From Cellulophaga omnivescoria (lineage in GTDB: Bacteria > Bacteroidota > Bacteroidia > Flavobacteriales > Flavobacteriaceae), in NCBI RefSeq assembly GCF_001999725.1, contig NZ_MDDP01000023.1:1-64000 (forward strand): 64,000 nt of DNA, in the 5' to 3' direction. Under the pieces are notes generated by a model. The model had not been told where the DNA came from, made no database searches, and saw only the letters and a list, made by a program, of their open reading frames with translations. Positions 1-64,000 of the stretch are shown one piece after another. The translations under genes were made by a program, and so were the position numbers. Every line of letters begins with the position of its first letter. Position 1 is the first letter of the stretch.

Positions 1-85
1 AAAAAAAATGTTAATAAAAATATTTTTTTAAACAACCCTAACTTCTATTTTTTAAGTTATTTAAAAATAAAACCTAATAATAGGG

Positions 86-184
86 TTATTTTCTTTTGTA
101 CTTTTTACTGTTTCTAACTCTGTTAAAAATATAAACACCTACTACAAATAATGCTAGTAATGGAAATACAATATCTCCGCCCAT
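86..184 (-). CDS. Small single-pass membrane protein (32 aa), hypothetical
   Basis: I do not recognise this gene. The 32-codon frame begins with Met-Gly-Gly-Asp, continues as one hydrophobic stretch (IVFPLLALFVVGVYIF, about residues 5-20) and ends in a basic tail (RVRNSKKYKRK), the layout of a single-span small membrane protein with a positive-inside C-terminus. It starts 14 bp after the stop of the DUF4199 gene on the same strand, with an AAGAAG stretch just before the ATG, so it could be translated as the last gene of that operon. The coding evidence is only the coherent TM-plus-basic-tail pattern; it could be a chance ORF. Confidence 0.4.
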   Translation of the reverse strand: MGGDIVFPLLALFVVGVYIFNRVRNSKKYKRK

Positions 185-198
185 AATCTTCTTATTTT

Positions 199-681
199 TT
201 AATTCTTTTTATTTTTAATGATAAAAGACACCATTGCTGCTGTTACCACTCCCATAGATAACGCAGTAAATATCCCTTGTCGTATATAATTGTTAATATT
301 AAAATATTCTTTTGCGTTTTCTTGAGTCATTTTTCCTGCACCTACAATGTACGTTGTAATATTAGAAAAATACTCTGGAGAAATATATACCTGGGTTATG
401 TATTGTGTTGCCGGACTTAATACAGCTATTACTGCACTTAAAACAATACCGCTAATAAAACCCTCTTTCCAGGTAATTACACCTTTATAATCTGTTTGTT
501 TTTTATCTCTTAAAGCTAAAACATATAGTACAATAGCCACTATACCAAATAAGTTAGTATATATTAAGTGCTTACTAACGTGGTCTGTATGCCAGCCCAA
601 TTGTTTTTCTATATATGCCCATAAAAGTGCAAAACCAGTAAAGATAAAACCCCATTTTATCTCTGTTTTAAACTTATTCAT
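199..681 (-). CDS. DUF4199 family membrane protein
   Basis: A 160-residue integral membrane protein with four hydrophobic segments (about residues 10-22, 42-58, 72-90 and 136-154), separated by the short charged and polar loops typical of the Bacteroidetes DUF4199 family. The N-terminus (MNKFKTEIKWGFIF, then a WAYIEKQLGWH loop) and the later GFISGIVLSAVIAVL segment fit the family pattern. The biochemical role is unknown. It lies 6 bp downstream of the enoyl-CoA hydratase-like gene and is probably co-transcribed with it; nothing in the sequence ties the two functionally. Confidence 0.75.
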   Translation of the reverse strand: MNKFKTEIKWGFIFTGFALLWAYIEKQLGWHTDHVSKHLIYTNLFGIVAIVLYVLALRDKKQTDYKGVITWKEGFISGIVLSAVIAVLSPATQYITQVYISPEYFSNITTYIVGAGKMTQENAKEYFNINNYIRQGIFTALSMGVVTAAMVSFIIKNKKN

Positions 682-687
682 AAAAGT

Positions 688-1455
688 TTATTTTCTGTAT
701 TTTGATAATGCATTCTTAGTAAAATCTGACAATACTAATTTACCAGAAATTATTGCTCTTTCTTTTAACAAGTCATCCCAATTTTCTGTTCCTCGCCACA
801 ATATTGTTTTCATTTCTTGCAAGGCTTCTGGGTTATATGACGCCAATTTTTCTGTAAAAATCTCAATTTCTTTATCCATTTCTTTAATAGAACCAAACAC
901 CTTAGCAAACAAACCTTTGTCTTTTGCCCAATATGCACTTTGCCAATCTGTAGCAGCTAAAGATAGTTCTGCTAAACCACTTTTACCAACTTTACGTTCT
1001 ACTGCCGGAGCAATTACAAATGGGCCAATACCTATAGATAGTTCAGACAATTTAATAGATGCCGCCTCTGTAGCAAAAGCATAATCACAAGCTGCAGCTA
1101 AACCAACACCGCCACCAACTGTTTTGCCTTGTACACGCCCAACTATTAGTTTTTTGCATTTGCGCATAGCGTTAATAACATTTGCAAAACCACTAAAAAA
1201 TTGTTGACCTTCTTCTAAGTTGGTCACTTCCATTAACTCATCAAATGAAGCACCTGCACAAAAAGCTTTTTCTCCTTCAGACTTTAAAACAATAACATTA
1301 ACTGTTTGGTCTCCTGATAGTTTTAAAATTTCTTTCGTTAACCTATCTAACAATTCTGCCACAAATGAGTTACTTGCCGGATGCCCAAATTCTATTGTTG
1401 CTATTTTATTATCTATACTGGTATATAAACTACCATTTGTTCTTGTTGTGCCCAT
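688..1455 (-). CDS. Enoyl-CoA hydratase/isomerase family protein
   Basis: A 255-residue crotonase-fold protein, the usual length for single-domain family members. Visible hallmarks are the first oxyanion-hole segment (KAFCAGASFDEL, about residues 63-74), the second one (GKTVGGGVGLAAACDYAFAT, about residues 109-128) and a Glu in the SELSIGIGP stretch where crotonases carry a catalytic Glu. Such enzymes hydrate or isomerise acyl-CoA in the cytoplasm; the length and motifs resemble methylglutaconyl-CoA hydratases of leucine breakdown, but the substrate cannot be fixed from sequence alone. It is transcribed leftward, 30 bp after the MATE exporter gene. Confidence 0.8.
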   Translation of the reverse strand: MGTTRTNGSLYTSIDNKIATIEFGHPASNSFVAELLDRLTKEILKLSGDQTVNVIVLKSEGEKAFCAGASFDELMEVTNLEEGQQFFSGFANVINAMRKCKKLIVGRVQGKTVGGGVGLAAACDYAFATEAASIKLSELSIGIGPFVIAPAVERKVGKSGLAELSLAATDWQSAYWAKDKGLFAKVFGSIKEMDKEIEIFTEKLASYNPEALQEMKTILWRGTENWDDLLKERAIISGKLVLSDFTKNALSKYRK

Positions 1456-1485
1456 AAAAACCTTTTTATTATGTAAAAACCAAAA

Positions 1486-2820
1486 TTACGCTTTTTGTAA
1501 CAGGGGACGAAACTTTGTAATGAATTTAACCACCAATGCACCACCTCTTATTAGCATCCAAACCACAAAAGACAACCAAATTCCTGTAAAGCCCCAACCT
1601 AACTCTTTACTTAGGTTTAACATAGGTATAAAACCTAAAAAAGTAGCATCTAAAAGTGTGTCTCTAAGGTATTTCATTTCCCCTAAACCTTTAAAAAGTC
1701 CGTCTAACACAAAAGCTACAGCATTAATTGGTAAGCTTAAAATTATAATATAAAAAACAGCATAAAAAGTATCTAAAGCCACTTGTTCATTAGAAAAAAT
1801 TCTGCCTATAGGATAGTAAAAAGCAAAACCTAACAGCATTAACACAACACTTACAGTTACTCCATACTGCATTATTTTTTTTGCTAAAAGCCAAAGGTTA
1901 TTATAATCTTTTGCACCCAGTAATTTACCTCCTATAATATTACCTGCTGCGCCATAACCATCTATAAAAAAAGCAGAAAACAACCATACATTTATAGCTA
2001 TTGTGTGTGCCCCAATAAACCTATCTCCCAAATCTGTTGCCTCCCTTACTGCTAAAACCAATGCAATATTTAAAGACAATGCACGTACAAATAAGTTTAA
2101 ACTCATAATTACCAAACGTCCCAGCTCTGGGTGTATAGGAAAACGTAGCCTTAGACTAATATCTGTTTTTAAAACCAATAAAAAGAAGGCTATTATTGCC
2201 ATAACTGCTTGTGAAACTAAGCTTGCCCACGCAGCACCATCTAAATACATTGGCTCTAAAACGCCTTGTATGCCGTACACAAAAATGTAATCTAAAAATA
2301 TATTTAATACGGCCCCAATTAAAGCTATTACCATTGGCCAACTTGTATTTTGCAAGCCTCTAAAAATGCCCATTACTGCAAACGTAAATAAGGTTAAAGG
2401 AAACCCCCAAACTCTAATACCGTAATAAGACACACAAAACTCTAAAATTTTATCTTTTGCCTTTAAGAACACAAATATTTCTTCTATAACAAAAACAGTA
2501 GAAAGCAGTATAATAATGCTAAGTAATATGTTAAAAAAAATAGCTTGTACAGGTAATGTTTTAACCTCGTTTAAACGACCAGCTCCTAAATATTGAGATA
2601 TTATAGCAGAAATAGCACTTCTGGTTTGCCCAAGAATCCAAATAAGCATAGATAAAAAAGAGCCAACAATACCTGCTGCCGCCAAAGACTCTAGTCCAAA
2701 CTTAGGAATATTGCCAACAATAGCTGCATCTGTAATAGATAATAATGGCTCTGATATACCAGCAATTGTAGCCGGTATAGCTAGCTTATTTATGTTTTTA
2801 AGATTTACAATTTTATTCAA
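1486..2820 (-). CDS. MATE family efflux transporter
   Basis: A 444-residue polytopic inner-membrane protein with about twelve hydrophobic segments in two homologous halves. The N-terminal half shows LAIPATIAGISEPLLSITDA and LGQTRSAISAIISQYLGAGR, which match the start of DinF-like MATE (multidrug and toxin extrusion) transporters. These proteins export cationic drugs or metabolites using a Na+ or H+ gradient. The start codon follows closely after the GNAT gene (15 bp), and the genes from here to the left edge share one strand, suggesting one leftward transcription unit. The substrate is unknown. Confidence 0.85.
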   Translation of the reverse strand: MNKIVNLKNINKLAIPATIAGISEPLLSITDAAIVGNIPKFGLESLAAAGIVGSFLSMLIWILGQTRSAISAIISQYLGAGRLNEVKTLPVQAIFFNILLSIIILLSTVFVIEEIFVFLKAKDKILEFCVSYYGIRVWGFPLTLFTFAVMGIFRGLQNTSWPMVIALIGAVLNIFLDYIFVYGIQGVLEPMYLDGAAWASLVSQAVMAIIAFFLLVLKTDISLRLRFPIHPELGRLVIMSLNLFVRALSLNIALVLAVREATDLGDRFIGAHTIAINVWLFSAFFIDGYGAAGNIIGGKLLGAKDYNNLWLLAKKIMQYGVTVSVVLMLLGFAFYYPIGRIFSNEQVALDTFYAVFYIIILSLPINAVAFVLDGLFKGLGEMKYLRDTLLDATFLGFIPMLNLSKELGWGFTGIWLSFVVWMLIRGGALVVKFITKFRPLLQKA

Positions 2821-2835
2821 AAAAAAAAGTGGGTT

Positions 2836-3336
2836 TTATAAAACTAGTTCAAAACAATGAAAAGGATGTTCGCTTTGCTTAGGAAAAAATATATCCCCTA
2901 ATTTTTTATAGCCTCTGGTTAGGTAAAAATTAACATTGCGTTTGTTTATGCTAAATGTATCTAAACGTACAGATAAAAAACCATTACTTTTTGCGTATGA
3001 TTCTGCAAAATTCATCAACTTTTGTGCATAACCTTGGCCTTGGTAATCTGGGTTAACAGATAATCTGTGTATGTACAAGTTAGCTTCATTACTTGTTAGC
3101 CATTTAATTGGTATGTACTCATCATCCATATGCGTAGAGAGTACAATGGTTCCTATTATTTTTTTATCAACCTCTAAAACAAAAAGTTCTTCTTGTGCAA
3201 TATCATGCAAAAAAGCCTGTTTACTTGGGTAATGCTCGTTCCATTGGTAAATACCATTTTTAATCATAAAAGCTGCACAAGCTTTTGTAACCGTAATAAT
3301 TTTATCAATTTCTGATTTTTTTGCTAAACGAATCAT
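2836..3336 (-). CDS. GNAT family N-acetyltransferase
   Basis: A 166-residue GNAT-fold protein, the normal single-domain length. The acetyl-CoA binding motif A is visible as NPDYQGQGYAQKLMNFAE (about residues 95-112; pattern Q/RxxGxG/A), preceded by a beta-strand reading LYIHRLSV and followed by the FYLTRGYKKLG element common at the end of the fold. Family members move an acetyl group from acetyl-CoA to an amine on a small molecule or protein; the acceptor is unknown. It is the first gene of the leftward run and diverges from the universal stress protein gene. Confidence 0.85.
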   Translation of the reverse strand: MIRLAKKSEIDKIITVTKACAAFMIKNGIYQWNEHYPSKQAFLHDIAQEELFVLEVDKKIIGTIVLSTHMDDEYIPIKWLTSNEANLYIHRLSVNPDYQGQGYAQKLMNFAESYAKSNGFLSVRLDTFSINKRNVNFYLTRGYKKLGDIFFPKQSEHPFHCFELVL

Positions 3337-3470
3337 TAGAGGTATAAATTAAATTGTAAATTTAGAGTATAAAATACAACTGATAAAATGTACTAGTATT
3401 TTTAATTGGCCATTAACCAAGCCAATAATGTGCAGATCTAGTAACCTAATTAAACTGAAAAAAGAGAAAA

Positions 3471-4274
3471 ATGAAGAACATATTGGTTCCTATAGGAACA
3501 TCTACAGAAAATCATGAAACATTACAATATGCCGTAGATTTTGCTAAAAATTTTGACGCCACTATTTATGTAATGGAAATTTTTAATGTAATATCTGCTG
3601 GTGCCGGTAGTTTAGCAAATGCTACAGATAAAATAGAAAAAAACAGCAGAGAACAATTGTTAGATGTTATACATAAGGTTGATAAAAAAGGAACTGAAAT
3701 AAAAATAGCCACCTACCAAGGTGATATTATTGAAGGCTTAAAAAAAATAGACAAGCAATATTTAGGAATAGACTTAATTATTATGGCTCCTAGAAGTAAT
3801 GATGTTAATGAAGGTAATTACCTAGGCAACACTTCTGGTAAAATTATTAAGCAAACAGATATTCCTACTTTAATAGTTCCTAAAGGTTATGTGTTTAAGC
3901 CTGTAACCTCTATACTTACCGCATTTAAATCTGGTATTTTAAAACGAAAAAGAATACTAAACCCGTTAATTACCATTAAAAAGAAATTTAACTGTACTGT
4001 AAATTTGTTATTGGTAAAAACTCCTGGCTATACAGATGACGACTTAAAAGTAGATACAGCACTTTTAGATATTAGCTCTAAAATGACACTTACAGAAAAT
4101 GCAACTACGTACCTTGGTGTGTTAGAGCACTTTTTAACCAAACAACCAGATATGTTGTGTGTTTTTAGAAGAAAACGAGGCTTTTTTAAAAAATTATGGG
4201 AGAAAAATACCATAGCAAAGGCAGAGTTTTTTGCACCTGTACCAGTGTTAGTATTAAGCGTTAAAAAAGATTAA
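3471..4274 (+). CDS. Universal stress protein (UspA family), two-domain
   Basis: A 267-residue protein with a complete N-terminal Usp domain (MKNILVPIGTSTENHETLQYAVDFAKNF). The ATP-binding-type signature is recognisable around residues 107-141 (LIIMAPRSN, then GNTSGKIIKQTDIPTLIVPKG). The second half is a shorter and degenerate Usp-like domain without that motif but with a closing PVPVLVLS strand, as in the tandem Usp proteins of Flavobacteria. These proteins bind nucleotides and aid stress survival in the cytoplasm. The gene is just upstream of tRNA-Ala on the same strand, with 11 bp between them, so readthrough is possible. Confidence 0.8.
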   Translation: MKNILVPIGTSTENHETLQYAVDFAKNFDATIYVMEIFNVISAGAGSLANATDKIEKNSREQLLDVIHKVDKKGTEIKIATYQGDIIEGLKKIDKQYLGIDLIIMAPRSNDVNEGNYLGNTSGKIIKQTDIPTLIVPKGYVFKPVTSILTAFKSGILKRKRILNPLITIKKKFNCTVNLLLVKTPGYTDDDLKVDTALLDISSKMTLTENATTYLGVLEHFLTKQPDMLCVFRRKRGFFKKLWEKNTIAKAEFFAPVPVLVLSVKKD

Positions 4275-4283
4275 GTTTTTTAC

Positions 4284-4360
<77 letters not shown>

Positions 4361-4377
4361 AAAAAAACAATTTTATT

Positions 4378-4411
4378 AAAAAACCCCTTTACTAAACGTA
4401 AAGGGGTTTTT
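4378..4411 (+). terminator. Rho-independent terminator after tRNA-Ala
   Basis: The inverted repeat AAAAACCCCTTTA / TAAAGGGGTTTTT with a 7-nt loop begins 18 bp after the tRNA. Its T- and A-rich flanks make it usable in both directions, so it may also end the convergent AraC gene at 4431. Confidence 0.85.
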
Positions 4412-4430
4412 AATTGTAGATTTCAATAAA

Positions 4431-5303
4431 TTAATGCTTAGTTATTAACTTCTGTTGGTCTCTAAAATAGCTTGGTGTATAGCCCATTTTACGTTTAAAG
4501 GTTCTATTAAAGTTAGATATGTTGTTAAAACCACTATCAAAACAAATTTCGTTTATAGAGCGTTCTGTCTCTATAAGTAACCTTGCTGCGTGCCCCAAGC
4601 GTAAATCACTAACATAGTCTGAGAATGATGAATTTGTACTTTTTTTAAAAAAATGACTAAATGCAGACTCAGACATATTTACCAAACTTGCCACATCTTT
4701 TAAAGGTATTTTTTGATGCAAATTTTCTTTTATATAATTATTTACCTTCTCTATTCTTCTGCTTTTATGTATGGTATAATGGTCTACATAAGAGTGGGAT
4801 GCCAACATTTTTGTATTGCGTGCAATAGACAAATCATACAAAATAGATAAAAAGTTAAGTAAGGAATCAAAATCCTGAGACTCGGACAAACGCAATATTT
4901 TTGGTTTTAAAACTGCTATTGTTTCTTTAGAAAATAAAATACCTCTTTTAGATTTTTCTATTAAATCTCTTATAGGCAACATTAATTTTCTGTTTAATGC
5001 TAGTTCAGACAAAAACTTTTCATGAAACTGTACGGTTACCACATGTGCATTTGTGTTTTTGTCTTCACCTGTCCAAGCATGCGGAGTATTAGGGCCAACC
5101 AAAACCAAATCGTTATTAACATACTCTTGTATAGAGTCTCCAATAATTCTTTTCCCCGATGAATTTAACACCAAATTAAGTTCTAATTCTGGATGAAAAT
5201 GAACGGGAAAATCAAACTTTGCAGAATGATGATTTAATACAATAAAAAAATCATCTTCAGATATTGGTACCAGTTCTCTTAAAATACGCGCTTCTTTATT
5301 CAT
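4431..5303 (-). CDS. AraC family transcriptional regulator of the adjacent PUL
   Basis: A 290-residue regulator. The N-terminal half is a cupin-like sensor (HHSAKFDFPVHFHPELELNL, about residues 25-45, with the His/Glu pattern of AraC ligand-binding cupins). The C-terminal ~100 residues form the double helix-turn-helix: first HTH around IPLKDVASLVNMSESAFSHF, second around INEICFDSGFNNISNFNRTF, closing with the signature GYTPSYFR. It is divergent from susC across a 260-bp AT-rich spacer. By analogy with other cupin-AraC regulators next to Sus loci, it probably senses an imported sugar and activates the locus. Confidence 0.85.
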   Translation of the reverse strand: MNKEARILRELVPISEDDFFIVLNHHSAKFDFPVHFHPELELNLVLNSSGKRIIGDSIQEYVNNDLVLVGPNTPHAWTGEDKNTNAHVVTVQFHEKFLSELALNRKLMLPIRDLIEKSKRGILFSKETIAVLKPKILRLSESQDFDSLLNFLSILYDLSIARNTKMLASHSYVDHYTIHKSRRIEKVNNYIKENLHQKIPLKDVASLVNMSESAFSHFFKKSTNSSFSDYVSDLRLGHAARLLIETERSINEICFDSGFNNISNFNRTFKRKMGYTPSYFRDQQKLITKH

Positions 5304-5562
5304 AATAGTATCAAATCATATTTGTAAAAAATAAGCCGTCAATTATATTAAAATGTAAATAAATGACTACATTTTTTATCAAATTAAATAAAAATAACTT
5401 AAAAACTACTTATAAAACACAACAAATTTTAATTAAAACAAGCAAAATACAATGCTTAATTCATATAAGTATCATTATTTAACATCATTTACAAAATTAA
5501 TGTTAACCATATGTTATTCTTTTGTAAACAACTTAATTACTAACTAAAAAATTCATGAACTA

Positions 5563-8500
5563 ATGAAATATGAGTTTCAAAAAAGTATGATTTTTATTGT
5601 TTTCTTAATTGTAGGCATTACGGCTACTGCACAAATTAAGGTAACCGGAACAGTAAAATCTAACGACGGTGTTCCTCTACTTGGTGTTACCATTATGGAG
5701 CAGGGTTCTAGCACAAACGGAACCACTACAGATTTTGACGGAAACTTTACTATTGAAGTTGATAGTCCTAAAGATATGCTAGTAATATCTTACATTGGCT
5801 TTGTTACTAAAACGATTGCGATACCAGAAAATAACATTGTAAACGTACAGTTAGTTGAAGATTTAGAACAATTATCTGAGGTGGTTGTTGTTGGTTATGG
5901 TTCTGTAAAAAAGAGCGATTTAACCGGTTCTGTTACTTCGGTAGAAATGGATAATATTCCTAATAAACCTGCAAATTCTATAGACGGTTTACTGCAAGGG
6001 CAAGTTGCTGGTGTACAAGTAACTACACCATCAGACAATCCTGGTGCTGGCGCTGTTATTAGAATTAGAGGTGGTAGCTCTTTACGCGGCGGTAATGACC
6101 CTCTTGTTGTTGTAGACGGTTTTCCTATTGGTTATGCCGGAGATTTAAAACAAATATCGCCACAAGATATTGCTTCTATGGAAGTACTTAAAGATGCTTC
6201 TGCAGCTGCAATTTATGGCTCTAGAGGTGCAAATGGTGTAATTATGATTACTACCAAAAAAGGAGCTAAACACACTACAGAGGTTACTGTGTCTCAGCAA
6301 AATACGTATGCTAGTTTTACGTCTGATTTAAACCTTTGGCGAGACCCTGTTTTAATGGCAGAACTAAGTAATGAAAGTAGAATTAATGGTGGTTTTACGC
6401 CTATTTATATTGGTGCCAATGATGCTAATGGTGTGTATTACCCATCGGTTAGCGAACTTAAAAATGGTAGCTGGGCATACAACACACGTTGGGATGATAT
6501 TGTTTTTCGTGATCCCGTGTCTAACAACACAAATGTTGCTGTACGTAGCCAAACAGACCGCACACAGTTTAGTTTAAGTACAACTTATTACACCAACGAA
6601 GGTGTTTATATTAATGATGATTATGAAAAATTAAATATTAATTTAAACGTAATTCATAAAATTTACAATGACAAAGTTACCATTGGTGGTAACGTTATTT
6701 ACTCTAAAGGAAACCAAAACAACAATGGTGGATTAGCTTACTGGCGCAACCCTATTTTTCCTGTTTATGAAGATGATAACCCTGTTAACGATTATTTTTT
6801 AGCAGGTGCACAAGACTATTCTCACCCAATTGCTTTAACAGAAAACAGAACTAATAAAAATAAATTTTTAGATTTTATAGGTTCTGCATTTATAGAGGTA
6901 GATTTTACAAAAAACCTTAAACTAAAAACTCAAGTAAACCACAAATTTGGGCGTTCTATTACAGATTATTATAACCCTAAAATTTATACCGAAGATGGTA
7001 CTTTTAATAATGGTTCTGGTGGTATTAATAATTGGGAAAGTAGTGAAACCGTTGCAGAAACCTTTTTAACCTACAACAACACTTTTAACAACCTACACAA
7101 TTTTACAGCTATGGGTGGTTTCTCTTACCAAGGGTATGAGGCAAGAACATCTGAGCTAAAAGCGTATGATTTTTTAAACGAATCTTTAGGTAATGGCAAC
7201 CTAGCTACTGGTAACCCAGAAAAACAATCTGTTGCTAATAGCCTTTCTGAAACCGTTATGTACTCTGGCCTTGGCCGTTTAAATTATTCTTATGACGACA
7301 AGTATTTGGTAACTTTTACGATGCGTACAGACGGCTCATCTAAATTTGGAGAAAACAACCAATGGGCTATGTTCCCCTCTGGAGCCTTAGGTTGGAAACT
7401 ACATAAAGAAGATTTTATAAACAACTTAAACATTTTTGACGAACTTAAACTACGTGCTAGTTACGGTATCTCTGGTAACCAAGGCATTTCTCCTTACTTA
7501 ATTAATAGCAGGTACGGGCAAGATCAATACTACGTAAACGGGCGTTGGCAAACAACAATTGGCCCTGGCTATGTGGTTGGGCAAGATAGCCAGAGTGGTA
7601 AAAAAACGTGGGGAGGTATTCCTAATCCAGATTTAAAATGGGAAACTACAGAGCAGTTTAACATTGGTGCAGATTTTGCCTTTTTTAATAACAGATTAAA
7701 AGTTACTGCAGATTATTACAAAAAACATACGTCAGACTTATTACGTGAGCGTTTGCTTTCCCCTTCTTCTTCTTATGATAAAATGTGGGTTAATGATGGC
7801 GAAATAGAAAACCAAGGTGTAGAGATTACTTTAGATGGCACTATGGTTAATAAAGAAGATTGGGGCTTAAACGGTATGTTTATTTTCTCTAGAAACAAAA
7901 ACAAAGTTGTTAGCCTTGGTAATGCGGTTTCGTCTGGTTTAAATACTGATGCGTTAACCGGTATTAAATATGAGTTTTCTGGCAACCAAGTAGAAGCTTT
8001 CCGTGCTATACCAAACATCTTAGCTGTTGGGCAACCTATAAATGTATTTTATGGCTATAAAGTAGATGGCATTATACAGACTGAAGCCGAAGGCTTAGCT
8101 GCTGGCCTAGAGGGCAACTTAGCGCAACCAGGAGAGTTTAAGTATGTAGACTTAAATGAAGATGGTGTTATAGATGAAAACGACCGTACTATAATTGGTA
8201 ATCCTAATCCAGATTTTACAGCAAGTTTAAATCTTAATGGGCGCTACAAAAATTTTGATATTTCGTTATTCTTTAACGGTAGTTTTGGTCAAGATATTTT
8301 TAATACCAAAGCTTTTAGTGAGCCAGGAAACATACCATTACGCTGGACGCAAGACAACACTACAAACAGCTACCCAAGCTTAAGAGACGGACGCACACTT
8401 TACATGTCTGACTGGTTTATAGAAAAAGGAAGCTTTGTACGCCTACAAAACCTTTCTGTTGGCTACAACATTACAAACTTAAACACGGCTTGGTTTAAAA

Positions 8501-8646
8501 AAGGTAGAATTTTTATGAACGGAACCAACCTATTTACCATAACAGATTTTAATGGTTATGACCCAGAATTAGGAGGAGATGGTATTTACTGGGGTGGCTA
8601 CCCTAAGTTAAGGAACTGGACTTTAGGCGTAGAACTAACCTTTTAA
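5563..8646 (+). CDS. SusC/RagA family TonB-linked outer membrane transporter
   Basis: A 1027-residue TonB-dependent transporter of standard SusC length. In order: a signal peptide (about residues 1-24, ending TATAQ), a carboxypeptidase-D-like regulatory domain (KVTGTVKSNDGVPLLGVTI, about 26-105), a plug domain (about 110-230, with the SusC-type segments IRIRGGSSLRGGNDPLVVVD and VLKDASAAAIYGSRGANG), and a long beta-barrel ending in an aromatic residue (ELTF). It imports large oligosaccharides across the outer membrane with its SusD partner, encoded next downstream. A signal for AraC-dependent control was not recognised in the spacer. Confidence 0.93.
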   Translation: MKYEFQKSMIFIVFLIVGITATAQIKVTGTVKSNDGVPLLGVTIMEQGSSTNGTTTDFDGNFTIEVDSPKDMLVISYIGFVTKTIAIPENNIVNVQLVEDLEQLSEVVVVGYGSVKKSDLTGSVTSVEMDNIPNKPANSIDGLLQGQVAGVQVTTPSDNPGAGAVIRIRGGSSLRGGNDPLVVVDGFPIGYAGDLKQISPQDIASMEVLKDASAAAIYGSRGANGVIMITTKKGAKHTTEVTVSQQNTYASFTSDLNLWRDPVLMAELSNESRINGGFTPIYIGANDANGVYYPSVSELKNGSWAYNTRWDDIVFRDPVSNNTNVAVRSQTDRTQFSLSTTYYTNEGVYINDDYEKLNINLNVIHKIYNDKVTIGGNVIYSKGNQNNNGGLAYWRNPIFPVYEDDNPVNDYFLAGAQDYSHPIALTENRTNKNKFLDFIGSAFIEVDFTKNLKLKTQVNHKFGRSITDYYNPKIYTEDGTFNNGSGGINNWESSETVAETFLTYNNTFNNLHNFTAMGGFSYQGYEARTSELKAYDFLNESLGNGNLATGNPEKQSVANSLSETVMYSGLGRLNYSYDDKYLVTFTMRTDGSSKFGENNQWAMFPSGALGWKLHKEDFINNLNIFDELKLRASYGISGNQGISPYLINSRYGQDQYYVNGRWQTTIGPGYVVGQDSQSGKKTWGGIPNPDLKWETTEQFNIGADFAFFNNRLKVTADYYKKHTSDLLRERLLSPSSSYDKMWVNDGEIENQGVEITLDGTMVNKEDWGLNGMFIFSRNKNKVVSLGNAVSSGLNTDALTGIKYEFSGNQVEAFRAIPNILAVGQPINVFYGYKVDGIIQTEAEGLAAGLEGNLAQPGEFKYVDLNEDGVIDENDRTIIGNPNPDFTASLNLNGRYKNFDISLFFNGSFGQDIFNTKAFSEPGNIPLRWTQDNTTNSYPSLRDGRTLYMSDWFIEKGSFVRLQNLSVGYNITNLNTAWFKKGRIFMNGTNLFTITDFNGYDPELGGDGIYWGGYPKLRNWTLGVELTF

Positions 8647-8691
8647 AACCAGTTAAAAATGAAAACATTTACAATAATAAACGAATTGAAA

Positions 8692-10194
8692 ATGAAGCAA
8701 TTTAAAAAATTAATAGTGGCACTTACCCTTGTAGTAAGTGGTACTTCTTGTGAGAGTTTAGATGTAGAACCTACGGGTTTTTATTCTGATGAAAACTTCT
8801 ACAAAACTATAGAAGACGCAGAAGCAGCTATTTTATATGCTTATGATGCACTTACACTGGTTAGTTATGCTCCTGTAACCTATTATTTTACAGAGTTAGC
8901 ATCAGACAATTGCGTGGTTAAGGCAGATGAAGGTGCAGATGCACAAGCATTTGTAAATTGGGAGGTAACAGCCCAAAACCAATTACTAACACAGTATTAC
9001 AGATCTATATATATTGCTGTAAACCGCGCAAATGCAGTAATAGAAAATATAGAGGGCAAAGGTTTTAATCCAGAAGATGAAAAACGTATTTTAGGTGAAG
9101 CCTTGTTTTTAAGAGCTTACAACCACTTTAACGCTGTAAAAGCTTTTGGCTTAGCTCCTCTACAAAAATCTTTAATAGATAAGTTAGATGAAACCACAGC
9201 TACATTGCCTGCAGATATGCAAGAGGTATATGCCTTTTTAATAGACGATTTAACTAGGGCAATAGATAATTTAGAAGTAAACAGAGTTACTGGTCGTGCA
9301 GATAAAGTTGCTGCACAGGCATTACTTGCTAAAGTGTACTTATTTGCTGCCTCTGCTAAAGAAAGTGGTGTTCCTAAATACAATGCCATTTCAGAAAATG
9401 TAGATGTTTTATATGCTAAAGCTGCAGAGTATGCTGGTATGGTACTAAACAACCAAGGAGAGTATAGTCATGACACAGATCTTCAGAACATTTATAATGT
9501 TGACTCGCCTAACGGACCAGAACATATTTTTATACTATCATTAGACAGGTCTGGCACACAAGAAGGAGATTACTCTAAACTATCAAAATACTTTATTCCT
9601 TATATAGATGGGGCTACAGTTTATTTAAAAAACACAGATGATACTTTTTCTCCAACACATGATGGTTGGAGCGTTTTTCAGACTACAGACAAACTATTCA
9701 CTTCTTATGATTCAGATGACAAACGTAAAACAGATTTGTTTGTTTCTGAAGTTTATAGCCAAAATGGTACAGCAATTGGGTCTGTAGCAGACGGTACTGT
9801 AATTTATCCGTTCACAAGAAAATACATAGATCCTTTATTTGAGGGTGATAAAACAAGTACAAGACCCTACTTAATTCGTTTTTCAGACATACAATTGGTT
9901 TATGCAGAAGCTACTGCCAATGCAGATGGTTTAGCACAATACAACCAAATTAGAAGCAGAGCAAACGCTACAGAACTAGCTAGTATTGGTGGCTTATCTA
10001 AGGCCGACTTTAGAAAACTAGTTGTAGAAGAACGCCAAAGAGAACTTGCTTACGAAGGAGACCGTTTATGGGATCTTAGACGTACAAACACAGTACAAAG
10101 CAATGTAACCAATGCCGCTGGTTTATCTCCAGATGCAGTTGCTTTTTACCCTATTCCGCAACGTGAAATAGACTTAAACCCTAACATCAACTAA
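8692..10194 (+). CDS. SusD/RagB family starch-binding-like outer membrane lipoprotein
   Basis: A lipoprotein of about 500 residues that caps the SusC barrel and binds the glycan. I chose the ATG at 8692 because a clean lipoprotein signal follows it (MKQFKKLIVALTLVVSGTSC, Cys20 lipidated); an in-frame ATG at 8659 would add 11 residues before it. SusD hallmarks are the N-terminal DENFYKTIEDAEAAILYAYD helix, the TPR-like region with LGEALFLRAYNHFNAVKAFG (about residues 120-145), and the C-terminal RSRANA and LVVEERQRELAYEGDRLWDL segments that typify the family. It follows susC closely in the same operon. Confidence 0.92.
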   Translation: MKQFKKLIVALTLVVSGTSCESLDVEPTGFYSDENFYKTIEDAEAAILYAYDALTLVSYAPVTYYFTELASDNCVVKADEGADAQAFVNWEVTAQNQLLTQYYRSIYIAVNRANAVIENIEGKGFNPEDEKRILGEALFLRAYNHFNAVKAFGLAPLQKSLIDKLDETTATLPADMQEVYAFLIDDLTRAIDNLEVNRVTGRADKVAAQALLAKVYLFAASAKESGVPKYNAISENVDVLYAKAAEYAGMVLNNQGEYSHDTDLQNIYNVDSPNGPEHIFILSLDRSGTQEGDYSKLSKYFIPYIDGATVYLKNTDDTFSPTHDGWSVFQTTDKLFTSYDSDDKRKTDLFVSEVYSQNGTAIGSVADGTVIYPFTRKYIDPLFEGDKTSTRPYLIRFSDIQLVYAEATANADGLAQYNQIRSRANATELASIGGLSKADFRKLVVEERQRELAYEGDRLWDLRRTNTVQSNVTNAAGLSPDAVAFYPIPQREIDLNPNIN

Positions 10195-10205
10195 ACTAAA
10201 GCGCA

Positions 10206-11903
10206 ATGAAAAAATTACATAACATATACTTTATAGTGCTGGCACTATTTTTTGTGGCCTGTACAGAAAACCCTCTAGAAGATGTTGAGGGTACCAATTG
10301 GCAAAAAGAACGTAATGTGGTTTCTATTTTACTAGAAGGCCAAATAGGCACAGCTATTATAGAACGTAATTTTGATGATGCAAAAATTAAAATTTATGCA
10401 AAAACAGAAAATATAGCAGATTTATCTAAGGTAGAGATTAAAAATATTGAACTTTCATATGGTGCAAGTTCTACAAATGAAAAGGGCACTACATTAGATT
10501 TAAGTTCTGGTACAGCTACAATTGCTGTAACAGCTGGGGCTGGTGAAACCCTTAATTGGGAAGTTACATTACTACCATTTAAGTCTGACCTAGAAGGTAC
10601 TTGGTACATTGGTGATGTACGCATGTATTGCGATATGTTTACTTGGGAAAGCTGGGGCTGGGAAAAAAATGAAAGTATGTTTGGTTACTTAGCAGAATTA
10701 AACCCAGAGTTAGACAACAAAATTACTTTTACTGTAGAAGGTGCAGATGCTAAAGGAAATCCTTTTGGTAAGTATGAGCACAATGCTGGTGATGACGGTT
10801 CTTTTGGTAGTTACTCAGACGCTAGTAAAGGTTGGAACTTTAATTCTAGATTCAGAAAAATACCAACTGGTAATGGCACTTGGTTAAGAGATTTTGAACG
10901 CAACAAAGTAATTATTACAGACGCTAATAAAGTAGAGTATGAACTAGATTTAGAATTGCTTACCGCTACAAACGAGGTTAATTTAAAAACTGAAGTTCCT
11001 TACCTGGCTGAAAATTTTAGCTGGACAGATACTGACTGGAGTTTTGAAGAACTAGCTCATATGTCTAAATTAACTTGGTATACACTAACAAAAGAACGTG
11101 TAATACAAACAGGCAATAGCATTACGGGCTTAACTGTTGCAAACCAAATAGGCGATACAGAAATAAATACAGATACTAAAGAAGTTACGGTTACCATTGC
11201 AGATAATGGCACAGACATTTCTGCTATAGAACTTACTAACTTAAACATATCTTATGCAGCTACATCAGACACTAATATTGGTAGCACTTTAAATTTCTCT
11301 ACAGGTAATTCTACAACAATAAATGTTACTTCAGAAACAGGAGAAAGTGTTATGTGGACCATTAAACTAAAATTAGATTTTGATCCTGCAACCGTATCTA
11401 TTGCAGGCACTTGGAACATTGCTGAAATTGGCGTTTACTGTGATATGTTTACCTGGGAAAGCTGGGGTTGGGAAAAAACTGAACTTTTAAATAATTACCT
11501 ACCTAGTGCAGGTAAAGAGCTAGACAACACCATATCATTTATTGTAGAAGGTAAAAACGGAGACAACCCTTACGGCACATTTGAAAACAATGCTAGTACT
11601 GATGGTGAGTACGGAGATTTTGTTTCTGATGACACTACTTGGCCAGAAACAGAATTTAATGCTAGGTTTAGAAAAGTGCCTACAGGTACAGGAACTTGGG
11701 AACTTGTAGGAGACACAGTAACTATTACAGATAGCTCAGGAGCCGTATTTGTTTTAACACTAGAAATTAATTCTGAAACTGAAATTGCCATAACCTCAGA
11801 GGTAGAGTATTTATCTGAGTTGTATAATTGGACAGACACAAACTACAATTACGAAGAAACAGCACATATGTCTAAAAAAATGTGGTACAACTTAAGTAAA
11901 TAA
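10206..11903 (+). CDS. PUL surface lipoprotein with tandem duplicated domains (SGBP candidate)
   Basis: A 565-residue protein with a lipoprotein signal peptide (VLALFFVACTENP, Cys about residue 19), placed where SusE/SusF-type surface glycan-binding proteins sit. It consists of two repeats of about 270 residues. Each has a short Ig-like part (about residues 35-120 and 300-395) followed by a lipocalin-like or beta-sandwich part opening with GTWxI. Both copies carry the near-identical segment YCDMFTWESWGWEK and later RFRKxPTGxGTW. The aromatic density suggests carbohydrate binding, but no catalytic site is recognised. It lies 11 bp after susD. The family assignment is by position and architecture, not by a known motif. 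Confidence 0.7.
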   Translation: MKKLHNIYFIVLALFFVACTENPLEDVEGTNWQKERNVVSILLEGQIGTAIIERNFDDAKIKIYAKTENIADLSKVEIKNIELSYGASSTNEKGTTLDLSSGTATIAVTAGAGETLNWEVTLLPFKSDLEGTWYIGDVRMYCDMFTWESWGWEKNESMFGYLAELNPELDNKITFTVEGADAKGNPFGKYEHNAGDDGSFGSYSDASKGWNFNSRFRKIPTGNGTWLRDFERNKVIITDANKVEYELDLELLTATNEVNLKTEVPYLAENFSWTDTDWSFEELAHMSKLTWYTLTKERVIQTGNSITGLTVANQIGDTEINTDTKEVTVTIADNGTDISAIELTNLNISYAATSDTNIGSTLNFSTGNSTTINVTSETGESVMWTIKLKLDFDPATVSIAGTWNIAEIGVYCDMFTWESWGWEKTELLNNYLPSAGKELDNTISFIVEGKNGDNPYGTFENNASTDGEYGDFVSDDTTWPETEFNARFRKVPTGTGTWELVGDTVTITDSSGAVFVLTLEINSETEIAITSEVEYLSELYNWTDTNYNYEETAHMSKKMWYNLSK

Positions 11904-11961
11904 TAGATCATCAATTTGATTATAAATATTAAGAAGATACAACAATACTAAAAATAAAAAT

Positions 11962-13479
11962 ATGAGACTTAAAAATATTTTCGCCGCTGTGCTACCTATG
12001 CTACTTGTTGCTGCAAGTTGTGATGATGATGAACCTGTATTTACTTCCGTAGAAAAAAATAGAGAAGTTGTAATTACTGAAGAATTGGTTTCTACCAATT
12101 TTGTGGGTAACGGTGCACAATGGGGTGGTTATGATATGGTACCAACTTGGTTAGGTACAGAAACACTTAGTGATGCAGATTGGAACACTTTATTTAGTCG
12201 TATAGATTTCATGCGTCCTCCGTTTTTAAGAATTGTAACCAACTCTGGCTGGTCTTATGATAATAATGGTGAGTATGACGAGACTACAAAGACACTATCA
12301 CTCTTTAAAATGTTAGACTATGCTAAAGATCGTAATATAGAAATTACGTATGGCGAATGGGGACACAATTCCGTAGGCGACATTAGCACTATAGATATGG
12401 ATTGGATTGAAAAATCTGTGAAATTCTTAAATCATTTAGTAAATGAAAAAGGGTATACCAACATTAAAACTATAAATATTATTAATGAGCCAAATGGCGA
12501 CTGGTCTAGCACTAAAGGAGATTACAACATTTGGAAAAATGTACAGCTAGCTTATTTAGAAGAAATGAAAAACTACAGCTTGGCAGACCTAAAAGTTATG
12601 GGGCCAGATATTGCCGTTTTTAACACCGCTAGCCAAACAGAATGGTTAACAAAAACTGAGGCAGATTTAGGAGACAATGTAGGTTTGTATGACATTCACG
12701 TGTACCCACAACAACAACTAATTCGTAATGGTGAATTTGCACAAATGCTTAGCGCATACAAAAAAATAACCCCGGCAGACAAGCGTATTGTTTTAGGAGA
12801 AATAGGATTTAAATACACAGAGGTAGATGCAGAACTAAAATTACAAAACGAAGAAGCTATTGCTAACGACCCATATGCTGGTGAAGATTCTAACATGATG
12901 ATTTATAAAGCTTTTTACGGCATAGATATGGCAGATGCCTTAATACAAGCAATGAGAGAAGGCTTCTCTGGCTCTTTAGTATGGAATATGGATGATGCTA
13001 TGTACAACAGTCCAGACAACGGAGATTACCAGTCTGATAAATTAAAACGTTGGGGATTTTGGAACATTTTAGGCGAAGAGCACACTGGTGATGCTAGTGA
13101 TGAAAACATTAGACCATACTTTTATCCTGTTTCCTTGTTAACTCGCTTTTTCCCTGCTGGTAGTGATATTTACAATGTAGAGTTACCTAATAAAAAAGGA
13201 TTACGCGCCGTAGTAGGCACATACAATGGCAAACAAACAATAGCTATTGTAAACTCACATTACAGCACATATGAGTTGGTATTAAAATCGGACTTTTTAG
13301 GCAACATTACTGCAAACAAATACAGCTATAAATCTAATGCAGATGGCTCTTTTGTTGGTAAAGTAGATGAAAATGGCTTTGCTACTCCAATAGAAAACAA
13401 CAAAGAATTAAACTTTACAAATGGAGTAAATATGACGCTAGAGGGCGAGTCTTTTGTACTATTTACCAATATGGAATAA
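11962..13479 (+). CDS. Clan GH-A glycoside hydrolase, lipoprotein
   Basis: A 505-residue putative endo- or exo-glycosidase anchored to the outer membrane (signal with LLVAASC lipobox, Cys20). The (beta/alpha)8 clan GH-A pattern is clear: the acid/base Glu176 in NIINEPNG, the nucleophile Glu280 in VLGEIGF, a DIHVYP segment between them, and a WNMDDAM strand-8 motif. A small C-terminal beta domain follows (about residues 420-505). It is paralogous to the secreted enzyme at 14583. I cannot assign the GH family; GH5- and GH39-like families share this pattern. Its position in a PUL with GH130 makes a beta-mannan-like substrate plausible. Confidence 0.75.
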   Translation: MRLKNIFAAVLPMLLVAASCDDDEPVFTSVEKNREVVITEELVSTNFVGNGAQWGGYDMVPTWLGTETLSDADWNTLFSRIDFMRPPFLRIVTNSGWSYDNNGEYDETTKTLSLFKMLDYAKDRNIEITYGEWGHNSVGDISTIDMDWIEKSVKFLNHLVNEKGYTNIKTINIINEPNGDWSSTKGDYNIWKNVQLAYLEEMKNYSLADLKVMGPDIAVFNTASQTEWLTKTEADLGDNVGLYDIHVYPQQQLIRNGEFAQMLSAYKKITPADKRIVLGEIGFKYTEVDAELKLQNEEAIANDPYAGEDSNMMIYKAFYGIDMADALIQAMREGFSGSLVWNMDDAMYNSPDNGDYQSDKLKRWGFWNILGEEHTGDASDENIRPYFYPVSLLTRFFPAGSDIYNVELPNKKGLRAVVGTYNGKQTIAIVNSHYSTYELVLKSDFLGNITANKYSYKSNADGSFVGKVDENGFATPIENNKELNFTNGVNMTLEGESFVLFTNME

Positions 13480-13543
13480 TCCAAAAACTAAAGTTTAAAA
13501 AATCAATCAAAAGTAATTTACAAATAAGGAAATAAAAATTAGA

Positions 13544-14590
13544 ATGAATACTGTAACAGAAAACAAAACAGGATTATTACGTCTTAAAAAACACCAAAAC
13601 AATCCGGTATTAAGTCCAAATCCAAAAAACGATTGGGAAAGCTTAGTAGTATGCAACCCTGGTGTTTGGTATGAGAATGGTACATTTTATATGCTATACA
13701 GAGCCGCTGGTAACGATAAAGAACATCAAATACGTTTTGGTTTAGCCACTAGTACAGATGGTGTAAACTTTACGCGTAGCTCTAACCAACCTGTTTTTAG
13801 TCCAAGTACAGATGGGCCAGATATGGGAGCTGTAGAAGATCCTAGAATTGTTAAATTTGGAGAAGAGTTTTATGTAACCTACGCCTACAGGCCTCATCCT
13901 CCAGGGCAGTATTGGAACTTTGACCATGATCAAATTTTATTACCAGATTGTGATGCTGATGCTCCGTTGGTTTTAAAAAACAACATTGCCAACTCTGGCT
14001 TATTGCTAACCAAAGATTTTAAAAATTACAGACGTTTAGGAAGAATTACACAAAGTAATTTAGACGATAGAGATGTTATTATTTTTCCTGAAAAAATAAA
14101 CGGAAAATATGCAATGTTACACAGACCAAAAGAATGGATTGGTAAAGAGTATGGTTGTGATAAACCTTCTATATGGATTCGTTTTTCTGACGATTTAATG
14201 GTTTGGGAAGAGCCAAGTACACTACTACTTGCCGGCATAAACAATAGTTGGGAAGAAAAAATTGGAGGCAGTACTCCTCCTCTTAAAACAAAAGATGGCT
14301 GGTTAATTATTTACCATGGTGTAGAAAATGGTGGCTTAGGTTATTATCGTGTTGGAGCAGCTCTTTTAGACTTAGAAGATCCTACAATTGTAAAATCTAG
14401 GCTCAAAAATTGGATTATGGAGCCAGAGCACGACTATGAAATTGACGGCTTTTACAAAGGTTGCGTGTTTCCTACTGGAAATATGATTATTGATGATACT
14501 TTATACGTATATTATGGTGCTGCAGACAGGTATGTTGGCCTTGCAACATGTAATATTGATGAATTATTAAATGAACTTAAAAATGCTTAA
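13544..14590 (+). CDS. GH130 family glycoside phosphorylase/hydrolase
   Basis: A 348-residue protein with the five-bladed propeller motifs of GH130: NPGVWYENGTFYMLYR (blade 1), VEDPRIV with the conserved Asp99, DDRDVIIFPEKINGKYAMLHR (about residues 174-193), KIGGSTPP (239-246) and IIYHGV (255-260). It has no signal peptide, so it acts in the cytoplasm. Most GH130 enzymes cleave beta-mannosides by phosphorolysis; the retained Arg and YHG positions resemble phosphorylases more than the hydrolytic beta-1,2-mannosidase branch, but this is not decisive. Together with the downstream symporter it suggests intracellular breakdown of an imported mannosyl disaccharide. Its 3' end overlaps the next gene. 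Confidence 0.85.
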   Translation: MNTVTENKTGLLRLKKHQNNPVLSPNPKNDWESLVVCNPGVWYENGTFYMLYRAAGNDKEHQIRFGLATSTDGVNFTRSSNQPVFSPSTDGPDMGAVEDPRIVKFGEEFYVTYAYRPHPPGQYWNFDHDQILLPDCDADAPLVLKNNIANSGLLLTKDFKNYRRLGRITQSNLDDRDVIIFPEKINGKYAMLHRPKEWIGKEYGCDKPSIWIRFSDDLMVWEEPSTLLLAGINNSWEEKIGGSTPPLKTKDGWLIIYHGVENGGLGYYRVGAALLDLEDPTIVKSRLKNWIMEPEHDYEIDGFYKGCVFPTGNMIIDDTLYVYYGAADRYVGLATCNIDELLNELKNA

Positions 14591-16127
14591 AAAGCAACTC
14601 TTTAATTACATTTTACTTCTCCTTTTTTTGCCGTTGGCATTTTGCCAATCGGTAAAAAAAGAAGAGTTGGTTAAAATTGAAAACAATAGTATTATTTCTT
14701 CTGAGTTTATTGGCAACGGTGTAGAGTGGTCTGCGTATCCACACGCAGATGCAGATGATGCAGAATGGGGTTTATTAATGACCAATAAAAAATGGAAAAC
14801 CGTTTTTAAAAGGTTAGACTACATGAAACCAAAAATTGTTAGGGTTTTAGACCAGGCCAATTGGAGGTATTTAGAAGGTATAGACAAAAATGGCAACCCA
14901 ATTCTTAATTTTGAAAACCAAGAAATGCAAGCTTTATACAAGCTACTAGACTACTGCCAAAAAAACGACATAAAAGTTATACTTGGAGAATGGGGACAAC
15001 CGTACAAAGTACATGACACCCATTTAAAAATGCAAGATGCATTTACTGGAGCCACAGATCCTAAATGGTTAAACAGTATTGCAGAACACCTAGACTACCT
15101 AGTTAACACTAAAGAGTATACTTGTATTAAGTATTACAATTTGGTAAATGAACCAAACGGTTATTGGTCTTCTATAGATGGTAATTGGGACGAGTGGAAA
15201 CTTGGTGTTAAAAAACTAGATAGTGCTTTTGCATCAAAAAAACTAAAAACACCCGTAAAGGTTATTGGCCCAGATGCTACTCCTTTTAACAATGATAAAT
15301 CTAAATACACAGGAGAAGAGTGGGCTAAAGAAGCAGTATTACAATTAAGTGATGTTTTAGCTGCTTATGATGTTCATGATTACCCAACAAAAGAATTTGT
15401 ACGTTCTGGTGATTTTGAAAAACACTACACTAAAATGATTTCTTTTGCAGATAGCGTTGCAAAAAAACCTTTTATTTTAGGTGAAATAGGTTTTGAAAAA
15501 TATGTAGACGAAAACATAAAAAGGTATGAGGCAGACCCGTTTGCTAGCCCAGATAGTCAATTATCTGTTTATGATTATGACTATGGTGTAGATATGGCAG
15601 ATGCACTAATACAGTCTATGAATAGCGGTTTTGATGCCGTTATTGCTTGGGGATTAGATGATGCCATGCATACCAACGGTGATACAGGCGAAAAAAATCA
15701 GCTTAAAAAATGGGGAATGTGGAATATTCTTGGCAAAGAACTAACTGGTGATGCTAAAGAAGAAAACATAAGACCTTGGTTTTATACGTGGTCTATTATA
15801 ACCAGATACTTTACAGAAGATATGAAAATTGTAAAAACTACTGGTTTAAACTTAAACAAAGTACGTATGGTAACTGGCTGGTCTACAAACAACCACGTTA
15901 CGTTTTCTATTGTAAATAATAGTAGCAAAAACGCAACTTTTACACTAGACACCAAAAATTTACAAAATAAAAACTTTAAAAAGTTTATATACAGTGAAAA
16001 AAACAGACCTGTAGACGGTAATAACTTTCCTAAAGCAGTACAAACTAATTTAAGTTTTACATCAGACTCAAAGCAAATAACTATTCCTGCAAAAAGCGTA
16101 TTACTTTACACAACCTACAATTATTAA
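14583..16127 (+). CDS. Clan GH-A glycoside hydrolase, secreted
   Basis: A second clan GH-A enzyme, about 514 residues, paralogous to the lipoprotein at 11962. Counting from the ATG at 14583, the acid/base is Glu190 in YNLVNEPNG and the nucleophile Glu301 in ILGEIGF. Shared landmarks include YDVHDYP, DMADALIQSM, the DDAM strand and KWGMWNILGKELTGDA. The N-terminus is a signal peptide (LFNYILLLLFLPLAFCQS); a Cys lies at the end but the preceding Phe makes a lipobox doubtful. I prefer 14583 to an in-frame ATG at 14571 because of its AAAA context; either start overlaps the GH130 stop, implying coupled translation. Confidence 0.75.
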   Translation: MLKKQLFNYILLLLFLPLAFCQSVKKEELVKIENNSIISSEFIGNGVEWSAYPHADADDAEWGLLMTNKKWKTVFKRLDYMKPKIVRVLDQANWRYLEGIDKNGNPILNFENQEMQALYKLLDYCQKNDIKVILGEWGQPYKVHDTHLKMQDAFTGATDPKWLNSIAEHLDYLVNTKEYTCIKYYNLVNEPNGYWSSIDGNWDEWKLGVKKLDSAFASKKLKTPVKVIGPDATPFNNDKSKYTGEEWAKEAVLQLSDVLAAYDVHDYPTKEFVRSGDFEKHYTKMISFADSVAKKPFILGEIGFEKYVDENIKRYEADPFASPDSQLSVYDYDYGVDMADALIQSMNSGFDAVIAWGLDDAMHTNGDTGEKNQLKKWGMWNILGKELTGDAKEENIRPWFYTWSIITRYFTEDMKIVKTTGLNLNKVRMVTGWSTNNHVTFSIVNNSSKNATFTLDTKNLQNKNFKKFIYSEKNRPVDGNNFPKAVQTNLSFTSDSKQITIPAKSVLLYTTYNY

Positions 16128-16130
16128 ATT

Positions 16131-17768
16131 ATGAGTAACTTAAGTTATATAGACCTTACTGTACTAGTATTGTACATTGTTTTTATAGTATGGTGGGCTT
16201 TAAAAAATGGAAAAAGTAAAGATTCTGATGCCTATTTTTTAGCTGGCAGAAATTTAACTTGGCCAATGGTTGGATTATCTTTATTTGCCGCAAGTGTATC
16301 TAGCTCCACACTAATGGGGCATTCTGGAGAAGGCTTTATTAGCGGTATTGCAGTTTTTAATTACAACTGGATATCGGTTTTAATAATGGTATTTTTTGCC
16401 ATGTTTTTTTTGCCTTTTTATATAAAATCTGGAATTTTTACAATGCCAGAGTTTTTAGAGCGCAGGTTTGATGGCAAATCTAGATCTTACTTTTCTTTTA
16501 TTACAATTATTGGTAACGTTTTTTTAGATGCCTCTGCTACGCTATACACAGGCGCCTTAATTATTAAAATGATTTTTCCGGAAGTAGAAATTTTCTGGAT
16601 TATTATAGGTATGGCAGCTGTTGCAGGTAGTTATACCATTATTGGTGGTTTATCTTCTGCTATTAATGCAGATATGATACAAGCTGCTGTATTAATTATT
16701 GGTTCTTCAATTTTATCGTTCTATGCTATTAGTAGTATTGGCGGCTGGGAATCTTTTATAGATAAATTTAATGATGGTGTTTGGTTAAAGCTAACCAGAC
16801 CTTTAGACGACCCTACTGTACCTTGGTTAGGTATGTGGATTGGTATTCCTATACTTGGGTTTTATTTTTGGGCTAACAACCAAGTTATGGTACAACGTGT
16901 ATTATCTGCAAAATCTATAGATCATGGCAGAAAAGGTGTGCTTTTGGTTGGCTTTTTATACCTATTTACGTTATTTATATTTATTGTGCCTGGATTAATT
17001 GCACGCGGCATAAACCTATTTGGAGTAGAAAATTTACCACATGAACTTATTAGTGGTATAGATTTAAAAGAAAAATATGGCATTAATACAGACCAAGTAT
17101 ACCCTAGACTAATTGTAAAATTATTGCCCGTTGGTTTAATTGGTATTATTTTATCTGCAATGATATCTGCCCTAACCTCTACCTTAAGTGCTACCTTAAG
17201 TTCTGTATCTACTCTTTTTACAATGGATTTTTACAGTAAAATTGATAAAAATGCAAGTAGCGCCAAAAAGGTAAAAGTTGGTAAAATTACAGCCGTAATC
17301 ACATTAATAATTGCGGTTATTTGGGCACCTTATATTCAAAGTTTTGATTCACTTATTGCTTATTACCAAGAAATAGTTTCTTATTTAGCACCACCAATTG
17401 TTGGTACATTTTTTATAGGCTTGTTCTGGAAAAGAGCTAATGCAAAAGGTGCTTTTAGCGGTTTAATGGCTGGCTTAGTTGTTGCTGCAACAATTATGAC
17501 ACTAAAGTACATTTTAGACGTTAAAATAGATATACACTTTTTACTATTAGCTCCAGTATTACTTATTATAAGTTTAGTTGTTTCTGTTGCTGTAAGTTTG
17601 GCCACTGCTCCACCACCTCCAGAAAAGGTTGAAGCAAATACGTGGACTAAACAAATTTGGATAGATGAAACCAAAGAATTACAAGGTATTGTTTGGTATA
17701 AAAACTTTAGAGTACAAGCAGTTTTGTTAGTTATAGCTTGCTTTGTTATGTATGGCTTATTTTATTAA
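16131..17768 (+). CDS. Sodium:solute symporter (SSS family)
   Basis: A 545-residue inner-membrane transporter with about 13-14 hydrophobic segments. It begins with the SSS-type AYFLAGRNLTWPMVGLSLFA (about residues 35-54), followed by ASVSSSTLMGHSGEG and the GGLSSAINADMIQAAVLI segment, all characteristic of SGLT-like Na+/solute symporters. It starts 3 bp after the preceding glycosidase, so it belongs to the PUL operon and likely brings the released mono- or disaccharide into the cytoplasm where the GH130 enzyme acts. It is the last gene, followed by a strong terminator. Confidence 0.9.
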   Translation: MSNLSYIDLTVLVLYIVFIVWWALKNGKSKDSDAYFLAGRNLTWPMVGLSLFAASVSSSTLMGHSGEGFISGIAVFNYNWISVLIMVFFAMFFLPFYIKSGIFTMPEFLERRFDGKSRSYFSFITIIGNVFLDASATLYTGALIIKMIFPEVEIFWIIIGMAAVAGSYTIIGGLSSAINADMIQAAVLIIGSSILSFYAISSIGGWESFIDKFNDGVWLKLTRPLDDPTVPWLGMWIGIPILGFYFWANNQVMVQRVLSAKSIDHGRKGVLLVGFLYLFTLFIFIVPGLIARGINLFGVENLPHELISGIDLKEKYGINTDQVYPRLIVKLLPVGLIGIILSAMISALTSTLSATLSSVSTLFTMDFYSKIDKNASSAKKVKVGKITAVITLIIAVIWAPYIQSFDSLIAYYQEIVSYLAPPIVGTFFIGLFWKRANAKGAFSGLMAGLVVAATIMTLKYILDVKIDIHFLLLAPVLLIISLVVSVAVSLATAPPPPEKVEANTWTKQIWIDETKELQGIVWYKNFRVQAVLLVIACFVMYGLFY

Positions 17769-17790
17769 AAAAGGCTATGTTTAGTTAATT

Positions 17791-17825
17791 AAAAATCCCA
17801 CATCATTACAATGTGGGATTTTTTT
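17791..17825 (+). terminator. Bidirectional terminator between PUL and exopolysaccharide locus
   Basis: A perfect 13-bp stem AAAAATCCCACAT / ATGTGGGATTTTT with loop CATTACA lies 22 bp after the symporter. A- and T-rich tracts on both sides let it also end the convergent gene at 17846. Confidence 0.9.
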
Positions 17826-17845
17826 AGTTAGAAGAGAACCTTAAC

Positions 17846-18997
17846 CTAAACTTCATAACTTTTATTTCCGTAGTGCATTTTTATTTGCGCTAACTGACCA
17901 ACAATTTTAATAGAGTCCTTCATAGATAATTTAGAACCATCTGCGTGTATCCATCTTTTTAATGGTTGTTCGCAAATTAGCTGCTGTACATTATCTTTTC
18001 CGTATTTCTTTTTCATACGCATAAAGATCTCAACATCAAACAACCAACGTGTAATAAACTTTTTATTAAACATTGTAGTTGCTATTTCTCTGTCCATTAT
18101 TTTAGCACCACACTGAGTGTCTTTAAATGGCATTTTTAATATATTTTGAATAATAAGGTTTATGGTTTTACTTATTATTTTACGTGCAGATTCCTTAGTA
18201 ATATCTGCTCCCATTCTACTAATTCTAGAGCCACTAACAATCTTATATTCTGAGTTTTCTAATGTCTTCACAAGCTCATCAAAATCTCTAAAATCTGTAG
18301 ATAAATCTGCATCTAAGTAGCCTATATAATCAAACTGCGGATCTTTAGCTAAATGCAATACTCCTTGACGAACTGCTTCTGCTTTGCCTCCATTTTTTTT
18401 ACAATTGTAAACACTAATGGTATTTTCACTTTCTTTCCTTAGTTCTTCTAAAACTTCTAAGGTATTATCTGTACTGCCATCGTTTACAAAACATAGGTGA
18501 TAACCTAGATTTTTTTGGGCAAAATCTTTAAACTCTGCGCTAGATAGCCTATCTGCTTCGTTATAACAAGGTATAACTACACCAACACAATTTTTTTGCA
18601 ACATTTGCGCGCCCTCTACTTTTGTAATAGTTTTAGCATCTTCTGGAGCACCAACAATACGCTTTACTCTTGCTGCTACTTCTTCTAAACTTACGGGTTT
18701 CTTCATATAGTCATCTATACCAAGGTTAAACCCATCTAAAATTATATCTTCATTTGTATTACCAGACATAACCATTATAGCCGTATTAGAATTGTTTTTA
18801 ATGTGTTTTACTACATCTAAACCATTCATATCTGGCATATTTATATCTACAATTACAAGGTCTGGTTTAAAGCTATTAAAAGTTTCTATACCAGTTACAC
18901 CAGAACTCGCTGTCTGTACTTGGTATCCTAAGTCAGTTAATTTCTTTTCTACAGAGAGTAAAATTAATTGCTGGTCATCAATTGCTAAAATTTTCAT
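17846..18997 (-). CDS. Response-regulator receiver fused to a family 2 glycosyltransferase (DPM-like)
   Basis: A 383-residue fusion. Residues 1-118 form a CheY-like receiver with the acidic pair DD7-8, phospho-acceptor Asp51 (LVIVDINMP), a Ser in VMSGN and the Lys in MKKPVSL. Residues 133-375 form a GT2 domain: GVVIPCYNEADR, FVNDGSTDNTLEVL, KNGGKAEAVRQG, the DxD-type GYLDADLSTD and the DTQCGAK segment of dolichol/polyprenyl-phosphate hexosyltransferases. No transmembrane segment is evident. Inference: phosphorylation controls formation of a polyprenyl-phosphate sugar used by the divergent GT-C-like protein. The leader is complementary to the small RNAs at 46.4-48.3 kb, and the promoter has the conserved operator. 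Confidence 0.88.
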   Translation of the reverse strand: MKILAIDDQQLILLSVEKKLTDLGYQVQTASSGVTGIETFNSFKPDLVIVDINMPDMNGLDVVKHIKNNSNTAIMVMSGNTNEDIILDGFNLGIDDYMKKPVSLEEVAARVKRIVGAPEDAKTITKVEGAQMLQKNCVGVVIPCYNEADRLSSAEFKDFAQKNLGYHLCFVNDGSTDNTLEVLEELRKESENTISVYNCKKNGGKAEAVRQGVLHLAKDPQFDYIGYLDADLSTDFRDFDELVKTLENSEYKIVSGSRISRMGADITKESARKIISKTINLIIQNILKMPFKDTQCGAKIMDREIATTMFNKKFITRWLFDVEIFMRMKKKYGKDNVQQLICEQPLKRWIHADGSKLSMKDSIKIVGQLAQIKMHYGNKSYEV

Positions 18998-19057
18998 AGG
19001 TTAAGGTTTTTTGTTTTGGGGAAAAGGCTATAGGTTTTTTACCATAACTTTCTGATA

Positions 19058-19128
19058 CAAAGGTACTATGCTTATGCAACTAAAAAGTTGATCGTAAGGT
19101 CAATAACCATTTTCTGTAGACGAATGGT
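19058..19128 (-). promoter_or_regulatory. Promoter and LytTR-type operator of the REC-GT2 gene
   Basis: Read on the minus strand, TACCTTTG (19058-19065) is a perfect TAnnTTTG element. Exactly 49 bp upstream of it is the 14-mer ACCATTCGTCTACA (TGTAGACGAATGGT on the plus strand, 19115-19128). A weak partner sharing G and AAT positions lies 21 bp closer, at 19094-19107. AACCATT (19105-19111) and AATGGTT (19123-19129) also form an inverted repeat. The divergent GT-C-like gene starts 86 bp to the right and may share this site. Confidence 0.75.
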
Positions 19129-19213
19129 TTTATAAGTGAGTTAACATACATTATTTATAATACCACAATATGCTTATCTTTATCTTGTTTTATATTCTTA
19201 CAGGTTTAAATTT

Positions 19214-22200
19214 ATGAAGAGAACCAATATTTTATTAATATTAGCTCTTATTGTTGGTGTTGCTTTCCATGGGTCTAGTATTTTCTTTACGTTAGAAAAT
19301 ACATATGACGCTCTAATTCACCTGTTTTTTGCCGATCACTACGCTAATAGTTGGTTTGAGCCTTGGGATTACAGGTGGTACACAGGTTTTACTGTACAAG
19401 CTTATCCTCCTTTAGTACACCAATTAATAGGTCTTTTATCTTACATAGGTGGCCTAAAGTTTGGGATGTTTACAGTTGCACTGCTTGCAATTATTTTATT
19501 TATAACTGGTGCTTACAGGTTTGGGTTACTCATAACTGCTAATAGGCGCGTTGCCGGATACACTGCGTTATTAGCTGTTTTTTCTTCTACATTTATAGAA
19601 ACCCTACATATATTTGGACAATTACCTAGTATTATGGGATTGTCTATACTACTACACAGTATACCTGAAATTTATTTATGGATAAAAGAGGGTAAAATTA
19701 GATACTTAGTTACTAGTTTATCATTAATAGCAGTAACAGTTACCTCTCATCATGTTACGCCAATTTTTGGTATGGTATTTTTTATATTTCCACTTATTGG
19801 TATGGTCATAATGGATACTGCCAAAGACAAAGTAAAAGATACTAAGGCTATACATTTAAAAACATTTATTTGGGCTTTTAAAAAACTATTTTGGCGTATT
19901 GTAATATTTGGGTTTTCATCATTACTACTAATTATATTCTGTATTTTGCCATACTGGGTAAATTCTAAAAAAAACCCTATAACTCAAGTTCCTATTCCGC
20001 ACGGCTCTAGAGACAATTTTTTAGAGGTTTTGTCTTCTGGCTTGGTATTTTTTATGATTCCTTGGGGCATATTGCTATTTATATTGCCGTATATTTTTTA
20101 TAGATATTACAGTAAACGTTACTTATTTTTTGGGTTATCATTTACTATGTTAACCATTTTAGGTACTGGTGGTACAACACCAATACCCTTAAAATTATTA
20201 GGAGAAACTGCCTTTAACATTTTAACATTAGACCGTTTTACTCTTTGGGCCACAATTATGGCACTGCCAATATTTGGAGAGTTTGCTTACAGAATGATTG
20301 AGGGTGATTTAAAAAACAATATCCAGAAAAGGTTTGGAGCTGTATACCACAGAATTGTTGGTGGTTTTTTTATGGTTGGCATATTATTTATGGTAATTTT
20401 TACAATGAGTTTGGGCTATTTTAGACCATCACAACCAGCAAAAATTAAAATGCTACCTATTGTAAATTTTTTAAATCAGGATCAGCATGACCATTGGCGT
20501 TACTTAACACTTGGCTTTGGAGACCAAATGGCTTGGTTATCTGCACAAACAAAAGCAATGACTGTAGATGGCAATTACCACTCTGCACGGCGACTACCAG
20601 AGCTAACAACAAGAGCTATAGAACGTTTAGAAAACTCAAAATTTAGAGGCGTAGAAGGTATTGGATCCTTACAGCAATTTTTAACGGTACCAGAAAAATA
20701 CAATTTAAAGTATATTTTTTCTAACGATAAATTTTATGATCCCATACTATACTTTTCTGGCTGGCAACGTTTGCAACAGTTAGAAAATGGTATTATGGTT
20801 TGGGAAAAACTAAATGTGCCACCTATACCCGCAATTATACCCAAAGAAGATGTACCAACATTTTTAAAAATAATGTGGAGTACTATACCGGTTTTAACCA
20901 TTTTACTTGCATTTATTATTAATATACAAATGGTATGGTATAGAACCTTAAAGTCTAAAAAACTAGCGTTACCTTCTTATTTAAAGTATAAAATAGAATA
21001 CACAAAATTCTCTAGTGGCTTAGTAACTATTAACCATTTTTGGGCATTTATTGTTATGGTTTGTTTGTCTTATGGCGGATATTTATTTTATGTAGAAAAC
21101 AGCACGCAATTATCGGCCAAAAATGTAGTTACTGCCTATTATGACGCTGTAGATTTTAAAGAGTTTGAAAGGGCTTATTCATACATTAACCCAGATGATG
21201 GTGTTAGCCTATCTCAGTATATGTTAGAAATTTCTGTTACAGACGGTATTCTAAGTTCTTATGCCAAGTTAGATTCTATTGGAATTTCATACGTAAATAA
21301 AACAGAGAAAAGTGCAAAAGTAAAAGTAGATACCAGGTGGATTACGCCTTTGGATGCTGTAGAGAAAACATTTTATCATACCGTAAAAAAGAAAAGGAAT
21401 AAATGGTATTTAAGCGTTTCTAAATTAGATAACGATTTACCTCCAGACCAATTGTTTACAGACAACGCTACCACTTTTTTTAACCATGGTAGACGTAAAA
21501 TAACAACAGAACAAACACACCATGAAGATGTATTAAAGCAACCTGTTTTAGAAGTATTAACCGCTAAACTTATAAAATACAACGGCAGGTATAGTATTAT
21601 TGGACAAATACAAAACGTAGACAATGTACCGTCTGATGTTGTTATAAAAGGAACTCTTTACAATGATGAAAATAAAGAATTAGCCAATTATAACGCTAAA
21701 GACAATATTAAGCACAAGCTAATGCCAAAAGAAATTACTGCTTTTAAAATTAATTTTGAAGGTATTGCATGGTCCTCTACAAAAGATACATTACCTCCAA
21801 CATTTAATCCGGATGAGTTTACACCTATTAATTTAGATGAAATACCAACAAAGTTTAATTTACAATGCGCCGGCAACGTTGCCAATACAGATTTATATAA
21901 AAAATTATCTGTGCAAGAATTAAACTTTACAAATACCACAATGAACGGTACACTTTTTAATTCTGGTGTGCAAGAAGTTACTATACCTCAACTACTAATT
22001 TCTTATTATGATAATAACAAAAAACTAGTGTGGGTAGATCATAATTTTTTATCTGAAGGTGTACGTATACAACGAAAACAACATTTTAATTATAACCTGC
22101 TAAACCTTAGTAATTTAAAAGTTATTAGTGATGATATGACAAATTGTTTTGTAAACGGCTCTCCTAACATAGAAATAGCTAAAAAAATGTTTCCTGACAG

Positions 22201-22300
22201 AAAACACAACCATATGTTTGAACAATTGCAAGAACAAAAAGGAGATGGTTATAATTTTATAAGATTAGAAGTTAATAGTTACATTGGCAACCCAAAATAA
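19214..22300 (+). CDS. Large GT-C-like integral membrane protein with periplasmic NTF2-like domain
   Basis: A 1028-residue protein. Residues 1 to about 620 hold some twelve or more hydrophobic spans. The first periplasmic loop contains acidic residues (Asp32, Asp41, Asp52) in YDALIHLFFADHY and EPWDYRWYTG, as in GT-C glycosyltransferases that use lipid-linked sugars; similar proteins are often annotated as 6-pyruvoyl-tetrahydropterin-synthase-related membrane proteins. Residues about 636-745 look like an NTF2-like fold (NVVTAYYDAVDFKEFERAYS), followed by a beta-rich tail. The downstream lipoprotein starts 2 bp after the stop. Inferred role: transfer of sugar from a polyprenyl phosphate onto the exopolysaccharide at the periplasmic face. 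Confidence 0.65.
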   Translation: MKRTNILLILALIVGVAFHGSSIFFTLENTYDALIHLFFADHYANSWFEPWDYRWYTGFTVQAYPPLVHQLIGLLSYIGGLKFGMFTVALLAIILFITGAYRFGLLITANRRVAGYTALLAVFSSTFIETLHIFGQLPSIMGLSILLHSIPEIYLWIKEGKIRYLVTSLSLIAVTVTSHHVTPIFGMVFFIFPLIGMVIMDTAKDKVKDTKAIHLKTFIWAFKKLFWRIVIFGFSSLLLIIFCILPYWVNSKKNPITQVPIPHGSRDNFLEVLSSGLVFFMIPWGILLFILPYIFYRYYSKRYLFFGLSFTMLTILGTGGTTPIPLKLLGETAFNILTLDRFTLWATIMALPIFGEFAYRMIEGDLKNNIQKRFGAVYHRIVGGFFMVGILFMVIFTMSLGYFRPSQPAKIKMLPIVNFLNQDQHDHWRYLTLGFGDQMAWLSAQTKAMTVDGNYHSARRLPELTTRAIERLENSKFRGVEGIGSLQQFLTVPEKYNLKYIFSNDKFYDPILYFSGWQRLQQLENGIMVWEKLNVPPIPAIIPKEDVPTFLKIMWSTIPVLTILLAFIINIQMVWYRTLKSKKLALPSYLKYKIEYTKFSSGLVTINHFWAFIVMVCLSYGGYLFYVENSTQLSAKNVVTAYYDAVDFKEFERAYSYINPDDGVSLSQYMLEISVTDGILSSYAKLDSIGISYVNKTEKSAKVKVDTRWITPLDAVEKTFYHTVKKKRNKWYLSVSKLDNDLPPDQLFTDNATTFFNHGRRKITTEQTHHEDVLKQPVLEVLTAKLIKYNGRYSIIGQIQNVDNVPSDVVIKGTLYNDENKELANYNAKDNIKHKLMPKEITAFKINFEGIAWSSTKDTLPPTFNPDEFTPINLDEIPTKFNLQCAGNVANTDLYKKLSVQELNFTNTTMNGTLFNSGVQEVTIPQLLISYYDNNKKLVWVDHNFLSEGVRIQRKQHFNYNLLNLSNLKVISDDMTNCFVNGSPNIEIAKKMFPDRKHNHMFEQLQEQKGDGYNFIRLEVNSYIGNPK

Positions 22301-22302
22301 GC

Positions 22303-23532
22303 TTGAAAAATTACATTTACATAATATTATTATTTCTTTTCTGCATTAGCTGCGGCAAAAAAGAGACACCCAAAAAACAAAATACCAAAAACGTAGCTTT
22401 TACCCTTATAACATCTAAAAAAAACTATACCGTTTCAGATTCTATCTCTTTAGAATTTAGTACTAACCAACAAAATAATGCCATTTTAGTTTTAAAAAAT
22501 GCCTATGGCATAACTGCCATAAAACCAAAACTAAACAGCACTAAACTAACTTATAAAATACCATCAAATTTCACCAAAATAGTAGGTAATTTAAAGTGGT
22601 TATTGGTTTTAGATAACAGCACAAAATTGCAAGGCACACTTAACATAACGCCAGAAACTAACAACTACCCAAAACTAGAAACCTATTTAGGACCAAGAAG
22701 TATTGTAGCCGGAGGAAAAGATTTTTCTATGCTTGTAAACGCACCCACAGATAGGTTTGATAATCCTTTACAAACAGGTACTAAGGTGGCTATTAAACAT
22801 CAATTTAAAAAAGAAGTTATAACTGACACTTTAAGAGTTAAAAATTTAGTGGCTTGGACCAACATTTTTTCTCCTCAAAAAACAGGTCGCATATTAATTA
22901 CATCTTTGGTAGACAGTACAAAATCTAAGGAATTGACCACTGTAATTTTACCAGACAACGCATCTAACTTTACAGTAGACTACAGTAGAAATCATAAATA
23001 TGCAGATGGTAACCAAATTATAACATTTACAACATCTACAATAAAAGACAACCACGGCAATGTAGTTAGTGATGGTACTTTGGTGTTATTTACGGTTAAA
23101 GACAGTATGGGAAACTTGTTACAAACCAATGGTACAACTATAAATGGTGTTGCCATAGCAAAACTACTACACCCTTCTAAAAAGGAGTCTTGGACAGTTA
23201 CTGCCTATGTTACAGGAGCCGCAAAAAGTGACCCAATTATGGTAGATTTTAGTTCCGCAATAAAAGACTATAAGATACAGTTATCTACCAACAACAGAAT
23301 AATTACCATAGGCCCAATAGAAAGTTTTATGCAACAATTTGTACCAGATGGGTTAACCGTAACTGTATGTATTTATACAAAAGACGGCAAATTACTAAAT
23401 ACAATTAAGACCACAAGTTTAAAAGGTATTGCCAAGTTTAATTTTGATGAAAACTTTTATAAAGAAGGAACTTACAATATTAAAATTGAAGCTGCCGGAA
23501 TTATTAAAAACAAAGTAATAATGCTAAAATGA
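22303..23532 (+). CDS. Lipoprotein with Ig-like beta domains, exopolysaccharide locus
   Basis: A 409-residue lipoprotein of unknown function. It starts with TTG, the only initiation codon that keeps the signal peptide MKNYIYIILLFLFCISCGKK (Cys17), and lies 2 bp after the GT-C-like gene. The mature part is beta-rich with repeated Ig-like or invasin-like units (for example NHKYADGNQIITFTTSTIKD and DGTLVLFTVKDSMGN, about residues 227-265), a pattern of adhesin or filamin-type domains. The last four bases, ATGA, overlap the start of the glycosidase gene. Position and type suggest a periplasmic or outer-membrane accessory in polymer export; there is no enzymatic motif. Confidence 0.65.
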   Translation: MKNYIYIILLFLFCISCGKKETPKKQNTKNVAFTLITSKKNYTVSDSISLEFSTNQQNNAILVLKNAYGITAIKPKLNSTKLTYKIPSNFTKIVGNLKWLLVLDNSTKLQGTLNITPETNNYPKLETYLGPRSIVAGGKDFSMLVNAPTDRFDNPLQTGTKVAIKHQFKKEVITDTLRVKNLVAWTNIFSPQKTGRILITSLVDSTKSKELTTVILPDNASNFTVDYSRNHKYADGNQIITFTTSTIKDNHGNVVSDGTLVLFTVKDSMGNLLQTNGTTINGVAIAKLLHPSKKESWTVTAYVTGAAKSDPIMVDFSSAIKDYKIQLSTNNRIITIGPIESFMQQFVPDGLTVTVCIYTKDGKLLNTIKTTSLKGIAKFNFDENFYKEGTYNIKIEAAGIIKNKVIMLK

Positions 23533-25052
23533 AGATAAATAAAACAATATATAGAGCACTTTTATTACTGTCTTTTGTGGCCTTAAATGGCTTAGTATTA
23601 ATTGGCATTAGCGCAATATTAGCTTACTTAAATACAGGGGCAGAAAGGACTTCTATTTTACATATTGAGCAAAATTTTGAAGAAACGTATACCCCAAAAA
23701 TTATATGGTATAACACCACTAATGAAGGTAGAGAAATTGAAGACCAAACATTACAAACTATAGAAGAAGATTACAAAAATGCTTGGAACGTGCGCAATAT
23801 TGCTTTAGCAAGTAATAATATGTATGGTGTAGATGATTTTTTTACCACTAGTGCCAGAGCTAAATTAGATAGTATTATTAAACTAAACGCTAAAAACGGA
23901 ATTACATTGGTTACCACATCTATACAACATAACCCTACCATAGATTTTTATAGCGCAGATGGTAAACTAGTAGTGTTTACAGATAATAATGTAGAACAAT
24001 ATAACGAGGTTTACAGTAACAATAACTTAATAAGTACATTTTACAGTACACCTAGTTATAAAGTTATGATGCTTTTAGAAGATGGTTTTTGGCGCATTAG
24101 GCATTTAGTAGAAATTAACAAAGACACCAAAAATAACACTGTACAGCCCACAAAACAGCAACACAATAAAACTATAGCTTCTGGTGTAAATTATTACCCA
24201 AAAAATACACCTTGGGATATGTTTGGACAAACTTTTAACAGTAAAATAATAGAAAAAGATTTTGCCTTAATACAAGAGTTAAAATTAAATACAATACGCA
24301 TTTTTGTTCCCTATGAAACCTTTGGAAAAGCTACAGTAGACCAAAAAAAATTAATGCAATTAAAGCAAACTTTAGATATAGCAGAAAAACACAAACTAAA
24401 TGTAATTGTTACTCTTTTTGATTTTTATGGTAATTATGATGTACAGGACTGGACCTTAAATCATAGGCATGCAGAACAAATTGTAAATACACTTAAAGAA
24501 CACCCAGCTTTAGTTGCTTGGGATATTAAAAACGAACCAGATTTAGATTTTGAATCTAGAGGAAAATTAAAAGTAATTGCCTGGCTTAAAGAAATGATTA
24601 AAAACATAAGAAAGTGGGATACTAAAACAGATATTACCATAGGATGGTCTAGCACAGAAGCCGCAGAAAACTTAGTTGATGAAGTAGATATAATATCTTT
24701 TCATTACTACAAAGAACCTAAGGATTTTTTAAAATCATTTAGTTTGCTAAAAAGTAAAGCAAAAGGTAAAGATTTGGTTTTACAAGAATATGGTTATTCC
24801 TCCTACAGCGGTTTTTGGAATTTATACACTGGCTCTAAAGATGAACAAGCTAATTATTATAAAGAAATGCAATTGTATATAGAGCAAGAAAATATTCCTT
24901 TTGTATTATGGACATTGTATGATTTTGAAACCATACCAACGGCAGTAGTAGGCAGGTTACCATGGCGAAAAAACCAGCAAAAACATTTTGGGTTGTACAC
25001 AACAGATGGCCAACCTAAAGAAGCCTTAAAATATATTAAACCAAAAAAGTAA
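23529..25052 (+). CDS. Membrane-anchored GH5-like (clan GH-A) glycoside hydrolase with NTF2-like domain
   Basis: A 507-residue protein. An N-terminal signal anchor (about residues 10-35) precedes a roughly 145-residue NTF2-like domain (about 65-210; VRNIALASNNMYGVDDFFTT ... DGFWRIRHLVEI) like the one in the GT-C-like protein. Residues about 218-505 form a clan GH-A barrel with acid/base Glu336 in DIKNEPD and nucleophile Glu420 in LQEYGY, preceded by ISFHYY. In exopolysaccharide systems such periplasmic hydrolases trim or release polymer (compare PelA, PgaB, BcsZ roles); that role is inferred here. ATGA overlap with the lipoprotein gene indicates translational coupling. Confidence 0.78.
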   Translation: MKINKTIYRALLLLSFVALNGLVLIGISAILAYLNTGAERTSILHIEQNFEETYTPKIIWYNTTNEGREIEDQTLQTIEEDYKNAWNVRNIALASNNMYGVDDFFTTSARAKLDSIIKLNAKNGITLVTTSIQHNPTIDFYSADGKLVVFTDNNVEQYNEVYSNNNLISTFYSTPSYKVMMLLEDGFWRIRHLVEINKDTKNNTVQPTKQQHNKTIASGVNYYPKNTPWDMFGQTFNSKIIEKDFALIQELKLNTIRIFVPYETFGKATVDQKKLMQLKQTLDIAEKHKLNVIVTLFDFYGNYDVQDWTLNHRHAEQIVNTLKEHPALVAWDIKNEPDLDFESRGKLKVIAWLKEMIKNIRKWDTKTDITIGWSSTEAAENLVDEVDIISFHYYKEPKDFLKSFSLLKSKAKGKDLVLQEYGYSSYSGFWNLYTGSKDEQANYYKEMQLYIEQENIPFVLWTLYDFETIPTAVVGRLPWRKNQQKHFGLYTTDGQPKEALKYIKPKK

Positions 25053-25087
25053 AAGGGAAACAGCTAACCATACTGTTCCCCTTTTTT
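25051..25087 (+). terminator. Terminator after the GH5-like gene
   Basis: The inverted repeat AAAAGGGAAACAG / CTGTTCCCCTTTT with a short loop and a T6 tract overlaps the stop codon. The opposite strand also has a T-rich end, so it likely serves the convergent GT4 gene as well. Confidence 0.8.
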
Positions 25088-25106
25088 GGCTTAACCTCAC
25101 CATAAT

Positions 25107-26378
25107 TTATTTTACTAAAAGCTCTACTGCTTCTCTTTCTTTCTCCATCTCTCTTTCTTTTTCTCTTTCTGCTATAATAGTATCAATACTTATGCTACCT
25201 GATTTAGCCATTTGTATTGCTGCAAAATAATCTACATACATTTGTGTAATATCAGACATTGGTAAAGAACAAGCCGCTTTATAGTTTGCTTTACTTAACT
25301 GTTCACGGTAATCATCATAAGTGATAATATTTTCTATTGCATCTGCTAAAGATTCTGCACTTTCTGGCTCAAAAAACTCACCTTTATATCCTTCTTCCTT
25401 AACTAATATACTTAAGTCTCCTAAGTCTGGTAACGCAACTGCTTTACCATAACTACCTGCTTGGTGTAAAACACCAGAGCTACCTGTTGTTGATGTATAA
25501 GGAAAAACAACAACAGCACTTTCATTAAAAATAACAGGTACATCCTCTTCTGCAACATAACCAGTAAATCTTAGTTGATCTACGTGTTCATATTTTTTGC
25601 TCACTTCATTTAAATAACCTGGTGTGTTTGGGCTATCTGTACCTGCTATTACAATCTCTATATCTTGTTTTGTACGCTTACGAATAATTTCTACTGCGTC
25701 TATTAAAATTTCTACTTTTTTATAAGTTCCAAATTTTCCAAAAGCCATAACTTGCTTAGGTCCTTTTGGTAATTCATATGTTGGTTCTGGTGGTGTTTCA
25801 AAAGCTCCGTGAGGAATTAAAGCGACATTTCTAGAGTTATACTTACCCTCTAAAATAGTTTTATATTTACTAATTGTTACCGCCAAAATATCTGATCCTA
25901 AAATTACTTTAGTTAATGTAGCTCCAATAAAATTGTATGCCTTTTTAAGAAAACTGCTTTTGGTTATTCCTGCATTTTCTAAATCTACCTGCTCCAAAAT
26001 ATTGTGTAATAAAGATATTGTTGGTATACCCTTTAATTTGCAAATTAATGGTAACATTAAACCTAACGCAGCTGGTACTTTTTTATCTCCAAATTTTAAA
26101 AACTGAAGGTTAAACAACACTGCGTCTGGCTTAGTGTCTGCAATTGCGCCCATGATACCAAAAACATTTTTGTAGCTATTAAAACTCCAACATTCTTTAA
26201 CTGTAATTTTACAGCCTTCTTCTGTAAAAGAAAGGTCTTTTGCTTCTTTGGTTTTGTCTGTAATTAAGACTATTTCTGTTACTTCTTTTTGTAGTCTAAA
26301 ATGTTTTACCAAGTGGTATCCGTATTCTGTTAAAGTTACTTTACTTGGTGGGTACGCTGTTACAATTGCTAATTTCAT
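25107..26378 (-). CDS. Glycosyltransferase family 4 (GT-B fold), exopolysaccharide locus
   Basis: A 423-residue cytoplasmic GT-B glycosyltransferase. The N-domain opens KLAIVTAYPPSKVTLTEYG; the C-domain has the GT4 hallmarks VMAFGKFGTYKKVEILIDAV (about residues 218-238), DQLRFTGYVAEEDVPVIF and the nucleotide-sugar-binding VVVFPYTSTTGSSGVLHQAG with a later EP-E segment (FFEPESAESLADAI). A charged EREKEREMEKERE tail may be a coiled coil. It is a single-gene unit with its own operator-bearing promoter. The leader holds AACTTAACCT directly before the ATG, complementary to the small RNA loop. By position it is the polymerising or assembling enzyme, analogous to PelF. Confidence 0.85.
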   Translation of the reverse strand: MKLAIVTAYPPSKVTLTEYGYHLVKHFRLQKEVTEIVLITDKTKEAKDLSFTEEGCKITVKECWSFNSYKNVFGIMGAIADTKPDAVLFNLQFLKFGDKKVPAALGLMLPLICKLKGIPTISLLHNILEQVDLENAGITKSSFLKKAYNFIGATLTKVILGSDILAVTISKYKTILEGKYNSRNVALIPHGAFETPPEPTYELPKGPKQVMAFGKFGTYKKVEILIDAVEIIRKRTKQDIEIVIAGTDSPNTPGYLNEVSKKYEHVDQLRFTGYVAEEDVPVIFNESAVVVFPYTSTTGSSGVLHQAGSYGKAVALPDLGDLSILVKEEGYKGEFFEPESAESLADAIENIITYDDYREQLSKANYKAACSLPMSDITQMYVDYFAAIQMAKSGSISIDTIIAEREKEREMEKEREAVELLVK

Positions 26379-26419
26379 AAGGTTAAGTTTTAATAATTTA
26401 TTTGGGATAAATTGTTATA

Positions 26420-26490
26420 CAAATATCCGTCTTAAAGCCTTATTTAATAGCTGTTTAGAGGTAAAATACCAATTACTGTAGACGAATGGA
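26420..26490 (-). promoter_or_regulatory. Promoter and LytTR-type operator of the GT4 gene
   Basis: On the minus strand GATATTTG (26420-26427; 7/8 match to TAnnTTTG) lies exactly 49 bp from the operator copy TGTAGACGAATGGA (26477-26490, plus-strand orientation). A weak partner occupies 26456-26469. The predicted leader is about 35 nt and contains CCCAAAT and AACTTAACCT. Beyond the operator and the terminator at 26615 I see nothing else in this 307-bp spacer. Confidence 0.72.
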
Positions 26491-26614
26491 AAGCACCCTG
26501 CGATTAACGTTTTTTTAACAAAAATAGATTAACACCCATAAAAGAAACACTGTTGATTTACGGTTAAAAAAACGAAGCTAAATTCGTACAAAAATGTGAG
26601 GTTTTATTAAAGGC

Positions 26615-26648
26615 AAAAGGCCTAAAACTTAAAAAGTTTTAGGCCTTT
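26615..26648 (-). terminator. Terminator after the flippase gene
   Basis: A 15-bp inverted repeat, AAAGGCCTAAAACTT / AAGTTTTAGGCCTTT with a 3-nt loop, lies 37 bp downstream of the flippase stop and is followed by a T-run on the minus strand. Confidence 0.8.
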
Positions 26649-26684
26649 AATTGGGGGGAATGCTAACCAAATTAAAAGTAAGTT

Positions 26685-27920
26685 TTATATGTTTCTTTTT
26701 GATGAAAAATAAAGTAGTTGTGCAAAAAGTAATGCTAACATTACTATAATTTGTAATTGTACTACCATAGCTAAACTGCTATGAAAAAATACTATTAGTC
26801 CTATTTGTGATAACCCTAACACACCTGATAATATTACAGGCACATAATAGTCTAGAGATAAAAAATAGTAAGCAAAAATATTAGAGATAGCAAAAAGTGA
26901 TGTTGCTAGTGCGTATTGCCATAATAATGATGACATTGATAAATATGCATCTCCAAACATTAGTGTTATAATTGTTTCTGGAAAAAGGTAACATACGGCA
27001 ACTATAGTTACAGATAATAAGCTAATATAACCTACATATTTAAATAAAACAGGAGCTGTTCGTTTTCCTTCTTTACGTTTTTCTATTACTGCTGGCAACA
27101 GTAACATTACAAACATCCAAGCTACAAAGTACACAACTCTACCTATTAAAGCTAAAGATGCGTAAAGTCCTGCATCTAAAGAATTAAAATAATGCTTTAC
27201 AAGTAACACATCACTATTATTTATAATAATTTGTGTAAGCTCATAACCAGCTGTAAGCAGTATAAATGTGGTAACTTTCTTTTTATTTTCTGAGGTTAAA
27301 ATCTTAGATGCTGCAAAAGATATTTTTTTAAATTTTATTGGCATTAACCCAAAAACAAAAGAGACAACTATACCCACAGCTACTAAAAAAGCTGAGTTCA
27401 TTGGCACCAATAATAGCAAAGCCAATGTAACTAACAATCTGCTCCACATTTCAGATTGATATGTTACAGATAAATTAGTATAATTTTGTTTTCCTTGGTA
27501 CTTACCTCTTTTTATAGACATTACAAAATAAAGAGGAATACCTACAGCAAATACTCTAAACATTGCTACAGATTCTGTATTAAATAACTGCTGTAAATTA
27601 TTTGCAAATAAAAATAATAATGCTCCTATGGCAACACCAAAAATAACTGCATATTTCTGCATGTAATTTTCAAAAGCCTTCCATTGGTTGCCAGTAAATA
27701 AAATATTAAATTTAGTAGTCACCAATTGAAAAGTCATTCCTACAAAAGAAAGCACTAACAATAATGTTATTAGTAATGCAGCATCTGCAAAAGCAGCTGG
27801 CCCTAACATACGTCCTAGTACTAAATTATATAGGTAGTTACCTCCATTTACAACAAGTACACTTGTCATAAAAATTTGTTCTGGAGTTATTTTTTTATTT
27901 ACAAAACTAAACGCGGTCAT
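26685..27920 (-). CDS. Polysaccharide flippase-like membrane protein (MOP/PST superfamily)
   Basis: A 411-residue protein with about twelve hydrophobic spans. The N-terminus shows the PST-type pattern NYLYNLVLGRMLGPAAFADA (about residues 28-47), in which LGPxxFAD is typical of Wzx/PelG-type lipid-linked oligosaccharide transporters; a charged loop SIKRGKYQGKQNY follows mid-protein. It would move polymer or lipid-linked sugar across the inner membrane. The start overlaps the 3' end of the STAS gene by 14 bp, so the two are translationally coupled. In combination with GT4 and the TPR porin it recalls PelG. Confidence 0.85.
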   Translation of the reverse strand: MTAFSFVNKKITPEQIFMTSVLVVNGGNYLYNLVLGRMLGPAAFADAALLITLLLVLSFVGMTFQLVTTKFNILFTGNQWKAFENYMQKYAVIFGVAIGALLFLFANNLQQLFNTESVAMFRVFAVGIPLYFVMSIKRGKYQGKQNYTNLSVTYQSEMWSRLLVTLALLLLVPMNSAFLVAVGIVVSFVFGLMPIKFKKISFAASKILTSENKKKVTTFILLTAGYELTQIIINNSDVLLVKHYFNSLDAGLYASLALIGRVVYFVAWMFVMLLLPAVIEKRKEGKRTAPVLFKYVGYISLLSVTIVAVCYLFPETIITLMFGDAYLSMSSLLWQYALATSLFAISNIFAYYFLSLDYYVPVILSGVLGLSQIGLIVFFHSSLAMVVQLQIIVMLALLFAQLLYFSSKRNI

Positions 27921-28209
27921 TGCTTAAGATATAAGATGTGTTAGACATTTCCATAATAGAAGCAATTTTTTTATTCTCCTGTCCAACAATAGCTAATACT
28001 TTGTTGTTTTTTGCAACTTTAACGTACAACTGCTCTAACTGCTTTGCGCTAGAGTACATTATGTTAGTTACACTATCTAGAGATAAAATTAATTTTTCAT
28101 TACCTTTTAAGTAATAGTCTATATGGCTTTTAAGTGTTTTCATATTCTGAGAGTTAAGGTTGCCCTTTACTTCCATAAAATTGTTAATTTGATTTATACG
28201 TAATGCCAT
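27907..28209 (-). CDS. STAS-domain protein (anti-sigma-factor-antagonist-like)
   Basis: A 100-residue stand-alone STAS domain: INNFMEVKGNLNSQNMKTLK, then LILSLDSVTNIMYSSAKQLE, in which the Ser pair near residues 53-54 occupies the place of the phosphorylatable Ser of SpoIIAA-like proteins, then a VLAIVGQ strand. No SpoIIAB/RsbW kinase or PP2C phosphatase is encoded in the window, so the partner is unknown; a regulatory role on the overlapping flippase or the GT4 enzyme is possible. It heads a two-gene unit with an operator-bearing promoter. The leader carries TAGGTTAAGTT (plus strand 28223-28233), an 11-nt match to the small RNA loop. Confidence 0.8.
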   Translation of the reverse strand: MALRINQINNFMEVKGNLNSQNMKTLKSHIDYYLKGNEKLILSLDSVTNIMYSSAKQLEQLYVKVAKNNKVLAIVGQENKKIASIMEMSNTSYILSNDRV

Positions 28210-28250
28210 AATATTGGGGTTTTAGGTTAAGTTTACATGATTTGTTACAG

Positions 28251-28321
28251 CAAATATCTTTTATTAAAAAAGGAAAAAGTGCCCAGTGTAGACGGTTGGT
28301 TATTTACTGTAGACGAATGGT
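28251..28321 (-). promoter_or_regulatory. Promoter and tandem LytTR-type operator between STAS and TPR-porin genes
   Basis: Two direct repeats with a 21-bp period: TGTAGACGGTTGGT (28287-28300) and TGTAGACGAATGGT (28308-28321). On the minus strand GATATTTG (28251-28258) is 49 bp from the second copy, matching the other promoters. On the plus strand TAAATTTG (28340-28347), a perfect TAnnTTTG, lies 18 bp beyond the repeats, facing the TPR-porin gene. The site therefore probably activates in both directions. Confidence 0.78.
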
Positions 28322-28435
28322 AAGTTTTAATCTTTAAATTAAATTTGTAACTCCCTCATAATTAAATTCCAAAAGCCTAATAAATACAGATTGTATGCGT
28401 TATATTAGTGTAGTACTAACCCTACCATTTTTATA

Positions 28436-30508
28436 ATGAAGAAATTTATAATGTATTTATTGCTTTTTGCAACCGTAACTGTTAATGCCCAAGAAGATCT
28501 AACTCCTGGTTTTAAAATGCTAGAAAAGGGTAATTTTAAAGAGGCTAAAACTTTTTTTAAACCATTAGCAGAAGCAAACCCTACAAACAAAACAATATTA
28601 ATTTGTTATGGTAGAGCTGTAGGTTTAAGCGGAGAGCCTAAGGTTGCTAATACCATATTTAAGGGGCTATTAGAAAAGCACCCTAATGATTTTGAGGTGC
28701 AAATAAATTATTATGAATCTTTTTTATGGTCTAATGAGTTTAAAGAGGCCAAACCTCTTTACGCAGATTTAGTTAAAAACAACCCTGAAAATTTTGCCGC
28801 AATACTAGGTTATGCCAATACCTTAAGTAATTTAAAAGAATATAAAGAGGCTTTAAAGTGGGTTAATAAGGCTATAGAGGTAGATCCAGATAATAATAGT
28901 GCCAAAGTATCTAAAAAATATATTAAGCTTGGTTACGCCAATTACTATGTTAATAACCAAAATTATAAAAAAGGAGAAATTTTATTAAAAGAAATTCTTA
29001 AAGATTTTAAGGATGATAAGGATGCACTACTTAATTTGGCTAATATTTACTTAATTACCAAAGAAGTAAATAAAGCAAAAAGCACATATTACCAATATGC
29101 AAAAACGCCAAAAGATACGGTTACAGCTTTAATTGGTATTGCATTAGCAGAACATATTGGTGAAAAAGATAAAATAGCACTAGAAACAGCAATTAACGCC
29201 AAACAAAAAGCAACAAATCTTGATGATTTTGAACTTATAGAGAAAAGTAGTGAGCGACATGTACAAGCCCTAATTTGGAATAATAAATTTTTAACTGCCA
29301 GAAAAGAGATTGAAATATTAGAAGAAAAATATCCAAACCGAAATTGGGTACGGTCTTTAAAAGCAACATTGGGTATGTATACGTCAAAATTTAAAACAAG
29401 TATTACTAACTATAATGCTATTCTATCTAATGACAGTACTTCTTTTGATGGTAACTTAGGTAAAGCAAATGCTTTATTTGCTTCTGATAAAATTGTACCT
29501 GCATATGTTACAACTTATAAAACATTAGAAATTTTTCCGAAACAGAAAGATGCTACTGGGCTTATAAAAAAATTAAATAAAAATTACACTCCATTTGCAG
29601 AACAACAGCTTAGCTACACATTTGATAATGGCGATAACACTGCTATTTCTTTAAAAACATCTGCCATAGTACCGTTATCTACAAAATTTAAAACAACAGT
29701 ATCTTACCAATATAGAACAACAGAAAATACCACCACAAACAATAAAGCAACAGCACATTTAGTACAAGCAGATGTTGAGTATAAGTTAATGCCTAAAACT
29801 AATTTATTAGCTTCCGCAGGGTTTAATAATTCTAGGTTTTCTAGCACATCTTATACCCAACCTATACTGCAAGCAAAATTACAGACTAAGCCTTTGTCTT
29901 TTCTAAGTTTAGATTTGGGTTACCAAAGAGAAGTGCAAAGCTTTAACGCAGAACTTATTGAAAGAGAAATTGTAATGAACCACTATAGTTTAGTGTACAA
30001 TTTAAGCACAAATTTTAACCTAGGTTGGTATACACAATTTATACATACACAACAAACAGATAATAATGAGAGAAACTTACTTTTTACCTCTTTATACTAC
30101 AATGTGTTAAAAAAACCAGCTTTAAAATTTGGAGTAAACTACCAATACTTAACATTTAAAGACCAATTACCGTTAATTTACTTTAGTCCAGAAACATATA
30201 AAGCTTTTGAACTTTTTGGAGATGTTAGAGGCAAAATAAATGAAAAAACAAATTACTTTGCTAGTGCCGCAACAGGTTTGCAGTATGTAGAGGAACAAAA
30301 TGCCAGTTCGCTTTTTAGAGCAGAAGCTGGTTTAACGCATAAATTTTCGGAGAGGTTTATTGGTGATGTATATGGTAAATACAGTAATATTGCTTCTGCT
30401 ACAGCTGCTGGATTTGAGTTTACGGAAATTGGTATTAAGCTAAAATACTATTTAACAAAAAAGCCTTTGTTTTTAGATAAACTAAAAAAACAATATAACA
30501 TAAAATAA
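28436..30508 (+). CDS. TPR-repeat outer membrane beta-barrel protein, putative exopolysaccharide export porin
   Basis: A 690-residue protein with signal peptide (MKKFIMYLLLFATVTVNAQ), about ten TPR-like helical pairs (residues about 25-385, for example LEKGNFKEAKTFFKPLAEAN and LKWVNKAIEVDPDNNSA) and a C-terminal beta-barrel of about 300 residues. The barrel contains the YFSPETYKAFELFG segment typical of PgaA/BcsC/YaiO-type barrels and ends with alternating aromatic strands. The periplasmic TPR part recruits partners and the barrel exports the polymer. It is expressed from its own rightward promoter (TAAATTTG at 28340) and convergent with the signalling operon. Confidence 0.8.
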   Translation: MKKFIMYLLLFATVTVNAQEDLTPGFKMLEKGNFKEAKTFFKPLAEANPTNKTILICYGRAVGLSGEPKVANTIFKGLLEKHPNDFEVQINYYESFLWSNEFKEAKPLYADLVKNNPENFAAILGYANTLSNLKEYKEALKWVNKAIEVDPDNNSAKVSKKYIKLGYANYYVNNQNYKKGEILLKEILKDFKDDKDALLNLANIYLITKEVNKAKSTYYQYAKTPKDTVTALIGIALAEHIGEKDKIALETAINAKQKATNLDDFELIEKSSERHVQALIWNNKFLTARKEIEILEEKYPNRNWVRSLKATLGMYTSKFKTSITNYNAILSNDSTSFDGNLGKANALFASDKIVPAYVTTYKTLEIFPKQKDATGLIKKLNKNYTPFAEQQLSYTFDNGDNTAISLKTSAIVPLSTKFKTTVSYQYRTTENTTTNNKATAHLVQADVEYKLMPKTNLLASAGFNNSRFSSTSYTQPILQAKLQTKPLSFLSLDLGYQREVQSFNAELIEREIVMNHYSLVYNLSTNFNLGWYTQFIHTQQTDNNERNLLFTSLYYNVLKKPALKFGVNYQYLTFKDQLPLIYFSPETYKAFELFGDVRGKINEKTNYFASAATGLQYVEEQNASSLFRAEAGLTHKFSERFIGDVYGKYSNIASATAAGFEFTEIGIKLKYYLTKKPLFLDKLKKQYNIK

Positions 30509-30510
30509 AA

Positions 30511-30541
30511 AAAGCCCTAAAAACTTTTAGGGCAAACTTTT
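30511..30541 (+). terminator. Bidirectional terminator between porin and signalling operon
   Basis: The inverted repeat GCCCTAAAA / TTTTAGGGC with A- and T-rich flanks lies between the convergent stops at 30508 and 30557, so it can end both transcripts. Confidence 0.8.
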
Positions 30542-30556
30542 AACTCGTATTTAAAC

Positions 30557-31279
30557 TTATAAAAGGTTTAATCTTCTCATTAATTCTGGTCGGTTAGATC
30601 TACTAATGGGTACTACATTTTTTTCAATAAGCACACTATTGTCTTCTATATCTACAATTTTAGTAAAGTTAATTATGTAAGACCTATGTATTTGTAAAAA
30701 TAATTTTTCTGGTAACTTATCCTTAATTTTTTTTAAGGTATTACGCACTCTGTAGTTTTCCTTTGTTGTTTTAACCTCTATATAATCTCCTTTAGCTTCA
30801 ATAAGTTGTATATCATTAAAGTTAATTTTTATTAAACGCCTATCTATATTAATATAAAGCTCTTCACCTAAAGAGCTATTACTATTAGTAGTGTTATTAG
30901 AAACCGTTTCTGGTTCTGGGGATTTTGCAAGTGCAGCTTTTACTTTTTGTATAGATTTATTAAAACGATCTTGAGTTACTGGTTTTACTAAATAATCTAC
31001 AATTGCCTCGTATTCATATGCTTCAATAGCAAAATTAGTATCTGAGGTTGTTAAAACAATTTTTGGCGGATTTTTTAATGTTTGTACAAAATCAAAACCA
31101 CTAAAACCTGGCATATGTATATCTAAAAAAATAACATCTACTGTATTCTGGTTTAAAAATTTAATGGCCTCCATTGCACTTCCAAAAGCGTCTATAACCT
31201 CTAACTCTTTTACGTTAGAGCAAAGCTGTGCAACTATTAACCTAGCTGTTGCCTCGTCGTCTACTATAATACAATTCAT
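30557..31279 (-). CDS. LytTR family response regulator
   Basis: A 240-residue LytTR-type regulator. The receiver (1-118) has the DDE acidic cluster at 7-9, phospho-acceptor Asp53 (FLDIHMPGFSGFDFV), Thr in VLTTSD and Lys in LVKPVT. A polar linker (NNTTNSNSS) leads to the LytTR DNA-binding domain (about 140-240; IDRRLIKINFNDIQLIEAKG, FLQIHRSYIINF). LytTR proteins bind direct repeats of a roughly 9-bp site with about 21-bp period. The complement of the 14-mer in the locus promoters (ACCATTCGT...) matches 8 of 9 positions of the published consensus, so this is the natural candidate to bind them. It is the last gene of the signalling operon. Confidence 0.9.
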   Translation of the reverse strand: MNCIIVDDEATARLIVAQLCSNVKELEVIDAFGSAMEAIKFLNQNTVDVIFLDIHMPGFSGFDFVQTLKNPPKIVLTTSDTNFAIEAYEYEAIVDYLVKPVTQDRFNKSIQKVKAALAKSPEPETVSNNTTNSNSSLGEELYINIDRRLIKINFNDIQLIEAKGDYIEVKTTKENYRVRNTLKKIKDKLPEKLFLQIHRSYIINFTKIVDIEDNSVLIEKNVVPISRSNRPELMRRLNLL

Positions 31280-31282
31280 AGT

Positions 31283-31600
31283 TTAAATGGTTTTTAGGTA
31301 GGTTGTTATTCTTTCTAAAATCAATTTAAATTCATCATGTAAATCATAAGTACCTTTTAACAGTTGTTCTTCATAAGTTACTGCTAAACCGTACGCCTTT
31401 TCTAAACCAAGAATATTAAATTTATGTTTTAATTTATGTACTATTTCTGCAGAGGCTTTATTGTCTTTAGCCATAATAGCATTAATATATGTTTGGTTTT
31501 CATCTGGAAACTCACTTTTAATAATACTTATAAATTGATTTAAAAATTCGGTATTACCATCTGCTAGTTTATGTACGTAATTTAGGTTGGGCTGCTCCAT
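31283..31600 (-). CDS. Histidine phosphotransfer (Hpt) domain protein
   Basis: A 105-residue stand-alone Hpt domain with the phospho-accepting His55 in EIVHKLKHKFNILGL, the HxLKxxxxxxG pattern. It would relay phosphate between the kinases and the receivers (LytTR regulator, CheY-like protein or REC-GT2). It lies 3 bp upstream of the LytTR gene and 1 bp downstream of a histidine kinase gene, so it is in the same operon and probably feeds the adjacent regulators. Confidence 0.88.
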   Translation of the reverse strand: MEQPNLNYVHKLADGNTEFLNQFISIIKSEFPDENQTYINAIMAKDNKASAEIVHKLKHKFNILGLEKAYGLAVTYEEQLLKGTYDLHDEFKLILERITTYLKTI

Positions 31601-31601
31601 A

Positions 31602-32663
31602 TTAGTCTTTTTTTATGGTAAAATAAAATATTGTTCCTTTATTCTCTTTGGAGTCTACCCAAATTTTACCTCCATAGAAAGTTACAATTTTTTCTACTAA
31701 TGCCAAGCCTATTCCGTTAGATTCTACATCATTATCTAACTTTTTAAACATTTCAAATATTTTATTTAAATATTTTTCTGGTATTCCCTTTCCGTTATCG
31801 GTAATACTAAATTGCCAAAAATTATCACTATCTGTAACATCTACAGTAACAATACCGCGTTCTAGATACTCTGTTGCCTTAATGGCATTAGTTAGTAGGT
31901 TCATGAAAAGTTGCTCTAATCTATATTTATCTAAAAATAAGGTAGGTAAATTTTCTGCTACTTTTACAGTAACGTTTTTAGGGATATAAATAGTGCTCTT
32001 TATCTCTTTTAAAAGTGATGAAATATCTACGTTGCTTTTAGACTCTTCATTGTTACCTATTGTTGCATGCTTTAAAATACCACTAACAAGATTATCCATT
32101 TTTACCAGGTTTTGAGATATTAAATCGCAATTATTAAGACTATCTACTGTAAACTTGTGTTTTTCCTCTTCTACAATCCAACTCATAAGCGTATTAATAT
32201 TACGCATAGGAGACTTAAGATCATGGGAAACTACGTGGGCGTAATTGTTTAAAGATTTATTTTGCTCCTCTAAGTCTTTAACTAATTTATCTTTTTCTTT
32301 AGTTACTTGAGCAATATACTCTGCTTGTTTACTAATATGCTGAGCTAATTTTTGTGCACTAACTATATTGTTTTTAGAATGTACTATATTTTCTGCGTTA
32401 TCTAAATTTAAGTTAAGACTATTAACTGCTTGCTCTAAGGCTTGTAATGTTTTTTTTTGTTGTTGTGCTTCTTGTGCTAATTCTATATTTGCAGCCTTTA
32501 ACTCTTGTGCACTTATGGTAGTTGCACGCTGTATCATTGCAATTTTATCATCATAATCATCGTAAGACTTTTCAATTGCATTAAAAAGCTTTTCTAAATT
32601 AGGATTACCTTTTAACTCCTCTGGCAAATTTTTACGTATTTGTCTTTTTAAAAGTGAATGCAT
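31602..32663 (-). CDS. Soluble sensor histidine kinase
   Basis: A 353-residue cytoplasmic kinase with no transmembrane segment or PAS domain. Residues about 50-140 are a long coiled coil, followed by the HisKA box with His147 (VVSHDLKSPMRNIN) and a HATPase_c domain (NLLTNAIKATE, DNGKGIPEKYL, SNGIGLALVEKIV). I chose the ATG at 32663 because it overlaps the FIST stop as TAATG; an in-frame ATG at 32711 lies inside the FIST gene. This coupling, plus the lack of its own sensor, suggests that the FIST protein supplies the signal, as NosP does for NahK-type kinases. Confidence 0.88.
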   Translation of the reverse strand: MHSLLKRQIRKNLPEELKGNPNLEKLFNAIEKSYDDYDDKIAMIQRATTISAQELKAANIELAQEAQQQKKTLQALEQAVNSLNLNLDNAENIVHSKNNIVSAQKLAQHISKQAEYIAQVTKEKDKLVKDLEEQNKSLNNYAHVVSHDLKSPMRNINTLMSWIVEEEKHKFTVDSLNNCDLISQNLVKMDNLVSGILKHATIGNNEESKSNVDISSLLKEIKSTIYIPKNVTVKVAENLPTLFLDKYRLEQLFMNLLTNAIKATEYLERGIVTVDVTDSDNFWQFSITDNGKGIPEKYLNKIFEMFKKLDNDVESNGIGLALVEKIVTFYGGKIWVDSKENKGTIFYFTIKKD

Positions 32664-33796
32664 TACTCGCTTATTAAAGTTAAAGTCATTGTTTGGTTGT
32701 GCAACATACACGCATTGTTACCCTCAAAAGGAGCCATTTCTCCGTAAGAGTAATACCCTATAATTTTAGCCTGATTGCCTATTACATCTAGAACTTCTTC
32801 TACCTCTTCTTCAGTTCTTTGGTCCATAACTAGTTTACGACCAATACAACTTACTAGTAATGCTAATTGCGCAGTATGTTCTCTATTTCTAGTAGCATAT
32901 TTTGCTGCAATACTTGCTCCTTCTGCAATATCATCTACAGTAGACATCATTAATTGTACTGTAGAACCTTGCGGAACATCACCAGCTAATATCATTGTAT
33001 TTGTGTCTTCATCTATATTTAAAATAGTGCGCACAATGGGCTGTGCGTCATCATTAGTTTTAACACTTAATGGATATAATAATGCAGATTTTGGTAACTC
33101 CTTAGCTTTATCTCCTAAATACTTTTTATAAAGGTCTAATGCTGGTTTACCGTCTAGTTCATATAAAATATTACCTTTAGATTTGGTTATAATACGTTCT
33201 GGACCAAAGCCGGTCCAGCCACCATAATTTGCGCTAGTAATCTCTAATGTTTTACCATAAAAACCTATAGCCACAATTTCGCCTTCTTTAGGTTTGCTGT
33301 TATAAGATACAAGTGTTTTCTCAAACCTGTCATCATCTCCGCACAAACCACCAGACAAACCAATAGTTATGTGTTTTTCCTTTTCTATTCCTTCTATTAA
33401 AGCACTGCCATTTACCGTACTTCCTTCAGAAATTATATAAATGTGTTTTAAATCTTTTTTAGGAAACTCTTCAATTAGGTTAGACCCTAAGTCTAGCTCA
33501 TTATAATTAAAATCTTTAACGTTTTTACTTTTTACCAAATAAGAAGATTTTTCAAACTCTATGGCAGTTAAAACTATAGTATTTTCCCACACTTTATCTC
33601 CAACTATTTCTCCTGAAGTACTCCCAAAAACAATATTTCCGTTAGGAAACATTTCTTTAATTTCTTCATATAGGTTTTCTTCTTCTAGTAATAACCTATT
33701 ACCGAAGACTAAAACTAAAGGATTTTCCAATTTTTTTTTATCGGTTATAAAAATAAAATTTGCGCCTTTTTCTTTTTTTGCTTGTACTATTTTCAT
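32663..33796 (-). CDS. FIST domain sensor protein (NosP-like)
   Basis: A 377-residue protein with FIST N and C domains: an N-part with VLVFGNRLLL, GNIVFGSTSGEIVGD and the GLSGGLCGDDDRF stretch, and a C-part with PLSVKTNDDAQPIVRTI, a GDVPQGSTVQLMM strand and ALLVSCIGRKLVM near the end. FIST is a ligand-binding sensory domain; some members (NosP) bind heme and sense nitric oxide. I cannot identify a heme ligand here. It sits directly upstream of a sensorless kinase with overlapping stop and start codons. Confidence 0.85.
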   Translation of the reverse strand: MKIVQAKKEKGANFIFITDKKKLENPLVLVFGNRLLLEEENLYEEIKEMFPNGNIVFGSTSGEIVGDKVWENTIVLTAIEFEKSSYLVKSKNVKDFNYNELDLGSNLIEEFPKKDLKHIYIISEGSTVNGSALIEGIEKEKHITIGLSGGLCGDDDRFEKTLVSYNSKPKEGEIVAIGFYGKTLEITSANYGGWTGFGPERIITKSKGNILYELDGKPALDLYKKYLGDKAKELPKSALLYPLSVKTNDDAQPIVRTILNIDEDTNTMILAGDVPQGSTVQLMMSTVDDIAEGASIAAKYATRNREHTAQLALLVSCIGRKLVMDQRTEEEVEEVLDVIGNQAKIIGYYSYGEMAPFEGNNACMLHNQTMTLTLISE

Positions 33797-33805
33797 AACT
33801 AAAAA

Positions 33806-35788
33806 TTAATTTTCTAGATCTTTTTTTAACGTAAAAAAGAATTTTGTTCCTTTCCCAAGCTCACTCTCTACCCATACTTTACCTTCATAACGGTCTACAA
33901 TTTTTTTAACAATTGATAAACCTATACCTGTAGAACGTTCATTATCTCCTATTGATTGAAAAATCTCGAATATTTTTTTGTGAAATTTTTCTGGGATGCC
34001 AACACCATTGTCTTCAATACAAAATTGCCAGTACTCTGGTTCTTCTTTAAAAAGCACCTGAACCAAACCCTTTTCTGCTTCTATGTGTACTACGGCATTG
34101 CCAATAATATTTTGAAATAATTGGTGCATTTTTGTACTATCTGCATTTAAAAGTGGTAATTTTTTAGGCACAACAACTGCTACATGCTCTGGAATATAAA
34201 TACTTTCTTTAATGTCTGTTATAACAGTATTTAGGTCTACTTTACTGGTAGACATTTGTGCACTACCAGCTGTAGAGTATTCTAAAATTCCGTGAATTAG
34301 CTTGTCCATAAATGCAACTTTTTCTTGCATTAATGTTAGGTTTTGCACACCTGCCTCATCTAAAACATCTTTATAATCTTCATAAGTCCACGTAGCTAAC
34401 GCACTAATACTGCGCAACGGAGATTTTAGATCATGAGACACTATATGGGCATATTCTTGCAAACCATCATTACTAATTTTAAGCTCTTTTAATAATTGCT
34501 CCTTTTGTAGCTCTAATTCTTTTTGCTCTGTAATATCTAAATGTATACCTATAGAACCTACTACCTTGCCTTCTTCATTATAATTTGGAGCGCCACTAAC
34601 AAGCCAGTGCCTTGTTTCTCCTTTTTTATTCTTTATTTTAATTTCATAGGAGTCTGAGATTCCTTTTAACCTATTTTCAGATTTCTTTTCTATTTTCTCT
34701 GAGTTTTTAATCTTCAAAATTTCAACAGCATCTTCTCCTAAAAGTTCATCTTTAGAGTAGCCACTCATTTTACAAAAGCTCTGGTTTACAAGTTGAATTT
34801 CATTATCTATGGTAACTTCTACCATACCTAAATTCATATTAGCAATAATACCTCTGTACTTTTCTTTTTCTGCTTTTATTTTTTCCTCTGCTTGGCGCTC
34901 TTTAGTAATATCCTCAATTACACAAACTTGGTACTCTACTTTACCTTCGTTGTTTTTAACAGCACTTATACTTGTTTTAGCTAAAATTTGAGCTCCATTT
35001 TTTTTAAAAAATCTTTTTACGGTAGAATAATTATCTATTAAACCAGCATTTAAATCAGACTCTAACTTTTTTGTTATTACTTCATCCTCAGATTCCGATA
35101 TGTCTGACAGTTTTAGTTTATTTGTTACATTTTCTGGGTAACCTAATAGGGCGGTAAATGTGGCGTTACACTTTATTATTTCATCATTAACAGTAAGTAC
35201 AATACCTAGTGGTGAGTTTTCTACAATTATATCTAATTGCCTTTTTTGCTCACTTAGCATTTCTTTAATTTCTGTTTCTTTACTAATATCTCTAATAATA
35301 CCTTGGGCTCCTATTGGTTTTTGGTGCTTATCATAAATTACACTGGTGTTTATTTGCACCCATTTACGCGTACCATCTTTAGTAATAATTTTAGATCTAT
35401 AATTTTTTAATGTACCTATCTGCATTAATGTTTTAAAAGACTCTATTGTATACTGTACAAAATCTGGGTGTACTAACTTTGGCAGGTTAATTGTTTCTTT
35501 AGTATTATCATAGCCTAAAAATTCTCGTGCAGAATTATTCATGTTAACAACATTAAAGCTTAGATCCATAACAACGTATGGGTCTATAATATTAACAAAA
35601 CCACCATCTAATTGAGAGGTAGTTTCTGTTAATAAGTTCTCTAATTTATTATTAGCTTGTTTAAGGTGTAGGGTAGTATCAAAAAGCTCTTTAGATTTTA
35701 CTTCTAATATTTTTTCTGCTTGTAATCTTGCTTTTTTTTGTCTTTCTAACGCCTTTTTAAGTAATAAAATTTCTTTGTTACTATCCAT
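33806..35788 (-). CDS. Multi-PAS sensor histidine kinase
   Basis: About 660 residues, soluble. An N-terminal coiled coil (residues 1-55) is followed by three PAS domains (about 60-180, 185-305 and 310-430; the third contains GEDAVEILK and the PAC segment GETRHWLVSGAPNYN), then HisKA (IVSHDLKSPLRSIS) and HATPase_c (FQNIIGNAVVHIE, DNGVGIPEKFH, STGIGLSIVKKIV). The ATG at 35788 overlaps the H-NOX stop by 8 bp; another in-frame ATG is at 35803. The adjacency suggests H-NOX gates this kinase, the usual arrangement for bacterial H-NOX proteins. Confidence 0.88.
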   Translation of the reverse strand: MDSNKEILLLKKALERQKKARLQAEKILEVKSKELFDTTLHLKQANNKLENLLTETTSQLDGGFVNIIDPYVVMDLSFNVVNMNNSAREFLGYDNTKETINLPKLVHPDFVQYTIESFKTLMQIGTLKNYRSKIITKDGTRKWVQINTSVIYDKHQKPIGAQGIIRDISKETEIKEMLSEQKRQLDIIVENSPLGIVLTVNDEIIKCNATFTALLGYPENVTNKLKLSDISESEDEVITKKLESDLNAGLIDNYSTVKRFFKKNGAQILAKTSISAVKNNEGKVEYQVCVIEDITKERQAEEKIKAEKEKYRGIIANMNLGMVEVTIDNEIQLVNQSFCKMSGYSKDELLGEDAVEILKIKNSEKIEKKSENRLKGISDSYEIKIKNKKGETRHWLVSGAPNYNEEGKVVGSIGIHLDITEQKELELQKEQLLKELKISNDGLQEYAHIVSHDLKSPLRSISALATWTYEDYKDVLDEAGVQNLTLMQEKVAFMDKLIHGILEYSTAGSAQMSTSKVDLNTVITDIKESIYIPEHVAVVVPKKLPLLNADSTKMHQLFQNIIGNAVVHIEAEKGLVQVLFKEEPEYWQFCIEDNGVGIPEKFHKKIFEIFQSIGDNERSTGIGLSIVKKIVDRYEGKVWVESELGKGTKFFFTLKKDLEN

Positions 35789-36323
35789 TCTGGGTAATGT
35801 CAAATTTTACTTCAGTACCGTTTTCATTTAAAAGTTTGTATGTAACTGTTGCACTACTATTAAAATGTTCAAAAGATTTTTCAATTAAACCGTGTGCAAG
35901 TTGGTATAATCCTCTACTAGAAGAATATACCATAGAAATAGAAGTATCTGTCTTTTCTAAAATTTTAAACGTAGGTAATTCTGCGTCAGGATATAGTTTT
36001 TTAACGTGTACGTGTATGTGGTCTTCTATAGAGTAAATTAAGCTTAGCGGTGAGCTATAACTTTTTATAACATCTGGATGTGCTTTGGCTAAGCCATCAA
36101 ATAAAAATAAACCAAAAGCATATATTAAATCTCCTACAGGTGTTTTTACCTCAGAGCTTAAACTGGTAATAAGACTTACCATTTCGTTAAAATTATACGT
36201 TCCAACAGAGGTATAAATTCCTTCTGATGGTAAATTAGAATTTTCAATTATAGTGTCTACAGTTTCTAATCCAAACTTTGACTCCACCATTTCTAAAAAT
36301 TCTGTAAATACAACTCCTTTCAT
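35781..36323 (-). CDS. H-NOX heme NO/O2-binding sensor
   Basis: A 180-residue H-NOX domain of full length. The proximal heme ligand is predicted as His104 in DHIHVHVKKLYP, aligning with the His of the DALHDHL motif in guanylate cyclase; the signature YxSxR is present as Y133-S135-R137 in VYSSSRGL. Heme-bound nitric oxide (or O2) changes the activity of a partner, commonly an adjacent histidine kinase, as here. I have not judged the distal pocket, so the NO versus O2 preference is open. It lies 78 bp after the CheY-like gene in the same operon. Confidence 0.9.
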   Translation of the reverse strand: MKGVVFTEFLEMVESKFGLETVDTIIENSNLPSEGIYTSVGTYNFNEMVSLITSLSSEVKTPVGDLIYAFGLFLFDGLAKAHPDVIKSYSSPLSLIYSIEDHIHVHVKKLYPDAELPTFKILEKTDTSISMVYSSSRGLYQLAHGLIEKSFEHFNSSATVTYKLLNENGTEVKFDITQNG

Positions 36324-36401
36324 AACTAGACATTTAGAGTTGTAAAAGTAAGAAAAAGGATACCTAGACTGTAATTTTTGTTGTGAAAGCTGTTAAAATT
36401 A

Positions 36402-36803
36402 CTAGCCTTTTACTAGTTCATTGTTGTCCCAGTAGTTTAAAACGCTTTGTAACTTAGTTTCATATTCCTCATATTTTAGAGGTTTTATTACATAACCAGC
36501 AATTCCTATTTTATAACACTCTAGCAAATCTGCTCTATTTTCTGATGTGGTTAAAACTATTGTTGGTAAAAATCTAAGCTTTTCATCTGCTTTTAAAACA
36601 CTTAAAAATTCTATGCCACTCATCCTTGGCATATTTAGGTCTAATAAAATTATATCTGGTAATGTATTGCCAGATTGTAGTATATCTAGAGCTTCCTCAC
36701 CGTTTTTTGCTTCGGTGATATTATGTTTTAATTGAAGTTTGGAGATGGTTCTCTTCAGCTTCATTGTCTCGATCATGTCATCTTCAATAAATAAAATATT
36801 CAT
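36402..36803 (-). CDS. CheY-like single-domain response regulator
   Basis: A 133-residue receiver-only protein with the acidic pair at 8-9 (FIEDD), phospho-acceptor Asp55 (ILLDLNMPRMSG), Thr in VLTTSEN and Lys in VIKPLKYEE. It resembles Rcp1-type receivers that serve as phosphate sinks or relay partners. It is the promoter-proximal gene of the signalling operon, whose promoter bears the conserved operator, implying autoregulation. Confidence 0.9.
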   Translation of the reverse strand: MNILFIEDDMIETMKLKRTISKLQLKHNITEAKNGEEALDILQSGNTLPDIILLDLNMPRMSGIEFLSVLKADEKLRFLPTIVLTTSENRADLLECYKIGIAGYVIKPLKYEEYETKLQSVLNYWDNNELVKG

Positions 36804-36823
36804 AGTTCTAGATTTTATATCTG

Positions 36824-36915
36824 CAAATGTAATATCTCATTTTTAATTAAATTTTATTGTAAAGTTGAATAGTAATTTAGTGTAGATGAATGGTAGTTTT
36901 CTGTAGGTGGATAAA
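36824..36915 (-). promoter_or_regulatory. Promoter and LytTR-type operator of the signalling operon
   Basis: On the minus strand TACATTTG (36824-36831) is a perfect TAnnTTTG element. The operator copy TGTAGATGAATGGT (36881-36894) is exactly 49 bp away. Partners with 21-bp period flank it: TGTAGGTGGATAAA (36902-36915) and a weaker TAAAGTTGAATAGT (36860-36873, 9 of 14 matches). The leader is only about 13-14 nt and, unlike the three structural-gene leaders, lacks the CTTAACCT segment. Confidence 0.75.
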
Positions 36916-36985
36916 TTTGCACATTTAACCAACATCTGAAACCCCCTTTAAAACGCAGGAAAACCCGATGAAATGCACGGTTATC

Positions 36986-39721
36986 TTATTTAATCTCTTT
37001 TGCTACAAATGGTTCATCAGAATTACAAATTGCACCTACTAATTTATGCAATTCTTGTGTAAATTTATGCAAAGTATCTTGCGTAATTATAGTGTTTTTA
37101 TTGTCTGAAAACTTTAATATACCAGCTTTTATATTTTTAAAAGAAAAGATTCCTGCTTGTACTTTATCAATAGGTTTTGCATAGTTATACATATATGCAT
37201 AACACAGTAATTGAAAAGCTTTACTTTTATCATACTCCTCTACAATATCTTCCCAAGTACTTAAATTAAGATTTTTTTGCTCTACTTTACCTGTTTTATA
37301 GTCTATAACACGTAAAACACCATCTATTTCATCTATTCTGTCTAATTTTCCTTTTATATGAACAGGAAAATTTACTCCAGGTACATTAATTACAGTTTTT
37401 AAGGACAGTTCTAATCCTATAATTTTTATTTTATGTTTTTTAGAAGTTTCAATTTCAATTTTTATAAAATTCTCTACATATTTTAATACTACGTTGTAAG
37501 CTATTAGGTTTTTACCTTGATCTAGGCTAACGTTCTGGTAATGTATATTAAAATGCTTGCGCACTGTGCTGTTAATATTAGGCAATAGTGCTTTTAATTT
37601 ATCTACTTCTAAAAATGTATTAATAAAGGGCTTATATAGCTCGTCTAAGGTTTCATGTACAATTGTACCAAAGGTATTAGCAGCAACTGTTTCTTCTACT
37701 TCCTCTAACTCATTAATTTTTAATATGTTTTTTTTATAAAAATCTAATGGATTTCTTATATAATTAGATAATGATGTTGGAGAAAACCCATAAGCAGCTA
37801 TACCTTTAATTAATTCCATTAAGTTTGCATCTTTTTTAATAGATACAACCTTTTTTACGGGAGATTTAATTTCTGGAAAAGCAATAGTTTCTGTTATATA
37901 TGGTGACATGTTATTGTCTGCTAACAATTGCCTTATTAGCCTACTTACCTCGCCTCCTTCTAAAACGTCTGGCTCTGTGTTGTACACCAAATGTATATTT
38001 TTGGCACGTTGTAGAAGCCTATAAAAATGGTATGTATATACGGCATCTTTTTCCTTATAGGTTGGCAAGCCGTACATTTTTTTTATATCAAAAGGAATAA
38101 AAGAATTGTTAGACTTACCAGATGGCAAAATACCTTCATTTACAGAGGTTAGTAATACGGTTTCAAAATCTAAATTCCTACTCTCTAACATTCCCATTAT
38201 TTGCAAGCCTTTTAAAGGCTCTCCTTTAAAATCTAATGTTTCACTAGATAATAATTCTTTATATAAGCCAAAGAGCGACTGTAAATCGTTTAAAAATGGG
38301 TATTTAACAACTAAATTGTTTAGCTGATTAAAAAGTTGGTGAAATCTGTATAAGTACTCTAACTCTAAACCGTTACCCTCTGCGTTTATTTTTTCTTTAA
38401 TGGCCAAAATAAGCGTAAGGCATTTTTTAATAAAAACAGGAACAGTTAAGTTTGACTTATAAAAAAGTAAGTCTAAATTACTTGTACCACTATTAATTAA
38501 TTGCAGTTTGGCTACGTCTACGTAAATCCAATTTCTTATTTTTATTTCATTACAAATAACATCTGCAGCATTTATTGTTTTGTCTTCTGATGCAAACAAC
38601 AATTGTATATATGGGTGGTTTAGTACAGTTGTTACATGTTGGTAGTACCAACCTTTTTCATCCTTACGTATATAAAGGTCAAATAACTGTGAAAATAAGC
38701 TTTCTAAAGGCGATTTATGTAACGGGAAACCCATTGTTATGTTAATACCATTTATTTCTTCTGGTATGGCATTTATTAAAGGATTTAAAAGTGTTTCATC
38801 TCCTAATACAACAGCCGTATTAGTTAACATACTTTTTTTATCATTGTACAATTTACCTAAAATACTACCTATGTATTTAGCCTGTGATACGTTTTTGGGT
38901 ACGCCCGTAATAGTAATATTTTTATCTGTTAAATAATTACCATTAGTAACCTTTAGCGGCTTATTTTTAAAATAATTCCATTGTTTACCAAATTGGCGGA
39001 TAAAAAAACCTGCATCATGCACCGGGTCATTAAAAAAATACTCGTCTAAATCCCAATAAATTTCAGCTGAAGTTTTCTCTAGTATGGATTGTATTATTAA
39101 CTCTTCGGCAGTATTTAAAGCATTAAAACCTATAAACAAATGTTTTTGCTTGCTTTTGCTATTTATATAGGCTTCTAAATTATTACAGGCTTCTCTGTAA
39201 ACCAAGCCTTGGTGTCCTAAGCCGTCTTGCTTTAAAGAAGCATTAAAAGCATTATATAAAGCCTCTAATGAGTTCCAAAAAGCCATATAATTAGTTATAA
39301 TAGTGCTTTTATCTTTCTCTACTGTCCAGTGGTTAATTTCTTGTACCGCATTTAAGTGTGAAAATATTTTTTTGGTATCTACCAAATACCTATCAATTTC
39401 ATTAAAATCTTGTAGTAGCGTAGTTCCCCATTTAGAAAACGCGTAAAAAGTATCTTGTTCTCCTTTAACTGTAGTTGTATAAGCCTTATATAGCTCAAAC
39501 AATTGCTGTGTATTAGATGCATAAGCCAAGCCAGATATGTTTTCTACAAAGTCTTCAATACTTAGTATTTCTGGCGCAAATATAGTACTCTTGGTGTGTT
39601 TAGAAATTGCATTTTTAAGAAACGTACCTGCACGTTTACTTGGTAAAACAAAAATAAGGTTCTCTAATGAACCTTCTTTATTAATAATAGTAAGTAATGT
39701 TTCTTCTAAAAAGCTTTGCAT
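36986..39721 (-). CDS. PD-(D/E)XK nuclease family protein, AddB-like
   Basis: A 911-residue protein resembling the AddB-type subunits of Bacteroidetes. The N-terminal part contains FVLPSKRAGTFLKNAI, a helicase-like but degenerate segment. The C-terminal nuclease has FGTIVHETLDELY (about 690-705), KGKLDRIDEIDGVLRVIDYK with the DxK catalytic pattern, and FQLLCYAYMYNY. It presumably pairs with the UvrD/RecB-like protein at 42462 to resect DNA double-strand ends during recombination repair. The pair is split by ompA and kbl genes. It reads leftward after the OmpA terminator. Confidence 0.82.
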   Translation of the reverse strand: MQSFLEETLLTIINKEGSLENLIFVLPSKRAGTFLKNAISKHTKSTIFAPEILSIEDFVENISGLAYASNTQQLFELYKAYTTTVKGEQDTFYAFSKWGTTLLQDFNEIDRYLVDTKKIFSHLNAVQEINHWTVEKDKSTIITNYMAFWNSLEALYNAFNASLKQDGLGHQGLVYREACNNLEAYINSKSKQKHLFIGFNALNTAEELIIQSILEKTSAEIYWDLDEYFFNDPVHDAGFFIRQFGKQWNYFKNKPLKVTNGNYLTDKNITITGVPKNVSQAKYIGSILGKLYNDKKSMLTNTAVVLGDETLLNPLINAIPEEINGINITMGFPLHKSPLESLFSQLFDLYIRKDEKGWYYQHVTTVLNHPYIQLLFASEDKTINAADVICNEIKIRNWIYVDVAKLQLINSGTSNLDLLFYKSNLTVPVFIKKCLTLILAIKEKINAEGNGLELEYLYRFHQLFNQLNNLVVKYPFLNDLQSLFGLYKELLSSETLDFKGEPLKGLQIMGMLESRNLDFETVLLTSVNEGILPSGKSNNSFIPFDIKKMYGLPTYKEKDAVYTYHFYRLLQRAKNIHLVYNTEPDVLEGGEVSRLIRQLLADNNMSPYITETIAFPEIKSPVKKVVSIKKDANLMELIKGIAAYGFSPTSLSNYIRNPLDFYKKNILKINELEEVEETVAANTFGTIVHETLDELYKPFINTFLEVDKLKALLPNINSTVRKHFNIHYQNVSLDQGKNLIAYNVVLKYVENFIKIEIETSKKHKIKIIGLELSLKTVINVPGVNFPVHIKGKLDRIDEIDGVLRVIDYKTGKVEQKNLNLSTWEDIVEEYDKSKAFQLLCYAYMYNYAKPIDKVQAGIFSFKNIKAGILKFSDNKNTIITQDTLHKFTQELHKLVGAICNSDEPFVAKEIK

Positions 39722-39733
39722 GGGTTAAAAATA

Positions 39734-39763
39734 AAAAAAGCTCCGCAATTGCGGAGCCTTTTC
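39734..39763 (-). terminator. Terminator after the OmpA gene
   Basis: The stem GCTCCGCAATTGCGGAGC is self-complementary with flanking A- and T-runs; it lies 27 bp downstream of the OmpA stop on the minus strand. Confidence 0.85.
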
Positions 39764-39789
39764 TATAAAATTAGAGTTTTAAACTCTTA

Positions 39790-41148
39790 TTATTTTACTA
39801 AGTTGATTTCAACTCTTCTGTTTTGCTTTCTACCAGCTCTAGTTTTGTTAGTAGCAATTGGCTTATCTTCACCGTAACCTACAGCAGATAATCTAAATTC
39901 TCCAATTCCTTTTTCTACTAAAAATTCTTTTACAGAAAGAGCTCTAGACTCAGATAACTTCTGGTTTAAAGTAGCAGAACCTACACTATCAGTATGACCT
40001 TCTACAGTAAACTTAGCGTTAGGGTACTCTTTTAAGATAGTAATGATATCTACCATAACAGCAGTAGACTCAGCTTTGATAGAAGATTTACCTGTATCAA
40101 ATAAGATAGTTCTAGCGTAATCGTTTAATTGCTTTTGAACTTCTTCAGTTACTTCAGGACAACCGTTGTTAGCAACAGTACCAGCAACCTCAGGACATTT
40201 ATCATCCTTGTCTAATACACCATCTTTATCTTTATCTTCCCAAGGACATCCGTTGTTTGCAGCAGGACCAGCTTCAGAAGGACATTTGTCATCTTTATCA
40301 GCAACACCATCACCATCAGCATCAGGACAACCGTTTAATGCAGCAGTACCTGCTTCATTAGGACAAGCATCATCTTTATCAGCAATACCATCACCGTCAG
40401 CATCAGGACAACCGTTCATTTCTTTAGATCCAGCTTCGTTAGGACAAGCATCTTTGCTGTCTTCGATACCATCACCATCAGCATCAGGACAACCATTGAA
40501 AGCTTCTAAACCAGCAACTTCTGGACAAGCATCATCTTTGTCATAAACACCGTCACCATCTGTATCAGCACCACCAAATTTGATAGCAAGACCAGCTAAG
40601 TGTTGGAAATGTTTAACGCTGTAATCTTCAAATCCGTGCTTGTAACCAGTTTGTAATGTTAAACCTATGTTCTCAGAGAACCATACGTTAACACCAACAC
40701 CACCGTTTACAGTACCAGAACCGATTTCATCAACCCAAGTATAACCACCACCGATTTCTACGAAAGGATCAATTGTTGTATTTTTTAAGAATGCATATTT
40801 AATAGCACCATCTAAACCGTAGTAAGATAGATCATCAGCTGACCAGTCTCCTAAGTTTTCAATTCTATTTAAAGAACCTCTAACTCCTACAGAGAAACCA
40901 TTACCTACAGATCTAGAAACTCCAATATAAGAGATAGAAGGAAGAATGTTCCAGTGATCAGTAGCATTGAAGTACTCATCAAACAATTCTCCAGTTGGGT
41001 AAAGGGCATCCTCATCGTTAGTTGGGTACATATCAACTGCGTTTACACCAAAATTAATCTGCCAAGGATTATTTTCGTCTTGCGCTTGTATGTTGTTTAC
41101 ACCTACTAGCAGTAGGGCAACAACCATTAATTTGCTAAGATTTTTCAT
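39790..41148 (-). CDS. OmpA family protein with thrombospondin type 3 repeats
   Basis: A 452-residue major outer membrane protein. Signal peptide ([24 protein letters not shown]), N-terminal eight-stranded beta-barrel (about residues 30-195), five Ca2+-binding thrombospondin type 3 repeats of the DADGDGIxDxxDxCP kind (about 197-325), and a C-terminal OmpA peptidoglycan-binding domain ([39 protein letters not shown]). It links the outer membrane to the cell wall. It has a strong consensus promoter and a terminator, consistent with high monocistronic expression. Confidence 0.93.
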
Positions 41149-41183
41149 GCTTTAAAATTTAAGTTTTAAGTGTTTGTAAGCTG

Positions 41184-41213
41184 CAAATGTAAGTTGTTAG
41201 TATTTATTAACAA
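41184..41213 (-). promoter_or_regulatory. Consensus Bacteroidetes promoter of the OmpA gene
   Basis: On the minus strand TTG (41211-41213) is followed after 19 bp by TACATTTG (41184-41191), a full match to the TTG-N19-TAnnTTTG pattern of the Bacteroidetes housekeeping sigma factor. Confidence 0.8.
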
Positions 41214-41262
41214 AATCAAACAGCTGTTTTTTTTAACACAATTAATAAAAAAATTAACTTAA

Positions 41263-42456
41263 TTAAATGATACCAAGTTCTTTTCCAACCTCGGTGAAAG
41301 CTGCAATTGCTTGGTCTAAATGCTCTTTTTTGTGCGCAGCAGATAACTGAACTCTTATCCTTGCTTTACCTTTTGGCACAACAGGAAAGAAAAACCCTAT
41401 TACATAAATGCCTCTTTCTAATAGCATATCTGCCATTTTTTGAGAAAGCTTTGCATCATAAAGCATTACTGGCACTATAGCAGAGTCTCCATCTATAATA
41501 TCTAATCCGGCTGCTTTCATTCCTTTTTTAAAGTATGCTGTATTTTCTGCTAATTTGTCTCTTAAGGTTGTGTCTTTATCTAGCATATCAAAAACCTTAA
41601 TAGATGCACCTACAATTGCAGGAGCTAAGGAATTAGAAAATAAATATGGCCTAGAGCGTTGTCTTAAAATTTCTATAATTTCTTTTTTACCCGTGGTATA
41701 GCCTCCCATAGCTCCACCTAATGCCTTACCTAGGGTACCTGTAATGATGTCTATACGGTCTAAAACTCCTTTTTCTTCTAGTGTTCCGCGACCTGTTTCC
41801 CCTATAAATCCTGCTGAGTGGCATTCATCAATCATTACCAATGCATCATACTTATCTGCCAAGTCGCATATTTTATCTAGTGGCGCTAATAAACCATCCA
41901 TAGAGAAAACACCATCGGTAACTATTATTTTAAACCTAGATCCGTCTTCATTAGCTTGTTTAAGTTGCTTTTCTAAATCTGCCATATCATTATTAGCATA
42001 TCTATATCGCTTTGCTTTACATAAACGTACACCATCTATAATTGAAGCATGATTTAATGAATCTGATATTATAGCGTCTTCTGCTGTTAATATAGGTTCA
42101 AAAACACCTCCGTTGGCATCAAAAGCTGCTGCATATAATATGGTATCTTCTGTACCATAAAAATTAGCTACTTTTTGCTCTAACTCTTTATGTATATCTT
42201 GTGTACCACAAATAAAACGTACAGATGACATTCCAAAACCGTGTGTATCCATAGCATCTTTTGCTGCTTGCACAACATCTGGATGAGAAGATAAACCCAA
42301 GTAATTGTTTGCACAAAAGTTTATTACTTCTTCTCCTGTAGATATTTTTATAACAGCATCTTGTGGAGACGTTATTATACGCTCTGTTTTATATAGACCT
42401 GCTTCTTTTATAGCGTCTAGTTCTTCCTGTAAGTGTTCTTTAATTTTTCCGTACAT
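41263..42456 (-). CDS. kbl: Glycine C-acetyltransferase (2-amino-3-ketobutyrate CoA ligase)
   Basis: A 397-residue PLP-dependent alpha-oxoamine synthase, the normal length for Kbl. Recognisable segments are [20 protein letters not shown], the substrate-side [35 protein letters not shown] and the PLP-lysine region [16 protein letters not shown]. The enzyme interconverts glycine plus acetyl-CoA and 2-amino-3-oxobutyrate in threonine breakdown. Related AONS/serine palmitoyltransferase paralogs exist, but the overall match to Kbl is strong. It lies 5 bp downstream of the RecB-like gene, so it is probably co-transcribed. Confidence 0.9.
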
Positions 42457-42461
42457 AATTT

Positions 42462-45400
42462 TTAACTTATAAATTCTGGAGTTATGTTATCATTTATATA
42501 TACTATTACTTTAGACACTACCTTAAATCCCATAGCTTCTAAAGCATAAGCATAACTATTTACTTGTTGGTGGTAGCTGCTATTTGGCACACCTGTTTTG
42601 TAATCTATAACAGTTGCTTCATTATTTGTGTTAATTACAACTCTATCTGGGCGCAAAAGTAATCCTTCTGCTGTAATTATATCCTTTTCATTCTTAACAA
42701 TATTTCCTTCTTTATAATACATAGCTAATTCTGGATGCTCTAAAATAGTAAGCACTTTTTGTTTTGTTGTTTCAACATCCAAAGAAGTTAAATGCCCATC
42801 TCTAATTAATATTGCTATAGCTTTATCTATATCTTTTACCGTGTTTATATAACTTAATAATAGATGTATAAGATTTCCTTTTTCTAAAGCTACGTCTCTA
42901 CCACTTTCCCATAACGTACCAGATTTAGTTAAAATTTTAAAACTTGGTCTGTCTTTGGTAGAGTATTGGTAGTGTATATGGTTTAACTTTTCTGCTTTTA
43001 TTGTAGTTTGTTCTGCAATTTGTAAGTTACCAAAACTATATTGTAATTGTGTGTCTGACCACAGACCTAATTGCTGTAAATATTTAATAAACATACCAGA
43101 GTACCTTTTCATGTTTGGTTCTTCTTTTGTGCTTAATTCTTTTTTAGTTATTATATAAAGTGCCTTTACAGCCCTAGTTAATGCTACATATAAAACATTA
43201 AAAGCATCTAACTCTTGTTTACTGTGCTCATCTAAATACAATGATGCTGCTATATCTCCATATTCTTCCATTTCTTGCTTTTTGGAAACTAACACCTCGA
43301 AAAAGCCATTAAACTGCTCCGGATCTACTGGTAACCATATTTTTTCGTTATTACCATACATTAATGAATTGGCAAACGGAAAAATTACAATAGGAAACTC
43401 TAAACCTTTAGATTTGTGTACTGTCATTATTTGAACAGCATTTATATTGTCTGGTGCCTTTAAAGACAATTTATCCTTTTTCTTTTCCCAAAAAGTTAAA
43501 AAGGTTTGCGCGCTAACACCGTCTTTTTGTTCTACATCTAAAACCTCATCCATTAAGCTAATAAGGTATGCGTCTGATGCTTCTGCTAACTTAAATTGAT
43601 GAATAGCTTTTTCAAAAGCATCAAAAACAGATAGTTGTTTTAACTTATCTATTGCAAAACCATAATGTTCTAGTAAAAACTCATCTAAACTATTTAAATG
43701 TTCTTGTATAAACTGATGGGTATTCACATCTTTTTCAGCTAAATAATATAAGATTTCATAAGCTGTATCTTTATCTTTTGGCTGCGTGCTATAGGTTAAA
43801 AGGTTTAATAAAAAACTTACCTTTTCACTACTCTTTAGCAACAGAGATTCTGATGATATTACAGGAATTTCTTTAGAGGTTAAAAAATCTGCCAACACAT
43901 AACTGTGGTTGTTAGAGCGTACCAAAATACAAATATCTTTATAGTTGTATTTTTTTTCTGTGGTTAATATTACAATTTTTTCTAAAACCGACTCACAGTA
44001 TAAGTCGTTATCTTGCTCCTCTTTTTCATTAGGAATAAAAGACAGCTCTACTAAACCGCCTGTTTTCGTATTTATTTCTTGTTTGTTACCGGAAACATAT
44101 AAATCTGCATAAGCTGTGTTGTTTAACAGCTTGCTTGTAGCGGTAAAAAAATTATTATTAAAATTAATTATTTCTGAATAGCTCCTATAGTTTTTAGGTA
44201 ATTCTGTTGTTTGCGGCTCTAGAACATATGGCAATTCTTTTTTATTTGTTAACTGTATAAATTGTTCTGCTTTACCACCACGCCATCTATATATTGCCTG
44301 TTTGGCATCACCAACTAACAATAATGATCCTTTTTTACCATAGTCATCTAAACTCTCCAGAGCATTACCTATTAACGGTATTAAGTTTTGCCATTGTAGT
44401 TCTGATGTATCTTGAAACTCATCTACAAAATAGTGTCTGTATTTTTCTCCTAAACGTTCATATATAAAAGGAGCAGGCTGATTTTTTATTTCTTTAGAAA
44501 TTATGGCATTAAAAGATGCTAAAGTTAATTGGTCTCTCTCTTTACAAATAGCATTAATTTCTTTCTGTATTTCATTTAAAACAGTTAACGGCACTATGTT
44601 AGCGTATACATTTTTATACATTGCCCTTTGGTAAATAGTATTTTTTACACTGTTGTAAATTTCTAATAGCATAGGAGCTATGTGGTCTGGGGCATTTTTT
44701 ACTGTGGCTTTAAAAATTTTACCATCCTGTAAATTTTCTCCTAATTTATTATTATACAATTTTAGTAAACCAAATTCACCATCAACTATTTTTTTAAAGT
44801 GATTAGGAAGTGTCTGTCTAGGAAAATCTGCAACATCTATACCTTCTGTTTCTATTAAAACAGCAACAGTATTGGCTTTTTGTTTAGCTGTTTCTTCTAA
44901 CTTTTTAATGGTAGAAGTAAGTGTTTTTTTAAGATCTAAAAAATTAGTTATACTTTTAGTTTTAAAGCCTTTTAAATGCTCTATGTTGTTTTCATTAAAC
45001 AACATTTTACCAACTTTATTTAAGTCTGTTGTAATATCCCAACTTTTATCATCATCAATTTTTTCAAAAGTAAATTCTAATAATGTGTTGGTTAAAAGTT
45101 TGTCTGTACCTGCTTTGGCAAGCAATCTTTCTACAGCTTCAGACAACAACAGTTCTATATCTAAAACTACCTCAAAATTCTGTGGTATTTTTAAATCTTT
45201 TGCAAAGGTTCTAATAAGCCTGTGTGTAAACTTATCTATGGTACTTATATCAAAAAAAGCATAATTGTGTAGTATACTTTTATGTACTTGTTTAGCTCTT
45301 ATTTGCAACTCTTCGGCAGAAACATTTAGTTCTTTAGCAACATCTAAAAATAAGTCTGATGGTTTATTCTCTTCATCAATTTTACTAAAAGCATGCAAAT

Positions 45401-45581
45401 TATCTAAAATTCGCTGCTTCATTTCATTAACAGCTTTATTTGTAAATGTAATGGCTAATATTTGTCTGTAACTTTTAGCTGTTGCAGAAGTTAAAATTAT
45501 TTTAAGGTATTCCTTGGCCAAGGTATACGTTTTACCAGAACCTGCAGATGCACTGTATATTTTGTAAGGCGAAGTTTCCAA
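42462..45581 (-). CDS. UvrD/RecB-like helicase-nuclease (AddA-like)
   Basis: A 1039-residue superfamily 1 helicase. Walker A ([14 protein letters not shown], residues 8-21), motif Ia [15 protein letters not shown], Walker [15 protein letters not shown], motif [20 protein letters not shown], and motifs IV-VI ([26 protein letters not shown]). The C-terminus carries a PD-(D/E)XK-type nuclease (LRPDRVVI, then ATVIDYKTG). It should unwind and degrade DNA double-strand ends together with the AddB-like protein at 36986. It is divergent from the superoxide dismutase gene. Confidence 0.87.
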
Positions 45582-45657
45582 GAAGTTTTTAGCTGCAAAT
45601 TACATAATATTACAATGTTCTTAACACAAACGTTATGGAAAATGCCATAGAATATTG

Positions 45658-45665
45658 TAAATTTG
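45658..45665 (+). promoter_or_regulatory. -7 element of the superoxide dismutase promoter
   Basis: TAAATTTG matches TAnnTTTG and lies 38 bp before the ATG at 45704. Because it falls inside the longer open frame beginning at 45635, it supports the internal start for the dismutase. Confidence 0.6.
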
Positions 45666-45703
45666 AGCTACGACATTTTTTTAACTTAAAAATAGATATA
45701 ATT

Positions 45704-46312
45704 ATGGCTTTTGAATTACCAAAATTACCTTACGCATATGATGCGTTAGAACCACATATTGATGCTAGAACTATGGAAATACACCATACAAAACATCACA
45801 ACGGATATACTACTAAACTTAATGGTGCTATTGAAGGTACAGATTTAGCAGGAAAATCTATAGAAGATATTTTAACTAATTTAGATATGAGCAATGGTGC
45901 TGTACGTAACAATGGTGGTGGTTTTTACAACCACTCACTTTTTTGGGAAGTTATGTCGCCAAACGGTGGTGGTGAGCCAACAGGCGAATTAGCAACAGCA
46001 ATTAACGATGCATATGGTTCTTTTGATGCTTTTAAAGAAGCTTTTTCTACTGCAGCAGCAACTAGATTTGGTTCTGGTTGGGCTTGGCTATGTGTACATA
46101 AAGGTGGTAAAGTAGAAGTTTGTTCTTCTCCAAACCAAGATAATCCTTTAATGCCAGGTGTTGGCTGTGGCGGTTTTCCTATTTTAGGATTAGACGTATG
46201 GGAACACGCTTATTACTTAAATTACCAAAACAGAAGACCTGACTATATTGGTGGTTTTTTTAATGTAATAAATTGGGAAAAAGTAGCTGAGCTATACGCA
46301 AGTAACAAATAA
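45704..46312 (+). CDS. Superoxide dismutase (Fe/Mn family)
   Basis: A 202-residue Fe/Mn superoxide dismutase. The four metal ligands are visible: His in [10 protein letters not shown] (N-terminal), His in [15 protein letters not shown], and Asp and His in [14 protein letters not shown]. It disproportionates superoxide to H2O2 and O2 in the cytoplasm. The ATG at 45704 gives the usual N-terminus [15 protein letters not shown]; an upstream in-frame ATG at 45635 would put the promoter -7 box inside the gene. The metal choice (Mn, Fe or cambialistic) is not settled by what I can see. Confidence 0.93.
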
Positions 46313-46330
46313 AATAATACACTTAAAAAC

Positions 46331-46365
46331 AAAAAAGCCGCTCTTAATTTAGAGCGGCTTTTTTT
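46331..46365 (+). terminator. Terminator after superoxide dismutase
   Basis: A strong stem AAAAAAGCCGCTCT / AGAGCGGCTTTTTT with loop TAATTT and a T7 tract lies 18 bp after the stop. Confidence 0.9.
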
Positions 46366-46393
46366 ATGTTTTTTATTTACAAAATTTTATAAA

Positions 46394-46470
46394 ATAGAAA
46401 AGGGCAGAGAAGTCTCCACCCTTTTCGTCCCAAATCTTACCATAAACTTAACCTACTTATGCTATGGCTC
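46394..46470 (-). ncRNA. Predicted small RNA, copy 1 of 4
   Basis: About 75 nt on the minus strand. It has a TAATTTAG -7-like box (46473-46480, 7/8 match), then a conserved core starting CCATAGCATAAGTAGGTTAA with a short CCAT/ATGG stem, a single-stranded ATTTGGGA segment, and a terminator stem GGGTGGAG / CTCTGCCC followed by T4. It is the most divergent copy (GTTTATGG in place of GTTCATGG). It lies in the 407-bp gap between superoxide dismutase and the metalloprotease, which otherwise holds only terminators. Confidence 0.65.
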
Positions 46471-46592
46471 TGCTAAATTACTGGTATTGTGTCTAATAAA
46501 AAAAAAAATCTGCAAAAAAATTAACACAATAATACATTATTTTGCAAATAACATCGATGAAATGCACCCTAATAGCTTGATTACAAGCAAAC

Positions 46593-46620
46593 AAAAAGAC
46601 GAAGTTTCCTTCGTCTTTTC
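46593..46620 (-). terminator. Terminator after the metalloprotease gene
   Basis: The stem AAAAGACGAAG / CTTCGTCTTTTT with loop GAAA (minus strand) lies about 100 bp beyond the metalloprotease stop. Its stem resembles those of the small RNA copies, but no conserved core precedes it. Confidence 0.75.
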
Positions 46621-46719
46621 TCCAAAAACCAACTAGAAATTCAACTCAAAAATCCCATAGTTTTGTTAAAATTTTAGTGCTAATTAAAAAATTATACTAA
46701 AGTAGGTGTTCATAAATTT

Positions 46720-47616
46720 TTAATCTAGATTAAAATATTCATCATCTGTCATTTCTCCGCTTCTAATATTTTGCAATTCTTTAGCGTAAGAACGTATATA
46801 CTTATCTAACTCTGGATTAAAAAATTCAGATTTTTCTTGCTTGTAAGAACCATTTAAAACCCCATTGTAATAATAAAAGAAATTATAGTCAAAACTAGCT
46901 GCGTTTAAATCGTAAGCTCCTAATAAAAAACCTAACCTAACAGCAGATCGTCTTTGGTAATTTCTGCCGTGGTGCCCTGGACTTGTTGTGTTGTTATCGC
47001 CAATAGACGCTGCAAACTCGTAAGCAGTTGCAATTTGAGAAAAACTGGTTTTATTATATCCATTAGGTCTTCTTAAATAGTAACCAGCCATACCATCTGC
47101 CTCTAATTCTGCAGCTCTTGCTGTAGACTCATTTTTAGATGGGTAACCATAAGTAAATTGTAATTGGTGCGCAAACTCATGTGCCAAAATCATTACATTA
47201 GCTATTTGACCTTGAGCCTTTGCTGCATTGTAAATTGCCTCTCCGTAATAAATTTTACCACTACCATAAGATATTGCGTTATAAGTAGAGTTAGGATTGG
47301 AGTTGTCTTTTACAAAACTTAAAGGTACTGCTGGCCTTCCCCATACTGCTGCTATTCTAGAATTTTGAGTTTGCATAAAGTTTGTCTCAGAAGATGTACC
47401 TATTGAACTGCTTAAATAAGCAGTACTACTCCAGTTACGATCTACATAACCACATTCATGCAACTCATCTTCAAAAGCTTCAGCAATAGCTAATTCTTTT
47501 ACTTCTGCAACTTCTGTTTCTGCCTCAAAGGTCTCAGTATCTTTAGAACAAGACTGTAAAACTGCGACAAAAGTTAACCCTAATAGGTAGGTTCTTTTAA
47601 AATTTAAGTTTTTCAT
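46720..47616 (-). CDS. Putative zinc metalloprotease lipoprotein
   Basis: A 298-residue secreted lipoprotein (signal peptide ending VAVLQSC, Cys23). The zinc site is HExxH in ILAHEFAHQLQ (His146, Glu147, His150) with a downstream Glu in ELEADGMAGYYL, the arrangement of the neutral zinc metallopeptidase (YpfJ-like) group. A C-terminal region (about 215-298) with several aromatic residues has no motif I recognise. It is probably an envelope peptidase; the substrate is unknown. It is flanked on both sides by the predicted small RNA genes, all on the same strand. Confidence 0.72.
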   Translation of the reverse strand: MKNLNFKRTYLLGLTFVAVLQSCSKDTETFEAETEVAEVKELAIAEAFEDELHECGYVDRNWSSTAYLSSSIGTSSETNFMQTQNSRIAAVWGRPAVPLSFVKDNSNPNSTYNAISYGSGKIYYGEAIYNAAKAQGQIANVMILAHEFAHQLQFTYGYPSKNESTARAAELEADGMAGYYLRRPNGYNKTSFSQIATAYEFAASIGDNNTTSPGHHGRNYQRRSAVRLGFLLGAYDLNAASFDYNFFYYYNGVLNGSYKQEKSEFFNPELDKYIRSYAKELQNIRSGEMTDDEYFNLD

Positions 47617-47822
47617 AATTAATATTTTATTGATTATTAGTTAACACAATATTAGTAAATATTTTCTTACTAATTATGAAATATTAAACAAAAATTAACA
47701 ATACACATATAACTATCGGATTACTAGAGTATTAGTTGTAAAAAAAATGATTATAATTAAAAAGTATTAATAATGAGTAAGTTGGAAACAACTAAAAGAA
47801 AAGAATTTACAAATATGGTATA

Positions 47823-47897
47823 AAATAAAAAGGCGAAGTTCCCTTCGCCTTTTTCCCCAAATCTTACCATGAACTTAACCTACTTATGCTATGGTGA
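47823..47897 (-). ncRNA. Predicted small RNA, copy 2 of 4
   Basis: Minus strand. A perfect -7 box TACATTTG (47901-47908) is followed 5 bp later by ACCATAGCATAAGTAGGTTA..., an ACCAT/ATGGT stem whose loop exposes AGGTTAAG, an unpaired ATTTGGGG, and the terminator GGCGAAG / CTTCGCC with T5. The core is identical to copy 3. Confidence 0.75.
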
Positions 47898-48017
47898 TAA
47901 CAAATGTATATTAATTATATAATGCAATAAACAATATTAGTTAAACTAAAGAGTTTACTAGACTAAGTGTTTTTTATATATTTATTAAAAGGAATTGAAT
48001 TTCAGGAAAGTAGTTAA

Positions 48018-48092
48018 AAATAAAAAGGTAGAGTTTCCTCCACCTTTTTCCCCAAATCTTACCATGAACTTAACCTACTTATGCTATGGTAC
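48018..48092 (-). ncRNA. Predicted small RNA, copy 3 of 4
   Basis: Minus strand. Perfect -7 box TATCTTTG (48095-48102), 4 bp before ACCATAGC. Same core as copy 2; terminator stem GGTGGAG / CTCTACC with loop GAAA. The stem has changed in sequence from copy 2 while keeping its pairing. Confidence 0.75.
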
Positions 48093-48193
48093 GGCAAAGA
48101 TAACTTAAGTTTATATCTAGTTCCTAAAGTATCGGATTAACGCCCATTTCATCAGTTTAACTACATATAATCCGATGAATGACACTGCATAAA

Positions 48194-48267
48194 AAATAAA
48201 AAGGCGGAGTTTCCTCCACCTTTTCCCCAAATTTTACCATGAACTTAACCTACTTATGCTATGGTTT
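48194..48267 (-). ncRNA. Predicted small RNA, copy 4 of 4
   Basis: Minus strand. Perfect -7 box TAATTTTG (48271-48278), 5 bp before ACCATAGC. Core differs by one base (AAAATTTGGGG). Terminator stem GGTGGAG / CTCCGCC with loop GAAA and T5. The segment TTTGGGGAAAAGG is perfectly complementary over 13 nt to the leader of the REC-GT2 mRNA. Copies 2-4 fill the 752-bp spacer between the metalloprotease and the PurF-like gene; I see no protein gene there. Confidence 0.75.
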
Positions 48268-48368
48268 TCACAAAATTAGTTATGTGTACACCCTTTAGCG
48301 CTATAAAAAAGGTAAAACGCATATATTACCGACAAAATACACTATTATATGCATTTCATCGATACTAT

Positions 48369-50267
48369 TTAATACGCACGTTCACTTTTACCTTCATAAA
48401 AGTTAATAAATGCTCTGTTAACCACCCTGTTACCTCCTGGAGTTGGGTAATCTCCTGTAAAGTACCAATCTCCTAAGTTTTTAGGGCAAGCTTCATGTAG
48501 GCTCTCTACAGTTTGGTATATAATTTCTACTTCAGCTTTAATTTCTGAGGAGCTTAGTAATTCTCCAATTTTTTTAGAAATTTGCTTTGCAGTAAAGGGT
48601 TTATAAAACTCTTTTACAAAGTTTACAACCTCTTTATCGGGCCTATTTACTTGTGTTAAGCATTTTTCATAAATACTTTTAACAATATCCATAGAGTTAT
48701 TTTCTTTATGTAATGCTAAGGCAGCTCTAAAGGCAATAAAGTCTTCTAGTTTAGCCATATCTATTCCATAGCAATCCGGATACCTTATTTGAGGTGCAGA
48801 AGAAACAACTACAATCTTTTTTGGTAATAACCTATCTAATATTTTTAAAATACTTTTTTTAAGCGTTGTACCACGTACAATACTATCATCTATAATAACA
48901 AGGTTATCTCCCTTTTTTACAGATCCGTATGATATATCGTAAACGTGCGCAACCAAATCATCTCTACTACTATCTTGTGTTATAAAGGTTCTTAATTTAG
49001 CGTCTTTAATAGCCACTTTCTCTATGCGTGGTCTAACTTCCAAAATTTCATGTAATTCTTCAGATGTAATTTTTCTTCCTATAGACAAAATTTGCTCTTC
49101 CTTTTTGCGGTTTAAGTGGTTTTGAGCCTCTTTAACCATACCATAAAAAGAAGTTTCTGCTGTATTAGGAATGTATGAAAAAACAGTATTTTTAATATCA
49201 CCATCTATAGATTCTAATATTTGCGGAAACAGCAACTTACCTAATTCTTTACGCTCTTTATAGATTTCTTTATCACTGCCTCTAGAAAAATAGATACGCT
49301 CAAAAGAACAAGCTTTGCGCTCTACTGGTTCTAATATTTGCTTAATACTTGCCTTACCGCTTTTTTTAACTATAAGGGCGTGTCCTGGTTCTAGTTCTTT
49401 TATTTCTTGAAAAGGAACATTAAATACTGTTTGTATTGCTGGCCTCTCTGATGCAACAACAACAACCTCATCATCCTTATAATAATACACAGGTCTAATA
49501 CCAGCAGGATCTCTAAGAACAAAACTATCTCCGTGACCCAATAAACCAGACATTGCGTAACCACCATCCCAGTTTTTGGCTGCTTTTTTAAGAATTTTAG
49601 CTACGTTTAAACGCTCTGCTATAATTGGTGAAGCTTCTAATTTAGTAAAGCCTTCCTTTTTAATTTGTTTGTACAGTTTTGCTACGGCATCATCTAAAAA
49701 ATGACCTATTTTTTCCATAACAGTTACCGTATCTGCCATTTCTTTTGGGTGTTGGCCAATTTGCACCAAATTGTCAAAAAGCTCATTAACATTTGTCATG
49801 TTAAAGTTCCCTGCAACAATTAAGTTTCTGTGCATCCAATTGTTTTGTCTTAAAAACGGGTGTACGCTTTCTATACTATTTTTACCAAAAGTACCATAAC
49901 GTACGTGCCCCAATAACACCTCTCCTATATAAGGTATGTGTTTTTTTTGCAAAGCAACATTGTCTACATACTCTGGGTTTTCTTGTAAAGCAGAGTTTAT
50001 ACGGTCATTAATTTGAGCAAAAATATCTTGTATTGGCTGACTTTGAGCAGAACGAACTCTACTCATGTAACGCTCCCCTTGTTTCATATCTAATTTAATG
50101 CTGGCAAAACCTGCACCGTCTTGTCCACGGTTATGCTGTTTTTCCATCATTAAGTACATTTTATTTACTCCGTAAAAAGCTGTACCGTACTTTTCTTTGT
50201 AATACTCTAAGGGCTTTAACAGCCTAATCATAGAAATTCCACATTCGTGTTTAATGGCGTCACTCAT
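48369..50267 (-). CDS. Amidophosphoribosyltransferase (PurF-like)
   Basis: A 632-residue class II glutamine amidotransferase plus PRTase. The catalytic Cys would be Cys9 in HECGI after removal of an eight-residue propeptide. The glutaminase domain shows NRGQDGAGFAS, LLGHVRYGTFG and VAGNFNMTN. The PRTase domain has YFSRGSDKEIYKERKELG and the PRPP loop VIIDDSIVRGTTLK. The enzyme makes phosphoribosylamine, the first step of purine synthesis. It is longer than classical PurF (about 500), a form common in Bacteroidetes that often coexists with a canonical PurF, so the exact role here is less sure. Confidence 0.82.
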   Translation of the reverse strand: MSDAIKHECGISMIRLLKPLEYYKEKYGTAFYGVNKMYLMMEKQHNRGQDGAGFASIKLDMKQGERYMSRVRSAQSQPIQDIFAQINDRINSALQENPEYVDNVALQKKHIPYIGEVLLGHVRYGTFGKNSIESVHPFLRQNNWMHRNLIVAGNFNMTNVNELFDNLVQIGQHPKEMADTVTVMEKIGHFLDDAVAKLYKQIKKEGFTKLEASPIIAERLNVAKILKKAAKNWDGGYAMSGLLGHGDSFVLRDPAGIRPVYYYKDDEVVVVASERPAIQTVFNVPFQEIKELEPGHALIVKKSGKASIKQILEPVERKACSFERIYFSRGSDKEIYKERKELGKLLFPQILESIDGDIKNTVFSYIPNTAETSFYGMVKEAQNHLNRKKEEQILSIGRKITSEELHEILEVRPRIEKVAIKDAKLRTFITQDSSRDDLVAHVYDISYGSVKKGDNLVIIDDSIVRGTTLKKSILKILDRLLPKKIVVVSSAPQIRYPDCYGIDMAKLEDFIAFRAALALHKENNSMDIVKSIYEKCLTQVNRPDKEVVNFVKEFYKPFTAKQISKKIGELLSSSEIKAEVEIIYQTVESLHEACPKNLGDWYFTGDYPTPGGNRVVNRAFINFYEGKSERAY

Positions 50268-50285
50268 TTCTTATAAATTGATATT

Positions 50286-50308
50286 AAAAAAAGCCCATAA
50301 ATGGGCTT
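50286..50308 (-). terminator. Terminator after the PfkB-type kinase gene
   Basis: The stem AAGCCCAT / ATGGGCTT with loop TTA (minus strand) and a T7 tract lies just after the kinase stop. Confidence 0.8.
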
Positions 50309-50312
50309 GTAA

Positions 50313-51239
50313 TTATTGTAATTCTATGTTAAACTGGGTTAATTCTGCAAACTGACGCAGTCTTTTATCTACTTCTGTTTTCTCTAACTTCTCCATACGC
50401 TCTGTGCCAAAGCGCTCTACACAAAAAGATGCTAAATTGGAGCCATGAATAATTGCACTTTTTAAATTATCAAAAGACACATTACCAGATGCAGCTATAT
50501 ATCCAGAAAAACCACCTGCAAAAGTATCTCCGGCCCCTGTAGGATCAAAAACTTCTTCTAAAGGTAATGCTGGTGCAAAAAACACATTATCATCTTTAAA
50601 TAATAATGCTCCGTGCTCTCCTTTTTTTATCACAACAAATTTTGGACCCATTGTTTGTATTTTGGCAGCTGCTTTAACTAAAGAGTATTCTCCTGTTAAT
50701 TGTCTAGCCTCTTCATCATTAATTGTAATAACATCTATATGTTTAATTACGTTTAACAATTCATCTAATGCATTATCCATCCAAAAATTCATTGTATCTA
50801 AAACAATAAGCTTTGGTTTTTTTGTCATTTGTTCAATAACACTCATTTGTACGCTAGGGTGTAGGTTTCCTAACATAACAACATCTGCTTCTTTATAACT
50901 TTCTGGAACTACTGGTTTAAAATCTGCCAATACGTTTAACTCTGTAGCTAAGGTATCTCTAGAATTTAAATCATTATGATATTTACCTTTCCAGTAAAAT
51001 GTTTTACCACCTTTTACAATTTCTAAGGCAGATAAATCTACATTTTTACTCTTTAGTAAGTCTAGGTGTTCTTGAGGAAAATCTTCACCAACAACAGATA
51101 CTATTGCAGAGTTTACTTTAAATTGTGACGCAGCTAAAGCTATGTACGTTGCTGCACCACCAAGAATAACATCTGTTTTACCAAAAGGGGTTTCTATAGC
51201 ATCAAAAGCTACCGTACCCACAATTAACAATTTGCTCAT
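50313..51239 (-). CDS. PfkB family carbohydrate/nucleoside kinase
   Basis: A 308-residue ribokinase-fold sugar kinase. N-terminal signature LGGAATYIALAASQF (about 27-41); C-terminal signature DPTGAGDTFAGGFSG (about 240-255) with the catalytic Asp of GAGD. It phosphorylates a sugar or nucleoside with ATP; the substrate is not identifiable. The ATG at 51239 is chosen because a -7 box TATCTTTG (51257-51264) lies just upstream, inside a longer frame that could begin at 51281. Confidence 0.85.
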   Translation of the reverse strand: MSKLLIVGTVAFDAIETPFGKTDVILGGAATYIALAASQFKVNSAIVSVVGEDFPQEHLDLLKSKNVDLSALEIVKGGKTFYWKGKYHNDLNSRDTLATELNVLADFKPVVPESYKEADVVMLGNLHPSVQMSVIEQMTKKPKLIVLDTMNFWMDNALDELLNVIKHIDVITINDEEARQLTGEYSLVKAAAKIQTMGPKFVVIKKGEHGALLFKDDNVFFAPALPLEEVFDPTGAGDTFAGGFSGYIAASGNVSFDNLKSAIIHGSNLASFCVERFGTERMEKLEKTEVDKRLRQFAELTQFNIELQ

Positions 51240-51325
51240 ATAAGTTAATTTTGGTGCAAAGATACATTTTTGAAATAGCAATTCCGAAGCAATAGAACAT
51301 CAATTTATAAAAACAAGAAAAAGTA

Positions 51326-51955
51326 CTATTTACGGCCAAAATCTGCAGGAATTTCTCCCCAAGCTTTAGTTTCCCATTTTACAATTATAGTGGTATACGT
51401 ATTCGTTTTTAGCCAATCTTCTGCTCTACGTATTAACTCAAAAACATCTTCATTTTTTTTAGACTCTTTTAATTTACTATTGCACTTTTTTTTGCGCACC
51501 CAACTCATAGCTGTTCTAGAGTCTGTATAAATTATACGGTTACTATTATTTTTTTTAAGATATGCCAAACCATGTACCAAAGCTAAAAACTCTCCTATAT
51601 TATTAGTACCTTGTTTAAAAGGCCCTTGTTTAAAAAGCTCTTTGGCGGTTTGGGTGTCTACACCACGGTATTCCATAACACCTGGGTTGCCACTAGATGC
51701 TGCATCCACAGCAATAGAGTTATAATTTGGTTGCCCTATTTTATCTAGCTCTGCTTCAGACAAACTTGTAGTAATTTTTTTACCTTTATAATCATCATAA
51801 CTACCATTAAAAGCTTTTTTTGCAGCTTCAAAAGTTGGAAAAGACTTATACTGGGCGCCTTTTTCTTTATTAATAGCAGCTTTGCAAGCAGCCCAAGAAT
51901 CATAAATTCCAGGTTTTTTACCTTTCCAAACTGTATAAAATTTTCCTTTTCCCAT
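51326..51955 (-). CDS. Ribonuclease H with N-terminal viroplasmin domain
   Basis: A 209-residue protein with a caulimovirus viroplasmin-like RNA/DNA-hybrid-binding domain (MGKGKFYTVWKGKKPGIYDS, residues 1-50) followed by an RNase H fold with catalytic acids visible in IAVDAASSGNPG (Asp), NIGEFLALVHGLAYL (Glu) and IIYTDSRTAMSW (Asp). It degrades RNA in RNA/DNA hybrids. It abuts purN with no spacer, so the two are co-transcribed. Confidence 0.9.
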   Translation of the reverse strand: MGKGKFYTVWKGKKPGIYDSWAACKAAINKEKGAQYKSFPTFEAAKKAFNGSYDDYKGKKITTSLSEAELDKIGQPNYNSIAVDAASSGNPGVMEYRGVDTQTAKELFKQGPFKQGTNNIGEFLALVHGLAYLKKNNSNRIIYTDSRTAMSWVRKKKCNSKLKESKKNEDVFELIRRAEDWLKTNTYTTIIVKWETKAWGEIPADFGRK

Positions 51956-52522
51956 TTAGTTTGATAAAAGTTGATTTATCACTTTTGGAAAATGCTCATA
52001 TTCCAATGTATGTACTTTAGCTGCAATATTATCCGCAGTATCGTTACTATTTATTTCTGTTTCTGCCTGATAAATTATTGCTCCTTCATCATAATTTTCA
52101 TTTACATAATGAATAGTGATACCTGTTTTGGTCTCATTATTATTTTTAACTGCATTGTGCACATGCATACCATACATTCCTTTTCCTCCATATTTTGGAA
52201 GCAAAGCTGGGTGTATATTTATAATCTTATTTGGAAAGGCTGTGACAAATTTTTGAGGTATTTTAAGTAAAAAACCAGCCAAAATAATTAAATCTGGCTC
52301 CATACCCTTAATAATGTTTAAAAGGCAGTCTGTTTTAGAGAACGACTCTCTATTGAAGTGTAAGCAACTAATATTCAATCTATTACACCTATCTATAACT
52401 TTGGCATCTCTTTTGTTAGTAAGTACACAGGTAATAGTAACCAAAGGGTTGTCTTTAAAATAATTTGCTATGTTCTCTACATTAGAACCAGAACCAGAAG
52501 CAAGTAGAACAATACGTTTCAT
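51956..52522 (-). CDS. purN: Phosphoribosylglycinamide formyltransferase
   Basis: A 188-residue GART transformylase. It has the N-terminal LLASGSGSNVENIA, the INIHPALLPKYGGKGMYGMH segment with catalytic Asn/His, and GITIHYVNENYDEGAII with the conserved Asp. It adds a formyl group from 10-formyl-THF to GAR, step 3 of purine synthesis. It is divergent from acpP, a common gene order in Bacteroidetes. Confidence 0.95.
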   Translation of the reverse strand: MKRIVLLASGSGSNVENIANYFKDNPLVTITCVLTNKRDAKVIDRCNRLNISCLHFNRESFSKTDCLLNIIKGMEPDLIILAGFLLKIPQKFVTAFPNKIINIHPALLPKYGGKGMYGMHVHNAVKNNNETKTGITIHYVNENYDEGAIIYQAETEINSNDTADNIAAKVHTLEYEHFPKVINQLLSN

Positions 52523-52684
52523 AGAGCGCCAAATAAGGTAATTATTGAATAAAAAATGAGGTGTAAAATTAACACTTCAATATTAAATTAAATTAAAAAT
52601 TGACACATTTTAACGACAAATGGTGTATTTAAACCAAAGTTTTTTATTTTTGCCTTCAATTAAAATTATTAAAACAAAATTATT

Positions 52685-52918
52685 ATGTCAGACATTGCAT
52701 CAAGAGTAAAAGCTATAATCGTTGACAAATTAGGAGTTGATGAGAACGAAGTTGTTACAGAAGCGAGCTTTACTAACGACTTAGGAGCAGATTCTTTAGA
52801 TACTGTTGAGTTAATTATGGAGTTCGAAAAAGAATTCGATATTCAAATTCCAGATGATCAAGCAGAAAACATTGCAACAGTTGGTCAAGCAATAAGTTAT
52901 ATAGAAGAAGCAAAGTAA
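52685..52918 (+). CDS. acpP: Acyl carrier protein
   Basis: A 77-residue acidic ACP with the phosphopantetheine attachment Ser in [16 protein letters not shown] (about residue 37). It carries growing acyl chains in type II fatty acid synthesis. The -7 box TATTTTTG (52645-52652) lies 32 bp upstream of the ATG. It is followed by a hairpin and then fabF, the usual arrangement. Confidence 0.97.
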
Positions 52919-52950
52919 TTTATTATATCTTGAACAAGATTTAAAAAAAT

Positions 52951-52985
52951 ATCCATGTGGTAGTCTTGCTGCATGGATTTTTTTT
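52951..52985 (+). terminator. Terminator or attenuator after acpP
   Basis: The stem ATCCATG / CATGGAT with a 13-14 nt loop and a T10 tract. It would raise acpP transcript levels relative to downstream fabF. Confidence 0.75.
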
Positions 52986-53032
52986 TTTAATTTACACATA
53001 TCTAATTAATAGATTTAACAAAATTTGAGTTC

Positions 53033-54283
53033 ATGCAATTAAAGCGAGTTGTAGTTACAGGTCTAGGAGCTTTAACGCCTATAGGCAATAACATAGAAGA
53101 ATACTGGGATGGGTTAGTAAATGGAAGAAGCGGATCTGCCCCTATTACCCATTATGATGCAGAAAAATTTAAAACAAAATTTGCCTGCGAATTAAAAAAC
53201 TATAATCCTGCAGATTTTTTTGATAGAAAAGAAGCACGTAAATTAGACAAGTTTGCTCAATACGCTATGGTCTCTGCAGATGAAGCAATAGCTGATTCTA
53301 AATTAGATTTAGACGCTCTAGATAAGTTTAGAGTAGGCGTAATTTGGGGAGCTGGTATTGGTGGCTTAGAAACTTTCCAGAATGAAGTACTTAACTTTGC
53401 TGAAGGAGATGGCACACCAAGGTTTAACCCTTTCTTTATACCAAAAATGATTGCTGATATAGCACCAGGAAACATATCTATTAAACACGGTTTTATGGGG
53501 CCAAACTATACTACTGTGTCTGCATGTGCGTCTTCTGCAAATGCAATTATAGACGCATTAAACACTATACGCCTTGGCCATTGTGATGTTGTTGTTACAG
53601 GTGGTAGTGAGGCTGCTGTTACTATTGCAGGTATGGGTGGTTTTGGCGCTATGCACGCATTATCTACTAGAAATGATAGTCCAGAAACGGCATCAAGACC
53701 TTTTGACGCTAACAGAGACGGTTTTGTTTTAGGCGAAGGAGCTGGAGCTTTAGTTCTAGAGGAATATGAGCACGCTGTTGCCAGAGGCGCAAAAATATAC
53801 GCAGAAGTAGCAGGTGGCGGCTTATCTAGTGATGCCTACCATATGACAGCACCACACCCAGAAGGTATAGGTGTTGTACGTGTTATGGAAAACTGCTTAA
53901 GAGATGCTGGCTTAAAACCAGAAGATGTAGACGCAATTAACACTCACGGTACATCTACACCTTTAGGAGATGTTGCAGAATTAAAAGCTATTAGCAAAGT
54001 TTTTGGCGAACACGCACATAATATTAACATAAACTCTACAAAGTCTATGACGGGTCACTTGTTAGGAGCTGCCGGTGCAATAGAAGCAATTGCCTCTATA
54101 CTTGCAATGCAGCACGGTATTGTACCGCCTACAATTAACCATGAAACGGTAGATGAAAACATAGACCCTAAGTTAAACCTTACACTTAATAAAGCTCAAA
54201 AAAGAGATGTAAACGTTGCATTAAGCAATACGTTTGGTTTTGGTGGGCACAATGCTTGTGTAATTTTTAAAAAATTAAACTAA
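53033..54283 (+). CDS. fabF: Beta-ketoacyl-ACP synthase II
   Basis: A 416-residue KAS II of standard length. It has VVVTGLGALTPIGNNIEEYW at the N-terminus, the catalytic Cys in VSACASSANAI, and the two active-site His in NTHGTSTPLGD and SMTGHLLGAAG. It condenses malonyl-ACP with acyl-ACP in fatty acid elongation. Downstream rnc starts 4 bp after the stop. Confidence 0.97.
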   Translation: MQLKRVVVTGLGALTPIGNNIEEYWDGLVNGRSGSAPITHYDAEKFKTKFACELKNYNPADFFDRKEARKLDKFAQYAMVSADEAIADSKLDLDALDKFRVGVIWGAGIGGLETFQNEVLNFAEGDGTPRFNPFFIPKMIADIAPGNISIKHGFMGPNYTTVSACASSANAIIDALNTIRLGHCDVVVTGGSEAAVTIAGMGGFGAMHALSTRNDSPETASRPFDANRDGFVLGEGAGALVLEEYEHAVARGAKIYAEVAGGGLSSDAYHMTAPHPEGIGVVRVMENCLRDAGLKPEDVDAINTHGTSTPLGDVAELKAISKVFGEHAHNININSTKSMTGHLLGAAGAIEAIASILAMQHGIVPPTINHETVDENIDPKLNLTLNKAQKRDVNVALSNTFGFGGHNACVIFKKLN

Positions 54284-54287
54284 GAGA

Positions 54288-55028
54288 ATGAGTTTTATCT
54301 CCAAAATATTTAATTCCCATCCAAAAAAAGATGGGGATTTTTTTTTAGGAATAACACACATTTTAGGTTTTAAACCTAAAAAAATAAGCATATACCGCAA
54401 AGCTTTTTTGCATAGATCTGCAAATAAAAAAGATAAAGACGGTAATCCTTTAAATTACGAACGCTTGGAATTTTTAGGAGATTCTATGCTAGGTACAATT
54501 ATTTCTAAATACCTGTATAATGAAGTACCACTAGGAGACGAAGGGTACTTAACCAAAATGCGCTCTAAAATTGTTAGTAGAGAGCATTTAAACGAATTAG
54601 GTAAGGATTTAGAACTCATAAAGTATGTAGAAAGCAGAATTTCTAAATCACATTTTGGAGACAACATACACGGCAATGTTTTTGAAGCGTTAGTTGGCGC
54701 CATATATTTAGATAGAGGTTATGCCTATTGCGAAAAATTTATTAATGAAAGAGTAATTGGTCCTTATGTTGATATAGAGCAATTAGAAGGCAGAGTAATT
54801 AGTTACAAAAGCCTAGTTATAGAGTGGTGCCAAAAACAAAAAAAGCAATTTAATTATAATGTTTATGAAGATACTGGCAATGACACCTTAAAACACTTTG
54901 CCGTTAAACTTTCTATAGATAATAATGTTATTGCAAAAGCCAGAGCAACATCAAAAAAGAAGGCTGAGGAAGCAGCATCAAAACGTGCTTTTTTTGCTTT
55001 ACAAGACAAAATTAAGAAGTCTAAGTAA
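54288..55028 (+). CDS. rnc: Ribonuclease III
   Basis: A 246-residue RNase III. The signature NYERLEFLGDSMLG (about residues 58-71) and the downstream acidic NVFEALVGAIYLDRGY supply the metal ligands. A dsRNA-binding domain follows (about 170-240; AVKLSIDNNVIAKARATSKK). It cuts double-stranded RNA in rRNA processing and in sRNA/mRNA duplexes. It follows fabF in the same operon. Confidence 0.95.
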   Translation: MSFISKIFNSHPKKDGDFFLGITHILGFKPKKISIYRKAFLHRSANKKDKDGNPLNYERLEFLGDSMLGTIISKYLYNEVPLGDEGYLTKMRSKIVSREHLNELGKDLELIKYVESRISKSHFGDNIHGNVFEALVGAIYLDRGYAYCEKFINERVIGPYVDIEQLEGRVISYKSLVIEWCQKQKKQFNYNVYEDTGNDTLKHFAVKLSIDNNVIAKARATSKKKAEEAASKRAFFALQDKIKKSK

Positions 55029-55138
55029 AATAATTGTTAACTAAAACGTTTTCGTTTTAAATACCTTGCTTAAACCTTAAAACATACTAGGCTAGTATAA
55101 GTTTTAATCCTATATTTACTCTTTCAGACATAAAGAAT

Positions 55139-55603
55139 ATGGGAGCTATACATAAAATTTCTGAAGATTTTTTTGAGGATTCTTTTTCATTAATTGCTCT
55201 ACACAGCAGTCTAGAAGATTACGCAATTGGTTATAATCTTAATTTATTTTTAAAATCTAATTTTAGAAGAGCTAAAATAGATTTAGATGTAAATAAGCGC
55301 ATTTCTTTTCCTTTTTTTGAGTGGGAAGATGTAGACAACCACAACTACTGGACTTTAATTAGCAACCATAGCAAAATAGAAGAACAAGAAGAACAAGGAG
55401 GTTTGTTTGGTAGTGAACTATCATACACAACGCACTATCTTATTCCTGAGTATAAGGATGTGGATTACTTTTTAAAAATAGAGCAAGAAGACAAAGAAAT
55501 TGTAGCTTCAATTTTAAAACAAATTGTAAGCATACCAAAAATTGTTACTGCTTACAGTATAGATGTTGATAACCTAAAATCTAAAAACAACTTAATTTTT
55601 TAA
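55139..55603 (+). CDS. IPExxxVDY family protein
   Basis: A 154-residue Bacteroidetes protein of unknown function carrying its defining motif as IPEYKDVDYF (about residues 101-110). Families of this kind are found directly upstream of pyruvate kinase; here pyk begins 2 bp after the stop, so they are translationally coupled. The sequence has no signal peptide or membrane segment. A role in pyruvate kinase control can only be guessed from context. Confidence 0.85.
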   Translation: MGAIHKISEDFFEDSFSLIALHSSLEDYAIGYNLNLFLKSNFRRAKIDLDVNKRISFPFFEWEDVDNHNYWTLISNHSKIEEQEEQGGLFGSELSYTTHYLIPEYKDVDYFLKIEQEDKEIVASILKQIVSIPKIVTAYSIDVDNLKSKNNLIF

Positions 55604-55605
55604 CA

Positions 55606-57054
55606 ATGCCAACTAACAAAAAAACAAAAATAGTAGCAACCCTAGGGCCTGCTACAAGCAAAAAAGAAGTTTTAAGAGATATGATTAATGCTGGAGTTAA
55701 TGTCTTCAGAATTAACTTTTCTCACGCAGATTATTCAGATGTTACAGAGCGTGTTAAAATGATACGTGAATTAAGTGAGGAGCTAGGCTCTAACACTTCT
55801 ATATTAGCAGATTTACAAGGACCTAAACTAAGAGTTGGGGTTATGGCTGGTGAAGTTGTTGTTTCACCTGGTGACAAAATATCTTTTGTTACAGGTAAAC
55901 CTTTTGAGGGTACTGCAGAAAAGGTATATATGAACTATGCCTCTTTCCCTAAAGATGTTAAACCAGGAGAACTGGTTCTTTTAGATGATGGTAAACTAAT
56001 GTTTAAAGTAATATCTACCAACAAAAAAGACGAAGTTAAGGCAGAGGTAATACAAGGTGGACCTTTAAAATCTAAAAAAGGGGTAAACTTACCTAACACA
56101 AATATATCTTTACCTGCACTTACAGAAAAAGATATTAAAGATGCAATTTTTGCAATTTCGCAAGATGTAGATTGGATTGCTCTTTCTTTTGTTCGTTTTA
56201 GTCAAGATTTAATTGATTTACAAGCATTAATTAAAAAACACTCTGAGCATAAAATTCCTATTATAGCAAAAATAGAAAAGCCAGAAGCTGTAGAAAATAT
56301 AGATAAAATTGTTGCTTATTGTGATGGCTTAATGGTTGCCCGTGGAGATTTAGGTGTAGAAGTACCTGCTCATGAAGTGCCATTAATTCAAAAGCAATTA
56401 GTACTAACGGCTAAAAAAGCTCGTATTCCTGTAATTATTGCTACACAAATGATGGAAACAATGATTACGAGCCTAACGCCAACACGTGCAGAGGTTAACG
56501 ATGTTGCCAACTCTGTTATGGATGGTGCAGATGCTGTAATGCTTTCTGGAGAAACTTCTGTTGGTAATTATCCAGTACAGGTAATAGAAAAAATGTCTAG
56601 TATTTTAATGAGTGTAGAAGGTTCAGACTTAATTTCTGTACCTCACAACCCACCACATGTAAAAACTAACAGATACATAACAAAATCGGTTTGTTACCAT
56701 GCTGCTATAATGGCAAATGAAATTAAAGCAAAAGCTATTTCTACGTTAACTAATAGTGGTTATACTGCTTTTCAGATTTCTGCTTGGAGACCAAGTGCTC
56801 ACATTTTAGTATTTACTTCTAATAAAAGAATATTAACACAATTAAACCTTTTATGGGGTGTTAAAGCATTTTATTATGACAAGTATGTAACTACAGATGA
56901 AACTATAGAAGATGTAAATGCTATTGCTTGCCAAAAAGGATTTTTAGAAGCTGGCGATATGCTTATAAGTCTTGCTGCTATGCCAATAGCAAATAAAGGT
57001 ATGGTAAATACATTACGTGTTACAGAAATAGAATCATGTAACGTAAAAAAATAG
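55606..57054 (+). CDS. pyk: Pyruvate kinase
   Basis: A 482-residue pyruvate kinase. It has KTKIVATLGPATSKKEVLRD, FRINFSHADYSD, the catalytic Lys region IPIIAKIEKPEAVENID, the MVARGDLGVEVP loop and VIIATQMMETMI. It converts PEP and ADP to pyruvate and ATP in the cytoplasm. It is co-transcribed with the IPExxxVDY gene and ends at a strong terminator. Confidence 0.97.
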   Translation: MPTNKKTKIVATLGPATSKKEVLRDMINAGVNVFRINFSHADYSDVTERVKMIRELSEELGSNTSILADLQGPKLRVGVMAGEVVVSPGDKISFVTGKPFEGTAEKVYMNYASFPKDVKPGELVLLDDGKLMFKVISTNKKDEVKAEVIQGGPLKSKKGVNLPNTNISLPALTEKDIKDAIFAISQDVDWIALSFVRFSQDLIDLQALIKKHSEHKIPIIAKIEKPEAVENIDKIVAYCDGLMVARGDLGVEVPAHEVPLIQKQLVLTAKKARIPVIIATQMMETMITSLTPTRAEVNDVANSVMDGADAVMLSGETSVGNYPVQVIEKMSSILMSVEGSDLISVPHNPPHVKTNRYITKSVCYHAAIMANEIKAKAISTLTNSGYTAFQISAWRPSAHILVFTSNKRILTQLNLLWGVKAFYYDKYVTTDETIEDVNAIACQKGFLEAGDMLISLAAMPIANKGMVNTLRVTEIESCNVKK

Positions 57055-57076
57055 AAAACATTTAAGTTTATTATTT

Positions 57077-57109
57077 AAAAATCCTGAGTTTTTTAGCTCA
57101 GGATTTTTT
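57077..57109 (+). terminator. Terminator after pyk
   Basis: The stem AAAAATCCTGAG / CTCAGGATTTTT with a T-rich loop lies 22 bp after the stop. Confidence 0.9.
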
Positions 57110-57184
57110 ATTTATACCCAAGCAATACTGTAAGTAAACTTTAATTTAAAAGACTATTAAATTACCGTATTAATACACGTCTTT

Positions 57185-58027
57185 ATGAAATTTAAATATA
57201 CCGATACTAAAGTAGACTCTGTTTTTGGAATGACAGATGATATCAAAAAAAATCTAACCTACTTTAATACCAACAAAGACACTATAAGTATTTTATGGAA
57301 CCAAAATAATACAGCTGTTACTTTAGAAATAGACAATACCATTGTTACGCTACAACCCAACCAATTAATTACAACCACATACTTACACCACGTATCTTAC
57401 AATAAAACAGAAAAACCTTTAACCGCTTTTATGTTTAACAGGCCTTTTTACTGTATTAGAGATCATGACAGTGAGGTATCATGTAATGGTATTTTATTTT
57501 TTGGAACACAAGAGTTACCCATAGTAACCATACCTAAAGACCAAGAACGTAAATTTAGCACCTTATACGAGATTTTTATAGATGAGTTTAGCACATCTGA
57601 CAAAATACAAGGAGATATGCTACAGATGCTCTTAAAAAGGCTTATAATAATATGTACACGTTTAGCAAAAGAACAGTTAACTTTAAAAAAGCTAAATAAT
57701 GAGCAAATAGATATTGTACGCAAATTTAATGTGTTGGTAGATGAGCATTTTAAAACCAAACGTAAAGTAAGTGACTATGCAGACCTGCTTTTTAAAAGCC
57801 CTAAAACACTATCAAACATTTTTGCTTTATACAACCAAAGTTCACCCCAGCAAATAATATTAAGTAGAATTGTACTTGAAGCAAAAAGACTAATAAATTT
57901 TACAGACAAACAAAACCAAGAAATTGCCTACGATTTAGGTTTTAATGATCCTGCACACTTTAGTTCATTTTTTAAAAAAATGACCAATTACACTCCTACA
58001 AAATACCGCGAGTTACACAAAAACTAA
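57185..58027 (+). CDS. AraC family transcriptional regulator
   Basis: A 280-residue regulator. The N-terminal sensor domain (about 1-150) is cupin-like but divergent; the C-terminal AraC HTH pair is clear (KVSDYADLLFKSPKTLSNIF, then NQEIAYDLGFNDPAHFSSFF and the closing NYTPTKYRE). It is oriented toward the small operon at 58125-59301. A 14-bp direct repeat with a 21-bp period begins 3 bp after its stop and is a good candidate binding site, so it probably activates that operon. Confidence 0.87.
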   Translation: MKFKYTDTKVDSVFGMTDDIKKNLTYFNTNKDTISILWNQNNTAVTLEIDNTIVTLQPNQLITTTYLHHVSYNKTEKPLTAFMFNRPFYCIRDHDSEVSCNGILFFGTQELPIVTIPKDQERKFSTLYEIFIDEFSTSDKIQGDMLQMLLKRLIIICTRLAKEQLTLKKLNNEQIDIVRKFNVLVDEHFKTKRKVSDYADLLFKSPKTLSNIFALYNQSSPQQIILSRIVLEAKRLINFTDKQNQEIAYDLGFNDPAHFSSFFKKMTNYTPTKYRELHKN

Positions 58028-58030
58028 GTC

Positions 58031-58065
58031 TCGGGAAATTTCTACAAGCCGTCGGGAAATTGCTA
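58031..58065 (+). promoter_or_regulatory. Direct-repeat operator, likely for the adjacent AraC regulator
   Basis: TCGGGAAATTTCTA (58031-58044) and TCGGGAAATTGCTA (58052-58065) match at 13 of 14 positions with a 21-bp period. They lie 25-60 bp upstream of CATCTTTG (58091-58098, 7/8 match to TAnnTTTG), the placement expected for an AraC activator. Confidence 0.65.
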
Positions 58066-58124
58066 TTAACAAATAACTTCTAATAGGTCGCATCTTTGCA
58101 TTGTAATTATAAAACAACGCAATT

Positions 58125-58286
58125 ATGAACTTAATACATACATCTATTTTTAACCTAATAGAAATATTTAGGCTAGGTAAAAAAAGCAAACAACAGACTG
58201 TATTAGCTACAGACCATTGTGAAAAAAAATACCATCATGATTTTTATTGTGATGCAGAAAAACCTTTTATCCAAAATTTTCAATAA
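58125..58286 (+). CDS. Small His/Cys-containing protein (53 aa), hypothetical
   Basis: I do not recognise this 53-codon frame. It follows the putative AraC-controlled promoter (ATG about 27 bp after the -7 box) and precedes the carboxymuconolactone-decarboxylase-like gene. It begins MNLIHTSIFNLIEIF and has the polar Cys/His stretch DHCEKKYHHDFYCD (about residues 30-43), with two Cys and three His that could bind a metal. Its position as first gene of the operon supports reality; there is no comparative evidence. Confidence 0.5.
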   Translation: MNLIHTSIFNLIEIFRLGKKSKQQTVLATDHCEKKYHHDFYCDAEKPFIQNFQ

Positions 58287-58335
58287 CTAATAATAATAAC
58301 TGTCGTTTAAAAAAATGACATCAAACAAAATAATT

Positions 58336-58869
58336 ATGAGCAAATTTAACGTACCAACAAGAGCAGAGGTAAGCGAAAAAAATCAAGCAATTTTTGATTC
58401 ATTAGAGAAAAAAGTAGGTTTTGTACCAAACCTATATGCAACATATGCATACTCTAACAATGCATTAGAAAACTACCTTAATTTAAGTAGCGCAAAAACA
58501 TCTTTATCTGTAAAAGAAAAAGAAGCTGTAAACTTAGCCGTTAGCCAAGTAAATAACTGTATTTATTGTTTATCTGCACACACAGCCATAGGTAAAATGA
58601 ATGGTTTTACTGATGAAGAAATACTAGAACTTAGAGCTGGCAAAGCTTCTTTTGACTCTAAATTAGATGCATTAGCTGCTTTGGCTAAAAACATTACCGA
58701 AAAAAGAGGCGCTACAGACGCTACAGTTGTAGACAACTTTTTAAACGCAGGTTACACTAAAGAAAATTTAATAGATACTATTGTATTAGTTGGTGATAAA
58801 ACCATATCTAACTACATACACAGCACAACAGATGTTCCTGTAGATTTCCCCGTAGCACAAGCTTTATAA
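58336..58869 (+). CDS. Carboxymuconolactone decarboxylase / AhpD-like peroxidase-related protein
   Basis: A 177-residue CMD-fold protein. The AhpD-type redox motif is present as CxxC in NNCIYCLSAHTAIGK (about residues 75-89) with the following His, so it is likely an alkylhydroperoxidase-type reductase rather than a decarboxylase. I start it at the ATG of MSKFNVPTRAEV; an in-frame ATG at 58315 adds seven residues. It sits in a small operon with a cupredoxin-like protein behind an AraC regulator, suggesting oxidative or electrophile stress. Confidence 0.82.
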   Translation: MSKFNVPTRAEVSEKNQAIFDSLEKKVGFVPNLYATYAYSNNALENYLNLSSAKTSLSVKEKEAVNLAVSQVNNCIYCLSAHTAIGKMNGFTDEEILELRAGKASFDSKLDALAALAKNITEKRGATDATVVDNFLNAGYTKENLIDTIVLVGDKTISNYIHSTTDVPVDFPVAQAL

Positions 58870-58914
58870 CAAATAAATTTAAACACAATTACAAACAATA
58901 AAAACAAAAACAAG

Positions 58915-59301
58915 ATGAAAAATTTAAAAAACGCAATTGCATTAGTAGCCCTATTAGTAGGTGTAGTATTTACAAGTAACGCTCAAGATAAAATGAGCAA
59001 AGTAATTTCTTTAGAGCAAACAAAAGGGGAGTTTACACAAAAAAACCTAACTGTTGCTCCTGGCACCTATATTTTTGAAATTGCTAACAATAACGTTGGT
59101 CATGATGTAGGTTTTGTACTTGTAAAAAAAGGACAAGATGTTAGCAAACCAGAAAACCATATTAAAACTGCATACGTTACAAAAGCAGTTGCAAACGGTA
59201 AAAAAGAAAAGTCTAACGCTACTGTTTTAGAAAAAGGGGAATACGTTTATTTTTGCCCGTTAAATCCAACAGCAACAGATAACACAATTACAGTAAAATA
59301 A
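58915..59301 (+). CDS. Secreted cupredoxin-like protein with incomplete copper site
   Basis: A 128-residue periplasmic protein with signal peptide (IALVALLVGVVFTSNAQ) and a plastocyanin-like fold. A His is present in NVGHDVGFVLVKKG and a Cys in YVYFCPLNPT, but the second His and the Met that normally follow the Cys are absent; the chain ends TDNTITVK. It may bind copper weakly, use other ligands, or have lost redox function. It lies 45 bp after the AhpD-like gene and is probably in the same operon. Confidence 0.72.
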   Translation: MKNLKNAIALVALLVGVVFTSNAQDKMSKVISLEQTKGEFTQKNLTVAPGTYIFEIANNNVGHDVGFVLVKKGQDVSKPENHIKTAYVTKAVANGKKEKSNATVLEKGEYVYFCPLNPTATDNTITVK

Positions 59302-59323
59302 AGTTTAATCTTTTTTGTGTGAT

Positions 59324-59365
59324 AAAATCCTTGACTAGCTATTGTAAGCTAATCAAGGATTTTTG
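59324..59365 (+). terminator. Bidirectional terminator between convergent genes
   Basis: A 16-bp imperfect stem, AAATCCTTGACTAGCT / AGCTAATCAAGGATTT with loop ATTGTA, serves the cupredoxin operon and the convergent GreA-like gene. Confidence 0.85.
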
Positions 59366-59367
59366 TT

Positions 59368-59817
59368 TTAAATAACCTGTGTTATTTTTATTGTAGTTCC
59401 GTTAAAAACAAAACTATTACCTGCACTTTTACCTAGCAGTAATTTACCTATTGGCGTATTGGCAGATATGCAATACACCTTATTATTAGTATTAACATAT
59501 TCACCAGCAGAAATTGATAAAAAATAATTGTTTTTTTCTGTATACACCAAACTTCCTAAACCAATTGCTGTTGCATTTTTAGTTGCTGTTACCTTAGATA
59601 AAAGCTGTTGCATTTTTTCTGCCTCTAATAATTGCGCTCCAAGTTTTTCTCGCTCTAACTGCAACATTGCCCTACCGGTTTCGTGTTTATCGCCAGCACT
59701 ACTTTTAGTTTCAGATGTTAACGACTCCTGTACGCCTGCAATGTTTTTTTGTATTCTAGAGACCCTATCGTTTATAAAACGTGCACAAAATTTTAAAAGT
59801 TCTTCTTTGTTTACCAT
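59368..59817 (-). CDS. GreA/GreB-like C-terminal domain protein
   Basis: A 149-residue protein with an N-terminal coiled-coil part (about 1-75; FINDRVSRIQKNIAGVQESL ... REKLGAQLLEAEKMQQLL) and a C-terminal FKBP-like domain ending ANTPIGKLLLGKSAGNSFVF, the GreA/GreB C-terminal signature. The acidic tip seen in true GreA is not evident, so it may bind RNA polymerase without cleavage activity. Similar Flavobacteria proteins are sometimes mislabelled 3-oxoacyl-ACP synthase. It overlaps the end of the FAD oxidoreductase gene by 7 bp. Confidence 0.78.
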   Translation of the reverse strand: MVNKEELLKFCARFINDRVSRIQKNIAGVQESLTSETKSSAGDKHETGRAMLQLEREKLGAQLLEAEKMQQLLSKVTATKNATAIGLGSLVYTEKNNYFLSISAGEYVNTNNKVYCISANTPIGKLLLGKSAGNSFVFNGTTIKITQVI

Positions 59818-60929
59818 TCTACTAAATCTGCTAATTCTTTACCCACTAAGCTACCTATAGCAATTCCCATTCCGCCTAAACGCACACCACAATACACATT
59901 AGGTTCAACTTCATTTATTATTGGCTTTTTTTGTTTTCCTACACCCATTATACCACTCCATTTTTTGTCAATAGTAAACGCTGTATTTGGTAAAATTGTT
60001 TCTTTTAATACGTCTTCAAGTTTTTGTTGCACTATTTTGGTTTGTCCAAACTCTGTAGTTTCTTCTGCTTTAAAGTCTAAATTTCGTCCTCCTCCAAATA
60101 AAACTCTATCATCAATATTTCTAAAATAGTAATATCCTTCATCTAAATGAAAAGTGCCCTTAATATGTAAATTGGGTATAGGCGCTGTTACTAAAACTTG
60201 TGCTCTTGCTGGCTTGACCTCTTCTTGTAGTAATTCTGCTGCAAAACCATTGGTTGCAACCACTAACTTTTTAGTCTGTAAAGTAAAATTACTTGTTTCT
60301 ACCGCTACACCATTAATCGTTGTGGTAAATGCTTTTACGCTTGTATTATTTAAAATTAAAATACCTTTTTGATGAGCTTTCGCTAACAAAGACTGCATCA
60401 TTTTACCAGTGTCTATTTGCGCTTCAAAAATATGTGTAATGTAGTTTTCTTGTATTTTATTAAAGTTGAATTTGTTTTGGGTAGACACAAAGGCATCTCC
60501 TTTAAAAACTGGGTTTAATAAAGTGTTTACAGAGTTTAATTTACTTAAACAGTGTTGATATAAATTAGAGTTAGAATCTAAAAACAACTCGTGACCTCCA
60601 TAATTTCTATATCCAATAGCTTTGTCACCTAAATTAGATCGTAATAAATTTATACCCTCTAATCTTTTCTGCACAAGCGACACAACTTCTTCTTCTGAAT
60701 GCTCATTTAAATCTGACAAAATTTCTGAAATACTACCAAAACAAGCAAACCCAGCATTTTTAGTGCTGGCTCCTTGCGGTAACATACCCTTTTCTAAAAT
60801 TAAAATTTTGGCTTTAGGAAAACGCTCTTTTAAATACAAAGCACAATTTAAGCCTACAATACCACTACCTACAATAGTAAAATCTATTGCAGATAACCAC
60901 GTTTTATGCTCCCAATAACTAAAATTCAT
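59811..60929 (-). CDS. FAD-dependent oxidoreductase (D-amino-acid-oxidase-like)
   Basis: A 372-residue DAO-family flavoprotein. The Rossmann ADP-binding motif is IVGSGIVGLNCALYL (about residues 20-34), followed by the GASTKNAGFACFG segment and a C-terminal FAD-contacting stretch YCGVRLGGMGIAIGSLVG. It oxidises amines or amino acids. No transmembrane segment. It is translationally coupled to the GreA-like gene. The substrate is not assignable. Confidence 0.85.
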   Translation of the reverse strand: MNFSYWEHKTWLSAIDFTIVGSGIVGLNCALYLKERFPKAKILILEKGMLPQGASTKNAGFACFGSISEILSDLNEHSEEEVVSLVQKRLEGINLLRSNLGDKAIGYRNYGGHELFLDSNSNLYQHCLSKLNSVNTLLNPVFKGDAFVSTQNKFNFNKIQENYITHIFEAQIDTGKMMQSLLAKAHQKGILILNNTSVKAFTTTINGVAVETSNFTLQTKKLVVATNGFAAELLQEEVKPARAQVLVTAPIPNLHIKGTFHLDEGYYYFRNIDDRVLFGGGRNLDFKAEETTEFGQTKIVQQKLEDVLKETILPNTAFTIDKKWSGIMGVGKQKKPIINEVEPNVYCGVRLGGMGIAIGSLVGKELADLVEW

Positions 60930-60974
60930 TTTACTAAAATAAGAACTAAAACTAAGTAAGTGTGTGCTAAAATA

Positions 60975-62372
60975 TTATTTAGCTTTTTCTAAGCCAAAAA
61001 AGAGTTGAGTTATAATATTTACATCGTCTCTTTTTGCAGATACTTTGCCTTTTAGACCAACAACTCCTGGTTTAACCACATTTGCTTTTATGTCTAAGCT
61101 GTTTAAAAGTCCAAATAGCAAATTGGATTTAGGAAAGCTTATATCGTTATTTAACTTAGAGAAATCTGCTGTAATATCTAAAAAGTTAGTGCTTTTAAAA
61201 ATCTCTGTTTTAGGATTATTTTTAGTAGTGGCAAACAAGCTTGTTTTTGGTGTTGATGACACATAAAAATTATAAATAGGTAATGCTGTAAATACACTTT
61301 GTTCTACAGCTCCTTGCGCCTGTAAATACGCTTGTAAACCATTTTTATTTACACCAAAATTTATATACATTTTTGGAGCTTCTTTTTCTTGCACGGTTTT
61401 CTTCTCTACCTTATTAAAATTCTCATCATAATCATAGGTAATAATAGTGTTTTGCTGTTTGGTTTTACCACTTACTGCCAAGCTAAAAAAGCCATTACTA
61501 TATTTTGCAATACTATCTATCTGTAAATTACTTTTTTGTAAAAAAGAGCTATTTTTAAAGGTTGATATAAAATCTTTCTTGTGATTTTCATCTGTAAAAC
61601 TATAATCTAAATACATTTGCAGAGATGCATCTGGAATACTATTTACAATAATTTCTTTAGAAAAAACTGAAGATTTATCAACTTCTAATTGTCCGGATGC
61701 CATTAGTTTTCCGTCTTCAAAATTTAAACCAATAGCACTTTCTCCCTTAACGTATACTATGTGCTCTTTGGCACTTTTTAATTTCTGAATTAAGCTATTA
61801 TTTTTATTTATAATCAAATTTTCATCTACCAAAACATCTGTAAAAACAGCAGAAATTTTTGTAATGTTTATTTTTTCTGGCGTAGCTGCAATTACTAGGT
61901 TTTTAGAGTTCCAAGCTATACAAACTTTAGATTTCTCTAAAACCGAGTATTGGTAACCATTTGTTTTTTGTATTACACTATTTTTATCTTGTACATAAAC
62001 TTTAATGTATGCATTAAAATCTGTAAAATTATTTATTGGAAATGTAGTAAAAATAGTGTTTTTAACATCTTTAAAAGTATATAATACTGCCGCATAAGGA
62101 CTAAAGTTTATACCTTTATTTAAAGTTGAATCTTTTTCATTTTTACTGCCAGAAAATGATATGTTATCATAATAAAACTTAGGTGAAGATAGCGCATCTA
62201 AAACCAATGTTTCTTTTATACTATGTAAATCTATTTTAACAACAGCATCTGCATTTTTAGGTATAACTCCTAATAAAGAAGAGGTCTTGTTTATAAACTT
62301 ATAGCCCCAATAAACTATACCTAAAAGTATAATTATTGGGACTACTATTTTTACTGTTTTTTTTAAATGCAT
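60975..62372 (-). CDS. Membrane-anchored protein of unknown function, paralog of the next gene
   Basis: I do not recognise its function. It has 465 residues with one N-terminal anchor (IVVPIIILLGIVYWGYKFI, about 9-27), then an extracytoplasmic part opening with VIPKNADAVVKIDLHSI, in the style of DUF4836/DUF3352-type proteins that compare residues in two long beta-alpha halves. A loop reading ITYDYDENFNKVEKKTVQEK (about 323-342) is shared with the neighbour at 62385, so the two are likely an ancient duplication. They lie 12 bp apart in one operon. Confidence 0.6.
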   Translation of the reverse strand: MHLKKTVKIVVPIIILLGIVYWGYKFINKTSSLLGVIPKNADAVVKIDLHSIKETLVLDALSSPKFYYDNISFSGSKNEKDSTLNKGINFSPYAAVLYTFKDVKNTIFTTFPINNFTDFNAYIKVYVQDKNSVIQKTNGYQYSVLEKSKVCIAWNSKNLVIAATPEKINITKISAVFTDVLVDENLIINKNNSLIQKLKSAKEHIVYVKGESAIGLNFEDGKLMASGQLEVDKSSVFSKEIIVNSIPDASLQMYLDYSFTDENHKKDFISTFKNSSFLQKSNLQIDSIAKYSNGFFSLAVSGKTKQQNTIITYDYDENFNKVEKKTVQEKEAPKMYINFGVNKNGLQAYLQAQGAVEQSVFTALPIYNFYVSSTPKTSLFATTKNNPKTEIFKSTNFLDITADFSKLNNDISFPKSNLLFGLLNSLDIKANVVKPGVVGLKGKVSAKRDDVNIITQLFFGLEKAK

Positions 62373-62384
62373 ATTGCTTAAAAC

Positions 62385-64000
62385 TTAATCTATAAATGCA
62401 TCTATAAAATTAATAAAGTATGCTAAGCCATTTTTATGACCTTCTTCTGGAGTATTTAAAATAACTTTAGTGGTAGATGTATTCCCCTTTAATTTACCTG
62501 TAGTAATTAAAAGATCTTCTGTATTACTGGTTAAAAAGTTAATTTTTCTTTTAAACTCTCTAGGTAACTCATTAACTGGTATTTGAGAAATTATATTTTT
62601 ACCATTAACATAAGCTGCAGAAGTATTTTTACTAATATTTTTCTTGTGTTCACCACTTACACTACCTTTAAAACTACCATTTCTAATGGCCAACAACTGG
62701 TCTTTAGACGTTGCAAAAAACAACACTCCTTTAGCGTGCATTGCATATACATTTACAGGTACACTTCTTGGTGTGTTAAACTTATAAATACCGTTATCTA
62801 CCGTCATTTCGTTTTCTTTAACAGCAATATTCATAAGCTTGTTAAAAATACTTTCTCCGTTAGACGTAGCCATAAAAATAAAATCTGGTACCGTTTCTTC
62901 TTTAGTTTTCTCTATTGGAATTCTATTGTAGTTTTCATCATAATCATATGTTGTATATGTTACTTGCTTTTTAGCAATATCATTAACAACAAACAACATA
63001 TCTCCTCTAACCAATTCACCAACAGCCTCTTCATCTAAAAATACAGATAATAAGTCTGCTCCAAGTGGTATTACAGTTGCCATTTCATTATTTGTAGAGT
63101 TAGCAAACATAGACTTCATAAGTTTTGGATACTCTGTAAGCAAACCTTCTGTACTTGCATTAACAGACATATAACCCAGCATTTTATCTTGGTTAAAATA
63201 TTTATAAAAATCTTTATTCATTTTACCATTGTACATAGCTTTAGCGTGTTTTGCCATAGCATTACTCATAGTATAATCTATGTTTAAAACAGCACTAGTG
63301 TTGGTAAAATCTAAGGTAGAAGACACAGAAGAGTTTCTATACAATTCTTCTACATTATACATACCAAAAGCATTACTAAAACCTTGAGTAACTACTAACT
63401 CTTGGTAAAGATTCATAAAATCTCCAGCCCAAGCGTGCGCCTCAAATTTTTGAGTTCCCAAACTTGCTGTATAACTTTTATTACTTAAAATGTTATTAGA
63501 CTTATGGTTTCCGTTAATAAAATCTTTTACCTTTTGTAAATTACGTAACCTTGCTTTTTGATTTTTTGCTATCCTTTTTGCTTCTCTTTCTTGTCGTTCT
63601 CTTTTGTAACGCTCTTCTCTTTTTTTATAGTAATCATCATTAGAGTATGTTGCTTCTTCAGTAGATTCAATTACTGTTTCTTCTACATCTTCTATTTCTA
63701 CCTCAACAACTTCCTCTACATATTCAATTTCTTCTACCTCAGTTTCTTCTACTTCTGAAACTTCAATTTCAACCTCTTCAATAGCCTCTTCAACATCTGC
63801 CTCATTATTATAACTGTAGTAGCTATAATCTGTATCATTATTAATATCCTCAGATACTACTATAAGAATCATTTTATTATTCCAAGCAACTGTACTACCG
63901 TCATAGTTACTCTGAAAATAGGTGATATCGCCATCAGTTTTTATTTTCTCTGTACTACTGTTATTTTGCCTCATTAAATTCTCAAAAGCATTTTTGGAAC
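62385..64000 (-). CDS. DUF4836-like protein, 5' end outside the window (partial)
   Basis: The frame stays open to the right edge: codons before the first ATG at 63974 read SKNAFENL, so the true start lies beyond 64000. The visible part (about 538 residues) includes an unusual Glu/Val-rich segment (about residues 65-115 of the visible chain), followed by a basic coiled-coil-like run (KKREERYKRERQEREAKR), and a C-terminal folded part with the loop TTYDYDENYNRIPIEKTKEE shared with the gene at 60975. It resembles DUF4836 proteins. The acidic insert is of unknown role. Confidence 0.6.
   Translation of the reverse strand, partial: SKNAFENLMRQNNSSTEKIKTDGDITYFQSNYDGSTVAWNNKMILIVVSEDINNDTDYSYYSYNNEADVEEAIEEVEIEVSEVEETEVEEIEYVEEVVEVEIEDVEETVIESTEEATYSNDDYYKKREERYKRERQEREAKRIAKNQKARLRNLQKVKDFINGNHKSNNILSNKSYTASLGTQKFEAHAWAGDFMNLYQELVVTQGFSNAFGMYNVEELYRNSSVSSTLDFTNTSAVLNIDYTMSNAMAKHAKAMYNGKMNKDFYKYFNQDKMLGYMSVNASTEGLLTEYPKLMKSMFANSTNNEMATVIPLGADLLSVFLDEEAVGELVRGDMLFVVNDIAKKQVTYTTYDYDENYNRIPIEKTKEETVPDFIFMATSNGESIFNKLMNIAVKENEMTVDNGIYKFNTPRSVPVNVYAMHAKGVLFFATSKDQLLAIRNGSFKGSVSGEHKKNISKNTSAAYVNGKNIISQIPVNELPREFKRKINFLTSNTEDLLITTGKLKGNTSTTKVILNTPEEGHKNGLAYFINFIDAFID

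Follow-up and report, generated by a model that had tools for sequence, protein, structure and literature searches.

A conserved multicopy small RNA of Cellulophaga omnivescoria predicted to pair at exopolysaccharide and gldK start sites, and its candidate decoy

In Cellulophaga omnivescoria, a small RNA (sRNA) encoded in four copies probably acts in trans by pairing at mRNA start sites with a candidate decoy RNA encoded beside mnmA. The sRNA would pair with mRNA leaders at or immediately ahead of the AUG, covering of the start site would repress translation, and slime production and gliding/type IX secretion (T9SS) functions would be held back until the sRNA is removed. The trans-encoded mnmA-side RNA, predicted to display CUUAACCUA in a hairpin loop together with CCCAAAU, would act as the decoy. 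Comparison of genomes supports the conservation of both elements, their capacity to pair, and the conservation of leader sites in the lineages named below; from this we infer the transcription of both RNAs, the repression, the action of the decoy, and the involvement in life on surfaces. To our knowledge, little is known about post-transcriptional control in the large family Flavobacteriaceae, in which gliding and T9SS-dependent secretion occur. With gldK and exopolysaccharide (EPS) genes as predicted targets, a conserved sRNA offers a direct handle on how the cells choose to move or to stick, and the candidate decoy opens the network to testing. Should it be borne out, the system would represent a new RNA switch governing life on surfaces in a large marine bacterial group.

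The small RNA gene and its copies

The window (the whole 64,000-nucleotide stretch of DNA analyzed) was searched with model R1, which was built from the copy at 46397..46470, so that the 88.9 bits of this copy are a self-match. The following loci were found:

46397..46470, minus strand: sRNA copy, type B, with a distinct upstream region containing CACAATACCAGTAATTTAG
46592..46663, minus strand: possible decayed sRNA relative, terminator matching and core lost (R1, 35.4 bits)
47826..47897, minus strand: sRNA copy, type A, with a TAnnTTTG-like box upstream (R1)
48021..48092, minus strand: sRNA copy, type A (R1)
48197..48267, minus strand: sRNA copy, type A, copy 4 of an earlier note on this DNA (R1)

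All four copies, spanning 46397-48267 on the minus strand, share the core AUAAGUAGGUUAAGUU; this locus is the sodA-purF region. The RNA of about 70 nt is predicted to form a 5' hairpin displaying UAGGUUAAGUU, followed by an open linker, AUUUGGG, and a terminator. Predicted accessibility is 0.59 to 0.62 for the loop and 0.97 to 1.0 for the linker; against the proposed mechanism, some pairing within the upper part of the hairpin is predicted. Comparison with relatives indicates that the sRNA is genuine: model matches are present in 50 of 61 Flavobacteriaceae genomes, the terminator covaries, with two-sided changes at 11 of 12 pairs among 129 distinct copies, and a TAnnTT(T/A)(G/C) box lies upstream of 135 of 169 copies (108 of 142 type A and 27 of 27 type B) versus 153 of 4,000 control windows. 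Type B copies have their own promoter consensus. The sRNA thus appears to be an independent gene with its own predicted promoter and terminator. Its core is invariant across relatives, so covariation between loop and leaders cannot be demonstrated. A coding sequence was rejected, since a one-base linker indel among relatives (GGTAGATTT versus GGTAAGATTT) breaks any reading frame across the linker.

An Rfam scan of the sRNA returned no family at the gathering score, the top match of a permissive scan being the terminator-type STnc40 (33.5 bits versus a cut-off of 45), and no description of this sRNA appeared among the papers listed by searches of an open-access library. According to the accessible part of PMC11697453, the FopS family and GibS of Bacteroides thetaiotaomicron are similar in their occurrence in Bacteroidota, many near-identical paralogues, intrinsic terminator, conserved seed, and surface-glycan targets, and FopS, which binds close to the start codon, is a translational repressor. 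However, FopS has a single-stranded 5' stretch, whereas the Cellulophaga sRNA combines a seed-bearing 5' hairpin with a second seed in the linker; SusC transporters are the targets of FopS, whereas EPS and T9SS/gliding genes are those predicted here; and that part of the source mentions no decoy RNA for FopS, whereas the Cellulophaga sRNA has a candidate decoy. The sequences are unrelated at the Rfam level, FopS (RF04319) scoring 20.2 bits against a cut-off of 56 (E 4.5). As far as the accessible part of PMC9723704 describes it, Rfp18 of Flavobacterium psychrophilum, which affects metalloprotease mRNAs, is likewise a conserved flavobacterial sRNA predicted to pair with several functionally related mRNAs, but it pairs via a third stem-loop, whereas the Cellulophaga sRNA has two hairpins, the two being compared by description only.

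Predicted pairing sites at the exopolysaccharide genes

The EPS genes and the complements of the sRNA in their leaders are as follows:

17846..18997, minus strand: REC-GT2, receiver domain plus family 2 glycosyltransferase (Pfam)
18997..19005, minus strand: REC-GT2 leader, sRNA-loop complement CUUAACCUA, its last base being the A of the AUG
19015..19027, minus strand: REC-GT2 leader, sRNA-linker complement CCUUUUCCCCAAA, 13 nt versus copy 4
25107..26378, minus strand: GT4, glycosyltransferase group 1 (Pfam)
26380..26389, minus strand: GT4 leader, sRNA-loop complement AACUUAACCU, 10 pairs
26400..26407, minus strand: GT4 leader, sRNA-linker complement UCCCAAAU, 7 Watson-Crick pairs plus one G-U
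26685..27920, minus strand: polysaccharide biosynthesis (flippase-like) protein (Pfam), overlapping the end of the STAS gene
27907..28209, minus strand: STAS-domain protein (Pfam)
28223..28233, minus strand: STAS leader, sRNA-loop complement AACUUAACCUA, 11 pairs

The earlier note had placed complements of the sRNA core near the start codons of REC-GT2, GT4, and STAS, and the sequences lie there, with its positions and pair counts exact for GT4 and STAS. For REC-GT2, the site stands, but the coordinates were off by one: CUUAACCU occupies 18998-19005 on the minus strand, and adding the A of the AUG gives 9 pairs at 18997-19005 instead of 8 at 18998-19006. The second segment, claimed for the same leaders, is present in REC-GT2 and GT4, while the STAS leader is without CCCAAA; moreover, the AAAAGG half of the sRNA stretch facing 19015-19027 serves at the same time as the terminator's 5' arm, which leaves about 7 of the 13 nt free to pair. 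As proposed, REC-GT2 and GT4 carry both segments in the right order (CCCAAA-N(4-16)-TTAACC), and neither segment was found in the leader of the regulatory operon (36402-36803). The predicted accessibility of the leader motif is 0.64 to 0.92.

These sites were compared with the leaders of 672 genes sampled from 800 kb elsewhere in the genome (720 leaders in total). Three of 48 window genes carry CTTAACCT between -35 and +3 relative to the ATG, versus 0 of 672 genes elsewhere (0.22 expected there). By sRNA duplex energy, the three EPS leaders occupy ranks 1, 3, and 7 among 720, and the ordered segments occur in exactly the REC-GT2 and GT4 leaders (2 of 720). Genome-wide, AACTTAACCT has 21 sites, including the 4 sRNA copies and 4 intergenic sites located 1 to 14 nt before the ATG of an ORF. 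Counting against specificity, the loop segment alone places four genes outside the window at ranks 2 to 5, with REC-GT2 at 6 and GT4 at 8, and plain antisense alignment scores 4 and 6 of the 672 background leaders at least as high as GT4 and STAS, respectively. The raw AGGTTAAG count in the window is unremarkable (9 versus 4.5 expected; 5 of 100 shuffles reach 9), and therefore positional tests alone were used. GTAGACGAATGG was rejected as a genome-wide motif, having 8 one-mismatch matches versus 15 for the reversed control; what stands out is the set of three exact matches, all inside the EPS locus. Position, rank, and conservation among close relatives give good support to a trans-acting sRNA able to pair at the three EPS start codons. 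The earlier proposal of multicopy sRNA control of the EPS locus holds as regards this pairing ability and is incomplete in view of the wider range of the sRNA, the better-conserved gldK site, the candidate decoy, and the seeds at the 3' ends of EPS mRNAs:

17837..17848, minus strand: REC-GT2 3' end, UAGGUUAAGGUU, beginning at the stop codon and in sRNA-seed sense
25090..25097, minus strand: GT4 3' untranslated region, AGGUUAAG, in sRNA-seed sense ahead of the terminator

Both REC-GT2 and GT4 carry AGGUUAAG at their own 3' ends, and UAGGUUAAGGUU is a 12-nt complement of the REC-GT2 leader itself, longer than the 9 nt paired with the sRNA loop. The EPS leader element might instead find its main partner in the AGGUUAAG at the mRNA's own 3' end, or in a small RNA processed from that end, so that the locus would regulate itself independently of the sodA-purF sRNA. 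We consider this unlikely, although two of 48 window genes, both belonging to the EPS set, have AGGTTAAG at -30 to +60 of the stop codon, versus 1 of 672 others, the 3' seed is kept in close genomes (6/6 for GT4 and 5/6 for REC-GT2), the 12-nt match is reached by only 2 of 3,000 mismatched leader/tail pairs, and genome G009, without the REC-GT2 3' seed, has AACUUAACCU in its leader in place of ACCUUAACCU. In GT4, the 5' and 3' ends match each other over 8 nt (rank 136 of 720), and no such match exists for STAS; in G007, G009, and G049, pairing at the REC-GT2 leader is retained in the absence of the 3' seed; and the linker complement, gldK, and the decoy would be left unexplained.

Conservation in relatives and the gldK leader

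Predicted pairing of the EPS leaders with the sRNA is retained by close relatives and mostly gone in distant ones that have both partners. Strong pairing is found in 8/24 REC-GT2, 5/24 GT4, and 7/11 STAS leaders, a STAS set in which the G004 start is misplaced (partial match) and its leader uninformative; the REC-GT2 site is kept in G002, G003, G006, G009, and G015. Shuffled-loop tests gave 1/300, 1/300, and 0/300 for the REC-GT2, GT4, and STAS sets, respectively. Loss of the complement where both partners persist, which the earlier note had regarded as refuting its proposal, is seen in most distant relatives and not in close ones.

The leader of gldK (type IX secretion, gliding) contains UUAACCU in 28/33 sRNA-positive genomes, 5 being without it, versus 0/15 sRNA-negative genomes, with the reservation that gldK was chosen from the top of our own target scan and that the genomes compared are not independent cases. 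The motif occurs in 11/672 background leaders, and the shuffled-loop test gave 0/300. gldK therefore appears to be a better conserved candidate target than the EPS genes, and the EPS locus is probably not the main target, since its pairing is mostly lost in distant relatives, whereas the gldK site is kept. The sRNA seed appears to be conserved and to complement target leaders where translation starts, with the EPS sites in part of the genomes. In C. omnivescoria, the predicted leaders are those of the three EPS mRNAs, gldK, a PorP/SprF gene, and a LuxR-type response regulator.

The conserved gldK block (UCGAAAUUUAACCUA, shared by most same-genus leaders) extends beyond its sRNA-pairing part, and most of the distant relatives have lost the EPS sites, as would be expected if the leader motif were another conserved translation or promoter element, e.g., a protein-bound one, and the EPS-sRNA match coincidental. 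This is quite improbable given that three leaders in one locus carry the motif versus 0/672 elsewhere, that the gldK motif tracks sRNA presence, that REC-GT2 and GT4 also have the linker complement in the correct order, and that the candidate decoy copies both segments. Extension of the sRNA reading to a Flavobacteriaceae-wide circuit is tentative; 1 to 6 sRNA copies, two promoter types, the decoy, and targets comprising the T9SS ring gene gldK, a PorP/SprF gene, a LuxR-type regulator, and the EPS locus would together set the choice between gliding and slime-based attachment. The decoy in such a circuit copies both target segments, with a mirror-image loop in Cellulophaga, and the EPS targets would be confined to one Cellulophaga subclade, their mRNAs also bearing the 3' seeds.

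The candidate decoy beside mnmA

A second RNA-like element, located elsewhere in the genome beside mnmA, has a hairpin loop, CUUAACCUA, that mirrors the sRNA loop, and also carries CCCAAAU. Eleven homologues of this element give predicted duplexes with the sRNA of -30.6 to -43.9 kcal/mol, versus shuffle means of -10.7 to -13.8 kcal/mol (300 shuffles per homologue) and a lowest value of -25.9 among all shuffles. Such extended complementarity, of the CrfA/QrrX type, suggests that the mnmA-side RNA is a candidate decoy of the sRNA. Among 30 fetched loci of model R2, 19 weak matches were unrelated terminators or tRNA-plus-terminator stretches, and the duplex energies calculated for 12 of these 19 range from -4.9 to -21.3; the R2 tally of 83/100 at E 0.1 was therefore discarded as mostly noise. 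Several two-segment matches from the decoy scan were inside genes and were rejected.

In the accessible part of PMC12559287, the Caulobacter siblings SisA-D and their sponge CrfA are Hfq-dependent, sponge activity is experimentally shown, and QrrX versus Qrr is given as a comparable case. The likeness lies in a sibling sRNA family with a separately encoded pairing RNA; the Caulobacter system differs in its phylum, in a sponge that is proven there and predicted in Cellulophaga, and in the anti-Shine-Dalgarno seed of SisA-D, which the Cellulophaga seed does not resemble (PMC12559287, same part). No sRNA-sponge pair in Bacteroidota was among the papers listed by searches of an open-access library, and the present one would be new as far as those searches show.

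The strongest sRNA pairing found is that with the mnmA-side element, and pairing does not indicate which partner controls the other, so the mnmA-side element could be the main regulator or a degradation trigger, with the multicopy RNA as its antidote or target. We regard this as very unlikely, because the mRNA leaders share the sense of the mnmA-side element, which leaves the multicopy RNA as the sole possible partner of the two. Apart from the mnmA-side element, locus L390 was noted as a possible second decoy and L403 as a candidate site in genome G012.

Conservation and gene neighborhood of the small RNA

Judged by sequence comparison among genomes, the sRNA is a real RNA. The window carries four copies of its gene:

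46397-46470, minus strand, sRNA gene copy
47826-47897, minus strand, sRNA gene copy
48021-48092, minus strand, sRNA gene copy
48197-48267, minus strand, sRNA gene copy

In the predicted fold of each copy, a 5' hairpin (ACCAUAGCAUAAGUAGGUUAAGUUCAUGGU) is separated from a terminator by an open linker (AAGAUUUGGGG), and the 22-nt core (loop plus linker) occurs only in these four copies across the 3.8-Mb genome (≤3 mismatches). No Rfam 15 family reached its gathering score with the copies; in a permissive scan, the top match was STnc40 (33.5 bits versus 45 needed), and the FopS family scored 20.2 bits versus 56 needed. No prior description of the sRNA or of the candidate decoy described below was found in the open-access literature, to which the search was confined. 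A study of F. psychrophilum gives 89 Rfp transcripts (PMC9723704), and a homologue of the sRNA could be among them.

The 16-mer ATAAGTAGGTTAAGTT (≤1 mismatch) is present in 53 of 100 genomes, counting the window's own. A covariance model built from the four copies matches 51 of the 100: within the window's family it hits 50 of 61 genomes (G032 weakly), and the remaining match, also weak, lies in a different family. Positive genomes have 1 to 6 copies, often spaced ~200 bp apart, and among the matches listed, the core is found in Cellulophaga, Maribacter, Zobellia, Arenibacter, Flagellimonas, Winogradskyella, Aquimarina, Salegentibacter, and a few Flavobacterium. At least one of sodA, a UvrD-type helicase gene, purF, and pfkB lies nearby in 76 of the first 80 of 118 stretches listed, with sodA and purF together in 56 of these 80. 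Among 129 distinct aligned copies, in an alignment fitted to the model and biased toward its structure, 11 of 12 terminator pairs show changes on both sides, and 99.7% of terminator cells pair, exceeding all 500 shuffles. The 5' hairpin has 11 pairs, 6 invariant and 4 variable on one side only, with no double-sided change in the 129 copies, so its pairing is consistent, not proven.

A TAnnTT(T/A)(G/C) box lies upstream of 108/142 type A and 27/27 type B copies (153/4000 random windows). In addition, TTCATCTAAAA (≤2 mismatches) precedes 54/141 type A copies (31/1600 control windows), in 46 of the 54 at one of two neighboring positions; this candidate activator site, being upstream of many type A copies, suggests that the paralogues may be regulated differently. 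Its distance is near constant for many type A copies (e.g., window 47897-47970; fetched loci L240-L319), and it is absent upstream of the type B copy. At either end of the array (46546-46566 and 48350-48370) lies a 21-nt inverted repeat around ATCGATGAAATGCA, and GATGAAATGCAC is found again near 36967.

Complementarity in the exopolysaccharide leaders

The earlier note placed complements of the sRNA loop in the leaders of three exopolysaccharide (EPS) genes, REC-GT2, GT4, and STAS, and the sites lie where it put them, save for small corrections. It is the placement of the motif, not its count, that matters: CTTAACCT falls within -35 to +3 of the start in 3/48 window genes versus 0/672 genes sampled from 800 kb. 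Gene calls came from a simple script that takes the longest ORF beginning with ATG, and some of the start positions may therefore be incorrect. Ranked by the energy of the duplex with the loop-plus-linker core, GT4, REC-GT2, and STAS come 1, 3, and 7 among 720 leaders; when only the loop is used, STAS, REC-GT2, and GT4 rank 1, 6, and 8, and ranks 2 to 5 are strong matches of an asparaginase-like protein, a TPR lipoprotein, gldK, and a transporter (names other than gldK being our own reading of the proteins). CCCAAA-N(4-16)-TTAACC occurs in 2/720 leaders, those of REC-GT2 and GT4. By binding near the start codon, the sRNA would block initiation, much as reported for start-codon-proximal binding of FopS on a SusC mRNA (PMC11697453). 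We infer expression of the sRNA, repression by it, and a biological role.

The motif columns of REC-GT2 and GT4 are fixed in six close genomes (G000, G002, G003, G006, G009, and G015), unlike the upstream leader, which is mostly divergent. The STAS motif is unchanged in five of the six, and in G009 it differs at two positions, where G-U pairing can still occur. Over all orthologues, including those of G019 and G027, which lack the sRNA, shuffled loops were equally strong in 1/300 (REC-GT2), 1/300 (GT4), and 0/300 (STAS) cases, and leaders at -12 kcal/mol or better number 8/24, 5/24, and 7/11, respectively. Beyond the close genomes, matches occur in G007 and G049 (REC-GT2), G011 (GT4), and G001 and G043 (STAS). 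Most sites are gone in distant relatives that keep both gene and sRNA. This loss fits an EPS locus that the sRNA recruited recently or patchily, and it weakens the case for the locus as the sRNA's purpose.

The sRNA's own seed, AGGTTAAG, also lies at the REC-GT2 stop codon and in the GT4 3' UTR before the terminator, two of only 3/720 genes with such 3'-end sites. Pairing between 5' and 3' ends, or a 3'-derived small RNA, could operate at the EPS genes and would account for the spelling of the REC-GT2 leader, which has a 12-nt match to its own 3' end (rank 3/720). However, the GT4 match is an unremarkable 8 nt, STAS has none in the 720-gene comparison, and STAS, gldK, and the candidate decoy would be left unexplained.

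The locus also carries GTAGACGAATGG-type repeats:

19116-19127, repeat upstream of REC-GT2
26478-26489, repeat upstream of GT4
28288-28299 and 28309-28320, repeats upstream of STAS
36882-36893, repeat upstream of the 36402-36803 regulator

Exact GTAGACGAATGG copies number three in the whole genome, every one in the EPS locus, and two of the repeats are arranged as pairs, 21 bp apart. LytTR proteins bind repeats of this type, and the LytTR response regulator of the locus (30557-31279) may bind here. A sensory operon (30557-36803) encodes H-NOX (HNOB), FIST, PAS histidine kinase, second kinase, Hpt-like, and LytTR response regulator domains, of which H-NOX and FIST suggest nitric-oxide sensing in control of the locus.

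Other predicted targets

AACTTAACCT has 21 sites genome-wide, four being the sRNA copies and four intergenic, 1 to 14 nt before an ATG; the latter precede GT4, STAS, a PorP/SprF-family T9SS gene (L020), and a LuxR-type response regulator gene (L023). The L020 leader is predicted to pair with the loop at -17.6 kcal/mol (best of 720 leaders, -13.6). The L023 leader resembles sRNA antisense across ~39 nt, with a duplex at -37.5 (best of 720, -31.3), and beats all 672 background leaders in 5/9 genomes scored, G008 not among them; its alignment score of 39 only narrowly exceeds the maximum of 38 reached by 2000 versions of this leader with shuffled letters.

The gldK (TIGR03525) leader, AAUUUAACCUA, forms 11 pairs with the sRNA, one of them G-U. 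The gene was picked from the top of our own scan, and its conservation is an independent test: UUAACCU is present in 27/30 sRNA-positive genomes and then 1/3 further ones, in 0/15 sRNA-negative genomes (5 of the same family), and in 0/1 with a weak sRNA match only, counts that come from related genomes and are not independent cases. The background frequency is 11/672 leaders.

A candidate decoy RNA beside mnmA

A two-segment pattern search of 20 genomes yielded an intergenic element, G000:C1:127219-127291, antisense to its neighbors mnmA and yidC (both names being our reading). Its sequence is UCCCAAAUGUUACUAAGCUUAACCUACUUAGUGCUU, with a terminator after it; the hairpin ACUAAG-CUUAACCUA-CUUAGU displays a perfect complement of UAGGUUAAG, and CCCAAAU mirrors the sRNA linker. 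A model of the element (R2), searched against 100 genomes, gave 11 homologues among 30 loci fetched and read (G000, G002, G003, G006, G008, G009, G015, G017, G035, G049, and G054), all in sRNA-positive genomes and 9/11 with a MnmA motif in the fetched stretch; with the strict filters of this model, no clear homologue was found in the majority of sRNA-positive genomes. Predicted duplexes with the sRNA range from -30.6 to -43.9 kcal/mol, versus means of -10.7 to -13.8 and a lowest value of -25.9 in shuffled controls (300 each). The loop hairpin is not predicted in distant homologues, so the conserved feature is extended pairing rather than a kissing loop.

Both elements, their pairing potential, and the leader conservation are supported by these comparisons in the lineages named. 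We infer that the mnmA-side element is expressed and serves as a decoy, with a biological role in which it would titrate the sRNA, as reported for CrfA and SisA-D (PMC12559287). CCCAAATCTTATTATCAAATTTAACCTATAAG lies immediately before a terminator in an intergenic region at G000:C2:77950 (L390, about 950-1010) and also occurs in G002; this element is a possible second decoy. A decoy-like CCCCAAAT...CTAAACTTAACCACTTTAG stretch is found on the minus strand of L403 (G012:C79), at about position 96, upstream of the LuxR-type regulator in G012.
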